NCBI GenBank assembly: GCA_964035545.1
Contig: OZ037771.1
Span: 15,605,289 to 15,669,288 of the forward strand
DNA: 64,000 bases
Reading direction: 5' to 3'
From: Bugula neritina
Lineage: Eukaryota > Bryozoa > Gymnolaemata > Cheilostomatida > Bugulidae
How positions within the stretch are numbered: position 1 is the stretch's first letter; each line of letters opens with the position of its first letter. Of this stretch, positions 1-64,000 are shown in pieces. The translations under genes were made by a program, and so were the position numbers. The notes under the pieces were generated by a model that worked only from the letters and a program-made list of their open reading frames with translations, was not told the DNA's origin and did not search any database.

Positions 1-134
1 TTCTCAGACTACCTATCTAAGTCACTAGATCACTCTCTAACCAACTATAACTCGCAGGCTATCTCACTGCACAGCGAGTCAATGTTAGTACTTAGTTGTG
101 GAAGGGATAGTAAAGCTAACAACTTCTAACATAC

Positions 135-3100
135 CATGATCATCCAGGGAGTCTGAAGAGGAGTAACGTCCCTCCCGGTGGTCTAACCCTGCCCGCCTCA
201 TCACGTGGTCAGTTGAGTCTCTCGAGCTGTAATTAGTAGATTACTATCAACACACAGCCAGACATTGCAAGTAGTCATGTGGTCTGTAACTAGAACACAA
301 AGTATAGCAACCAAATTATTATTTCCTATTGAATAATATCAATACCTACAAATACATGGTGGTGTGCATAAATAATATAGCGCACATTTATATTCCTGAC
401 TTGTATGCAAGTATATATTGAGATCAAGTCTACAGTGCAGTGTAACAGTACCTAGCCCGGGAGTGTTTGTAGGGCGACGAGTCGGGCTCCGTCCAGTCCC
501 CGCTGCTAGAGTACTGGTGCTTGTGGTGGAAGTGCGACTGGGTGGAGGAGAGGGTTTTGGCGTTGACTAAACTAGTAAAGTTGGCAATGTCAATTTCTGG
601 GACAGGAAATACACCTTGCACTTGCCGGGCTAACCAGAAGACGGTGATAGCTACCTACATGATAGAATAGTATGTCATGGTAAGTTAGAGAGATACTGCA
701 ACATTGTATCACACGAGGGATAGCACTTAGACATAGGGATGCTCAACAAGTGACCTTTACATGACCTTTACTTGTCTACACAGGTACCGAAAACCAAACT
801 CCACAAAACAATAGAGAATGAAATCTGGATATAAAATATAAGAATTAGCCAAGAGATGAGAGAAGAGCAGTAAAAGTATATTAAGAAGAGCCTACATACC
901 TCTGGTTAGATCACAAGCTTTCACTGCATAACTTAGTCTCAACATTAGTTACATTTAAACTTGATAAACTGCAGTGCATAATAATTAAGTTGTTATCAAC
1001 CGAGACTGGATTATACAAGTTACACAGCGTTATCAGTGAGTAGATTACCTGAGTGAAAGCAGTATTGAGTATACTGGAGACTAGGATAATGAATTATTAC
1101 TATTAGCTGCCTGGGCTTCACCTAGGTCCTAGGCTATGCTTGTGTGTGTCTCTCAGTGTACAGCTGGTGTGAGACAGGTATAGGTTATTACACAACCTTT
1201 ACAAAGCTTAATACAATTCCTAACACTTGATTGACCAAACAAAAATGCTTGATATCACTAGTCAAGCCCATAGAATTTCAAGTGTCTACTTTTTTAATGT
1301 TTACCCATTATGCAGTATTATGGCTAAGTAAACACAGTAACCATACATGGGAGGCAGGCACTTATTCTACTGTGGAATACATAATGATGTACTTTCTTTA
1401 TGATGAAACATAGCCATGGTGCATGAAATGAACACAGCAGTAGAGGAGGTGGGATAACACCCATCCCCCTGTTGCCTGCAACAAAGGTTGTGGAACTCAG
1501 GCTTTGCACACCTTCGCAAATACTCTCTAGTCAAACACAGAATAGAAACTACCCTATGCTTAGTGTACACTCCTGTGATACTACTATACTCCCCCTATGC
1601 TTAGTGTACACTCCTGTGATACTGCTATACTCCCCCTATGCTTAGTGTACACTCCTGTGATACTGCTATACTTCCCCTATGCTTAGTGTACACTCCTGTG
1701 ATACTGCTATACTCCCCCTATGCGTAGTGTACACTCCTGTGATACTACTATACTCCCCCTACGCTTAGTGTACACTCCTGTGATACTACTATACTCCCCC
1801 TATGCTTAGTGTACACTCCTGTGATACTACTATACTCCCCCTATGCTTAGTGTACACCCCTGTGATACTACTATACTCACCCTATGCTTAGTGTACACTC
1901 CTGTGATACTGCTATACTTCCCCTATGCTTAGTGTACACTCCTGTGATACTGCTATACTCCCCCTATGCGTAGTGTACACTCCTGTGATACTACTATACT
2001 CCCCCTACGCTTAGTGTACACTCCTGTGATACTACTATACTCCCCCTATGCTTAGTGTACACTCCTGTGATACTACTATACTCCCCCTATGCTTAGTGTA
2101 CACCCCTGTGATACTACTATACTCCCCCTACGCTTAGTGTACACTCCTGTGATACTACTATACTCCCCCTATGCTTAGTGTACACTCCTGTGATACTACT
2201 ATACTCCCCCTATGCTTAGTGTACACCCCTGTGATACTACTATACTCCCCCTATGCTTAGTGTACACTCCTGTGATACTACTATACTCCCCCTACGCTTA
2301 GTGTACACTCCTGTGATACTACTATACTCCCCCTATGCTTAGTGTACACTCCTGTGATACTACTATACTCCCCTCATGCTTAGTGTACACTCCTGTGATA
2401 CTACTATACTCCCCCTATGCTTAGTGTACACTCCTGTGATACTGCTATACTCCCCCCATGCTTAGTGTACACTCCTGTGATACTACTGTACTCCCCCTAT
2501 GCTTAAAAATTACTCCACAAGTATGATGATAGAACAGATAAGACACAAAGAAGGCACAGTGTTAGCAATAAGATATTACTATAAGGTGCCAGATTTGTAT
2601 TGTGAAGAGTGGAGGAGCGACTCCAAACAGAAGATAGCAGTTTACAATGAGAAAAATATTATCCTAGAGTATTGCATAGAATGAGAGAAATAAACTCTAC
2701 AATATAAATAGAACAAGTAGAGGTGAGTAGCATATAGTAATGTACATATAGGACAGCAGAGATACACCTACACTAATGAATTTCAATACTTGGTATGATA
2801 GAAGGTAAACTGACTTACATTTCTGATTTTCTTGTCTTCTATTTCTTTGAGCTGGCAGGGAGTTAGTTCTCTGTAATAGGAATATACATAGTATAGTAAT
2901 ATAGTATAATATAATATAGTATAATATAATATAGTATAATATAATATAGTATAGTATAGTAATGGAGCAGCCGTGGTCTAGGGGTTAGAGCGTTTGCCTA
3001 GTAAACACGAAGGTCATGACTCATGGGTTCGAGCCCTGACAAAGGCCATTGGTGATGTTAGGAAGAGCATCCAGTCATAATTGCTCCTGTGCCTCATTTA

Positions 3101-6100
3101 AACAAGTCCTTAGCCTGCTTTAACGAAAACTCTTTCTATCAGGGGTTTCTCACAGGGATAGTGACTATAATCTTGCGTGAGTGAGTTATAATATAATATA
3201 GTATAATATAATATAATATAGTATAATATAATATAATATACTACTATACAGTATATTATACTATACGGTATATACTATACAGTATATAGTATACGGTATA
3301 TACTATACAGTATATTATACTATACGCACATGTTTTTAGATCTCTCTGCAAAGTCCTGCAAGTCTGTAGGAAGGAACAGCTGAGCTTCTTTAAGTCCGAA
3401 GTGTCTCTTAGAGGCGTCTATGAAGACGTTGAGATTGTCCTGCAGAGAGAAGAGCAAACTTAACACTCAACTAAGTACTAACCCACTAAGTACAAGTAAT
3501 AACTACTAGCCTACAGCTCCCAACTACCACCCCTACTAGATTCACTGTAACCACCCAGGCTACTGCAAGACACAAGCAGACTAAAGGCTATAATATTTGT
3601 ATTCAAATAGAAATACCTAATAATCATTGGCACTTCCCAGCTAGCTGTTTGTTGTATAACAGTGGACTATTGATGTATTGTTGAGACTGAGTGAGAGAGT
3701 GAGCAGCTTTTCTAATATAAATTCTATTGATTTAATCAAAGGAATGCAGAAAATATGAAGTGACCTCAGCAGTGCACCCTGTATATTGTGTGTATATTGT
3801 GTGTATAGTGTGTGTATATTGTGTGTATAGTGTGTGTATATTGTGTGTATATTGTGTGTATAGTGTGTGTATAGTGTGTATATTGTGTGTATAGTGTGTG
3901 TATTGTAATATACATTGTGTAGTGTAGGTTATAAAGGAGTGTAGTAGTATACAGGGGAGGGGGGTGTAGTAGTATACAGAGGAGGGGGTGTAGTAGTATA
4001 CAGAGGAGGGGGGTGTAGTAGCATACAGAGGAGGGGGGTGTAGTAGTATACAGGGGAGGGGTGTAGTAGTATACAGAGGAGGGGGTGTAGTAGTATATAG
4101 AGGAGGGGGGTGTAGTAGTACACAGAGGAGGGGTGTAGTAGTATACAGGGGAGGGTGTAGTAGTATACAGGGGAGGGGGTGTAGTAGTGTACAGGGGAGG
4201 GGGTGTAGTAGTATACAGAGGAGGGGGGTGTAGTAGTATACAGGGGAGGGGTGTAGTAGTATACAGAGGAGGGGGTGTAGTAGTATATAGAGGAGGGGGG
4301 TGTAGTAGTACACAGAGGAGGGGTGTAGTAGTATACAGGGGAGGGTGTAGTAGTATACAGGGGAGGGGTGTAGTAGTATATAGAGGAGGGGGGTGTAGTA
4401 GCATACAGAGGAGGGGTGTGTAGTATACAGAGGAGGGGTGTGTAGTAGTATACAGGGGAGGGGGTGTAGTAGTATACAGAGGAGGGGGGTGTAGTAGTAT
4501 ACAGAGGAGGGGGGTGTAGTAGCATACAGAGGAGGGGGGTGTAGTAGTATACAGGGGAGGGGTGTAGTAGTATACAGAGGAGGGGGTGTAGTAGTATACA
4601 GAGGAGGGGTGTGTAGTAGTATACAGAGGAGGGGGGTGTAGTAGTATACAGAGGAGGGGTGTAGTAGTATACAGAGGAGGGGTGGAGTAGAAGGGGGAGG
4701 GGTGGAGTAGAAGGGGGAGGGGTGGAGTAGAAGGGGGAGGGGTGGAGTAGAAGGGGGAGGGGTAGTAGTATACAGGGGAGGAGGGGTGTATACAGGGGGG
4801 AGGGGTGGAGTAGAAGGGGGAGAGACAGACTTACCATCCCTGCCATTGCAGTAGGTAGTCTGTTGATTCTCTTCACTGTATGAGGTTTTATGCCATTCAA
4901 TAATCTACAGAAGTTTATTCAAAATGTAAAGATAATACATGAAGCGCTGTATGGGACTGAAAAGGACGGCATATGATCTAAGTCTACATTCACATGATAT
5001 AACATAACTAATAGGTGTTGGATTGAGGAGTTATTGTTCCTTACATCTACCATATATTATTACACAGACAACTCTAAACAAACTGCTAAAACCTCTATTT
5101 ACAGTCTAGTTTTACACAAGACATACATTGTAATACTATATTTACATGTAATAAAGTATATTCTGTAGAGTTCACTTACTCACAAAGCAGCACGCCATCT
5201 GCCAGTGAAGATTTAGGATCTTCAGGATACTTGAATCTCTTTCTTGTTACAGCCTGTAATATACCTTAAAGTTACAGCCTGTAATATACCTTAAAGTTAC
5301 AGTCTGTAATATACCTTAAAGTTACAGCCTGTAATGTACCTTAGAGTTACAGCCTGTAATATACCTTAAAGTTACAGTCTGTAATATACCTTGGAGGTAG
5401 AGATGAGTTACTTGGAGTTGGAGATGAGTTACTTGGAGTTAGAGATGAGTTACTAGGAGTTGGAGATGAGTTACTTGGAGTTGGAGATGAGTTACTTGGA
5501 GTAAGAGATGAGCTACTTGGAGTAAGAGATGAGTTACAAACACTCTAGTTGAAGGAATGGTAGGGCATGTTTGGAGCCTACATGCATGGAAGTATAGGTC
5601 ATTATTATTCACAATGGACAGGTGCTGTACAGATGCAAACTCACATGCACTACATAACACACATGCTGATCAAATTATAAGAAAGAGTTCAACATGATAA
5701 TAGTAATATTTACTACAATTATTGATGACAAAATTTGAAAAGCTGATTTTGTTTACTTTTAACAATTTAGTGAAATTATTTAAAAAGCTAGGCTTGTTTA
5801 TATTTGTTCACGCCACTGCACAACAGAAATGTGTTGATTAGCTAACTAAACATTAATTATTGTAAATTCTTCAATGACAGTTATTGACATGTGAGTTTAT
5901 AGGGAAGGTAGGAGAGAGGGAATTATGGAGATATGATATGACAAAATGATGAGTAATCACCTCTTAATAGGGGTTCAATAAAACCATGCATTGTGTGATG
6001 AAGATAGCATTGATATAATATTCTAGGTAATTACACTCATTACTTACAGCATAAATAGAGACGGAATGTCATTACACAAAGGGTAGGCAAGAGATTGCAG

Positions 6101-9100
6101 AGAACTTATGGATTCTGATTAGCATCTAGTGAGCCTCATCAAAGATGTGACCATTAGTAATTATAAATATATAATATTATTTACAACATAATAATTTACT
6201 CCATTGTAGTAACTCTGGCAAATATAATAAAATACTCAAGTATGCCACAAGTTTTGCTAATGAAAACAGATATTAAAAAGTTTTGGTTGAGCAGTAACTA
6301 TAGAAGCACCACTGGTTTACTATAATCCATGTTACTTCATTAATTGTCATTGTAATATGAATTATTCCTGTAAATTTTGCAAATAGAGAACAGCCAATAA
6401 TATAGATATCTAAGATGCCATCTACTGTAGACCTATCATCATCTGACCACTAAATACAGTACATTAGGCAGCAGAACTGGTGCTGGTGAATGTGTCATAA
6501 ATGTTTCATAGCAATTAGTCTTTAAGTAAAACAAAGAAGCATGAAGTTGTTCCAGGTTTGAGTTACTGCAGCACACCACAACACAGAATGTAGAATGTTT
6601 ACAGCTACTAGAATACTAGAAAATATAGCTACACATGTTAGAAGATTACAGAAAGTGTGTGAGTGTTCAACAACAAGCATTTATATCCTAATAACCATAA
6701 ATACATCTTCGCTACACATTAACTGAGCAAGCTCTGACAGCAGCTTGGTCTTATGGGGGAGGGATGGGAGGGAGGGGAGGGTACAGGTTCTACTGAAAGT
6801 TGGCAATGAAAACTACCAACAGAAAATTGCATCACAAACATAAGCTCTTCCTCTTAAGATAACAGGGGGGGGGGGGTGTTGGAAGCCCTAGAGCCAAGAG
6901 AGGAGGGGCACTATTCCCCCCAAACACTGCCTGTTTCTGACCTACAAGTGGTGATAAGGGCAGAGTGGAGATCCCTTAGATAAACAATAGACACTCCTTC
7001 AGGAGCTGGATAATATTACACAGTAACCATCCTGGCCAGATATGAGAAGTCACACTATCCACTCAACTAGTGACAGCTACTCAAAGGAAGGAGTTGGAAC
7101 ATTGGGAAGGCAATATACTGCACCATCTCTCAGCTACAGAGTAAGTTACCATGCTGAAAGCTGAGTCTCAGGTTGTCCCAGGTTGCCCCAGGCTGTCTCA
7201 GGCAGCAGAACTGACAGGTAGAGGGTTAGACATAAGACCAGGCATATCATATCTAGTAGGTATAAACAGCTTCTGGTAGTGACATGTAACAACAGGATTA
7301 CACAGTGACACTGGCTCAGCAGTTGGTAGATGTATTACAACAATCACTGACAGTCTCTACTTGCACCAGCTTGTTTGTTTGTCATGTCTAATCCCCAGGC
7401 ACCTTTGGAATTTACTGCGACTATTATTTTTAGCATTCTTTAGGAATTTACTTTGAGTTAATACAAAAACCATGTGTTTCATTGTATGTAGAGATTGGAA
7501 ATATTAAAAAGAAACAAAGAGCTACATATCTAAAGAAAGAGCAACTTGTTACAAGTAAAGTCCAATTGAGGTGGCTAGTGAGGCTATGATGCACTGAGTT
7601 TGATAAACATGCTTTCTGGTTACATCCCTCAATTGTTTCACAACTTCCAAAAAGATGTTGAAGTTCTTGTATGTGAACTAGTGGAGAGGAAATACACCAG
7701 CTACTATATTACTATATTACTATATTACTATATTACTTGTCTGCTTATTCTAACAGAGAAATGATGGACTCTCAGTAACAGTGGTCAAGTAACCCTGAAA
7801 GTTTCACTAAATTATATCAATGGAGTAGCACATGACATTATAATCTGAAAGAGATGTACGTGTGTAAATATGTGTGTAACTATACACATATTATAAACCT
7901 TATCACGTATGTTTATTGTTACACAACATGATGATAACACAATGAGAGTTTTCTGCATATATTTAGTATTTGAGAATATTGTAAGGACTATAAAATGAAG
8001 AGACCATAAATGAGTAAAGTTGGAAGAGAGTCAACATTAGAAGGAGTATAACCCAGTTTATTAGACCTGTCAACATAATACACGCACTTCCACAGTCCAG
8101 TTAGCTAACTTCATTCCAATACTGCCACAAGTGAAAGATGGTTGAGAGGAGGAGTTATAGAGATGACAATGGAGCAAATTCCAGGCAGTGTTCACCTGTG
8201 ATTATCATAATCACCTTCCCAGTAGCTCATGTTATAGAAGGCAACAGCTCATAGTTATCTTTCATATTATGCACATAAAACAACTTTACAGCCAAACTAT
8301 TGAGTAGCTGGCCCTCCAGCAAGCCATCACTTGACGACTGCGTCTATAAATTTACTGCAACTGCCAAGAGAAAACTGTCATTTTAGAGAAAAATGTTGGC
8401 AATTTAAGTGGAGAGACTAATAGAGAGGAATGGAGAAACGCCTGCAGTGAATAGATGGGTTAGATTGACCTGGATACAGCAGATACTATGCTGCACCATT
8501 GTACTAGACTGAATAATTACTAAACTAATTGGTAATGCTAACAAAAACATTGTCTGTAGATTAACAAATAATAACATTACCTTATATGTAGGATATAATA
8601 CCGTGTCAAACCTACTTGATTATACAGTGAGGGTAGAACAACAAGCTGTGTTATTGTTAAAAGGCATTCAACATTGATGTAGCACTTTATAACATGGGAA
8701 GTTGATGGTGTGAAGCATGGGAGATGTGAGTTGATGTCTATAGTAAATCAATATGCAATATATTCTCTATATATTATATTACATGCCATTCTACACTGCA
8801 TAGTGCGACACCTACTGTATTATATGCTATATACTACATAAGGATATTGTACCATATAGCATATATCATATTACACTATATGCTGTATACTATATACTGT
8901 ATAACTTATCTACCAGTAGTTATCACTGAACACTAACTGTGACTACTAACTACTACAAGTGAGTAGGACTGAGCGACTATATTCTAATGATGAATTTCTA
9001 TAAACCTGTTATGACAGAGAAGAAAAGCAGATGAGTTTAGAATAGTGTTTATGGTTGGTTGATGAGTGAATAAGTGTTTGCGAGTACTTGCTATAGTATA

Positions 9101-9709
9101 ATATTATGGCAGGGAATGCAAGTACTTGCTATAGTATAATATTATGGCAGGGAATGCAAGTACTTGCTGTAGTATATTATTATGGCAGGGAATGCAAGTA
9201 CTTGCTATAGTATAATATTATGGCAGGGAATGCAAGTACTTGCTATAGTATAATATTATGGCAGGGAATGTATTGTGTGTGTATTTAGTATTGTATTGTA
9301 ACAACTGGTCAATGAACTGAATCCCATCTCTATAGAAAAGTCTATAACTCAGTGCATAACCTACTTCAATAACATGTCTATGTAACTCGTTGGAGATTAA
9401 ATTACTGCATTCTTCACAAGATAATCAAATAGATTATAGTATATAATGTATTATACTGTGAAGGATTATGCATAATTCATGTATCTTATCAGTCTGCAGC
9501 ACATAGCTGAAGGTAAATGCAGCACATAGCCCAAGTAGATACTGTACCAAAAGTCCAACAACAACTAGACTGGGAAAGTCACATACCTCAATCCACCTCT
9601 GCATTTCTTGAACAGCCAAATCTGTGTAGAACTCCAACTCTTCCTTCTCCCTCTGTTCCATGGTGGTGAAGTAAGTGGCAGGGGCGTCGTCCTCCTCCCC
9701 GCACTCCAT
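135..9709 (-). CDS. LMO7: LMO7/LIMCH1-like calponin-homology protein, 5' part (partial)
   Basis: Seven coding exons read on the minus strand: 9709-9587, 5253-5180, 4904-4835, 3439-3330, 2870-2819, 654-452 and 226-135. All junctions are GT-AG and in frame, giving about 241 codons; the gene continues beyond the left edge. The product begins MECGEEDDAPATYF, and residues about 36-160 form one CH domain. The landmarks QRWIEAV, DGVLLCELLNGIKP, INRLPTAMAGMDNLNVF, GLKEAQLFLPTDLQDF and IRNVAITVFWLARQVQG follow the LMO7/LIMCH1 CH domain closely. Family knowledge: these proteins link actin to adherens junctions or regulate non-muscle myosin, and usually end in a LIM domain, which would lie outside the window. 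The segment after the CH domain is Ser/His-rich and probably disordered. The start is the first ATG of the CH-bearing exon. A further 5' noncoding exon is possible. LMO7 and LIMCH1 cannot be separated here; the gene may predate their split. Confidence 0.85.
655..2818. repeat. Intron with 41-bp minisatellite (about 1548-2505)
   Basis: Intron of the LMO7-like gene. About 23 copies of a 41-bp unit (ctatgcttagtgtacactcc and 21 more bases), with single-base variants recurring in a longer pattern. No splice-site copy is evident. Confidence 0.9.
2964..3186 (+). mobile_element. tRNA-derived SINE
   Basis: The left end has a pol III A-box-like stretch (tggtctaggggttagag, 2974-2990) and a near-perfect B box (gggttcgagccc, 3025-3036) at tRNA-like spacing. 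A non-tRNA body follows, including ttaggaagagcatccag, similar to a central motif I recall from other invertebrate SINEs. The element is flanked on both sides by the same AT microsatellite (taatatag), as is usual for SINE tails. It lies in intron 4 of the LMO7-like gene, in the opposite orientation. Target-site duplications cannot be read because the flanks are simple repeat. Confidence 0.7.
3781..4830. repeat. G-rich minisatellites in LMO7-like intron 3
   Basis: Three arrays in series: gtgtgtatatt repeats (3781-3925), about 25-bp gtgtagtagtatacagagga plus G run (3941-4690), and aggggtggagtagaaggggg (4681-4830). On the coding strand this is C/T-rich, just after the donor of exon 3. Confidence 0.9.
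5246..5535. repeat. 25-bp array copying the exon 2 acceptor, then a 21-bp array
   Basis: At 5246-5395 a 25-bp unit repeats about six times. On the minus strand each copy contains attacag|GCTGTAAC, the real acceptor and first eight bases of exon 2. At 5394-5535 there follows a 21-bp array, gttggagatgagttacttg. Confidence 0.85.
5254..9586. other. Large first intron of the LMO7-like gene
   Basis: A 4.3 kb intron that is mostly unique AT-rich sequence. It contains short arrays at 5246-5535 and 9093-9270, a G-rich block at 6755-6781 and a G13 run near 6866. No exon of another gene is recognisable. Confidence 0.6.
9093..9270. repeat. 38-bp tandem repeat, five copies
   Basis: Unit starts gcaagtacttgctatagtat and repeats every 38 bp in intron 1 of the LMO7-like gene. 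It includes the palindrome gcaagtacttgc. Confidence 0.85.
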
Positions 9710-12600
9710 GACCTACTTCTTACAAGATCAGTTGGAACTCAGGCAGTGGCTAAGTTTCTGTGGAGTAGCCAGAAGAAAACTCTGTACATAACAGTGTTAC
9801 ATTAGCATACACCAAGATCAAACAGATATGAGATGGCAATTGTATTTCTAATTTACAATAAACTTCCTATTGGAAACCTTTCTCCTGCTATGTAATAAAC
9901 TGTAGTACAAAAACCCTGGGTTATGACAATATTTGCATTTAGCTATTTAGAGCTAGCCCCATATAACTACATAATGAGCGTGCAAGAAGGTGTGAAACCA
10001 TCACCTGATGGCAGTGATAGAAGTGAGTGTAGGCCTGTTCTGTAAAGTGTTACGTGGTGCATTGGCTGGACAACAGGAATAAATGAGTAATAACTGAGTA
10101 ATGTGAACTCAATGATATGTTAGCCAATGATTTCCTCACAGCAGGAAGGCAGGAAATTACCAGAAATCAGGTCCAATGGGACTGGTTTAGTATGGCCAAG
10201 TACTAACTACCAACTAACTAGCCTACCAACTCATCATCAGCTCAAACATTCTGTTAATTGTAGATATAAGTAGAAGAGCTTTATTATTGTCAAAACAAGC
10301 TAAGAGTAAGTGACTTTAGTAGCTTTGGAGTTTTAATTTGAAAGTGAGGCACAACCGGATATATTTCTATAATCTCATATGCATAACAACTAATTTAGTT
10401 GAAAAAAAAGGTTTTATTTACATTGCTATAACAGCTGCAAAATTAACACCATTTAGAGCCAAACATTAGCAAAAATATAAATTTCTGCTTCAACAATAAA
10501 ATATGAAAATAGCTTTTTATGAAAACTAGCAAAGTAAAGAAAAACTTTCAAATTGTTAAAAGAATTCAAAAGCAAAAATTAAGGCTATTGCTATGAACAA
10601 ATAAACTTGATGCTTACTTCCAATGAGTCAATTTGAGTTGTGTTTATTTCTGCAAATGGCACCTGTAGCATTCAACTAAACACCCATAACCAATTGGACA
10701 GACATACCAGTTGCTTAAAATATTGCCAACTCTCATTACAAGTATCAGTATGAGTACATCAACATATATCTTACTTAAAGTTACTATACTTAACTTGAAG
10801 CCAATAGAAGTGTAGGTACAATGTCAGTTTATATTACCTGTGACTTCAAATAAAACTCAGCAATCAAATTGAAAATCAATATGAATATGTTCATTGAAAT
10901 AAAAACTTCAAGTACAAAACTCGGGATCTTGCTATCAAGTATAGTTAACGTTATACTAATAATTAAGTAATACTAATGTAATTGTTACTCTTAATTTCTT
11001 ATAGTTGAACCCATAGTGATAGTTATTTATAAAAAATTATGTCAACTTATAATTGTGCAGATGTTCAACTATAATTTAAATTTTAGCATGACTAATTTCG
11101 AAATTAAAAATTAAAAAAATAAATCTTAGATGAAGAACTACTCAACTATTTTAGTATTTACTGTATTAGTATTACATTTAGTTTTACTGTGTTACTGCTA
11201 GTGCTACTGCTACTTAGCATTTGACTATTTCTTGCAAAGCAAGTGAATTAATGTTATTATTATTTATATTTCAAATGAATTACTAGTGACAACTGAAAGT
11301 AACTTAGTACTTACATGGTATTGCTTTAGTTAACGTTTTAGCCAGTTGCAGACGTACTCGTAGTCAATCACACTTGACCAAAAGGATAAAACGGATAAAA
11401 TTAAACTTACAATGTGATCGTTAGAAAGCGAAACCTCTTGTGACACACCTGCAGACGGCAACGCTTTAGCCTGTGATACTTACAAACATTAAAATATGTT
11501 ATGTTTCCTAGCGGTTAGCAGCATGATTTTATGCAATTTACAACGATTCCAATAGTACTGTTTTAAGTCCTGTCCACAAAATTTCTGATTGGGCTAACAA
11601 CTATTTCTCAGGCCTGACATGGTGTAGATTTTAAAGAGTACTGCAGGTCTAGATTTTCCCTTAAATCTTTTTGGCCAAGTCCTAAAGTAGCGACATCTAG
11701 AAACCAGAATGAAAATGAGAAGTGAAAATTACTCACATTCTGAAAACTAAAAGGTACTATATAACGTTTACATTAATTCTTAACACCACTAACTTTGACT
11801 AACAGTTCAAGTTCAACCATACTCATACTGATACTCATACCCATAGGCATAGACATGATAGTCCATATATTTAATTTTATAAATATTTTAAGTGACTAAT
11901 ACTAATAGTAATAATAATAATGATAAAGATAATATTCATATTATTATTATTATTAAATTTTAATTTTATTGGCATTATCATTGTATGGATATATCATAAT
12001 GAATAATGATAGTTAAATAAAATTCATAGCGTCTTAGTCTTACACACTAGACCTAGTGACTAGTCACTTTTAGTTTTATTTTAAGTTTACAATTTGAGTT
12101 TAAGTTACACTCACCACCCTGACTCTAGGTTGTACAAATAATTATTTGCTGAATGAAATTATTTGTAATTATGAACTATAAACTTTAAGTTTATAGATTG
12201 AAAATGATAAATATGAACTTACAGCCAACGCTGCAGTAAGTTAAGTAATTATGATTATTATTGTCACTTTTTGTCTGCTACTTAAACTTGAATAACGTAC
12301 TAACAATTGGTTATCTTTGGAACTAATTTGTTTTACTCCCAGTAATAGTGATACGATGAATAGCTATATAGAGGAGCACAGACCAAAAAAATTTTCTAAA
12401 TTTAAATTCTTATATTGTAAATAGCATAAATATTAATTATTGAAATATGTTAATGATTACCATATATTATTAAACTTACTTAGTTACTATTACTAGTGAT
12501 TGAAATTTATTGGCATTCTAGGTGTGAAAATAAAGAGCAGTACTTGGAGGTCTAAGAACAGAGGGGGAAGGCCAGTGTGTGGCTTCACAGACATCATTGT
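9710..12600. promoter_or_regulatory. Head-to-head intergenic region between the LMO7-like gene and PPME1
   Basis: About 2.9 kb of AT-rich, mostly unique DNA between two divergent start codons. No long ORF, RNA gene or tandem array is visible. It should hold both promoters and any 5' noncoding exons. I cannot place a TATA box or initiator with confidence. Confidence 0.5.
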
Positions 12601-15600
12601 ATGATGTCACAGCTCCATAGGAAACTGCAAGGCGCTGGGCTACCACCTATGATGCCTCCAAGGTGAGAATTGTGTGCTTACCTTGTATACTGTAATACTG
12701 TAATACTTGTATACTGTAATACTATATACTTACCTTGTATACTGTAATACTGTAATACTTATATACTGTATTACTATATACTCACCTTGTATACTGTAAT
12801 ACTATATACTTACCTTATATACTGTATTACTATATAAGTTACCTTATATACTGTATTACTATATACTATTTCAGTTTTGGCACACGAGTCCCGCGCCACA
12901 AAAGACGGGATTACTCAGTCTTGCCCTGGAACAACTACTTTGATAGCAGAGAAATGGTTGTGACCTCCAGGGGTAGTTTCTGTACCTATACAAAAGGTTG
13001 CACAGGTAATATACTTGTGAACATGTGTGAATAGCTTTATGATGTATATACTGGTTTTAATAATCCACATGTATTGGTAAGTATGCTTAGAGAATCTGTA
13101 ACCATGTGTGTCTGTGTGTCTACTGTCTGTCTGTGTGTAGGTCCGCTAGTTGTGTGCCTCCACGGAGGGGGTTTCTCTGCTCTCTCCTGGGCTCTCTTCT
13201 CCAAACATCTGGTTGAGGCAGCTCAGTGCCAAGTCTTGGCCTTTGACCTTCGAGGTCACGGTGACACCAAAACCAGCAATGACGGTGATCTGTCCATAGA
13301 GACACTAACCCTGGACGTAGGAGCTGTTATACAGGGCTTCTATATCAACACAGAACCCCCTCCAATCGTTCTACTGGGTCATAGGTGGGTAGCCTTTGCT
13401 ACTCTAAATGATTCCTACCATACTCATGAGTTATGAGTATACTGTGTGTAATAATATAGCCTGATGTCCGTTATGTCTGCTGTACTTTTAGTATGGGCGG
13501 CTCTGTGGCAGTCCACTCTTCCAAAATAGACATAGTTCCCTCTCAGATTGGACTTGTGGTTATTGATGTTGTAGAAGGTAAGTACATGTTGTAGAAGGTA
13601 AGTACGTGTTGTAGAAGGTAAGTACATGTTGTAGAAGGTAAGTACGTGTTGTAGAAGGTAAGTACATGTTGTAGAAGGTAAGTACAAAGTGATACTACAT
13701 ATTGTTTTAGAAATGAATTTATTTGATTTACTGCAGGCTCAGCCATGGAGTCACTAAATGGAATGAAATCCTTTCTTCGTAGTCGACCCCAAATGTTCAA
13801 ATCTTTGGAGCACGCTATAGAGTGGAGGTGATAGTATATAGTATATACATGCTATAGTGTGGAGGTGATAGTATATAGTATATACACGCTATAGAGTGGA
13901 GGTGATAGTATATACACGCTATAGAGTGGAGGTGATAGTATATAGTATATACATGCTATAGTATAGAGTGAAAGTCATAGTATATAGTATATAATGTCTA
14001 TTATACGGTATTATTGCAGTGTAAGGGGAGGGCAGATTAAGAACTGTGAAAGTGCTAGGGTGTCTATGATTGGTCAACTGAGACCATGTGTTTCTGCCAA
14101 AGCCCTGCCTTCTGCAGATCATCACGGGCCAACTGATGTTATAAAGGAAGAGGAGGAGAGTGAATCTGCAGGAAATAATGTAAGTCTCACTCACTTGGTA
14201 TTAACACCTTCTCTGTCGCTGTAGCTAATCTATAGAACTACTGTCATATCTATAGAACTACTGTCATATCTATAGAACTACTGTAATATCTATAGAACTA
14301 CTGTCATATCTATAGAACTACTGTCATATCTATAGAACTACTGTCATATCTATAGAACTACTGTCATATCTATAGAACTACTGTCATATCTATAGAATTA
14401 CTGTCATATCTATAGAACTACTGTCATATCTATAGAACTACTGTCATATCTATAGAACTACTGTCATATCTATAGAACTTCTGCCATATCTATAGAACTA
14501 CTGACATATCTATAGAACTACTGTCATATCTATAGAACTACTGTCATATCTATAGAACTACTGTCATATCTATAGAACTACTGGCATATCTATAGAACTT
14601 CTGCCATATCTATAGAACTACTGACAATGTATTGGTGATCACATCTTTCAGATTGACCACCAGTCCACATCTGAGACGGTCTCCCAGCTGACAGATGTTC
14701 CTTATGAGTGGAGGATAGACTTAGAGAAGACAGAGGAGTTTTGGTCTGGTAAGGGTGCTGTGCCCCCAATGCCCACATTTATTTGTACAGCACACTTTTT
14801 CAGTAGACTCATACTTATATAACTAATAGCTGACTAACGTGTGCTGTATGTTGGCTGTTTGTAGGCTGGTTTCAGGGTCTCTCCTCGCTCTTCCTGAGTA
14901 CACCTGTACCTAAAGTACTGATTCTTGCAGGTTTGGTTATTAACTATTAGTCTGCTATACTGTGGGTTAGTGATACTGTAAGTTAGTTACACTGTGCGTT
15001 ACTTACACTGTGAGTCAGTTATACTGTGACTTGGTTACACTGTGAGTTACTTACACTGTGAGTTAGTTACACTGTAAATCAGTTACACTGTGAGTTACAC
15101 TGCAGGTGTAGATAGGTTGGACAAGGATTTAGCTATTGGGCAGATGCAAGGAAAATTCCAGATGCAGATCGTTGGCCAGGCAGGACACGCTGTTCATGAG
15201 GATGCTCCAGATAAGGTGGGCTGTCTTTATACCTCCACTACTCTCTACTATCTTCTACTTCTACTAGCTTCTACTTCTACTAGCTTCTACTCTATACTAT
15301 CTTCTACTCTCTACTATCTTCTACTCTATACTAACTTCTACTCTCTACTATCTTCTACTCTCTACTATCTTCTACTCTATACTATCTTCTACTCTCTACT
15401 ATCTTCTACTCTATACTAACTTCTACTCTCTACTATCTTCTACTCTCTACTATCTTCTACTCTCTACTAACTTCTACTCTATACTATCTTCTACTCTCTA
15501 CTAACTTCTACTCTACTAACTTCTAATCTATACTAACTTCTACTCTCTACTAACTTCTACTCTCTACTAACTTCTACTCTATACTAACTTCTACTCTCTA

Positions 15601-16343
15601 CTATCTTCTACTCTCTACTAGCTTCTACTCTCTACTAACTTCTGCTATGTTTGCTGCTATGTTGACAGGTTGCTGATGTTGTTGCTACTTACATGATCAG
15701 GAATAAGTTTACAGTTGAAGGGGAATATTTCCACAGGTGTGTGCTGCATAATAGTATGAATGTATGCCTGGCGTATGAATTGTACTGTGTTTAATAATAT
15801 TCATCATTGTCTATATTATTATGAGGTTATACTGTGTTCTAATGAGTGTCACTGTGACGGTGTCGGGTAAAAATGGCACAGGTAAAAATGGTACAGTGAA
15901 AATGGCAAAGTAGGTAATAATGGCACATTTTCAATATTAGGTTTAGGGTAGGATTGGGTGTTTGGGACAGGGGTTTGAGGTTGGGATTTAAAGGTTGAGG
16001 GTTTGAGTTTAAGGTTTTGGAAAATTTAACACCAGTGTGCCATTTTTTCCTACTTTTCCATTTCTGCCCTTTTTACCTGTGCCATTTTTACCTAAAGTCC
16101 ACTGTGACTATATATTATAATGAATATCATTGTGACTGTATATATAATGAGTATCACTGTGATAATATATATGAGTATCACTGTGATTGTATATATGAGT
16201 ATCACTGTGATAGTATATATGAGTATCACTGTGATAGTATATATGAGTATCACTGTGATAGTATATATGAGTATAACTGTGATTGTATATATAATCTACA
16301 CCTCTTTTTGTTGTGTTTTTGTAGAGTTACCCCCACCTGCTGA
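12601..16343 (+). CDS. PPME1: Protein phosphatase methylesterase 1
   Basis: Eleven coding exons: 12601-12662, 12875-13005, 13141-13384, 13492-13577, 13737-13827, 14020-14179, 14652-14748, 14865-14930, 15106-15215, 15669-15736 and 16325-16343. Together they are 1134 nt, 377 aa plus stop, close to the usual length of about 386. The enzyme is an alpha/beta-hydrolase that removes the C-terminal methyl ester from the PP2A catalytic subunit and inactivates the phosphatase. Visible landmarks are an N-terminal KRRDYSVLPWNNYF, the oxyanion-side CLHGGGFSALSWALF, the nucleophile elbow GHSMGG (Ser split by the exon 3/4 junction), the acid region VVIDVVEG, EWSVRGGQIKN, an acidic insert EEEESE, PYEWRIDLEKTE, and the catalytic His in GHAVHEDAPDKV. 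The short last exon ends VTPTC, matching the short Cys-ending tail of the animal proteins. The start is the first ATG of an adjacent ATG pair. Introns carry tandem repeats and one MITE-like element. Expected in cytosol and nucleus. Confidence 0.95.
12680..12868. repeat. AT-rich array in PPME1 intron 1
   Basis: Degenerate repeats of accttgtatactgtaatact and shortened versions, ending next to the acceptor of exon 2. Confidence 0.75.
13567..13687 (+). repeat. 20-bp array copying the PPME1 exon 4 donor
   Basis: The unit atgttgtagaaggtaagtac repeats about six times. It is the last 12 bases of exon 4 plus the donor gtaagtac, so each copy is a complete AG|GTAAGT site. The intron is only 159 bp. Confidence 0.92.
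13811..13990 (+). repeat. Array copying the PPME1 exon 5 donor
   Basis: Copies of cacgctatagagtggag|gtg, the exon 5 end plus donor, recur about four times with agtatatag spacers. Confidence 0.88.
14224..14630. repeat. 20-bp array in PPME1 intron 6
   Basis: About 20 copies of tatctatagaactactgtca. No splice-site copy. Confidence 0.92.
14945..15650. repeat. Short arrays in PPME1 introns 8 and 9
   Basis: Units are gttacactgtgagttactta at 14945-15100 (intron 8) and the pyrimidine-rich ctactctctactatcttcta at 15225-15650 (intron 9). Exon 9 (15106-15215) lies between them. Confidence 0.85.
15866..16092. mobile_element. Palindromic MITE-like element in PPME1 intron 10
   Basis: The 227-bp element begins ggtaaaaatggcacaggt and ends in the reverse complement of the same sequence. 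The outer 23 bases of each arm are identical, and weaker pairing continues to about 65 bases per arm. The motif aaaatggcac recurs several times inside each arm. There is no coding capacity. I cannot see a clear target-site duplication. A non-autonomous DNA transposon is the best reading. Confidence 0.6.
16115..16300. repeat. About 25-bp array beside the MITE-like element
   Basis: tatatatgagtatcactgtg repeats about seven times in PPME1 intron 10, starting 20-odd bases after the MITE-like element. Confidence 0.85.
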
Positions 16344-16640
16344 CCTTTCCACAGAATCTATGAATATATTCTTTATACCTGAATGTACATAATTTATTTC
16401 GTTATTATTTTCTTCACTGTAACACAATGATAATAAACATATGCTATAGTGTAATATTAACAAGTTGTATTGTTTTACACTGTAACCTGGTGAGTGTAAA
16501 CTGTCAGTCATCTCATCTTTCTCTACTACCAGTAACACGGCAAGCATAGTTTATAGCAATAAATCTTCAAGCTGCACTCTTTCTGGTCTCTTCACACCAA
16601 CCACTGAAAGGTTGTTTACCATAATATATAAAACTCTGCT
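16344..16640. terminator. Convergent 3' ends with crossing poly(A) signals
   Basis: 297 bp separate the PPME1 stop (plus) from the EGF-like gene stop (minus). AATAAA occurs on plus at 16432-16437 and 16558-16563. The only AATAAA seen on minus reads from 16398-16393, inside the PPME1 3'UTR. If these are used, the two 3'UTRs overlap. Confidence 0.55.
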
Positions 16641-17750
16641 CTACTTGCTACTACTTTCGTCATCTACAGCATTCACTGCGAGCTTGCCTTCTTCAATCAA
16701 TTGTCCTTCTTTAGCTGGTTGAGTTTCAGAAACTTCTACTACTTTAGCAGGTTGAGATTTAGCGACTTGCCCTCCTGTATCTGATTGCGTTTTAACAACT
16801 GACTCTATTTTAGCAACTGACCCTATTTTAGCAGGTTGAGATTTAGTAGGTTGTGTTTTAACAATTTGCCCTCCTGTATCTGATTGTGTTTTAACTGGTT
16901 CTACTTTAGCAGCCGACTCCATTCTAGCAGTTTGAGATTTAGAAACTTGTTCTACTTTGGCAGGTTGTGTTTTACCAGCTTGCCCTCCTGTATTGGGTTT
17001 GGATTTCATAACTTGTTCTACTTTGGCAGGTTGTGTTTTAGCAACTGACTCTATTTTAACAGGTTGTGTTTTAGCAACTTGCCCTCCTTTAATAGGTTGT
17101 GTTTTAGCAACTTGCCCTCCTTTAATAGGTTGGGTTTTAGCAACTTGCCCTCCTTTAGTAGGTTGTGTTTTAGCAACTTGTACTACTTTAACAGCTTGTA
17201 TTTTAGCGACGTGTTGTTCTTTTGCAGGTTGACCAGCTTTAAAAAGGTTTCCTGTTTGAGAAATTAGTCGCTTTCCTAGAGGTACTTTCTGATTTGGTGG
17301 CTCTGCTTTTACTTGCGCCTTTCCGCTTTGAACTTCCCCAGCAACAAGACTTTTTCTCTCAGCTGAGGTATCACCTGGGATTACAGTAACCCTCTCCTCT
17401 GTTGCTGCCACTGTTGAACCCTCTGGCACCGTATCCTCTCTCTGTCCTCCGGTATTCTTCTCTGTCTGCAACTTCTCTCTAAGTGAGGTAGACAGTCCTT
17501 GCACCACTGTGTCCAGAGTGTTGGCAAAGGCTCTCGAGAACAAAGAAGTTTTTACTTCTTCCACTTTATCCGTCTCTTCTATTACGTTTTCTTCTGGAAG
17601 CTTCTCTACTCGTCCTTTTTCATCTGGCAGCTTTTCATTGGATGTTCTCTTGTCTATCTTTTTCTGCTGTGGTTGAGTTGGTGTAACACTGGACCACCCG
17701 GATTCATACAGAACCATCGACTTTTCCTCTGCCACCTTCTCTTTCTTTAC
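16641..17750 (-). CDS. Last exon of the EGF-like membrane protein: repetitive cytoplasmic tail
   Basis: One 1110-nt exon, open to a TAG stop and preceded by a good acceptor (tttcacaacag). It encodes 369 residues rich in Lys, Gln, Pro, Val and Thr. The first 150 residues are charged and low-complexity (KLPDEKGRVEKLPEEN) with one more ordered stretch, LFSRAFANTLDTVVQGL, which could be an amphipathic helix. From about residue 1181 of the protein the motif GGQVAKTQPIK and diverged versions recur, reflecting a 33-36 bp tandem repeat in the coding DNA. The tail ends DDESSSK. No enzymatic domain is visible; it is probably a disordered intracellular tail. Confidence 0.8.
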   Translation of the reverse strand, partial: VKKEKVAEEKSMVLYESGWSSVTPTQPQQKKIDKRTSNEKLPDEKGRVEKLPEENVIEETDKVEEVKTSLFSRAFANTLDTVVQGLSTSLREKLQTEKNTGGQREDTVPEGSTVAATEERVTVIPGDTSAERKSLVAGEVQSGKAQVKAEPPNQKVPLGKRLISQTGNLFKAGQPAKEQHVAKIQAVKVVQVAKTQPTKGGQVAKTQPIKGGQVAKTQPIKGGQVAKTQPVKIESVAKTQPAKVEQVMKSKPNTGGQAGKTQPAKVEQVSKSQTARMESAAKVEPVKTQSDTGGQIVKTQPTKSQPAKIGSVAKIESVVKTQSDTGGQVAKSQPAKVVEVSETQPAKEGQLIEEGKLAVNAVDDESSSK

Positions 17751-20700
17751 CTGTTGTGAAAGTACACTGGTTACTGTAAGTACAGTCATATCAACACTGG
17801 TTACTGTAAGTACAGTCATAGCAACACTGGTTACTGTAAGTACAGTCATAGCAACACTGGTTACTGTAAGTACAGTCATAGCAACACTGGTTACTGTAAG
17901 TACAGTCATAGCAACACTGGTTACTGTAAGTACACTCATAGCAACACTGGTTACTGTAAGTACACTCATAGCAACACTGGTTATTGTAAGTACAGTCATA
18001 GCAACACTGGTTACTGTAAGTACAGTCATAGCAACACTGGTTACTGTAAGTACAGTCATATCAACACTGGTTACTGTAAGTACAGTCATATCAACACTGG
18101 TTACTGTAAGTACAGTCATATCAACACTGGTTACTGTAAGTACAGTCATATCAACACTGGTTACTGTAAGTACAGTCATAGCAACACTGGTTACTGTAAG
18201 TACAGTCATAGCAACACTGGTTACTGTAAGTACAGTCATATCAACACTGGTTACTGTAAGTACAGTCATATCAACACTGGTTACTGTAAGTACAGTCATA
18301 TCAACACTGGTTACTGTAAGTACAGTCATAGCAACACTGGTTGCTGTAAGTACAGTCATAGCAACACTGGTTACTGTAAGTACAGTCATAGCAACACTGG
18401 TTACTGTAAGTACAGTCATATCAACACTGGTTACTGTAAGTACAGTCATAGCAACACTGGTTACTGTAAGTACAGTCATAGCAACACTGGTTGCTGTAAG
18501 TACAGTCATAGCAACACTGGTTACTGTAAGTACAGTCATAGCAACACTGATTACTGTAAGTACAATCATAGCAACACTGATTACTGTAAGTACAGTCATA
18601 GCAACACTGGTTACTGTACGTACACTCATAGCAACACTGGTTACTGTAAGTACAGTCATAGCAACACTGGTTACTGTACGTACACTCATAGCAACACTGG
18701 TTACTGTAAGTACACTCATAGCAACACTGGTTACTGTAAGTACACTCATAACAACACAAACATCTTTGATACTATCTTTTAGCAAAAAAGAAACTGTTAA
18801 GAAATGAAGGTTTTAAAAAAGGAAAACATCAACACTTGTCAATAGACAGACAACATAATACTGGTTATGAACAGTTGAGTATATTCAGATACACATGTAG
18901 AACATAGTTGTTATATGACTCACTACTTTGGCCTTCTTCTTTGGAGCCTTGCTTGCAATGAACTGCATACTAAAGAGTTGGCTCAGTCTTTTTTCTGTTT
19001 TGAACTTCCATCTATTTCTTCAAATCGAATCAGAAGTACGCATTTCACATGCTTCAATATGAAAAGATGAATACTAGATAAAGTATATGAATATACAGAC
19101 TATACAGACAATACAGACTACTCACAGCATATGTGGCTGGCTGTCGTCCTGCTTGTATGAGAGAGCAGTAAGATAGACCAGGTAAAATATCAGACCAGTG
19201 GTAAGGGTGGCTAAGAACCAGCCCCACCATGGGATCAGCTCTACAAACAGGAAGTGTGTACTGTACACAGCACATCATGGAGTAAGACAATGACGTCTAA
19301 CAATAGAGAACTATGAAGGTGAAGGTCAACTCACCTAGGAGTCGTACAGATCTGTCGTCTTTGACTGGAGCCGCATCTGAGTAAAGACTTGTACACCGTC
19401 CAGACAGGTTGTTGGCTCTTTGCTCATCAAAACAGCGACAGGAGCCCAACCCTTTATAACTGTATGTGTTGGTCGGACTTTGAACACATATGGTTCTCCC
19501 AAACTCATCTTTGATCCACGTGCAATCTAACTGATTTCTACACAGTACTACAACACACTAGTAACAGTACTACAACACACTAGTAACAGTAGTACATCAC
19601 ACTAGTAACGGTACTACAACACACTAGTAACAGTACTACAACACACTAGTAGCAGTACTACAACACACTAGTAACAGTACTACAACACACTAGTAACAGT
19701 ACTACAACACACTAGTAACAGTACTACAACACACTAGTAACAGTACTACAACACACTAGTAACAGTACTACAACACACTAATAGCAGTACTACAACACAC
19801 TAGTAACAGTACTACAACACACTAGTAACAGTCCTACAACACCTTCTCCAGGAAGACACTCCTGGTGCTGCCCCTCATCTTCCGTATTCTGCACCGCTGC
19901 CAGAACTGTGCCGTCCGGACAGAAACAAAAGCCCAGCGGATGGCAGATGCTGCCAGGAATCTCCCCGCTGCACAGAGTCGGCTCCACCTCGCACCTCACT
20001 TGGGTGGTAACTTGATCTGTCACAAAACTGTTCTCTACAGCGAAACATGTGATACACTGAGGTCTAGCTGTACACACTGAGGTCTAGCTACATACACTGA
20101 GCTCTAGCTACATACACTGAGGTCTAGCTTTACACTAAGGTCTAGCTTCACACTGAGCTCTAACTGTATACACACTGAGCTCTAGCTATACACACTGAGC
20201 TCTTCATGTACTAACCTCGACATATGTACTTCTCCTGACTATCAGATACTTGTTCTGAACAGAGGAGCCATTCAAACAGACATGGGTTTGGGTCACACAC
20301 ATCTGAAGTATCATACAGAGAGTATATAGTAAGTATATACAGAGAGTATATAGTAAGTATATACAGAGAGAGTATATAGTATATAGTAAGTATTATACAG
20401 AGAAAGTATATAGTATATAGTAAGTATCATACAGAGAGTATATAGTATAGTATATAGTAAGTATCATGCAGAGAGTATATAGTATATAGTAAGTATATAC
20501 AGAGAGTATATAGTATATAGTAAGTATCATGCAGAGAGTATATAGTATATAGTAAGTATCATACAGAGAGTATATAGTAAGTATATACAGAGAGTATATA
20601 GTATACAGTAAGTATCATACAGAAAGTATATAGTATATAGTAAGTATCATACACATAGCATAGTGAATACATAAACAGAGTAAGTAATGAACTGACCGGC

Positions 20701-23700
20701 TGTATCACAAGTATCTCCCGTGTAGCCTGAGGGACACACACACCGACCCTCTTCACACCGGGCACCGTTTAGACATTGCAGTCTGCCCTCCCCACACGGA
20801 ACCTGCGCTATCTCACAGTAGACTCCCTCGTAACCGGCGGCATTCGTACAGTCACAGGATATGACATCATCCCCTGTGCAGACTCCTCCGTGTAGACATG
20901 GCTTGTAATCTGAACAGGATAGAGAGAGATATACTCTCTGGTATTCTACCCAACACAATGCATATTGTAAACTCTTAACTTACACTTTTCACAGACCGTA
21001 CACTCCCTCTTTGTGCAGAACTTTACAGCAAACTTCTCCATTTTCTCTGAAAGAACGTAATATAAATTGTACAGAGACGTATCATACTGTATATAATATA
21101 TACTATCATACTGTATATAATATATACTATTACTCTGTATGTAATATACTATCACACTGTATATAATATACTATTACACTGTATATAATATACTATTACA
21201 CTGTATATAATATACTATTACACTGTATATAATATACTATTACACTGTATATAATATACTATTACACTGTATATAATATACTATTACACTGTATATAATA
21301 TACTATTACACTGTATATAATATACTATTACACTGTATATAATATACTATTACACTGTATATAATAATATACTATTACACTGTATATAATATACTATTAC
21401 ACTGTATATAATATACTATTACACTGTATATAATAATATACTATTACACTGTATATAATAATATACTACTACACTATGTGATGCACACACACCAACACAA
21501 ACCTATACACTCTGCTGTGAAGTTATCCCCAGAATAAACCAGCCAATCAGGTGAGAAGTTGAAGTCAGAGATGACCTCATTGTAACCGCTGCTACTAGCT
21601 GTATCCACCACTTTTATATGAACCATTGATGTGTGTAAAATCTCATTGGTTGCGTTTTTGAGTCTCCATTCACATCGGATTGGCAAATACTCTACGATAC
21701 ACAGAGTATTACCTGACATGTACAGTTTGCTACCTGAGACAACGTGTAGTGAACAGAGTAATACTTGAGACAATGTGTAGTGAACAGAGTAATACTTGAG
21801 ACAATGTGTGGTGAACAGAGTAATACTTGAGACAATGTGTAGTGAACAGAGTAATACTTGAGACAACGTGTAGTGAACAGAGTAATACTTGAGACAATGT
21901 GTAGTGAACAGAGTAATACTTGAGACAATGTGTGGTGAACAGAGTAATACTTGAAATAATGTGTGGTGAACAGAGTAATACTTGAGACAATGTGTAGTGA
22001 ACAGAGTAATACTTGAAATAATGTGTGGTGAACAGAGTAATACTTGAGACAATGTGTAGTGAACAGAGTAATACTTGAGACAATGTGTAGTGAACAGAAT
22101 ACTTGAGACAAGACACACCAGCTACTGTGGTGTCTTGTACAGTCAAGTTTACTATCTCTGTGTGAGCAATGTAGGCGTATGTAGTCTGAGTGCCAGTTTC
22201 ATCTTTCCTTGTGAGTACAGAAAATGAGACGCTTTTCTGTTCCTTGCAGCCAATAAACATCTACTAAACAAATAGACACACGATTCAAACAGAATCCATA
22301 CAGCTATTCCAACTTTATCAACTCTATAATATACTATATCACGTAACCAGACAACACTTATTCTATATACTATATCACGTAACTAGACAACACTTACTCT
22401 ATATACTATATAATGTAACCAGACAACACTTACTCTATATATTATATAACGTAACCAGACAACACTCACTCTATATATTATATAATGTAACCAGTCAACA
22501 CTTACTCTATATACTATATCACGTAACTAGACAACACTTACTCTATATACTATATAATGTAACCAGACAACACTTACTCTATATATTATATAATGTAACC
22601 AGACAACACTTACTCTATACTGTATGAGGTGGTGAAGCTGTTCCATGCTGACATAAGCACACTGCACTGATACACTAGCACGCTGCTGCACCTTGTAGTA
22701 CTGAGCAGCGGTGGCAGCAGTCAAGTTGGAATCACCAATCACAGTTACTTGTATTCCTTCAGACACTATAACTTGGACGTCTGTGAAAATATCAACCCGC
22801 TTCTAACTATGTCACAACGTAACGTAACTATGTCACAACGTAATGTGACTACGTCATAACGTAATGTGACTATGTCATAACGTAATGTGACTACGTCATA
22901 ACGTAATGTGACTATGTCATAACGTAATGTGACTATGTCATAACGTAATGTGACTATGTCATAAGATGGGTCAATAGGTTAGTCTAACAGAATGCTATTC
23001 GCTCACCTCTTACAAAGAAAGAAGTCACTCTGGATTGCTCAGCTCCAAACACTTTATCAACTATAAACATTCTGTCCTCGGCAGTATACACAAAGTAGGG
23101 CTGGCAATGAAATGATATTACTATATACATGATAATAATACTATATACACGATATTATTACTATATACATGATATTAATACTATATACATGATATTATTA
23201 TTACTATATACACGATATTAATACTATATACATGATATTAATACTATATACACGATATTAATACTATATACATGATATTATTACTATATACATGATATTA
23301 TTACTATATACACGATATTAATACTATATACGTGATATTATTACTATATACATGATATTATTACTATATACACGATATTAATACTATATACACGATATTA
23401 ATACTATATACATGATATTATTACTATATACATGATATTAATACTATATACATGATATTATTACTATATACACGATATTATTACTATATACACGATATTA
23501 TTACTATATACATGATATTAATACTATATACATGATATTAATACTATATACATGATACTAATAGTACTTTGTGTAGAGAACAAGGGTGAAGTGCTGGGTG
23601 TTTCCCCATAGCCTCAGTTCTTGAGTTGACACAGAAGTAAAAAATGTTTACAGGTGTCTGTTGTGAGAACACAAGGAGAGTGTGAGACGCGGTATCCATG

Positions 23701-26700
23701 GTAACAAACATGCCATTCTGTAGACGCGACAATGAAGAACCGCTACAAGTAATGGTTATTTAACACTGCTATGTGGGTTGACTGTAGTATGTATTATATA
23801 TAGTGTTTCCAACAGCAAGTCAATAATATTGTATATAAATATTCATTTTACAATCTAGAAACATAGTCTGTAGTTGAAGGACTGCTTCCAACGTGTCACA
23901 AGGGTTGGGGAGGGGTGACAAGGTGTCCCCACATTACCTGACATTGTGAGTACTGAGGCTAGGAATGAGTAGAGAAGAGGAAGGACTGAGAGTGAGTGAT
24001 GGATCTTGTCTAGAGTAGAAGATTAGTTGCGGTCCTTCACTCGCTACGACATGTATCTGCGGAGACATCAGTAGGATATGGTCGGCAGCGTACAGGGTTG
24101 GAACGGTGCTCACTGTGTCAGCGTTCAGGTCTATCTGTTCATACACTATCTAGTTGAGTGACAGTTTAGTAATACTACTAACTATCTGTTCATACACTAT
24201 CTAGTTGAGTGACAGTTTAGTAATACTACTTACTATCTGTTCATACACTATCTAGTTGAGTGACAGTTTAGTAATACTACTTACTATCTGTTCATACACT
24301 ATCTAGTTGAGTGACAGTTTAGTAATACTACTTACTATCTGTTCATACACTATCTAGTTGAGTGACAGTTTGGTAATACTACTTACTATCTGTTCATACA
24401 CTATCTAGTTGAGTGACAGTTTAGTAATACTACTTACTATCTGTTCATACACTATCTAGTTGAGTGACAGTTTAGTAATACTACTTACTATCTGTTCATA
24501 CACTATCTAGTTGAGTGACAGTTTAGTAATACTACTGAGTAGCAATATTCAACATGAAGTAACACTAGTAAACACGGAACTCATTAACTTATAACTGCGG
24601 TAGACATAATTATGACTATTCAAGTTTCTCCATGTATAAAACCTTAAGAACTGAATTAGTTTGTATCTTGAGTGAGAGAGCAGATATCTAGCAGAACACA
24701 AATTAAGTCGTGGAGTTGTGCAGGTACTAGGACTATGAAGTGAAGGATATAAGGAACTAGGACTATGAAGTGAAGGATATAGAAACACGGGGCACCTTCC
24801 TCAAAGCAGCTCCGTCCACAAAGTAGAGTGAATGGCTGCTTGGTTCACAGTCTAAGGAGTGTATCTCATTCATAGTAGCTTCTGTGAGCTGACCGTCTCT
24901 GTGGGTGGCAGCTGCGTGTATATATAATATGCTATGTATGTTATGTATGTTATATATGCTATATATGTTATATATGTTATATATATGCTATATGTTATAT
25001 ATGTTATATAGGTTATATATGTTATACACTGTATATTACATATGTTATGTATATATGTTATACGCTGTATATTACATATGTTATGTATATATGTTATACA
25101 CTGTATATTACATATGTTATGTATATATGTTATACGCTGTATATTACATATGTTATGTATATATGTTATACGCTGTATATTACATATGTTATGTATATAT
25201 GTTATACGCTGTATATTACATATATTATGCATATATAAGTACTTGACTTACATCGGGTAGAGCAGTCTCCAGTCAACACTTGAGGATCCTTGTGAACGTC
25301 TGATTGGTTGAACACCATCCTACTAACACACGTACTTCCTGCCACATAGTAATGTGGTTGCCTAGAGTTGCAGTGTGCTATGTATTTCACCATTCCACTG
25401 TTGTCCCCTAGCAAAGTGTTACACTTTATTAATACTAACAATATGAGTACTATACTCCTGCACATCTACAGTATACTTACTATAGCCCTGTACATCTACA
25501 GTATACTTACTATACTCCTGTACATCTACAGTATACTTACTATACCCTGTACATCTACAGTATACTTACTATACTCCTGTACATCTACAGTATACTTACT
25601 ATACCCCTGTACGAGCACATCTACAGTATACTTACTATACCCTGTACATCTACAGTATACTTACTATACCCCTGTACGAGCACATCTACAGTATACTTAC
25701 TATACCCTGTACATCTACAGTATACTTACTATACCCTGTACATCTACAGTATACTTACTATACCCCTGTTCATCTACAGTATACTTACTATACCCCTGTA
25801 CATCTACAGTATACTTACTATACCCCTGTACGAGCACATCTACAGTATACTTACTATACCCTGTACATATACAGTATACTTACTATACCCTGTTCATCTA
25901 CAGTATACTTACTAAACCCCTGCACATCTACAGTATACTTACTATACCCTGTTCATCTACAGTATACTTACTATACCCTGTTCATCTACAGTATACTTAC
26001 TATACCCCTGTACATCTACAGTATACTTACTATACCCCTGTACATCTACAGTATACTTACTATACCCCTGTACGAGCACATATACAGTATACTTACTATA
26101 CCCTGTACATCTACAGTATACTTACTATACTCCTGTACATCTACAGTATACTTACTATACCCCTGTACATCTACAGTATACTTACTATACCCTGTACATG
26201 TATAGTATACTTACTATACCCCTGTACATCTACAGTATACTTACTATATCCTGTACATCTACAGTATACTTACTATACTCCTGTACATCTACAGTATACT
26301 TACTATAGCCTGTTCATCTACAGTATACTTACTATACCCTGTACATCTACAGTATACTTACTATAGCCCTGTACATCTACAGTATACTTACTATACCCTG
26401 TACGAGCACATCTACAGTATACTTACTATACTCCTGCACATCTACAGTAGGCTATACTTACTATACCCTGTACATCTACAGTATACTTACTATACCCCTG
26501 TACATGTATAGTATACTTACTATAGCCCTGTACATCTACAGTATACTTACTATACCCCTGTACATCTACAGTATACTTACTATACCCCTGTACGAGCACA
26601 TCTACAATAGACATATCTGCTCTGTCACTGTTTGATAATCTGAGATACTGAGCTCTGAACGGCTTGGCTTCCTCCTGACACACAAACTCTGGAGCTCCAG

Positions 26701-28126
26701 CCTGGCGATTGAAAGTGCAGCAGAATTTCCATTTGTTAGTGTGGTTTTGATCATTGACTCTGTATTCTAGGAAATACACTTCTTGTACTGTATCTAAAGA
26801 GAGAGAGAATGTATACAGCTCTGTATTCTAGGAAATACACTTCTTGTACTGTATCTAAAGAGAGAGGGAATGTACACAGCTCTGTATTCTAGGAAATACA
26901 CTTCTTGTACTGTATCTAAAGAGAAATATATCCTTGTACCATATCTACAGAGAGAGACCGTGTTAACTGCTGCAACTTACTTACACTGAGATAGTGAAGA
27001 TTCACTGAAGAACTCAATGGATGTCACAGTATAGAGATACAGAAGCTGTAGAATAAACCACGTGTTCAGATTGACTGAGTTCCCAGAAGCTAATGTGACG
27101 GATATTAGAGGAGAACTGTCCACAACTACAGTACTGACTGGAGTACTGACTTCAATTGCAGAGAACACAGCCGGCGTGATGATGCCGACTCGTCTTGCAA
27201 CAGCCGAACGGCTGGTTCTTTGACCGTCTGTGACGACCAAAGGCATGGAGTTCACATCGAGCACTATGTTGTCAGATCTGTCAACAGCTACAAACCAATA
27301 GCAACAATATTCGAAGTGTTCACTCTTTCCTTATATTACGCACACGAAAGTTACGAGTATATTGCTGCGTTATCTAGTAACTAACATTTGAACCAAAGTT
27401 GTCTGCCAGCATTGCTATGGCTCTCACTGCGCCCATACACAGCCACTATCCGACTAGAGTTGAGATGTTGGCCTCCAGTGACATACAACATGGTGTCTGA
27501 GTTCAATACTTGCATATCATACACCTGCTCGTCTTGTTCTGTTGTGAACTCAACTCTGTCTCCTTCAAACTCTACATGAGGGAACTGGAAGACTCTGGCA
27601 AATACCAGCTGAGTTACCCTGTAACCATGTTCACAAAGTACAGGCTGTTGCTGTTTACAACTCAATGTCAGTTACTATGCGCTCTGTTTGACACAACAAA
27701 TAACCACTTGTCAGTGTGAATTTTTAATGACTGTTTATTCCATTTCAACTAATATGACAACATAATATTGACTTAACTGTGCTGCAGTTATTAATGCTAT
27801 GTTAACACTACTGTTACTACCAGGGTAGGTCAATATTCAGAAGGCCCATTAGTCTTAATGAAAATGTTTAATAAAACAAAACTGTTATTTTATTGTGTAT
27901 TACATGTCTATATGTATTGTATCTAAAAAGGTTCAGGTTCAAACCCCTTGCCATATTATGTGTGTGCAATGTGTACTAGGTAAATATTCTCGAACTAATG
28001 GACCTTCGTAATAGCAACCTGTCCCCAGCAGAGCCTACACTTGTTCTTATAGTAGATAATAAGCTATTCTACTTACTGCATCACTATCAAGAGTCGAAAA
28101 GACGTAACTTCTAAATGTGACATCAT
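16641..28126 (-). CDS. EGF-like single-pass membrane protein with repetitive cytoplasmic tail; family not recognised
   Basis: Model of 20 exons on the minus strand: 28126-28077, 27594-27386, 27287-26985, 26793-26581, 25407-25252, 24911-24796, 24134-23938, 23742-23559, 23100-23007, 22780-22614, 22260-22119, 21733-21503, 21046-20984, 20909-20697, 20302-20216, 20067-19843, 19526-19335, 19240-19126, 18969-18924 and 17750-16641. The sum is 4113 nt, exactly 1371 codons. Residues 87-258 resemble a discoidin/F5-8C fold (VYFLEYRV, RAQYLRLSN, VDVLVQG). Residues 259-510 contain beta-propeller-like strands (SLYFVDGAALRK, FVYTAEDRMFIVDKV). Residues 709-779 hold EGF modules (CLHGGVC, CDC, GYEGVYC; CLNGARC, CVCPSGYTGDTC), followed by more Cys-rich sequence to about 930. 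One transmembrane helix lies near 951-975 (FLATLTTGLIFYLVYLTAL). The cytoplasmic tail (986-1370) starts KAPKKKAK and has KTQPxK repeats. Inference: a type I receptor or adhesion protein. The first exon, with only a weak hydrophobic leader, and the exon 8 end are the least certain parts. Confidence 0.72.
17764..18752. repeat. 30-bp array, about 33 copies
   Basis: Unit gcaacactggttactgtaag plus ten bases, very uniform, filling intron 19 of the EGF-like gene. On the minus (gene) strand each copy carries gtacttacag, an acceptor-like motif. Being 30 bp it leaves long open frames with no coding meaning. Confidence 0.93.
19549..19837. repeat. 22-bp array in intron 16 of the EGF-like gene
   Basis: acagtactacaacacactag repeats about 13 times. 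On the gene strand the copies contain gtgttgtag, identical to the first intron bases after exon 16. Confidence 0.85.
20047..20212 (-). repeat. Array copying the acceptor and start of exon 16
   Basis: On the minus strand tgtacag|CTAGACCTCAGT, the acceptor plus exon 16 start, is repeated about six times with drift. The copy at 20067 joins the reading frame. Confidence 0.82.
20308..20660. repeat. AT-rich array in intron 14 of the EGF-like gene
   Basis: Repeats of catacagagagtatatagta with irregular length. Confidence 0.85.
21070..21475. repeat. 22-bp array in intron 12 of the EGF-like gene
   Basis: actgtatataatatactatt repeats about 18 times. Confidence 0.9.
21735..22110 (-). repeat. 31-bp array next to the exon 12 acceptor
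   Basis: About 12 copies. On the minus strand each has cattgtctcaag, close to the true acceptor cgttgtctcag|GT, so the array looks grown from the 3' splice site. Confidence 0.85.
22325..22618 (-). repeat. About 36-bp array copying the exon 10 donor
   Basis: About eight copies. On the minus strand each contains tatagagtaagtgttgtctg, which matches the exon 10 end AGA|gtaagtgttg. Confidence 0.87.
22805..22970. repeat. 21-bp array in intron 9 of the EGF-like gene
   Basis: gactatgtcataacgtaatg repeated about eight times with CpG variants. Confidence 0.88.
23108..23562 (-). repeat. 20-bp array starting at the exon 8 donor
   Basis: About 22 copies of atgatattaatactatatac. On the minus strand each reads tatcatgtatatagtatt, like the exon 8/intron junction. 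Which donor in this stretch is used is uncertain. Confidence 0.85.
24136..24535 (-). repeat. 51-bp array copying the exon 7 acceptor
   Basis: About eight copies. On the minus strand each contains gtatgaacag|ATA followed by GTAAGTAG, so the true acceptor is duplicated and abuts a donor-like motif. Confidence 0.88.
24920..25232. repeat. 36-bp TA-rich array in intron 5 of the EGF-like gene
   Basis: catatgttatgtatatatgt plus 16 bases, about six regular copies preceded by degenerate atgttatat repeats. Confidence 0.88.
25435..26580 (-). repeat. About 30-bp array copying the exon 4 donor, about 38 copies
   Basis: On the minus strand the unit is tgtagatgtacaggggtata followed by gtaagtatac. This is the last 20-odd bases of exon 4 plus its donor. 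Some copies also keep the exonic gctcg insertion (written as cgagc on plus). Confidence 0.93.
26760..26930 (-). repeat. 61-bp repeat of the exon 4 acceptor and exon start, three copies
   Basis: Each copy holds ctttag|ATACAGTACAAG and the first 35 or so bases of exon 4. Only the copy at 26793 continues into the exon. Confidence 0.92.
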
Positions 28127-28734
28127 AAATTGGGCAGAATGTCGTAGTATGGTGTAGAGTGCCAGAGAACTATTCGATTTAGTAGCATACAGTAGTAAAT
28201 AGTGATAGACTATTGAAAACTAAGATATGTTACTGCAACTGCTAGCATTGTTATCGCAGTGTAACAACGCAGAGTCTCAGATTGTTACCACAATGTAGCA
28301 GCTACACGGAAGTAAATGTTACCACAATGTAGCAGCTACACGGAAGTAAATGTTACCCCAATGTAGCAGCTACACGGAAGTAAATGTTACCACAATGTAG
28401 CAGCGCTGGGTTAAAGTATATGGATTCCATCTGCTGTTTAAGTGATTGATGAGAAATGAAATATTTATTGTTGATATTGAGTAGCACTACAATAAATATG
28501 TATTTTGTATAGCACAGGCTTTCATATTGCAAAAAGTATATCTCATTTACCTCTCTATGTATTGACTACTAAGTTATGATGGGATAGCACAATGTATATG
28601 AGTAAATTCGTAGTGAGCTTTCAAGTAACTTGGAGATGACGTGACAGAAGCAGAGCTAGTAGAGCTGGTGGAAGATGGAGAGAGTCAGAGAGGTGAGCTG
28701 AACACAGGGCTTTGTTGGAGAGGAACAGTTCTAG
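28127..28734. repeat. Intergenic spacer with four-copy 34-bp repeat
   Basis: This is the spacer between DCUN1D and the EGF-like gene. At about 28263-28406 the unit gttaccacaatgtagcagct occurs about four times at 34-bp spacing. It probably holds the promoter of the downstream minus-strand gene. Confidence 0.6.
28464..28469 (-). terminator. Candidate poly(A) signal of DCUN1D
   Basis: AATAAA on the minus strand, about 270 nt after the DCUN1D stop and about 340 nt before the start codon of the next minus-strand gene. It is placed correctly for a compact tandem gene pair; usage is not proven. Confidence 0.4.
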
Positions 28735-31700
28735 TCAGTCATCAGGCTGAGTCTCCATACAAGACTTCTGGTGGAATTCAACAAACTCATCCAGCATAAC
28801 AGGCCCTGCGATTGGATAAACAATTCAGAAATATATAACAGATACTGCAACTGGATAAAACAATTTAGGGACATGCACAATATACATCAGACTAGGACAT
28901 GGTTCAGACAATATAACACAACATAAAACAATATATAATGTAACATGACATAATATGACAAAACATGATATAATAATACATAATATAATATAATATAATA
29001 TAATACAATATAATATAATACAATATAACATAATACAATATTACATAATACAATGTAAAATAATATAATGCAATATAAATTTACTCACAAGCGCCATTGA
29101 CGTCATAATTAGAAAGATCTGGTTTTATTGTTTTACTAAACTCAAGGATATTATTCCACTGGTCACGATTCAGCACCTTGTAGCGGGAATTCTACAAATG
29201 AGAAACCACAGGCTACATATAACAGTGTCTTAGAATATAGTACCAATATATTTACAACTCTATAGAATATAGTACCAATATATTTACAACTCTATAGAAT
29301 ATAGTAACAGTATATTTACAACTCTATAGAATATAGTAACAATATATTTACAACTCTATAGAATATAGTAACAGTATATTTACAACTCTATAGAATATAG
29401 TACCAATATATTTACAACTCTATAGAATATAGTAACAGAGTAACGAGTCTGCACTCACATCAAGGAATGCTATAAACTCGGAAAGCAAAGCCCATCGAGT
29501 TCCAAAGATTAGCTTCAGCATGGCTTTACCCAACTCTATTTCAAGGTTGCGGTGTCCAGCTCCCTGGAGAATGCAGCACAACATAGAGAGGTTATAGATA
29601 TATATTATATAGATTATAGATATATATTATATAGGTTATAGATATATATTATATAGGTTATAGATATATATTATATAGGTTATAGATATATATTATATAG
29701 GTTATAGATATGTATTATATAGGTTATATATATATTATATAGGTTATAGATATGTATTATATAGGTTATAGATATGTATTATATAGTTTATAGATATATA
29801 TTATAGAAATATATTACATACCTTGGTGAAATCAAAACAGAACTGATATATAGATTTAAAGTGGGTTTCATTAATAAATAATTCTCTAAGACGAGGCAAC
29901 TTTCTTTTTAACTTCTCACAGTCGTCACATCTATAAAACAGCATGATAGATATATTATATCCGTAGCATCTCATCTATAAAACAGTATGATAAGATATAT
30001 AATATCAGTAGTATCACATCTATAAAACAGTATGATAGATATATTATATCCGTAGCATCTCATCTATAAAACAATATGATAGCCTCAGTTATACTCACTC
30101 CAAGTCGGCCATGCCATGCACCCACTCCGACTGCTTGAAAAAGCCGAGCTGGCCAGCGTTGAGTTTCCAGGCTAGGGCGAGCATCACGGTGTCTTCTGGA
30201 TCAATACTTATATCCTGGCAGAGTCTCTCTATCCCAGCTGGACCAATCACAGGCTCCCTAGCAGACGAGTTAGATGATTGGCTAAGAGGCAGCTTACCTG
30301 GAACTGGGAGAGAGCACATGGTGTATTCATTTATTATAAGTTAACATCACATCACAGATACATAGGAGATATAGCAGGATATGACATCACAGATACATAG
30401 GAGATATAGCAGGATATGACATCACAGATACATAGGAGATATAGCAGGATATGACATCACAGAAGAGAAGATGTGAATCAGCTAACCAGTGTAAGTGTTG
30501 AACCAGTTAATGCACTCGGCGGGAGAAAATGGCAGCTCATTCTTTAAATCGCCAACACGGAAACTACAAAATAACTTGAATATATATTATATAATAACTT
30601 GAATATATATTATATAATAACTTGTATATATATTATATAATAACTTGTACATATATTATATAATAACTTGTATATATATTATATAATAACTTGTACATAT
30701 ATTATATAATAACTTGTATATATATTATATAATAACTTGTACATATATTATATAATAACTTGTACATATATTATATAATAACTTGTACATATATTATATA
30801 ATAACTTGTACATATATTATATAATAACTTGTACATATATTATATAATAACTTGTATATATATTATATAATAACTTGTACATATATTATATAATAACTTG
30901 TATATATCATGTAATAACTTGTACATATATTATATAATAACTTGTATATATATTATATAATAACTTGTACATATATTATATAATAACTTGTATATATATT
31001 ATATAATAACTTGTACATATATTATATAATAACTTGTATATATATTATATAATAACTTGTATATATATTATATAATAACTTGTATATATATTATATAATA
31101 ACTTGTATATATATTATATAATAACTTGTACATATATTATATAATAACTTGTACATATATTATATAATAACTTGTACATATATTATATAATAACTTGTAC
31201 ATATATTATATAATAACTTGTACAAGTTATTATATAATAACTTGTACATATATTATATAATAACTTGTACATATATTATATAATAACTTGTACATATATT
31301 ATATAATAACTTGTACATATATTATATAATAACTTGTACATATATTATGTAATAACTTGTACATATATTATGTAATAACTTGTATATATATTATGTAATA
31401 ACTTGTACATATATTATATAATAACTTGTACATATATTATATAATAACTTGTACATATATTATATAATAACTTGTACATATATTATATAATAACTTGTAC
31501 ATATATTATATAATAACTTGTACATATATTATATAATAACTTGTACATATATTATGTAATAACTTGTATATATATTATGTAATAACTTGTATATATATTA
31601 TATAATAACTTGTACATATATTATATAATAACTTGTACATATATTATATAATAACTTGTACATATATTATATAATAACTTGTACATATATTATGTAATAA

Positions 31701-32097
31701 CTTGTATATATATTATGTAATAACTTGTACATATATTATATAATAACTTGTACATATATTATATAATAACTTGTACATATATTATATAATAACTTGTACA
31801 TATATTATGTAATAACTTGTATATATATTATGTAATAACTTGTACATATATTATGTAATAACTTGTATATATATTATGTAATAACTTGTACATATATTAT
31901 ATAATAACTTGTATATATATTATATAATAACTTGTATATATATTATGTAATAACTTGTAGATATATTATATAATAACTTGTATATATAAAGATGTAATTA
32001 CTGGCACATATCGGCATATAGTGACTTACTGCCCGTATTTGTTAATTCGACTTCTTTTTGCAGACTCAGTCCGACTCTGAGTCTTCCTCTTTTGCAT
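28735..32097 (-). CDS. DCUN1D4/5: DCN1-like protein, DCUN1D4/5 type (cullin neddylation)
   Basis: Seven coding exons on the minus strand: 32097-32030, 30563-30487, 30303-30099, 29930-29822, 29563-29459, 29191-29089 and 28805-28735. The sum is 738 nt, 245 aa plus stop, near the 237 aa of vertebrate DCUN1D5. The product starts [17 protein letters not shown], a basic NLS-like N-terminus as in DCUN1D4 and DCUN1D5. The potentiating-neddylation domain follows: [95 protein letters not shown]. Family knowledge: DCN1-like proteins act as NEDD8 E3 co-ligases, bridging acetylated UBE2M/UBE2F and cullin-RBX1. The loop [15 protein letters not shown], between the first helix and the GPAGIERL motif, is longer than in the vertebrate proteins. 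The gene sits head-to-head with DYNC2H1. It probably predates the DCUN1D4/DCUN1D5 split. Confidence 0.95.
28970..30075. repeat. Short AT-rich arrays in DCUN1D introns 3-6
   Basis: taatataa microsatellite at 28970-29065, a 32-bp unit (tagaatatagtaacaatata) at 29222-29445, a 22-bp unit (ttatagatatatattatata) at 29590-29815, and 29935-30075 (aaaacagtatgatagatata). DCUN1D exons 4-6 lie between them. Confidence 0.85.
30340..30470. repeat. Tandem repeat in DCUN1D intron 2
   Basis: atcacagatacataggagat with a tagcaggatatgac extension, three to four copies. Confidence 0.85.
30568..31985. repeat. 23-bp array of 1.4 kb in DCUN1D intron 1
   Basis: About 61 copies of aataacttgtacatatatta plus tat. Near 31213-31230 two units meet in opposite orientation, giving the perfect palindrome taacttgtacaagtta. 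Confidence 0.94.
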
Positions 32098-34165
32098 TTT
32101 GTTTCGGGTCAGACGTCTTAAACGTAACTTGCCTTTGTAGAGTTGCACTGCAATTCTAAAAACTAACCTGCAATATAAATTAAGCATGCAAAGAAAAAAC
32201 ATTTAGCATCATTTATCACGATTCACTAGTACGAGTACATAGCAGCGGGAAATTCTAATATACAGCATATAAGTACACATAAATATTGAAGATGTTGCTG
32301 AATAAACTAGGATAAATTGATAAATTGTAGCCACTTTGAGTTTTAAGTAAAAATTGTATTTATTAACAGAACACTTTTATATAATCTTCATAAAAGAGCT
32401 ATTAAGCTTAATTCTGAATTGAAATGAAGTTCTGAATATTAATTCTTCTACATAAATCGTTAGCTACATCCGAAAATAGATGCTAATTCTTGTGTGGCGA
32501 CAATCTTCGTGCATATTAGAGTATGGTCATTCACTATCACTATGAATATGGCTATGAATGATATATTAACTTAGTTTCATCGATCTCCATATTGAAATTA
32601 TTGACATCCATATTGAATCAGAATGTGATATTGATATTATAATTATCATTATCAAAATTACATTAATTTCAAATGTAATTACCGTTATAAATATAATATT
32701 ATTTTTCTGATTTAATTTTATATTCATTAGGACAGCAACAATATGAATAATCATAATGAATATATTATCATTTACTTATTACTATTGATAAACTTAAAGT
32801 TCAAAGTGATCTGATCTGAAAAGTAAATATCAGTAAGAGTAATCATTGGTGACTGATGCTTGAATATTAATATAAATAAGAACTTTAGAAATATTTATAA
32901 ATAATAAATCATTAACTTTGTGAAAAACATAACTGTTGCGATTATCATTTTGATTTTAACTTCTACTTTAAAAGTTAGATGGTCAGTATCCGTATGATTA
33001 AATTTAAATAATACAATAACTATAATAATAAGATTAGGTATTATTTGATATTTTCTATTTAGTTTAGTGTAACAGCAACTTTTAATTTGTGTTTTAATTT
33101 AAATATTTTAAAATTTAATTTCATGTTTTAAAATTTATAATATTAATTATATCCTTTTACAATTTAAACTGAATGACAATTACCTATAATCAAAAAGTCA
33201 GCAGGTCATTTCACAAATTATTTTTTTTTTACAAATATTGGGGAAATGTTGATAGCATCTAGGCTCTAGCAATTAATTAGGATCCGCATAGTTTATGTAA
33301 AACTGTCTATTCAGCCATGATGATGATACAGTGGTGGAATTGAGCAATCCCACTCGCAATTTTTGTTAACAAATGTTTTAAATGTCATCGCTAACATTAA
33401 ACTCTTTTACTTTCTAGTCTTTTAGTATAGGAGCAACTATTCGTTAATAGCTGTTTCCGCGAAATCACAACCAATTAAAATCATAGAGACAAAGTCGTCC
33501 GCATACCAAAGAAAGTGTTCATTGACGACGCGTTATTCGTTGTTGAAATATGATCAAATTCGCACTGAATGATTACGATATAGTTATCTATCTGTAGTGG
33601 ATGGAATATTTTAGCAAAAATAGGTAAAACATATTAGATTAGCAGTTTCTGAATTAATTATATTTATAATAATGATATTTGAATAGTATCAGAGTGATAA
33701 GGTCAGTATCATTAACAATCTAAGTCTTAGTCTAACAGTAACACTAACACTCAGTTACTAACAAGTAACAGTGAGTGTGACTGTGACTGAGTTACACTGA
33801 CACTAACCAGTAACTGTAAAATATAAGCGTAACTCTACGAGTAACAGTAAGGGCAAGAGTAAGTCATAAACCTAAAGACTACTTAGCACTTTGGTGTCAT
33901 TTCAATTTACAATCAGTTGTGCATTAAGCACTAGCAGTAGCAGTACTCATACTGAAAATGTACACGCAGTAAAATAAATGTATTAGTTATACTTATAATA
34001 TGTTAATCACTATCAGTTAATGGTACTCATAAAGTTGAATCAGACAGTGTATCACATGTAAGTTTTCAGAGGATTCAAAAGCTTAATTGCGAAACGATAA
34101 CTCTAAGTTGTGCAGGTGTTAATAAAACTGTTTTACTTATTCATTCTTACTTTCATATTGTAGAA
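32098..34165. promoter_or_regulatory. Head-to-head intergenic region between DCUN1D and DYNC2H1
   Basis: About 2.1 kb of AT-rich unique sequence between divergent genes, free of minisatellites. A pyrimidine/AG acceptor-like site just before each start codon (near 34163 on plus, near 32165 on minus) hints at 5' noncoding exons further in. A short CpG-containing patch (gacgacgcgttattcg) lies near 33524. It may act as a bidirectional promoter. Confidence 0.5.
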
Positions 34166-37100
34166 ATGCCTGTTGGTGATTCCAGAAAAGATTATATTTT
34201 ATCCACACTAGGTGGACATTATTCTTTGTCTTCATCAGAAATTGAGGTGCTTGGGCTTCATGATGAAAAAGCTCTAAACTCGTTCTTAGATGATGGAAAC
34301 ACCACCTCACTATGTGTCAATGCAGTACAAAACGGAAAGGAAAAAGTCATAAAACTGTCAAATAAGGTGAACTAGTTACGTAATGACCTGCTAACAGAAA
34401 GTACAATAATGGTTTAATAGACAATAACCTTTTACTACTTTGTCATTTGTTTTATTTAGATTGAAGCAAACGGTGCACAGGAAACAGTTGTGTTTTTTAA
34501 AACTAAGCCGGCTGTAATTACACCAGACAACCTGCACAGGGATATCTCTGTCTCCACACTGTCACAGTCTCCAGTCGATGCCCTCTACCATTCAGTTCAG
34601 AAAGTGTTCGCTCCGTTACTGCTTAAGGTGAGCCTTAAAAGTACTAGTTGGCTACTGTTACTGATATATAGTCAGTTAACAGTACTAGTTCACTACTGCT
34701 ACTAGTATATAGTCAGTTAGTAGTACTAGTTCACTACTGCTACTAGTATATAGTCAGTTAGTAGTACTAGTTGACTACTGCTACTAGTATATAGTCAGTT
34801 AGTAGTACTAGTTGACTACTGTTCACTTGTGTAGGATGAGAGTCTAGACCCAAAGCTACAGACACTGTTAGGAGAACTAGAGAAAGGACTTGGCAGTGTC
34901 ATCAGGAAGCAGCGGAATGACAACTCCCACAACCGGGGAAGTGATGCGGATGACTCGCTCTCAGGTAAAGATTGTTTCTAAAGCGCTCAGTTTGACTATC
35001 ACTCAGTCTGAATATCACTCAGTCTGAATATCACTCAGTCTGACTATCACTCAGTCTGACTATCACTCAGTCTGACTATCACTCAGTGTGATTATCACTC
35101 AGTCTGACTATCACTCAGTCTGACTATCACTCAGTCTGAATATCACTCAGTCTGACTATCACTCAGTCTGACTATCACTCAGTCTGACTATCACTCAGTC
35201 TGACTATCACTCAGTCTGAATATCACTCAGTGTGAATATCACTCAGTCTGACCATCACTCAGTCTGAATATCACTCAGTCTGACTATCACTCAGTCTGAC
35301 TATCACTCAGTCTGACTATCACTCAGTCTGACTATCACTCAGTCTGAATATCACTCAGTGTGAATATCACTCAGTCTGACCATCACTCAGTCTGAATATC
35401 ACTCAGTCTGACTATCACTCAGTCTGACTATCACTTAGTCTGACTATCACTCAGTCTGACTATCACTTAGTCTGACTATCACTCAGTCTGAATATCACTC
35501 AGTCTGAAGCATTTCACTGTAAAGATAACTCCAAGTCTTGACCAAGATTAGGTATAAAAACAAGCATGTGGAAACAGGTCTCTATGACCACTATAGAGGT
35601 TAACATGACCACTATAGGGGTTACTATGACTACTTTAAGGGTTACTATGACTACTCTAAGGGTTACTATGACTACTCTAAGGGTTACTATGACCACTATA
35701 GGGGTTAGTATGACCATTATAGAGGTTACTATAGGGACTGTCTAGTAAATATGGGAGTTGCTTTTTCATATCTATTAAGAGTTGCTATACCTTCTATAAA
35801 AGCAATACATTGTGTCTGAGTATGCATTGCTAGCACCAGCTATATTATTACTATTAGCTGTGTCTCTATAAGTACTATATATGTTGCTATAAATACTATA
35901 CATGTTGCTACTAATAGCGGATGTGTTACTATAAATATTATATATGTTATGAACTATTGATTTGTGCAGGTATTCTGGTACCTAGTGACGAGTTTGAGTA
36001 TTGGGTGGAGTTGTCTAACTCTGGCAACAAACTGGATGTGAAAGAGAGAGCCCAAGCCTTCTCCGACACCTTCCACCAGATAAGCAAGGACTTTGTTAAC
36101 TTGAATGGCCTTGAGGTGATGGACGTGCTGGAGGTGGTGGAGGTGTGTCAGGACACGCTAGACGAGGTCTGGAGACAGACAGAACACAAGGAGTACCCTG
36201 AGCACCGGATGAGACATCTACTGGGTGTTATTGGTGGGTAGAGATCAATGTTCTTATGTATTATGTTAGTAGACACGAATAGAGATCAATTCTACTGTGT
36301 ATTATGTTAGTAGACACAAATAGAGATCAATTTTACTATGTATTATGTTAGTAGACACGAATAGAGATCAATTTTACTATTGTCTATAACATACAGATGG
36401 AGCGCTGTGTCGGTACATCCAGAAACATTTGGCCAATGAAAACTTTTGGCATGGTGCCTACGCACAGGTGAAGGAGAAGCTACGACTCAGCATATCACTC
36501 TGTGAGAGATGGTCTAGTGTGTGCCAACAGCTGACAACCCACTTCTGGAAGAGATATGCTCCTCACCCCTGGAAAGGGACGGTGTTTGTCCCTCCAGTGG
36601 TGGGCAGTCTTAACACTCGACTCGCAGAGGTGAAGGTCATCCTCACTTAGTTTTAATAATTACTTGCGTTAGAATTACATCTAACCAATACTTAAATAAA
36701 GCAATAATGTATACTTTATTCTAACCATAGTGTATCATAGCAACAGTGTGTATTATAGCAACAGAGTGTATCATAGCAGCAGTGTGTATCATAGCAACAG
36801 TGTGTATCATAGCAAAAGTGTATCATAGCAACAGTGTGTGTCGTAGCAACAGTGTGTATCATAGCAACAGTGTGTATCATAGCAACAGTGTGTATCATAG
36901 CAACAGTGTGTATCATAGCAACAGTACATATAGCAACAGTTTATTTATAATGCCTCTGCTGTAGATATTAAGCATCAGGTCTGTGTTTGAACAACTGATG
37001 AGATTGCTGCCGTCTGCTGAACAAGCAGAGCTGAGAGCAGCAGACGGTTTCTCACCTTTTGCTTCAGTCTCTCCTCTCCAGTTTAACCCGTACACTCAAC

Positions 37101-40100
37101 CCTTGTGGAATGCTGCCGTAGCTCAGCACCAGAAAGCCATGCTGCCGGCTGAACAGAAGATTGCATCTAAACTGAGGCAGAAGTTTAGACAGATTGGCAG
37201 CAACAGTCAGCAGGTCAGTGCAAGCTCCTCGGCACCTGTCACTTCCTGACACCTGTCACTCCTTGGCACCTGTCACTTCTTGACACCTGTCACACCTTGA
37301 CACCTGTCACTTCTTGACACCTGTCACTCATTGACACCTGTCACTCATTGACACCTGTCACTTCTTGACACCTGTCACTCATTGACACCTGTCACACCTT
37401 GACACCTTTCACTTCTTGACACCTGTCACTCCTCGGCACCTGTCACTTCTTGACACCTGTCACTCCTTGACACCTGTCACTTCCTGACACCTGTCACACC
37501 TTGACACCTGTCACTTCTTGACACCTGTCACTCATTGACACCTGTCACTTCTTGACACCTGTCACTCATTGACACCTGTCACACCTTGACACCTTTCACT
37601 TCTTGACACCTGTCATTCCTCGGCACCTGTCACTTCTTGACACCTGTCACTCCTTGACGCCTGTCACTCCTTGACAGCAGCCACACCTGTCACACCTTGA
37701 CACCTGTCAATCAAACAGGCTGTTATCATAACCTTCAACTCCTACTAGATAGACATACTGAATATTTCAGCTGCTGAGAGAGTTTCAGAGGTATAAAGAG
37801 CTGATAAAGAGGTCTATTATAAGTCGTGAGTTGGTGACGGAGAGAGAAACCCTCCTCGGCCAACTGACTGTTCTCATCAGACAGATGCAGGATGACTTTA
37901 ACCAGCGAGTTTCTGGAGCCAAAGAGACGCCTAAAGGGAAGAATTTACCCGAAGTTGTGAATGCAATAGTCTGGGTTCGTCAGCTTGAGGCTAAGGTGAG
38001 CCTGAACTGTATGCTATCACAGTACGTATCATACTACTGTATATATATAATACTATATATTATATATAATACTGTATGCTATCACAGTACGTATCATACT
38101 ACTGTATATATATAATACTATATATATAATACTGTGTATATATATATATATATAGTATTATATATATATATATATATAATACTATATATATATATAATAC
38201 TGTATGCTATCACAGTACGTATCATACTACTGTGTATATATAATACTATATATATAATACTGTGTATATAATACTGTGTATATATTATAGTGTATATAAT
38301 ACTGTATATATAATACTGTATATATAATACTATATATATAGTACTGTATATATAACACTGTGTATAATATACTGTATATTATATTGTATATAATACTGTA
38401 TATATGATACTGTATATAATACTATATATAATACTGTGTATACAATACTGTGTATATAATACTATATATATAGTACTGTATATATAACACTGTGTAGATT
38501 GAGGATATTGTGAGTTTGGCCAAGTCAATGCTGGATGACCTCTCAGGATACGAGAGGTTTGGGTCAGACACACAAGGACTACACGCTGAGTTGCAGAGTT
38601 GGAGGAAAGAGCAGTTTGATGATTGGTGTCGGGATATGCAGACCTCCATAGACGACTCGGAGAACCCGCTGAGGTTAGTAGTTTGAGTTATGAGTAGTTA
38701 GTGTGAGTTATGAGTAGTTAGTGTGAGTTATGAGTAGTTAGTATTAGTGATGAGTAGGTAATGCTGCTGCATGCATCTTGAAGCCTGGAGACCCATGGCA
38801 AGCTGATGGAGTTGAACCACTCAGACGGAAAGCTGCAAGTGAACTACGGAGACCGTCTGGTTACTCTTCTGCGTGAGGTGAGACAGCTGACTGCCATGGG
38901 ATTCAATATACCTGCCAAGATACAGCACACGGCGCACACAGCCCAGAAGTTCTATAGACACGGGGTTATCCTTAAACAGGTGCGTAGAATATATAGATAT
39001 AGCTAGTAGATATAGACAGCTGGTAGATATAGACAGCTAGTAGATGTAGGCAGCTAGTAGATGTAGACAGCTAGTAGATGTAGACAGCTAGTAGATATAG
39101 TCAGCTAGTAGATATAGACAGCTAGTAGATATAGACAGCTAGTAGATATAGACAGCTATTAGATATAGGCAGCTAGTAGATGTAGACAGCTAGTAGATGT
39201 AGACAGCTAGTAGATATAGTCAGCTAGTAGATATAGACAGCTAGTAGATATAGACAGCTAGTAGATGTAGACAGCTGGTAGATATAGACAGCTAGTAGAT
39301 ATAGACAGCTGGTAGATATAGACAGCTGGTAGATATAGACAGCTGGTAGATGTAGACAGCTAGTAGATATAGCCTATGTACCAAGGAAGTTGTATATTTG
39401 TAGGTGGCCCATTTCTACAACACAATAGATCAGCAGATGATTCCAAGTCAACAGGCTATGATGTTAGACAGTGCTCTGGCCTTTGAGAGGCTCGTCAAGA
39501 ACCCAAAGTCTGGTTAGTATATAATATAATACATATACTAGCATATAATATAATACATATACTAGCATATAATATAATACATATACTAGCATATAATATA
39601 ATACATATACTAGCATATAATATAATACATATACTAGCATATAATATAATACATATACTAGCATATAATATAATACATATACTAGCATATAATATAATAC
39701 ATATACTAGTATATAATATAATACATATACTAGCATATAATACATATACTAGCATATAATATAATACATATACTAGCATATAGTATAATACATATACTAG
39801 CATATAATATAATACATATACTAGCATATAATATAATACATATACTAGCATATAATATAATACATATACTAGCATATAATATAATACATATACTAGCATA
39901 TAATATAATACATATACTAGCATATAATATAATACATATACTAGCATATAATATAATACATATACTAGTATATAATATAATACATATACTAGCATATAAT
40001 ACATATACTAGCATATAATATAATACATATACTAAGATAATATAATATATATATACTATGTAGCACTGCACATGGTGTAACACAGTACCTGGTGTGTTAG

Positions 40101-43100
40101 GCTATATACTTGTGTATTAGGCTCGAAGACGAAAGGAGATGACATCACGGTGACGTGGGACAAACCGGAAGAGCTGGAGGCGTACATCGTGAAGCTGCAG
40201 GCGGCAGCGGACAGACTGACCAGTGAGAACAGACGCCTGAGGAAGAGTCACCAGGTGATACAGGACAAGGTGGTGCAGCTGATGGGAGTTGACCTGCTGC
40301 GGCATCAGGTCAAGTGGAAGGAGGGGCTGATGGAGATCCGCCACCACATGGCAGCGCTGAGTCAGCAGGGGTTTAGCTCGAGCAACATGAAGCCGTGGAG
40401 AGCTCACTGGGACAGGCAGCTGTATAAGGTGAGTAACACACTACATACCTAGTGCTGTTATATAGTATACTGTGCTATAGCGTGTTGTTGTATTATATAG
40501 TATGCTGTGCTATAGCGTGTTATTGTATTATATAGTATACTGTGCTATAGCGTGTTATTGTATTATATAGTATGCTGTGCTATAGTGTGTTATTGTATTA
40601 TATAGTACACTGTGCTATAGCGTGTTGTTGTATTATATAGTATACTATGCTATAGTGTGTTGTTGTATTATATAGTATATTGTGCTATAGGCTCTGGAAC
40701 ACCAGTATCAAATGGGACTGGAGGCTCTGAATGAGAACTTGCCGGAAATAAGTGTTGAACTCACATTCAGGTACATGTTGTAGGACACACTGTAGTATGT
40801 GTAGTATACACTGTAGTGAGTGTAGTATACACTGTAGTGAGTGTAGTATACACTGTAGTATGTGTAGTACACACTGTAGTGAGTGTAGTATACACTGTAG
40901 TGAGTGTAGTATACACTGTAGTGAGTGTAGTATACACTGTAGTGAGTGTAGTATACACTGTAGCGAGTGTAGTACACACTGTAGTGAGTGTAGTATACAC
41001 TGTAGTGAGTGTAGTATACACTGTAGTAGTGTAGTATACACTGTAGTGCGTGTAGTACACACTGTAGTGAGTGTAGTACACACTGTAGTGAGTGTAGTAT
41101 ACACTGTAGTGAGTGTAGTATACACTGTAGTGAGTGTAGTATACACTGTAGTATGTGTAGTACACACTGTAGTGAGTGTAGTATACACTGTAGTGAGTGT
41201 AGTATACACTGTAGTGAGTGTAGTATACACTGTAGTGAGTGTAGTATACACTGTAGCGAGTGTAGTACACACTGTAGTGAGTGTAGTATACACTGTAGTG
41301 AGTGTAGTATACACTGTAGTAGTGTAGTATACACTGTAGTGCGTGTAGTACACACTGTAGTGAGTGTAGTACACACTGTAGTGAGTGTAGTACACACTGT
41401 AGTGAGTGTAGTACACACTGTAGCGAGTGTAGTACACACTGTAGTGAGTGTAGTACACACTGTAGTATATATATTTATCTCTTAGACAAGGCAAGCTGCA
41501 GTTTAAACCGGCTTTTGAGGAGATTAAAGCGAAATACTTCAGAGAAATGAAGAAGTTCATCAGCATTCCAAATCACTTTAGAGGGGTGGGGGAGGACGGC
41601 CCCTCAATATTTCCTGCCATCATTGAAAGTAATGCCGGAGCCTTCAGTACATGCTACGCTAAGGCTAATCTTCTTTTCAAAAGACTTTACAATGCCCAGA
41701 ATCAGTTCAAGGTCAGTTATATTATTCAGTCACATGACATAGTCACATGATACAGTCATTTTATTCAGTCACATGACATAGTCCTTTTATTTAATCACAT
41801 GACACAGTCACATGACACAGTCACATGATGCAGTTACATGATATAATCACATGACACAGTCCCTTTATTCAGTCACATGATATAGTCACATGATATAGTC
41901 ACATGATATAATCACATGACATAGTCACATGATCTAGTTACATGACACAGTCACATGATATAGTCACATGACATAGTCACATGTTATAGTCACATTACAT
42001 AGTAACACATGATACAGTCATGTGTTACTATGTAATGTGTGCTGCATTGTTCTAGATAGACTATAAGTTTGTTCTAGATAGATTATAAGTTTGTTCTAGA
42101 TAGACTATAAGATTGTTCTAGATAGACAATAAGTTTGTTCTAGATAGACTATAAGTGTGTTCTAGATAGACTATAAGATTGTTCTAGATAGACAATAAGT
42201 GTGTTCTAGATAGACTATAAGTGTGTTCTAGATAGACTATAAGTGTGTTCTAGATAGACTATAAGTGTGTTCTAGATAGACTATAAGTGTGTTCTAGATA
42301 GACTATAAGTGTGTTCTAGATAGACTATAAGTGTGTAGTATTTCTGTACAGGAATGGGTTGTGTTTGGTTCGATTGACCTGGAGGAGTTTGTATCGGCTA
42401 ATCTCAAAGAGCTTGCTGACTGGGAGAAGAACTTTAAAGCCTTGAAATCCAGAGGAAGAGATGCTGAGAAGCTACCAAGGTAGGAATACAGTGGTAGTGT
42501 GTAGTGTGTGTAGCACACAGTACATGTTACTGATACCATGATGTAGTGTGTAGACTGTAGTACAGGTTTCTAGTAGAGACTGTAATACAAGTGTCTAATG
42601 TGTGTCCTATACTCGCAGCGAGGTGAAGGTCGACTGTATCACAGTGAACACTCTACCCGTCAAGACATACATTGATGATCTCATTCAGAGGCTGTTTGAC
42701 GCTCTCCTGTCCACATTACGCAAAGCCATCACTGCGGATGTCACTGCTATAGACACCTTTGTCAGCGAGGCCATTGAAACCCTTTCTACCAGACCCCAGA
42801 CGGTTGAAGAAATTGGTGAAGCTAGCGTCAAACACGCCGAGTTTGCCAAAAGAAAGAAAGAGGTGAGCTTCTTTCATAAACTAGAAATCAATCAACTGAA
42901 CTGTGAAACTTCTCTGCCAGTGTAACAACTGCCTGTTTGCAGGGAGGAGTTAGTAATGTGTTTAGGGAGGAGTTAGTAGTGTGTTTAGGGAGGAGTTAGT
43001 AGTGTGTTTAGGGAGGAGTTAGTAGTGTGTTTAGGGAGGAGTTAGTAGTGTGTTTAAGGAGGAGTTAGTAGTGTATTTAGGGAGGAGTTAGTAGTGTGTT

Positions 43101-43651
43101 TGGGGAGGAGTTAGTGGTGTGTTTAGGGAGGAGTTAGTTGTGTGTTTAGGGAGGAGTTAGTAGTGTGTTTGGGGAAGAGTTAGTGGTGTGTTTAGGGAGG
43201 AGTTAGTAGTGTGTTTAGGGAGGAGTTAGTTGTGTGTTTAGGGAGGAGTTAGTAGTGTGTTTGGGGAGGAGTTAGTAGTGTGTTTGGGGAGGAGTTAGTA
43301 GTGTGTTTGGGGAGGAGTTAGTAGTGTGTTTAGGGAGGAGTTAGTAGTGTGTTTAGGGAGGAGTTAGTTGTGTGTTTAGGGAGGAGTTAGTAGTGTGTTT
43401 GGGGAGGAGTTAGTAGTGTGTTTGGGGAGGAGTTAGCAGTGTGTTTAGGGAGGAGTTAGCAGTGTGTTTAGGGAGGAGTTTACATGAACTGCATCTTGCA
43501 GGTGCAACCACTTTTTGAGTCCTCAGAAGCAAAGAACAAGCTGCTGCGTACAGTTGCAGGAGGTGGTGTGACCCAGATTTCCGACCTACATTCAAAATGG
43601 GACAAGTTTGAGCTGATGATGCAGAGTTTCCAGCTGATGGTGAAGGAACAG
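34166..43651 (+). CDS. DYNC2H1: DYNC2H1 exons 1-16: N-terminal tail
   Basis: Residues 1 to about 1029. The tail dimerises the heavy chain and binds the dynein-2 intermediate and light-intermediate chains (family knowledge). Conserved blocks include [114 protein letters not shown]. No transmembrane or enzymatic motif is expected or seen. Introns between these exons are 70 bp to 1 kb and nearly all hold private minisatellites. Confidence 0.93.
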
Positions 43652-46600
43652 GTGGGGGGACAACTCTATAAGTTATTCTATAATATAATATGAGTGTATC
43701 TACTATATACTATATAATATAATATAATATGAGAGTATATACTATATACTATATAATATAATATAATATGAGTGTATCTACTATATACTATATAATATAA
43801 TATAATATGAGAGTATATACTATATACTATATAATATAATATAATATAATATGAGAGTATATACTATATACTATACTATATAATATAATATGAGAGTATC
43901 TACTCTATACTATATAATATAATATAATATGAGAGTATCTACTCTATACTATATTATATAATATGAGAGTATATACTATATACTATACTATATAATATAA
44001 TATGAGACTATATACTATACAATATAATGTAATATGAGAGTTTATACTATATACTATACTATACAATATAATATAATATGAGAGTATATACTCTATACTA
44101 TATTGAAGGTTGAAGTAATGAAGAGCAATGTTGAAGCTCGTAAAGCTGCCTTTGAGCAAGAGTTGGCCAAGTTCGCTGCCAGATGGCATCAGCTAAAACC
44201 AGGAAATGACATCCTCGAGTCTGGAGACAGAGACAGGTGTCAGCAGGCGGCGGCAGCAATCAGAGAGAGGAAGCAGGAGTTTGCTGACCTGGATGGTACT
44301 AGGGCTAAGATAGTGTGAGTAATACATGGTACTAGGGCTAAGATAGTGTGAGTAATACAAGGTACTAGGGCTAAGATAGTGTGAGTAATACATGGTACTA
44401 GGGCTAAGATAGTGTGAGTAATACATGGTACTAGGGCTAAGATAGTGTGAGTAATACATGGTACTAGGGCTAAGATAGTGTGAGTAATACATGGTACTAG
44501 GGCTAAGATAGTGTGAGTAATACATGGTACTAGGGCTAAGATAGTGTGAGTAATACAAGGTACTAGGGCTAAGATAGTGTGAGTAATACAAGGTACTAGG
44601 GCTAAGATAGTGTGAGTAATACATGGTACTAGGGCTAAGATAGTGTGAGTAATACAAGGTACTAGGGCTAAGATAGTGTGAGTGATACATGGTACTAGGG
44701 CTAAGATAGTGTGAGTAATACATGGTACTAGGGCTAAGATAGTGTGAGTAATACATGGTACTAGGGCTAAGATAGTGTGAGTAATACATGGTACTAGGGC
44801 TAAGATAGTGTGAGTAATACATGGTACTAGGGCTAAGATAGTGTGAGTAATACAAGGTACTAGGGCTAAGATAGTGTGAGTAATACAAGGTACTAGGGCT
44901 AAGATAGTGTGAGTAATACATGGTACTAGGGCTAAGATAGTGTGAGTAATACATGGTACTAGGGCTAAGATAGTGTGAGTAATACATGGTACTAGGGCTA
45001 AGATAGTGTGAGTAATACAAGGTACTAGGGCTAAGATAGTGTGAGTAATACATGGTACTAGGGCTAAGATAGTGTGAGTAATACATGGTACTAGGGCTAA
45101 GATAGTGTGAGTAATACATGGTACTAGGGCTAAGATAGTGTGAGTAATACAAGGTACTAGGGCTAAGATAGTGTGAGTAATACAAGGTACTAGGGCTAAG
45201 ATAGTGTGAGTAATACAAGGTACTAGGGCTAGGATAGTGTGAGTAATACATGGTACTAGGGCTAAGATAGTGTGAGTAATACAAGGTACTAGGGCTAAGA
45301 TAGTGTGAGTAACACATGGTACTAGGGCTAAGATAGTGTGAGTAATACATGGTACTAGGGCTAAGATAGTGTGAGTAATACAAGGTACTAGGGCTAAGAT
45401 AGTGTGAGTAATACAAGGTACTAGGGCTAAGATAGTGTGAGTGATACATGGTACTAGGGCTAAGATAGTGTGAGTAATACATGGTACTAGGGCTAAGATA
45501 GTGTGAGTAATACATGGTACTAGGGCTAAGATAGTGTGAGTAATACATGGTACTAGGGCTAAGATAGTGTGAGTAATACAAGGTACTAGGGCTAAGATAG
45601 TGTGAGTAATACAAGGTACTAGGGCTAAGATAGTGTGAGTAATACATGGTACTAGGGCTAAGATAGTGTGAGTAATACATGGTACTAGGGCTAAGATAGT
45701 GTGAGTAATACAAGGTACTAGGGCTAAGATAGTGTGAGTAATACATGGTACTAGAGCTAAGATAGTGTGAGTAACACATGGTACTAGGGCTAAGATAGTG
45801 TGAGTAATACAAGGTACTAGGGCTAAGATAGTGTGAGTAATACAAGGTACTAGGGCTAAGATAGTGTGAGTAATACATGGTACTAGGGCTAAGATAGTGT
45901 GAGTAATACAAGGTACTAGGGCTAAGATAGTGTGAGTAATACATGGTACTAGGGCTAAGATAGTGTGAGTAATACATGGTACTAGGGCTAAGATAGTGTG
46001 AGTAATACAAGGTACTAGGGCTAAGATAGTGTGAGTAATACATGGTACTAGGGCTAAGATAGTGTGAGTAATACATGGTACTAGGGCTAAGATAGTGTGA
46101 GTAATACAAGGTACTAGGGCTAAGATAGTGTGAGTAATACATGGTACTAGGGCTAAGATAGTGTGAGTAATACAAGGTACTAGGGCTAAGATAGTGTGAG
46201 TGATACAAGGTACTAGGGCTAAGATAGTGTGAGTAATACATGGTACTAATACTCCCAGGGCTGACTGCGAACACTTTGAAATGGATATCCCAGAGTTCCT
46301 GGAAGCTGATGAGTTGAGGACAGATCTGAATGCGTTTGAGACGATGTGGTCCATGTATGAGGAGTTTGACTCGGGACTCAGTAGTCTGGCAAAGGAGGAC
46401 TGGATTTCATTCAGGTATGTTGTGTTATATGTCGTCATGTAATGAGCTATGATGTCACTTAATAAAATGAGTTGTGACGTCACGTAATGTAGTGAGCTGT
46501 GACGTCACGTAATGTAATGAGCTGTGACGTCACGTAATGTAATGAGTTGTGATGTCACGTAATGTAATGAGCTATGATGTCACGTAATGTAATGAGCTGT

Positions 46601-49600
46601 GACGTCACATAATGTAAGGTAACGTTGTGTTGGCAGGTCTCGGTATTACACGTTTGAGGAGTACCTGGTTGGTTGGTATGATAAGTTGAAGGAAGGAGAG
46701 AGTAGTACAATGACAGTCTTCTTACAGAAGGAGATTGAGAAGTATAAGGTGTTATATACTACTCTTATATATAATATACTACTCTTATATATAATATACT
46801 ACTCTTATATATAATATACTACTCTTATATATAATATACTACTCTTATATATAATATACTACTCTTATATATAATATACTACTCTTATATATAATATACT
46901 ACTCCTATATATAATATACTACTCTTATATATAATATACTACTCTTATATATAATATACTACTCCTATATATAATATACTACTCTTATATATAATATACT
47001 ACTCTTATATATAATATACTACTCTTATATATAATATACTACTCTTATATACAATACTATATTATCAGCTCTATATATACTATATTATCAGCTCTATATA
47101 TACTATATTATCAGCTCTATATATACTATATTATCAGCTCTATATATACTATATTATCAGCTCTATTTTGTATACTATATTGATTTTCCAGAACGTTCTG
47201 CCAGTTCTAAAGTGGGTGAGAGGAGAGCCTCTGTCCCAAGATCACTGGCTAGATCTATTCAGGCTGGTAGGACTACCCCGAGGCACTGCACTAGAGAAAC
47301 TCACCTTTGGCCACTTGCTGAATGTCCGAGATGCCATAATAGTGAATGCAGTGGCTCTCAAGGTGCATCTCTCTATATTATATCTCTAACTGTTGACTGT
47401 GAGAGTAGAAACACTGACCTCTACTCTCTATTATGTGTTAACAGGAGCTGAACCAGAGAGCTCAGGGAGAAGTGACTATCAGAGAAGCTCTGAGAGAACT
47501 AGACCTGTGGGGAGGGGGCGCTGTGTTCACCCTCACCGACTATGAAGACAGTCAGAAGAGCAAGCTGAAGCTAATAAAGGACTGGAAGGAGGTGGTGAAC
47601 CAGGTGGGGGACAACCAGAGACTGCTGCAGTCCCTCAAAGACTCCCCCTACTACAAGGCGTTTGAGGACAAAGCCGGCCTCTGGGAGAAGCGACTCGCTG
47701 ACCTAGACGAGTTCCTCATGAATCTCAACCAGGTGCAGAGGAAGTGGGTTTACCTTGAGCCCATATTTGGTAGGGGAGCTCTACCTAAGGAGCAGGGCCG
47801 CTTCAGACGCGTAGACGATGACTACAGGTATGTAAATTCTCAGCTAGTAGCTGGAGGTGTTTATAGAACCACTCTTTGTTTATAGAACTACTCTCTGTGT
47901 TTATAGAACTATTCTCTGTGTTTATAGAACTCTCTTCTGTATTTATAGAACTATTCTCTGTGTTTATAGAACTATTCTCTGCGTTTATAGAACTATTCTC
48001 TGTGTTTATAGAACTCTCTTTTGTGTTTATAGAACTATTCTCTGTATTTATAGAACTATTCTCTGTATTTATAGAACTATTGTCTGTATTTATAGAACTG
48101 TTCTCTGTGTTTATAGAATTATTCTCTCTTTTTATAGGAACATCATGAGAGACATAGCTCGTGATAATCGGCTTCTAACATTTGTTAGTAAAAGTGGGTT
48201 GAAGAACGCCCTTACCACAATGTTGGACCAGTTACACAGATGCCAGAAGTCACTAAACGAGTTTTTGGAGGTGACTGATTGTATTATGCTACAATTTACT
48301 TAGTGTTTGGATTAACTGAGTACAGAGTACTTGACTGAGTACAGAGTACTTGACTGAGTACAGACTACTTGACTGAGTACAGAGTACTTGACTGAGTACA
48401 GAGTACCTGACTGAGTACAGAGTACTTGACTGAGTACAGAGCACTTGACTGAGTACAGAGTACCTGACTGAGTACAGAGTACTTGACTGAGTACAGAGTA
48501 CTTGACTGAGTACACAGAAGTGATGATTGTGTTACAGGAAAAGCGATCTCTCTTCCCAAGGTTCTATTTTATTGGTGATGATGATTTGTTAGAGATACTT
48601 GGTCAAGCTACTAATCCCAGCGTCATTCAAACTCACCTGAAGAAGCTATTTGCGGGGATTCACAGGTATGTGTGATATGCTTATAGTGTGATATGCTTAT
48701 AGTGTGATATGCTTATAGTGTGGTATACTTATAGTGTGGTATGCTTATAGTGTGATATGCTTATAGTGTGGTATGCTTATAGTGTGGTATGTTTATAGTG
48801 TGATATGCTTATAGTGTGGTATGCTTATAGTGTGATAGGCTTATAGTGTGATATGCTTATAGTGTGATATGCTTATAATGTGGTATACTATGTTTGAGTA
48901 CAAGTGACTGTTAAATATTTCTCTGTTAAACTACCACTAAATACACAGTATTGTTTCAGTGTGCAATTTGATGAGGGAAACCATCATATTATGGCAATGA
49001 AGTCTTTAGAAGGAGAGGTTGTGCCTCTGAAGGCAAAAGTACAGATAACTCCTGATGTAGAGGTGTGTATATAGTAGAGACAACTCCTGATGTAGAGGTG
49101 TGTATGTAGTAGAGATAACTCTTGATGTAGAGGTGTGTATATAGTAAAGACAACTCCTGATGTAGAGGCGTGTATGTAGTAGAGACAACTCCTGATGTAG
49201 AGGTGTGTATGTAGTAGAAACAACTCCTGATGTAGAGGTGTGTATGTAGTAGAGACAACTCCTGATGTAGAGGTGTGTATGTAGTAGAGATAACTCCTGA
49301 TGTAGAGGTGTGTATGTAGTAGAGACAACTCCTGATGTAGAGGTGTGTATATAGTAGAGATAACTCCTGATGTAGAGGTGTGTATGTAGTAGAGACAACT
49401 CCTGATGTAGAGGTGTGTATGTAGTAGAGACAACTCCTGATGTAGAGGTGTGTATGTAGTAGAGACAACTCCTGATGTAGAGGTGTGTATGTAGTAGAGA
49501 CAACTCCTGATGTAGAGGTGTGTATATAGTAGAGACAACTCCTGATGTAGAGGTGTGTATGTAGTAGAGACAACTCCGGATGTAGAGGTGTGTATGTAGT

Positions 49601-51688
49601 AGAGACAACTCCTGATGTAGAGGTGTGTATGTAGTAGAGACAACTCCTGATGTAGAGGTGTGTATATAGTAGAGACAACTCCTGATGTAGAGGTGTGTAT
49701 ATAGTAGAGACAACTCCTGATGTAGAGGTGTGTATGTAGTAGAGACAACTCCTGATGTAGAGGTGTGTATGTAGTAGAGACAACTCCTGATGTAGAGGTG
49801 TGTATATAGTAGAGACAACTCCTGATGTAGAGGTGTGTATGTAGTAGAGACAACTCCTGATGTAGAGGTGTGTATGTAGTAGAGACAACTCCTGATGTAG
49901 AGGTGTGTATGTAGTAGAGACAACTCCTGATGTAGAGGTGTGTATGTAGTAGAGACAACTCCTGATGTAGAGGTGTGTATGTAGTAGAGACAACTCCTGA
50001 TGTAGAGGTGTGTATGTAGTAGAGACAACTCCTGATGTAGAGGTGTGTATGTAGTAGAGACAACTCCTGATGTAGAGGTGTGTATATAGTAGAGACAACT
50101 CCTGATGTAGAGGTGTGTATGTAGTAGAGACAACTCCTGATGTAGAGGTGTGTATGTAGTAGAGACAACTCCTGATGTAGAGGTGTGTATGTAGTAGAGA
50201 CAACTCCTGATGTAGAGGTGTGTATGTAGTAGAGACAACTCCTGATGTAGAGGTGTGTATGTAGTAGAGACAACTCCTGATGTAGAGGTGTGTATATAGT
50301 AGAGACAACTCCTGATGTAGAGGTGTGTATGTAGTAGAGACAACTCCTGATGTAGAGGTGTGTATGTAGTAGAGACAACTCCTGATGTAGAGGTGTGTAT
50401 GTAGTAGAGACAACTCCTGATGTAGAGGTGTGTATGTAGTAGAGACAACTCCTGATGTAGAGGTGTGTATGTAGTAGAGACAACTCCTGATGTAGAGGTG
50501 TGTATGTAGTAGAGACAACTCCTGATGTAGAGGTGTGTATGTAGTAGAGACAACTCCTGATGTAGAGGTGTGTATATAGTAGAGACAACTCCTGATGTAG
50601 AGGTGTGTATGTAGTAGAGACAACTCCTGATGTAGAGGTGTGTATGTAGTAGAGACAACTCCTGATGTAGAGGTGTGTATGTAGTAGAGACAACTCCTGA
50701 TGTAGAGGTGTGTATGTAGTAGAGACAACTCCTGATGTAGAGGTGTGTATGTAGTAGAGACAACTCCTGATGTAGAGGTGTGTATGTAGTAGAGACAACT
50801 CCTGATGTAGAGGTGTGTATGTAGTAGAGACAACTCCTGATGTAGAGGTGTGTATGTAGTAGAGACAACTCCTGATGTATGCAGGTTTGGCTGAGTGCGT
50901 TGGCCTCTGAAATGAAGAACACGCTGCAACATCTGCTCCGGGAGTGTCTGGCCGAGTCAAGTAAAGGATCTGGCCTTGACCCTGTCAAGTATCCTTCTCA
51001 AATACTTGGCCTGGCTGAGCAGGTCCTCTTCACTTCACAGTGTGAGGAAGCTATTGCTAGCAACTCCCTCCAACAGCTGAAGTTTGAGATGGAGCAGAAG
51101 CTAGAGGCGTACACATCTGGTGAGTGTTGAATTACATGCAACTCTCTCTGTGTCCAGTATACTGATAGCTTGTGCTCCAGCTTTGTGTACAGAAACTGTT
51201 CATATTGTGTTTCAGCCGATGTTAGTGGAAACCACGTGCTGGAGTTGAAGCTAAAGGCGCTCATCCTCGACCAAATACATGCTATTGATGTCATTGATCA
51301 GATAATGAATGAAGGAGTGACTAGAAGTGATCAGTGGGAGTGGAACAAGCAGTTGAGGTGAGAAACCGGGGAGGGGGAGTGGAATAAACAGCTGAGGTGA
51401 GTAACCAGGGAGGGGGAGTGGAATAAACAGCTGAGGTGAGTAACCGGGGAGTGGAATAAACAGCTGAGGTGAGTAACCAGGGAGGGGAGTAGAATAAACA
51501 GCTGAGGCACTGCTACTTGTATTCCAGGTTCTACATGGACAAGAATAAGAACTGTGTAATGAGGATGGTGGATGCAGAGTTTAATTACACCTACGAGTAT
51601 CAGGGAAATGCAGCTAAACTTGTACACACTCCTCTAACAGATAAATGCTATTTGACCTTGACACAAGGTACGTCATTTCCACCGATTT

Positions 51689-51719
<31 letters not shown>

Positions 51720-51761
51720 GCTACTGCTACTGCTACCGCTACAGCTACCGCTACCGCCACC

Positions 51762-51795
<34 letters not shown>

Positions 51796-51921
51796 GTACT
51801 ACTAGTACTACTAGTACTACTACTACTACTGCTGCTACTACTGCTACTGCTACTGCTACTGCTACTGCTACTGCTACTGCTACTACTACTACTAGTACTA
51901 CAACTAATTTTAATACTAATT

Positions 51922-51971
<50 letters not shown>

Positions 51972-54900
51972 GGTAGGCATGCACATGGGTCTAGGAGGAA
52001 ACCCATATGGACCTGCTGGAACTGGCAAAACAGAGTCTGTGAAGGCGCTGGGAGGTCTGTTTGGCAGGCAGGTGCTGGTGTTCAACTGTGACGAGGGGAT
52101 AGACGTGAAATCTATGGGCAGGATATTCATCGGTTTGGTTAAGTGTGGCGCCTGGGGCTGCTTTGACGAGTTCAACAGACTGGAGGAAGCCGTGCTGTCG
52201 GCTGTCTCCATGCAAATTCAAGTCATACAGGACGCCATTAAGAGGAAGGCACCAACTGCAGAGCTTCTCAGCAGAACGGTAGGTGTTATCTGTAGAGCTT
52301 CTCAACAGAACAGTAGGTGTTATCTGTAGAATATCACAGTACTATGCTAGGTGTTATCTGTAGAATATCACAGTACTATGCTAGGTGTTATCTGTAGAAT
52401 ATCACAGTACTATGCTAGGTGTTATCTGTAGAATATCACAGTACTATGCTAGGTGTTATCTGTAGAGTATCACAGTACTATGCTAGGTGTTATCTGTAGA
52501 GTATCACAGTACTATGCTAGGTGTTATCTGTAGAGTATCACAGTACTATGCTAGGTGTTATCTGTAGAGTATCACAGTACTATGCTAGGTGTTATCTGTA
52601 GAGCACCACAGTACTACGCCAGGTGTTATCTGTAGAGTATATTATATTTACAGGTGGATATTGATCCCAACTCTGGTATTTTCATAACCATGAATCCAGC
52701 TGGTAAGGGATACGGTGGGCGTCAGAAACTGCCCGACAACTTGAAGCAGTTGTTTAGACCGGTGGCCATGTCTAAACCAGACAATGAGTTGATCGCTGAA
52801 GTCATTCTCTTCTCTGAAGGTTTCAAATCAGCTAAAGAGCTCGGCAGGAAGCTGGTAGCCATATTTAATCTAAGCAAGTACGTCTCTATTCATACTCCAA
52901 ACCCCCCCCCCGTCCCCTCATCATACTCCCCCGTCTCCTCATCATACTCTCCTGTCTCCTCATCATACTCTCCTGTCTCCTCATCATACTCTCCTGTCTC
53001 CTCATCATACTCCCCTGTCTCCTCATCATACTCCCCTGTCTCCTCATCATACTCTCCTGTCTCCTCATCATACTCTCCTGTCTCCTCATCATACTCTCCT
53101 GTCTCCTCATCATACTCCCCTGTCTCCTCATCATACTCCCCTGTCTCCTCATCATACTCCCCTGTCTCCTCATCATACTCTCCTCATCATACTCTCCTCA
53201 TCATACTCTCCTGTCTCCTCATCATACTCTCCTGTCTCCTCATCATACTCTCCTGTCTCCTCATCATACTCCCCTGTCTCCTCATCATACTCCCCTGTCT
53301 CCTCATCATACTCTCCTGTCTCCTCATCATACTCTCCTGTCTCCTCATCATACTCTCCTGTCTCCTCATCATACTCTCCTGTCTCCTCATCATACTCTCC
53401 TGTCTCCTCATCATACTCCCCTGTCTCCTCATCATACTCCCCTGTCTCCTCATCATACTCCCCTGTCTCCTCATCATACTCTCCTCATCATACTCTCCTC
53501 ATCATACTCTCCTGTCTCCTCATCATACTCTCCTGTCTCCTCATCATACTCCCCTGTCTCCTCATCATACTCCCCTGTCTCCTCATCATACTCTCCTGTC
53601 TCCTCATCATACTCCCCTCATCATACTCTCCTGTCTCCTCATCATACTCTCCTGTCTCCTCATCATACTCCCCTGTCTCCTCATCATACTCCCCTGTCTC
53701 CTCATCATACTCTCCTGTCTCCTCATCATACTCCCCTCATCATACTCTCCTGTCTCCTCATCATACTCTCCTGTCTCCTCATCATACTCCCCTGTCTCCT
53801 CATCATACTCTCCTGTCTCCTCATCATACTCTCCTGTCTCCTCATCATACTCTCCTGTCTCCTCATCATACTTCCCTGTCCCCTCATCATACTCTCCTGT
53901 CTCCTCATCATACTCCCCTGTCTCCTCATCATACTCTCCTGTCTCCTCATCATACTCTCCTCATCATACTCTCCTGTCTCCTCATCATACTCTCCTGTCT
54001 CCTCATCATACTCTCCTGTCTCCTCATCATACTCTCCTGTCTCCTCATCATACTCTCCTCATCATACTCTCCTGTCTCCTCATCATACTCTCCTGTCTCC
54101 TCATCATACTCTCCTGTCTCCTCATCATACTCTCCTGTCTCCTCATCATACTCTCCTGTCTCCTCATCATACTCTCCTCATCATACTCTCCTCATCATAC
54201 TCCCCCGTCCCCTCATCATACTCTCCTGTCTCCTCATCATACTCTCCTGTCTCCTCATCATACTCTCCTGTCTCCTCATCATACTCTCCTGTCTCCTCAT
54301 CATACTCCCCTGTCTCCTCATCATACTCCCCTGTCTCCTCATCATACTCTCCTGTCTCCTCATCATACTCTCCTGTCTCCTCATCATACTCTCCTGTCTC
54401 CTCATCATACTCCCCTGTCTCCTCATCATACTCCCCTGTCTCCTCATCATACTCCCCTGTCTCCTCATCATACTCTCCTGTCTCCTCATCATACTTCCCT
54501 GTCCCCTCATCATACTCTCCTGTCTCCTCATCATACTCCCCTGTCTCCTCATCATACTCTCCTGTCTCCTCATCATACTCTCCTCATCATACTCTCCTGT
54601 CTCCTCATCATACTCTCCTGTCTCCTCATCATACTCTCCTGTCTCCTCATCATACTCTCCTGTCTCCTCATCATACTCTCCTCATCATACTCTCCTCATC
54701 ATACTCTCCTGTCTCCTCATCATACTCCCCTCATCATACTCTCCTGTCTCCTCATCATACTCTCCTGTCTCCTCATCATACTTCCCTGTCCCCTCATCAT
54801 ACTCTCCTGTCTCCTCATCATACTCTCCTGTCTCCTCATCATACTCCCCTGTCTCCTCATCATACTCGCCTGTCTCCTCATCATACTCTCCTGTCTCCTC

Positions 54901-57900
54901 ATCATACTCTCCTGTCTCCTCATCATACTTCCCTGTCCCCTCATCATACTCTCCTGTCTCCTCATCATACTCCCCTGTCTCCTCATCATACTCTCCTGTC
55001 TCCTCATCATACTCTCCTGTCTCCTCATCATACTCTCCTGTCTCCTCATCATACTCTCCTCATCATACTCTCCTGTCTCCTCATCATACTCTCCTGTCTC
55101 CTCATCATACTCTCCTGTCTCCTCATCATACTCCCCTGTCCCCCCCCCCCTGTCTTTATTCTACCAGTTAGCTCGTAGAGTCTATTCAATGCTGCTACTA
55201 TAGCTGTAGTGTTACTATTCAATACTGTTACTATAGCTGTAGTGTTACTATTCAATACTGTTACTATAGCTGTAGTGTTACCATTCAATACTGTTATTAT
55301 AGCTGTGGTGTTACCATTCAATACTATTACTATAGTTGAAGTGTTACCATTCAATGCTACTTCTAGAGAGCTGCTAACCCCTCAGCAACACTATGACTGG
55401 GGTCTCAGAGCGCTGAAAACTATCCTACGAGGTTGTGGCAACTTGTTGCAGACTGCCAGACGCAATCTTCCTGAAGGAGGTTGGTTAACATTCTTTCTCT
55501 CTTTACGTCTTTTTGTTTCTTTTTTGTTTTGTTATTTTATTCCTACAGGTAAAGTGTATTATATTATATTATATAATCATGCAAGTGAAGTGTAGTATAT
55601 TATATTATATAATCACACAGGTAAAGTATATTATATAATCATACAGGTAAAGTAGACAGTGTCCTGGAAGCAAAGCTCGTAGTACAAGCTCTCAGGATCA
55701 ATACCCTCTCCAAGCTGACCTTCACAGACGGGTCACGGTTTGATGCTCTCGTTAGGGATGTTTGCCCCGGGATAGACTTCAAGGACATCGAGTACGAGCA
55801 GCTTGCTGCTGCTTACAGAGATGTCTGCAAAGAGAAACATCTGTTGGTTAATGAGAACCAGGTGAGATTAGCCTGCTTTCTGATTGGTTAATGAGAACCA
55901 GGTGAGATTAGCCTGCTTTCTGATTGGTTAATGAGAACCAGGTGAGATTAGCCTGCTTTCTGATTGGTTAATGACAATCAAGCTCGCTGAACACGTAGCC
56001 AATCCGAAGTCTTTCTTATGATTCAGGTGAAGAAAGCCTTGGAGCTATATGAGCAGCTACGCCAGCGTATGGGGGTGGTAGTGGTGGGCCCGTCAGGTTC
56101 TGGTAAGTCTACTTTGTGGAACACCCTGAGGGTGGCTATGGAGCGCTCCGGACACACAGTGAAGTACTACACTATGAACCCTAAGGCTATGCCAAGAACT
56201 CAGCTACTTGGACAGATTGATATTGACACGAGGGAGTGGACAGACGGGGTGCTCACTAACAGTGCTAGGATGGTGGTGAAGGAGCCTCAGGGTAACTTAT
56301 CTACCTGTATATTCTATTCTGTACGCTGTGTAACTGTGTATAGTACTGTGTATAGTACTGTGTAACTGTGTATAGTACTGTGTATAGTACTGTGTAACTG
56401 TGTATATTTTATTCTGTACGCTGTGTAACTGTGTATAGTACTGTGTATAGTACTGTGTAACTGTGTATAGTACTGTGTATAGTACTGTGTATAGTACTGT
56501 ATATAGTACTGTGTAACTGTGTATAGTACTGTGTATAGTACTGTGTAACTGTGTATATTCTATTCTGTACGCTGTGTAACTGTGTATAGTACTGTATATA
56601 GTACTGTGTAACTGTATATAGTACTGTGTATAGTACTGTGTATAGTACTGTGTATAGTACTGTGTATAGTACTGTGTATAGTACTGTGTATAATACTGTA
56701 TTACTATGAATAATACGGTATTATTGTTATACTACCCTTTGACAGAGATCCAGTCATGGATTGTGTGTGATGGCGATATCGATCCTGAATGGATTGAGTC
56801 TCTAAACTCGGTGTTGGATGACAATCGTCTTCTGACGATGCCCTCTGGTGAGAGAATTCAGTTCGGTCCAAATGTTAACTTCCTGTTTGAGACGCATGAC
56901 TTGAGCTGCGCATCTCCCGCCACCATTTCCCGTATGGGGATGATATTTCTAAGGTATACAGTATACATGTATTACAGTATGTATTACAGTATGCATTACA
57001 GTATGTATTACAGTATATATTACAGTATATATTACAGTATATATTACAGTATATATTACAGTATGTATTACAGTATATATTACAGTATGTATTACAGTAT
57101 ATATTACAGTATATATTACAGTATATATTACAGTTTGTATTACAGTATATATTACAGTATATATTACAGTATATATTACAGTATATATTACAGTTTGTAT
57201 TACAGTATATATTACAGTATATATTACAGTATATATTACAGTATATATTACAGTATATATTACAGTATGTATTACAGTATATATTACAGTATATATTACA
57301 GTATGTATTACAGTATATATTACAGTATATATTACAGTATATATTACAGTATATATTACAGTATATATTACAGTTTGTATTACAGTATATATTACAGTAT
57401 ATATTACAGTATATATTACAGTATATATTACAGTATATATTACAGTTTGTATTACAGTATATATTACAGTATATATTACAGTATATATTACAGTATGTAT
57501 TACAGTATATATTACAGTATATATTACAGTATATATTACAGTATATATTACAGTATATATTACAGTATATATTACAGTATATATTACAGTATATATTACA
57601 GTATATATTACAGTATATATTACAGTTTGTATTACAGTATATATTACAGTTTGTATTACAGTATATATTACAGTATATATTACAGTATATATTACAGTTT
57701 GTATTACAGTATATATTACAGTATATATTACAGTATATATTACAGTATGTATTACAGTATATATTACAGTATGTATTACAGTATATATTACAGTATATAT
57801 TACAGTATATATTACAGTATATATTACAGTATGTATTACAGTATATATTACAGTATATATTACAGTATATATTACAGTATATATTACAGTATATATTACA

Positions 57901-60900
57901 GTATATATTACAGTATATATTACAGTATATATTACAGTATATATTACAGTTTGTATTACAGTATATATTACAGTTTGTATTACAGTATATATTACAGTAT
58001 ATATTACAGTATATATTACAGTTTGTATTACAGTATATATTACAGTATATATTACAGTATATATTACAGTATGTATTACAGTATATATTACAGTATGTAT
58101 TACAGTATATATTACAGTATATATTACAGTATATATTACAGTATATATTACAGTATACGTGTATTATAGTGATGAAGACACAGATGTCAAGGCTATAATA
58201 CAAGCCTGGCTAGACAAACTGTCTGAAGGCGAGAGAGACCGCGTGTCTGGCTGGATTGAAGATTATTTCTATAGAGGACTGGACTTTGTACTCAAACAGG
58301 TGAGACAGTGCATCACCTTCAGTATTTCTATTCTATTAGATTATTTCTATTCTATTAGAGTATTTTTATTCTATTAGAGTATTTTTATTCTATTAGAGTA
58401 TTTTTATTCTATTAGAGTATTTCTATTATATTAGAGTATTTCTATTCCATTAGAGTATTTCTATTCTATTAGAGTATTTCTATTCTATTAGAGTATTTCT
58501 ATTCTATTAGAGTATTTCTATTATATTGGAGTATTTCTATTCTATTAGAGTATTTGTATCACACAGAACGACCTCGTAGTGGACACGAGTCTAGTTGGAG
58601 TCGTGCTGAATGGCTTATCCCATCTGAGTAGTGTGACAGATAAGACTGAGTTCTGTATCAACTTGATACGGGGACTCGGAGGTAATCTCTCTCAGAAAAC
58701 CCGAGAGAACTTTGCTAAAGAGGTATGCATCTCACCTACAATCTGTAATAATGTGTTTTGATGTAATGTGTGTTCGTGTAGATCTACTCTGTCTGTCTGT
58801 CTGCCTGTCTGTCTGCCTGTCTGTGTGTGTGTGTCTACAGGTGCTCTCTGTCTGATTGCAGGTGTTTTCCTGGTTCCACGAGATGCCACCCGATGCACAG
58901 AGACCTCTCAACACCTACTACGACCCCAGATCAGGCTCTCTCTCCTCTTACGTCATGGAGGTCAATGATGATCTCTCTCTGGACAGTTTCTCTTCAGACT
59001 CTCTCCCTGTCGTCCAGACCAGCTCCATACAGATGGGTCTGGACTACTTCACCCCCTGGCTACACCCCCAGAACAAGCAGCCCTTCATACTAGTTGGACC
59101 TGATGGCTGTGGCAAGGGGTGAGTTAAATCCACTCCCTCCCTTTCTCTCTCCCAGTGTGTTACTTATATATGTATACGTATATATTATATTATATATATA
59201 TGTATACGTATATATAATATAATATATATGTATATATAATATAATATATATATTTGTAGACTGCTTCTGCGTCACTGCTTTGCACAGCTGAGGTCTGTTC
59301 AAGTTGCCACAGTTCATTGCAGTGCCCAAACCACTCCCCTTCACGTTCTGCAGAAACTAGGTCAAAGCTGCATGGTAGGTCACATGACTCCCTCACTCTA
59401 CTAGACATACTCTGAGTATCACAGCTTCGCCTTCTCACAGTCACGTCACTCACTTCCCTCTTTGTAGGTCATCAGTACGAACAAGGGCAGAGCCTACCGA
59501 CCTAAAGACGCTGAGAGACTAGTTCTCTATCTCAAAGACATCAACTTACCAAAACCTGACAAGTGGGGGACCAGCATGCTTATCGCCTTTCTCCAGCAGG
59601 TGCCTCCTCCCTCTTTACCTTGCTACCTGTGTGTGCTACCTGTGTGTGCTACCTGTGTGTGCTACCTGTGTGTGCTGCCTGTGTGTGCTACCTGTGTGTA
59701 CTACCTGTGTGTGCTACCTGTGTGTGCTACCTGCGTGTGCTACCTGTGTGTGCTACCTGTGTGTGCTACCTGTGTGTACCACCTGTGTGTGCTATCTGTG
59801 TGTGCTACCTGTGTGTGCTACCTGTGTGTGCTACCTGTGTGTGCTGCCTGTGTGTGCTACCTGTGTGTGCTACCTGTGTGTGCTACCTGTGTGTGCTGCC
59901 TGTGTGTGCTGCTTGTGTGTGCTACCTGTGTGTGCTACCTGTGTGTGCTACCTGTGTGTGTTTCCTGTGTGTGCTACCTGTGTGTGCTACCTGTGTGTGC
60001 TGCCTGTGTGTGCTGCCTGTGTGTGCTACCTGTGTGTGCTACCTGTGTGTGCTACCTGTGTGTGTTTCCTGTGTGTGCTGCCTGTGTGTGCTACCTGTGT
60101 GTGCTGCCTGTGTGTGCTACCTATGTGTGCTACCTGTGTGTGCTACCTGTGTGTGCTACCTGTGTATACTGTCAGCTGTTAGTGTATGTCATGCTGTCTT
60201 GCAGGTGCTGACCTACAACGGATTTTATGACCCAAATAACGAGTGGGTGGGTTTAGAAGGCGTGCAGATTGTAGCCTCAATGAATGCCGGTGGTTCGGTT
60301 GGTAAACATGACCTCACCTCTAGATTCACGTCTATTGTTAGAATCTGCTGCATAGAGTAAGTCTTTCACTTTGTTATGCTCTACACTCTATACTCTGTAT
60401 TATATACTCTATATCCTGTATTCTATATTCTATACTCTATATCCTGTATTCTATATCCTATATTCTATACTCTATATCCTGTATTCTATACTCTATATCC
60501 TGTATTATATACTCTATATCCTGTATTCTATACTCTATATCCTGTATTATATACTCTATATCCTGTATTCTATACTCTATATCCTGTATTCTATACTCTA
60601 TATCCTGTATTCTATACTCTATATCCTGTATTCTATACTCTATATCCTGTATTCTATACTCTATATCCTGTATTCTATACTCTATATTCTATGCTCTATA
60701 TTATATTCTGTAAGACTCTGCTGTAACATCTGTTCCAGTTATGCAGACCGTGAACAGCTGCAAGCTATATACGGGGCGTACCTGAAGCCCATCCTCCAGA
60801 AGCAGTTGAGTGGACATCCTGTGTGGGAGAGCGGGGCCAAAGTTCATGCCCTTTCCTGTTCCATGGTGCAGACGTACGAGCAGCTGAAGGAGGCTTTCTC

Positions 60901-63900
60901 TGTAGACGATCACAGCCACTACCTCTTCACCCCTCGTGACCTTACGCAGTGGGTGTCCAGCCTTCTCAGGTGTGTATATGATACTATACTCAGGTATATG
61001 ATACTATACTCAGGTATATGATACTATACTCAGGTATATGATACTATACTCAGGTATATGATACTATACTCAGGTATATAATACTATACTCAGGTATATA
61101 ATACTATACTCAGGTATATGAGACTATACTCAGGTATATGATACTATACTCAGGTATATGATACTATACTCAGGTATATGCTACTATACTCAGGTATATG
61201 ATACTATAATCAGGTATATGCTACTATACTCAGGTATATGATACTATACTCAGGTATATGATACTATACTCAGGTATATAATACTATACTCAGGTATATA
61301 ATACTATACTCAGGTAGATGATACTATACTCAGGTATATGATACTATACTCAGGTATATGATACTATACTCAGGTATATAATACTATACTCAGGTAGATG
61401 ATACTATACTCAGGTATATAATACTATACTCAGGTATATGATACTATACTCAGGTATATGATACTGTACTCAGGTATATGATACTATACTCAGGTATATG
61501 ATACTATACTCAGGTGTGTATATGATACTATACTCAGGTATATAATACTATACTCAGGTATATGATAATATACTCAGGTAGATGATACTATACTCAGGTA
61601 TATGATACCATTAGTATATAAGAAGTTACTCTCTCTCTTTAGGTATGACTTGAGTGGAGACAACTCCAGTGAACACGTTGTGTCCATCTGCTGCTATGAG
61701 GCTAAGCGACTGTTCAGAGATAGAATTGTTGGAACAGAGTCTAGAGAGAGATTCGACAGCATTCTTCAGAGTGTGTTCAGAGCTGACTGGAATTCTGCTC
61801 TCTCTGACAGCAAAGAAGGTGTGTCCTACCCCAGTGCCCTCGTGTATAGTATCCTCTTGTGTAGTATCCTCTTGTATGGTATCCTCGTGTATAGTATCCT
61901 CATGTATAGTATCCTCGTGTATAATATCCTCATGTATAGTACCCTCTTGTATAGTATCCTCTTGTATAGTGCCCTCGTGTATAGTATCCTCTTGTATAGT
62001 ATCCTCTTGTATCGTATCCTCATGTATCGTATCCTCATGTATAGTATCCTCTTGTATAGTATCCTCTTGTATAATATCCTCTTGTATAGTATCCTCATGT
62101 ATAGTATCCTCATGTATAGTATCCTCGTGTATAATATCCTCGTGTATAATATCCTCATGTATAATATCCTCATGTATAGTATCCTCCTGTATAGTATCCT
62201 CATGTATAATATCCTCATGTATAGTACCCTCTTGTATAGTATCCTCTTGTATAGTGCCCTCGTGTATAGTATCCTCATGTATAGTACCCTCTTGTATAGT
62301 ATCCTCATGTATATTATCCTCTTGTATAGTACCCTCATGTATAGTAGCCTCATGTATAATATCCTCATGTATAGTATCCTCTTGTATAGTGCCCTCGTGT
62401 ATAGTATCCTCGTGTATAGTATCCTCGTGTATAGTATCCTCATGTATAGTATCCTCGTGTATAGTATCCTCCTGTATAGTATCCTCATGTATAGTACCCT
62501 CGTGTATAGTATCCTCGTGTATATTATCCTCATGTATAGTATCCTCATGTATAGTATCCTCGTGTATAGTATCCTCCTGTATAGTATCCTCATGTATAGT
62601 GCCCTCGTGTATAGTATCCTCGTGTATATTATCCTCATGTATAGTATCCTCATGTATAGTATCCTCGTGTATAGTATCCTCCTGTATAGTATCCTCTTGT
62701 ATAGTGCCCTCGTGTATAGTATCCTCGTGTATATTATCCTCATGTATAGTATCCTCATGTATAGTATCCTCGTGTATAGTATCCTCCTGTATAGTATCCT
62801 CATGTATAATATCCTCATGTATAGTACCCTCTTGTATAGTATCCTCTTGTATAGTGCCCTCGTGTATAGTATCCTCTTGTATAGTATCCTCTTGTATCGT
62901 ATCCTCATGTATATTATCCTCTTGTATAGTATCCTCATGTATAGTATCCTCATGTATAGTATCCTCGTGTATAATATCCTCGTGTATAGTATCCTCATGT
63001 ATAGTATCCTCTTGTATAGTATCCTCTTGTATAGTATCCTCTTGTATAATATCCTCATGTATAGTATCCTCCTGTATAGTATCCTCATGTATAGTACCCT
63101 CATGTATAGTAGCCTCATGTATAATATCCTCATGTATAGTATCCTCATGTATGGTATCCTCATGTATATTATCCTCTTGTATAGTATCCTCATGTATAGT
63201 ATCCTCATGTATAGTATCCTCGTGTATAATATCCTCGTGTATAGTATCCTCATGTATAGTATCCTCTTGTATAGTATCCTCTTGTATAGTATCCTCTTGT
63301 ATAATATCCTCATGTATAGTATCCTCCTGTATAGTATCCTCATGTATAGTACCCTCATGTATAGTAGCCTCATGTATAGTATCCTCATGTATGATCTTCA
63401 GAAACCTACTTTGTGACCTGGGGAGGGCACGCCACGGACGCAGCTCCTGGTGCCCCTATGCCAGCCCATGGCAAGTGTCTCGGAAAGATAGCATCTGAAG
63501 ACTTCAAGAATATCGTGGAGAAGGGATTAGTTCAGTATGGTGAGTCTCACGTCTGTTTGTCTTGACATCACTTCCTGTGTAATGCCTGTGTAAACTGTCC
63601 ATCATTTCCTGTGTAATGCCTGTGTGAACTGTCCATCACTTCCTGTCCTATTCATCACACAGGTCGAGAGAACATGGATTTAGACATCATAGTGTTCGAG
63701 GAGGTGTTGGATCACATTGCCAGGGTAGACCGAGTTCTCACCATGCCAGGAGGGTCGTTGCTGATGGCCGGAACATCTGGCGTAGGGAGACGATCAGCCG
63801 TGACTCTCGTGTCTTACCTCCACCAGATGTCTCTCTTCACACCCAAAGTTGGCAGAGGTTACTCTGTCAAACAGTTCAAGAATGACTTGAAGAACGTACG

Positions 63901-64000
63901 GCTTGTTCTACTAATACTATAGCATACTTACTCTATGTACTATGATATACTTACTATATGTACTTACTATGACATACATACAGGTGATGCAGCAGTGTGG
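34166..64000 (+). CDS. DYNC2H1: Cytoplasmic dynein 2 heavy chain 1, 5' part (44 exons, partial)
   Basis: Coding exons: 34166-34366, 34460-34627, 34835-34964, 35970-36233, 36397-36629, 36965-37213, 37771-37995, 38498-38673, 38784-38979, 39404-39512, 40121-40428, 40691-40770, 41486-41711, 42352-42479, 42619-42862, 43502-43651, 44109-44314, 46259-46414, 46637-46748, 47192-47362, 47445-47827, 48138-48270, 48538-48665, 48960-49062, 50885-51119, 51216-51357, 51528-51667, 51977-52278, 52654-52877, 55367-55479, 55647-55861, 56027-56291, 56746-56953, 58170-58299, 58567-58722, 58862-59118, 59260-59374, 59468-59599, 60205-60356, 60739-60969, 61643-61818, 63402-63539, 63663-63895 and 63984 onward. All junctions are GT-AG and in frame, about 8060 coding nt or 2686 codons. 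The protein is the retrograde intraflagellar-transport motor and follows vertebrate DYNC2H1 almost throughout. An AG three bases before the ATG suggests a 5' noncoding exon. Only about 27% of the gene is exon; introns are mostly tandem repeats. The C-terminal third lies beyond the window. Confidence 0.97.
34630..34835. repeat. Array in DYNC2H1 intron 2
   Basis: gctactagtatatagtcagt with ttcactactgct variants, about five copies. Confidence 0.85.
34985..35735. repeat. 16-bp array in DYNC2H1 intron 3
   Basis: tgactatcactcagtc repeats about 33 times (34985-35512), with two near-identical longer blocks inside. A second small array, ttactatgaccactataggg, covers 35575-35735. The rest of the intron to 35969 is unique AT-rich sequence. 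Confidence 0.9.
36237..36390 (+). repeat. About 39-bp array starting at the exon 4 donor
   Basis: tagagatcaattttactatg begins at intron base 4 (gtgggtagagatc) and repeats four times across DYNC2H1 intron 4. Confidence 0.85.
36722..36935. repeat. 18-bp array in DYNC2H1 intron 5
   Basis: agcaacagtgtgtatcat, about 12 copies. Confidence 0.9.
37225..37715. repeat. 17-bp array in DYNC2H1 intron 6
   Basis: ttgacacctgtcacttc repeated about 28 times, filling most of the intron. A block of several units is itself duplicated. Confidence 0.92.
38035..38495. repeat. TA-rich array in DYNC2H1 intron 7
   Basis: tatataatactgtatatata and related units, with a longer piece (gctatcacagtacgtatc) seen three times. 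Confidence 0.85.
38674..39375. repeat. Arrays in DYNC2H1 introns 8 and 9
   Basis: Intron 8 (38674-38755) repeats gttagtgtgagttatgagta; gttagt is also its donor. Intron 9 (38985-39375) repeats agatatagacagctagt about 22 times. Exon 9 (38784-38979) lies between them. Confidence 0.85.
39520..40045. repeat. 22-bp array in DYNC2H1 intron 10
   Basis: atatactagcatataatata, about 23 copies, very uniform. Confidence 0.93.
40445..40690. repeat. About 35-bp array in DYNC2H1 intron 11
   Basis: gctatagcgtgttgttgtat units, about seven. The last one (tgtgctatag) forms the acceptor of exon 12. Confidence 0.87.
40787..41468. repeat. 21-bp array with 294-bp higher-order repeat in DYNC2H1 intron 12
   Basis: gtgagtgtagtatacactgt units. 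Variant units (gtatgtgtagtacac, gcgagtgtagtacac, and the short gtagtagtgtag) recur together 294 bp apart. Confidence 0.92.
41712..42340. repeat. Two arrays in DYNC2H1 intron 13
   Basis: cacatgacatagt repeats (41712-42000) and about 22-bp tgttctagatagactataag repeats (42050-42340), separated by the perfect hairpin at 41991-42039. Confidence 0.88.
41991..42039. repeat. Perfect inverted repeat (22-bp stem, 5-nt loop)
   Basis: cacattacatagtaacacat plus ga at 41991-42012 is exactly reverse-complementary to 42018-42039, with loop tacag at 42013-42017. It lies in DYNC2H1 intron 13, exactly between two unrelated minisatellites. It would extrude as a cruciform or fold as an RNA hairpin. Confidence 0.85.
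42940..43485. repeat. 23-bp array in DYNC2H1 intron 15
   Basis: gtttagggaggagttagtag, about 23 copies, purine-rich on the coding strand. Confidence 0.92.
43680..44100. repeat. AT-rich array in DYNC2H1 intron 16
   Basis: tatactatataatataatat with gagagtat, about nine irregular copies running to the acceptor of exon 17. Confidence 0.87.
44109..51667 (+). CDS. DYNC2H1: DYNC2H1 exons 17-27: linker region
   Basis: Residues about 1030-1665, the linker that swings across the AAA ring during the power stroke. Key blocks are [91 protein letters not shown] and [20 protein letters not shown]. Exons 17 and 24 end inside sequences that were amplified as large donor-bearing arrays (44294-46246 and 49046-50880). 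Confidence 0.95.
44294..46246 (+). repeat. 33-bp array copying the exon 17 donor, about 59 copies
   Basis: The unit ggtactagggctaagatagt followed by gtgagtaatacat equals the last 20 bases of exon 17 plus its donor. A complete 5' splice site therefore occurs every 33 bp for nearly 2 kb. Confidence 0.96.
46425..47170. repeat. Arrays in DYNC2H1 introns 18 and 19
   Basis: Intron 18 (46425-46620) repeats gtgacgtcacgtaatgtaat; each unit contains the CRE-like palindrome tgacgtca. Intron 19 (46750-47170) repeats actcttatatataatatact and then tatattatcagctctatata. Exon 19 (46637-46748) lies between them. Confidence 0.88.
47855..48137. repeat. 21-bp array in DYNC2H1 intron 21
   Basis: ttctctgtgtttatagaact, about 13 copies. 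Each contains tttatag, identical to the acceptor of exon 22. Confidence 0.88.
48305..48885. repeat. Arrays in DYNC2H1 introns 22 and 23
   Basis: Intron 22 (48305-48520) repeats actgagtacagagtacttg. Intron 23 (48668-48885) repeats gtgtgatatgcttata from just inside the donor. Exon 23 (48538-48665) lies between them. Confidence 0.87.
49046..50880 (+). repeat. 35-bp array copying the exon 24 donor, about 52 copies
   Basis: Unit aactcctgatgtagag followed by gtgtgtatgtagtagagac: the last 16 bases of exon 24 plus its GTGTGT donor. The array fills the 1.8 kb intron, and the true acceptor (tatgcag) follows the last copy. Confidence 0.96.
51336..51510 (+). repeat. Array copying the exon 26 end and donor
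   Basis: gagtggaataaacagctgag followed by gtgagtaacc, diverged from the exon 26 end (gagtggaacaagcagttgag|gtgag), about four copies in a 170-bp intron. Confidence 0.9.
51690..51972. repeat. CTA/CTG trinucleotide-rich tract in DYNC2H1 intron 27
   Basis: Mixed (CTA)n, (CTG/CTA)n and (CAC)n, nearly the entire intron, ending at the acceptor tggtag of exon 28. Confidence 0.9.
51977..55479 (+). CDS. DYNC2H1: DYNC2H1 exons 28-30: AAA1 motor site
   Basis: Residues about 1666-1878. The Walker A is GPAGTGKT (about 1677-1684) followed by [14 protein letters not shown], the Walker B is CFDEFNR, and the conserved block is [23 protein letters not shown]1 is the main ATPase site of dyneins and all catalytic residues look intact. 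Exons 29 and 30 are separated by a 2.5 kb intron made almost wholly of a pyrimidine-rich 21-bp array, yet join in frame as [16 protein letters not shown]. Confidence 0.95.
52258..52640 (+). repeat. 34-bp array beginning with a copy of the exon 28 end
   Basis: The first unit repeats gagcttctcaacagaacagtaggt after the real exon end. Later units keep gtaggtgttatctgtaga (as ctaggtgtt) but replace the exonic part with atatcacagtactatg. Confidence 0.87.
52905..55150 (+). repeat. Pyrimidine-rich 21-bp array of 2.2 kb in DYNC2H1 intron 29
   Basis: tcatcatactctcctgtctc units with interspersed 12-bp short forms (tcatcatactcc). Blocks of short forms recur at about 300 bp, for example 53180 and 53480. 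A variant ttccctgtcccc occurs four times. This is the largest intron array in the window. Confidence 0.95.
55175..55365. repeat. About 27-bp array before exon 30
   Basis: tactatagctgtagtgttac, about six copies, between the pyrimidine array and the acceptor of exon 30. Confidence 0.85.
55545..55650 (+). repeat. Repeats of the exon 31 acceptor
   Basis: acaggtaaagt and tatattatataatca recur three to four times. The last acag|GTAAAGT is the true start of exon 31. Confidence 0.82.
55647..58299 (+). CDS. DYNC2H1: DYNC2H1 exons 31-34: AAA2
   Basis: Residues about 1879-2151. The Walker A is GPSGSGKST (about 1971-1979). Later blocks are [53 protein letters not shown] and [21 protein letters not shown]2 binds ATP structurally in dyneins. 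Exon 33 ends SRMGMIFL, and a 1.2 kb array of about 12 bp separates it from exon 34. Confidence 0.95.
55843..55975 (+). repeat. About 39-bp repeat of the exon 31 end and donor
   Basis: ttggttaatgagaaccag|gtgagattagcctgctttctga is repeated about three times; the first copy is the real exon 31 end. Confidence 0.92.
56300..56720. repeat. tatagtactgtg array in DYNC2H1 intron 32
   Basis: tgtatagtactgtgtaactg and shorter units. A longer piece (tattctattctgtacgctgt) appears three times. Confidence 0.88.
56955..58160. repeat. About 12-bp array of 1.2 kb in DYNC2H1 intron 33
   Basis: tatatattacag repeats nearly 100 times with gtatgtatt and gtttgtatt variants in a longer pattern. Every unit ends in the acceptor-like ttacag. 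Confidence 0.95.
58310..58562. repeat. 19-bp array in DYNC2H1 intron 34
   Basis: attctattagagtatttct, about 13 copies. Confidence 0.9.
58567..60969 (+). CDS. DYNC2H1: DYNC2H1 exons 35-40: AAA2/AAA3
   Basis: Residues about 2152-2498. [19 protein letters not shown] and [18 protein letters not shown] lead into AAA3, whose P-loop GPDGCGKG (about 2282-2289) is split by the exon 36/37 intron. [52 protein letters not shown] and [19 protein letters not shown] follow the vertebrate order. AAA3 is the regulatory nucleotide site of dyneins. Confidence 0.95.
59160..60180. repeat. Repeats in DYNC2H1 introns 36 and 38
   Basis: TA-rich atatgtatacgtatata at 59160-59257 (intron 36) and 13-bp gctacctgtgtgt at 59622-60175, about 42 copies (intron 38). 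Exons 37 and 38 lie between them. Confidence 0.9.
60375..60710. repeat. 20-bp array in DYNC2H1 intron 39
   Basis: tatactctatatcctgtatt, about 16 copies. Confidence 0.92.
60963..61615 (+). repeat. 20-bp array of AG|GT junctions in DYNC2H1 intron 40
   Basis: atactatactcag|gtatatg repeats about 31 times. The exon 40 end is cttctcag|gtgtgtatatg. Every unit is a 3' splice-site-like cag joined directly to a donor-like gtatat. Confidence 0.95.
61643..64000 (+). CDS. DYNC2H1: DYNC2H1 exons 41-44: entry into AAA4 (truncated by window)
   Basis: Residues about 2499-2686. Blocks seen are [59 protein letters not shown] and [13 protein letters not shown]. The AAA4 loop reads [10 protein letters not shown], with Arg-Arg where a normal Walker A has Lys-Thr/Ser; vertebrate DYNC2H1 has the same feature as I recall it, so this is family-typical and not a defect. 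Exons 41 and 42 are separated by a 1.6 kb array of 15-bp units. Confidence 0.93.
61830..63392 (+). repeat. 15-bp array of 1.6 kb in DYNC2H1 intron 41
   Basis: atagtatcctcttgt, about 104 copies, with ordered variants (cgtgt, catgt, cctgt; ataat, atatt) making higher-order blocks of 105 and 255 bp. Confidence 0.95.
63555..63660. repeat. Two-copy repeat in DYNC2H1 intron 42
   Basis: tcctgtgtaatgcctgtgtg and following bases duplicated immediately before exon 43. Confidence 0.8.

What the first reader, a model, noticed from the sequence alone, without database searches (positions are those of the whole stretch)
13560..63400. Intronic minisatellites built from copies of the adjacent splice site
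In many introns across three genes on both strands, the tandem unit is the last 10-25 bases of the exon plus its 5' splice site. Cases are PPME1 introns 4 and 5; EGF-like gene introns 4, 10 and probably 8; and DYNC2H1 introns 17, 24, 26, 28 and 31, with intron 40 closely similar. Other arrays carry the acceptor plus exon start. The units are unrelated to each other, so the shared feature is the position: arrays seem to nucleate at exon-intron boundaries. I know tandem duplication of AGGT-containing sequence as a proposed route of intron gain, but not amplification to tens of copies across whole genes.
Basis: partly seen in the sequence, partly recalled or inferred. Interest (0 to 1): 0.87.

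Follow-up and report, generated by a model that had tools for sequence, protein, structure and literature searches.

The report
Intron minisatellites, some copying splice sites
Near a chromosome end of a bryozoan (a small colonial sea animal), most introns have filled up with their own short tandem repeat, and in about one intron in eight the repeated piece includes the end of the exon and its splice signal; this looks mostly like repeats starting anywhere in very short introns rather than a process aimed at the boundary.

Summary
The window is subtelomeric: Bugula neritina chromosome 7, 144 kb from the end. Four genes were modelled (PPME1, an EGF-domain gene, a DCUN1D4/5-like gene, DYNC2H1). 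62 of 73 introns carry a private minisatellite. The 5' exon-intron junction recurs inside its own intron in 6-10 of 73 introns, depending on stringency (0.00 expected from other introns), the 3' junction in 3-6 of 73. DYNC2H1 intron 17 keeps GT in 58 of 58 donor copies.

"Arrays nucleate at boundaries" is only partly supported. Recurrence rises smoothly from exon into intron without a peak at the junction, and donor-spanning arrays (7 of 43, or 9 of 53) are as many as random placement in short introns gives (6.9-11.7). Genome-wide, tandem AGGTAAGT is common (1,703 hits; backward control 9); 12 of 20 fetched cases start at a readable exon end. Word counts leave room for a modest donor preference.

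Best reading: a minisatellite-forming process, strong near chromosome ends, seeds at random in short introns, and splicing tolerates repeated donors. Untested and more novel: how splicing picks one of up to 59 identical donors.

The parts
12875..15736 (+). PPME1 (protein phosphatase methylesterase 1), 9 exons modelled
   Evidence: (PDB 7soy E 1.7e-119), sequence read
13566..13686 (+). PPME1 intron 3 array, unit ATGTTGTAGAAG|GTAAGTAC (20 nt, 6 copies); first 12 nt are the end of the coding exon (13577 is the last exon base)
   Evidence: 5 of 5 later copies keep GT
13811..13986 (+). PPME1 intron 4 array, copies spaced 30-42 nt, CACGCTATAGAGTGGAG|GTGATAG...; 17 nt exonic
   Evidence: 4 of 4 keep GT
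16641..27618 (-). EGF-domain gene, 18 exons predicted, no full-length homologue found
25448..26593 (-). EGF gene intron 3 array (about 30 nt, 38 copies), runs 13 nt into the upstream exon; donor GGGGTATA|GTAAGTAT repeated
   Evidence: 37 of 37 keep GT
22329..22619 (-). EGF gene intron 8 array (36 nt, 8 copies), runs 6 nt into the predicted exon
   Evidence: 6 of 7 keep GT; exon prediction weak
19542..19842 (-). EGF gene intron 13: the array (22 nt, 13.7 copies) makes up the whole predicted intron and repeats the acceptor
   Evidence: exon boundaries uncertain
28735..32167 (-). DCUN1D4/5-like gene, 7 exons predicted, an array in each of 6 introns
   Evidence: (PDB 5v89 E 6.7e-51)
34164..64000 (+). 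DYNC2H1 (dynein-2 heavy chain), 43 exons modelled, cut off by the window end
44293..46248 (+). DYNC2H1 intron 17 array, unit ATGGTACTAGGGCTAAGATAGT|GTGAGTAATAC (33 nt, 59 copies); 22 nt exonic; collapsed intron only 21 nt
   Evidence: 58 of 58 keep GT
49038..50879 (+). DYNC2H1 intron 24 array, unit AGTAGAGACAACTCCTGATGTAGAG|GTGTGTATGT (35 nt, 52.6 copies); 25 nt exonic; collapsed intron only 15 nt
   Evidence: 50 of 51 keep GT
51336..51507 (+). DYNC2H1 intron 26 array (about 39 nt); copies carry a stronger donor (PWM up to 9.02) than the exon's own (7.63)
   Evidence: 3 of 3 keep GT
52280..52640 (+). DYNC2H1 intron 28 array (34 nt, 10.6 copies); first intronic copy repeats the exon end (CTTCTCAACAGAACA|GTAGG), later copies diverged
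55840..55974 (+). DYNC2H1 intron 31 array (40 nt, 3.4 copies), ...GAGAACCAG|GTGAGATT; 22 nt exonic
   Evidence: 2 of 2 keep GT
42941..43480 (+). DYNC2H1 intron 15 acceptor-spanning array (23 nt, 23.5 copies), 9 nt into the downstream exon
   Evidence: 15 AG-keeping copies
48315..48514 (+). DYNC2H1 intron 22 acceptor-spanning array ACTGAGTACAG|AGTACTTG (19 nt, 10.5 copies), 18 nt into the exon
   Evidence: 9 AG-keeping copies
56970..58157 (+). DYNC2H1 intron 33 array TATTACAG|TATA (12 nt, 99 copies), reaches 4 nt into the exon
   Evidence: 86 AG-keeping copies

Best explanation
These are ordinary minisatellites, as a rule one private array per intron (56 of 62), formed by tandem duplication of whatever 10-45 bp segment was present and then amplified (2 to 107 copies) by unequal exchange or slippage, a process far stronger near chromosome ends. 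The introns they invaded were short (collapsed length 39-165 nt in 50 of 62; array-free introns 74-168 nt), so a segment seeded at random has roughly a one-in-five or one-in-six chance of straddling the 5' splice site. When it does, the first copy stays attached to the exon, the later copies carry duplicate donors, and the gene stays functional as long as splicing uses the exon-attached donor. Shown: the arrays, their placement statistics, the own-junction origin, the terminal enrichment of tandem repeats, the near-absence of arrays from exons. Inferred: the duplication mechanism, that the first donor is the one used, and that splicing rather than mutation decides which boundary arrays survive.
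For: Placement: donor-spanning arrays 7 of 43 single-array introns in the three homology-supported genes, expected 6.9-9.8; 9 of 53 with the EGF gene, expected 8.3-11.7; recurrence profile without a junction peak in 73 window introns and 99 predicted interior introns. Units share only TA-rich low complexity (29 pairs at E<0.01), no core motif and no hairpin bias found. Exons (12,396 bp) hold no array of their own, only 161 bp of overlap; introns (34,714 bp) hold 68 and are 81% array. Terminal effect: tandem repeats 50.5% of the window, 21-59% in five other stretches about 70-263 kb from ends (one of them is 64% N), 6.6% mean in 20 stretches 1 Mb or more from ends. End copies less pure than middle copies in 15 of 26 long arrays, the reverse in 9, P 0.025, as unequal exchange predicts. 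GT is kept in nearly all donor copies: 58 of 58, 50 of 51, 37 of 37, 6 of 7, 5 of 5, 4 of 4, 3 of 3, 2 of 2, 1 of 1 (copies within 4 mismatches of the junction).
Against: Tandem AGGTAAGT: 1,703 hits against 9 for the backward word, while the single words differ only 10,267 to 6,689; a composition-matched word is expected in only about 28-47 arrays (extrapolation) against roughly 375 (my extrapolation: 22 arrays in the 100 rows listed). Intron location explains part of this, perhaps not all. In the window arrays are 8.1 per kb of collapsed intron but 0.91 per kb of intergenic DNA, which a purely positional, chromosome-end process does not explain. DYNC2H1 introns 17 and 24 collapse to 21 and 15 nt, too short to be the ancestral introns, so sequence has been lost or the introns were rebuilt. 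Two of the nine donor cases (introns 26 and 28) were added by hand to the TRF-based count.
Confidence: 0.62

Rival explanations
1. Arrays preferentially nucleate at the 5' exon-intron boundary, for example because the donor word or transcription and splicing at that point provoke breaks or slippage.
For: Tandem donor word far above the backward control and, by extrapolation, above composition-matched words; 12 of 20 fetched arrays start at a readable exon end; interior array starts with an exon-donor at LOD>10: 3 of 95 against 15 of 1,509 random starts.
Against: No junction peak; window counts equal random placement; 0 of 36 array-start tests in four subtelomeric stretches; the 20 fetched arrays were chosen because they hold the donor word, so 12 of 20 is not a rate.
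Confidence: 0.2
2. Splicing polarity filters the arrays: boundary duplications arise on both sides, donor copies are tolerated, acceptor copies are removed because scanning from the branch point would take the first AG and add repeat sequence to the mRNA.
For: Acceptor word TTTGCAGG in tandem: 29 hits in 5 arrays against 1,703 donor hits; acceptor-spanning arrays in the window 5 (k=3) or 3 (k=5) of 53 against 6.9-11.7 expected, P(<=obs) 0.004-0.14.
Against: The single-word count of TTTGCAGG was not obtained, and a composition-matched word is itself expected in only 11-15 arrays; in the window donor and acceptor cases are 9 and 5, not very unequal.
Confidence: 0.35
3. Intron gain or renewal by tandem duplication of exonic AGGT segments (Rogers model): the array is the intron.
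For: DYNC2H1 introns 17 and 24 and EGF intron 13 collapse to 21, 15 and 16 nt; units contain AG|GT in PPME1 introns 3 and 4 and DYNC2H1 24, 26 and 31.
Against: In the other seven donor cases 13-109 nt of non-array intron lie between array and acceptor, and the acceptors of introns 17 and 24 (CTCCCAG, TGCAG) are not plain unit copies. Age of the introns not testable here.
Confidence: 0.08

Closest known systems
Subtelomeric VNTRs/minisatellites of humans (Linthorst et al. 2020, PMC7608644; passages read)
   Same: Tandem units longer than 15 bp, strongly enriched towards chromosome ends, also in introns.
   Different: The human class with 21-fold enrichment in the last 5 Mb is GC-rich (>60%); here units are about 31% GC, the effect is strongest in the last few hundred kb as far as sampled, and 62 of 73 introns of four neighbouring genes are hit.
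IFI6 (6-16) splice-donor minisatellite (Turri et al. 1995; not held; known from recall, from its title in the reference lists of PMC4526556 and PMC2572611, and from one sentence of PMC4526556)
   Same: A minisatellite at an exon end whose units supply several splice donor sites.
   Different: A single human gene with alternative use of downstream units; here many unrelated arrays across a genome, up to 59 copies; the first later donor would shift the frame in 5 of 9 cases examined.
[quoted passage not shown] Hellsten et al. 2011 ATP2A1; fission yeast 24-bp AGGT duplicates; as described in PMC4974935, passages read)
   Same: Tandem duplication of AGGT-containing sequence, in yeast with several copies.
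   Different: There the duplication supplies both splice sites of a new intron; here an acceptor outside the array is normally kept.
Introner elements (recalled; named in a passage of PMC4974935)
   Same: Repeated sequence tied to introns in many genes.
   Different: Introners are dispersed families; these units are unrelated between introns apart from low complexity.

Membership tests
Minisatellite (VNTR class) | Head-to-tail units of about 10-100 bp | tested here: met
   66 intronic arrays with units of 10 nt or more, median 22 nt; a few arrays have shorter units (2, 4 and 6 nt in DYNC2H1 introns 36, 35 and 27)
Minisatellite (VNTR class) | Copy number varies between haplotypes or individuals | not testable with these tools
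   the alternate haplotype GCA_964035465.1 is named in the genome note but was not at hand
Subtelomeric VNTR | Enrichment towards chromosome ends | tested here: met
   donor arrays 5 of 22 in the first 0.5 Mb of C1 (expected 0.32; list cut at 33.96 Mb); arrays 3 of 15 within 0.5 Mb, 4 within 0.6 Mb, 4 within 1 Mb, 5 within 2 Mb of an end (P 0.028, 0.007, 0.040, 0.12)
Subtelomeric VNTR (human GC-rich type) | GC content above 60% | tested here: not met
   unit composition A .321 C .140 G .172 T .367
IFI6-type donor minisatellite | Units contain the 5' splice site of the adjacent exon | tested here: met
   6-10 of 73 introns by stringency
IFI6-type donor minisatellite | More than one copy is used as donor in mRNA | not testable with these tools
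   no RNA data; first later donor gives a frameshift in 5 of 9 cases examined
Tandem-duplication intron gain | Both splice sites come from copies of one duplicated exonic segment | tested here: not met
   acceptor 5-52 nt outside the array in all 7 donor cases of the three homology-supported genes; EGF intron 13 may be an exception but its boundaries are uncertain
Tandem-duplication intron gain | Intron absent from relatives | not testable with these tools
   G000 has no relatives here
Introner elements | Shared sequence among introns | tested here: not met
   29 unit pairs at E<0.01, the 15 listed are 12-18 nt long; no core motif found

The most novel reading that the evidence does not exclude
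Array birth is coupled to the 5' splice site and filtered by splicing: tandem duplications form several times more often across donors than elsewhere in introns, acceptors are avoided, and the resulting ladders of identical donors let exon ends hop by one unit (as the 24-nt array of L056 seems to show, where the first donor copy is mutated and reads as coding). Hundreds to thousands of introns of one animal (my extrapolation) would then be natural experiments in 5' splice-site choice among identical competitors.
Probability: 0.2. Interest if true: 0.78.

Novelty: new variant of a known kind. Interest (0 to 1): 0.52.

Why it matters
It is a system in which one gene carries dozens of identical 5' splice sites in a row (58 later copies in DYNC2H1 intron 17 that score the same as the true donor) next to a single true exon end. 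Since the first later copy causes a frameshift in 5 of 9 cases, and a stop in intron 17, the transcripts of these genes would directly show how the spliceosome picks among identical donors, by exon definition or by order of transcription. It also shows near-saturation of introns by minisatellites at a chromosome end, with an intron/intergenic contrast that is not explained. The corrected lesson is that junction-containing repeats do not by themselves imply boundary-directed duplication when introns are only a few repeat units long.

Tried and rejected
Rejected: a common core motif or hairpin as driver. The interior genome behaving like the window. The backward-word control as sufficient proof of nucleation (array composition matters; no composition-matched search was answered, only the estimate). 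Sea squirts as source organism (the lengths of Ascidia mentula and Clavelina lepadiformis do not fit). A fifth gene at 0.1-5.3 kb minus strand with CH-domain-like exons (by eye; Pfam found nothing). The first gene-finder run was far too permissive and was replaced. Interior gene predictions are unsupervised and rough. One-array statistics left out introns with two or more arrays and units under 10 nt.

Not obtained: proteins from the 5.8-billion set, the scrambled control AGTAGGTA, the single count of TTTGCAGG (not asked).
Full report
WHERE IT IS. The window lies in an animal genome of 215.8 Mb at C7:15605289-15669288, C7 being 15,813,509 bases, so 144 kb from a chromosome end. All nine large contigs (35.64, 33.58, 32.42, 24.80, 17.72, 16.05, 15.81, 13.35, 10.88 Mb) equal Table 3 of the Bugula neritina genome note (PMC11480708; passages read), so the animal is the ruby bryozoan, chromosome 7. 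The held main text of that note has no occurrence of 'repeat' or 'intron'.

GENES. I modelled four genes: PPME1 (+, 12.9-15.7 kb), an EGF-domain gene (-, 27.6-16.6 kb), a DCUN1D4/5-like gene (-, 32.2-28.7 kb) and DYNC2H1 (+, 34.2 kb to the end) (PDB matches; Pfam EGF). The DYNC2H1 and PPME1 models used for training translate without stops (2,588 and 339 codons). The EGF gene rests on prediction alone for most junctions.

ARRAYS. Tandem repeats cover 50.5% of the window. 62 of 73 introns hold an array, 56 exactly one; the 11 array-free introns are 74-168 nt long, and array-bearing introns collapse to 15-441 nt, 50 of 62 to 39-165 nt. Introns are 81% array; exons hold no array of their own, 161 of 12,396 exonic bp overlap one.

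THE OBSERVATION. PPME1 intron 3 is the clearest case: the coding exon ends ...GATGTTGTAGAAG and the intron goes on GTAAGTACATGTTGTAGAAGGTAAGTAC.... A junction word recurs in its own intron in 10 of 73 introns (8+8 bases, up to 2 mismatches) and in 6, 7, 7 and 8 of 73 at four other settings, expected 0.00 from other introns each time; for acceptors 6 of 73 and 3, 3, 3, 4 (expected at most 0.01). Donor copies are retained: GT kept in 58 of 58 (intron 17), 50 of 51 (24), 37 of 37 (EGF 3), 6 of 7 (EGF 8), 5 of 5 (PPME1 3), and in 8 of 9 examined introns some later GT site scores at least as high as the true donor. Using the first later donor would shift the frame in 5 of 9 cases; in intron 17 it keeps the frame but meets TGA at once (read).

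GENOME-WIDE. Three AGGTAAGT at gaps of 8-38: 803 + 900 hits, backward control 3 + 6. The longer word CAAGGTAAGT: 53 + 37 hits in 15 arrays by my count, control 0 + 0. Of 20 arrays on C1 fetched with 400 bases upstream (20 of the 22 distinct ones in the 100 rows listed), 12 start in or at a readable coding exon end (L042, L044-L048, L050, L054, L056, L059-L061), one more (L057) starts 19 nt after an exon end, and 7 have no readable exon (my reading, and the automatic score alone was weak for several). Ten of those peptides were put to Pfam: a caspase (2.3e-9), two OATP exons (4.1e-6, 3.8e-13) and, below the curated cut-off, PFK (6.5e-4); the other six gave nothing. So junction-derived donor ladders are a feature of this genome, not of one locus.

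IS THE BOUNDARY SPECIAL? I tested placement five ways. (1) Recurrence profile: 0 of 73 at -36, 3 at -24, 10 at -8, 12 at 0, 35 at +20, 48 of 71 at +60; no peak. (2) Random placement of a unit in the collapsed intron: expected 9.8, 8.2 or 6.9 of 43 (no floor, floor 74, floor 100 nt on ancestral length), observed 7, P(>=obs) 0.90, 0.74, 0.55; with the EGF gene 11.7, 9.7 or 8.3 of 53, observed 9, P 0.87, 0.65, 0.45. Without the hand-added intron 28 the counts are 6 and 8. (3) Starts: 7 of 62 in the last 25 exonic nt (9 with the two hand-added cases), 30 in the first 25 intronic nt. (4) Interior introns (predicted genes): 1 of 99 at the junction, 7 of 98 at +30. (5) Exon-donor score at array starts: interior 4 of 95 against 40 of 1,509 random starts at LOD>6, 3 of 95 against 15 of 1,509 at LOD>10; window 14 of 148 against 5 of 65 at LOD>6; four subtelomeric stretches 0 of 36 against 20 of 273. 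None shows a strong preference. Against this stands the word count: by extrapolation an average permutation of AGGTAAGT should sit in 28-47 arrays, while 22 arrays in 100 listed rows and 1,703 hits suggest some 375 (my arithmetic). Donors lie only in introns, where arrays are denser, so part of the excess is expected; a rough per-intron estimate of my own leaves 2-4-fold, within the error of the inputs. I therefore regard a modest donor preference as open.

POLARITY. The acceptor word TTTGCAGG in tandem gives 10 + 19 hits in 5 arrays, control 0. Composition-matched words would give 11-15 arrays. In the window acceptor-spanning arrays are 5 of 53 (k=3) or 3 of 53 (k=5), expectation 6.9-11.7, P(<=obs) 0.004-0.14 over the settings tried; in the three homology-supported genes 4 or 2 of 43, P 0.004-0.16. 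A filter by splicing (first AG after the branch point) would explain a shortfall; the data only hint at it.

CHROMOSOME ENDS. Tandem repeats: mean 6.6% in 20 stretches of 10 kb at 1 Mb or more from contig ends (0-22%); 36, 50, 59 and 24% in four 5-kb stretches 95-263 kb from ends and 21% in a fifth, about 70 kb from the end, of which 64% is withheld. Donor arrays on C1: 5 of 22 in the first 0.5 Mb, expected 0.32.

MECHANISM. Seeds seem to be whatever sequence was there: no shared motif (the donor-like GTAAGTA, 7 units against 1.3 expected, is among the most enriched 7-mers), no hairpin bias. End copies are less pure than middle ones (15 of 26 arrays, 9 the other way, Wilcoxon P 0.025), consistent with unequal exchange. 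Introns 17 and 24 of DYNC2H1 collapse to 21 and 15 nt: the original intron remainder seems to have been lost and the array now makes almost the whole intron.

PRIOR WORK. Searches of the held library (listings) showed no report of intron minisatellites in bryozoans nor of genome-wide splice-donor minisatellites; the library is partial. Known relatives: human subtelomeric VNTRs (PMC7608644, passages), the IFI6 donor minisatellite (via citing papers), AGGT intron gain (PMC4974935, passages).

VERDICT. The nucleation claim is not needed for the window; it survives as a modest, untested preference.

Noticed in passing
window, all compartments: Arrays are 8.1 per kb of collapsed intron but 0.91 per kb of intergenic DNA in the same window; the interior contrast is only 0.48 against 0.24. 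Unexplained intron bias.
   Followed up: partly
L056 (C1:26999155-26999655): 24-nt unit; the first copy's donor reads AAGT and the copies read through as coding (VIIPTSKS VIIPT), so the exon end seems to have moved one unit downstream.
   Followed up: partly
56970-58157: DYNC2H1 intron 33: 99 copies of TATTACAGTATA, 86 AG-keeping copies of the acceptor and no stop codon in any forward frame of the consensus.
   Followed up: no
51336-51507: In DYNC2H1 intron 26 the exon end and the array copies differ at three codons, all synonymous (AAC/AAT, AAG/AAA, TTG/CTG); the last copy also has a TAG. As if the array kept an older exon sequence (read).
   Followed up: no
135-5253 (-): Possible fifth gene with a calponin-homology-like peptide by eye; Pfam found nothing; arrays at 1552-2505 and 3939-4822 would then be intronic too.
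   Followed up: partly
L022 (C7:5000001-5010000): 50% GC, no tandem repeats and a high-scoring long open prediction, unlike the other stretches sampled.
   Followed up: no
L020 (C7:1000001-1010000): A flippase-like gene (by eye) with arrays in 10 of 14 predicted introns, three array starts scoring as exon ends, 1 Mb from the other end of C7.
   Followed up: partly
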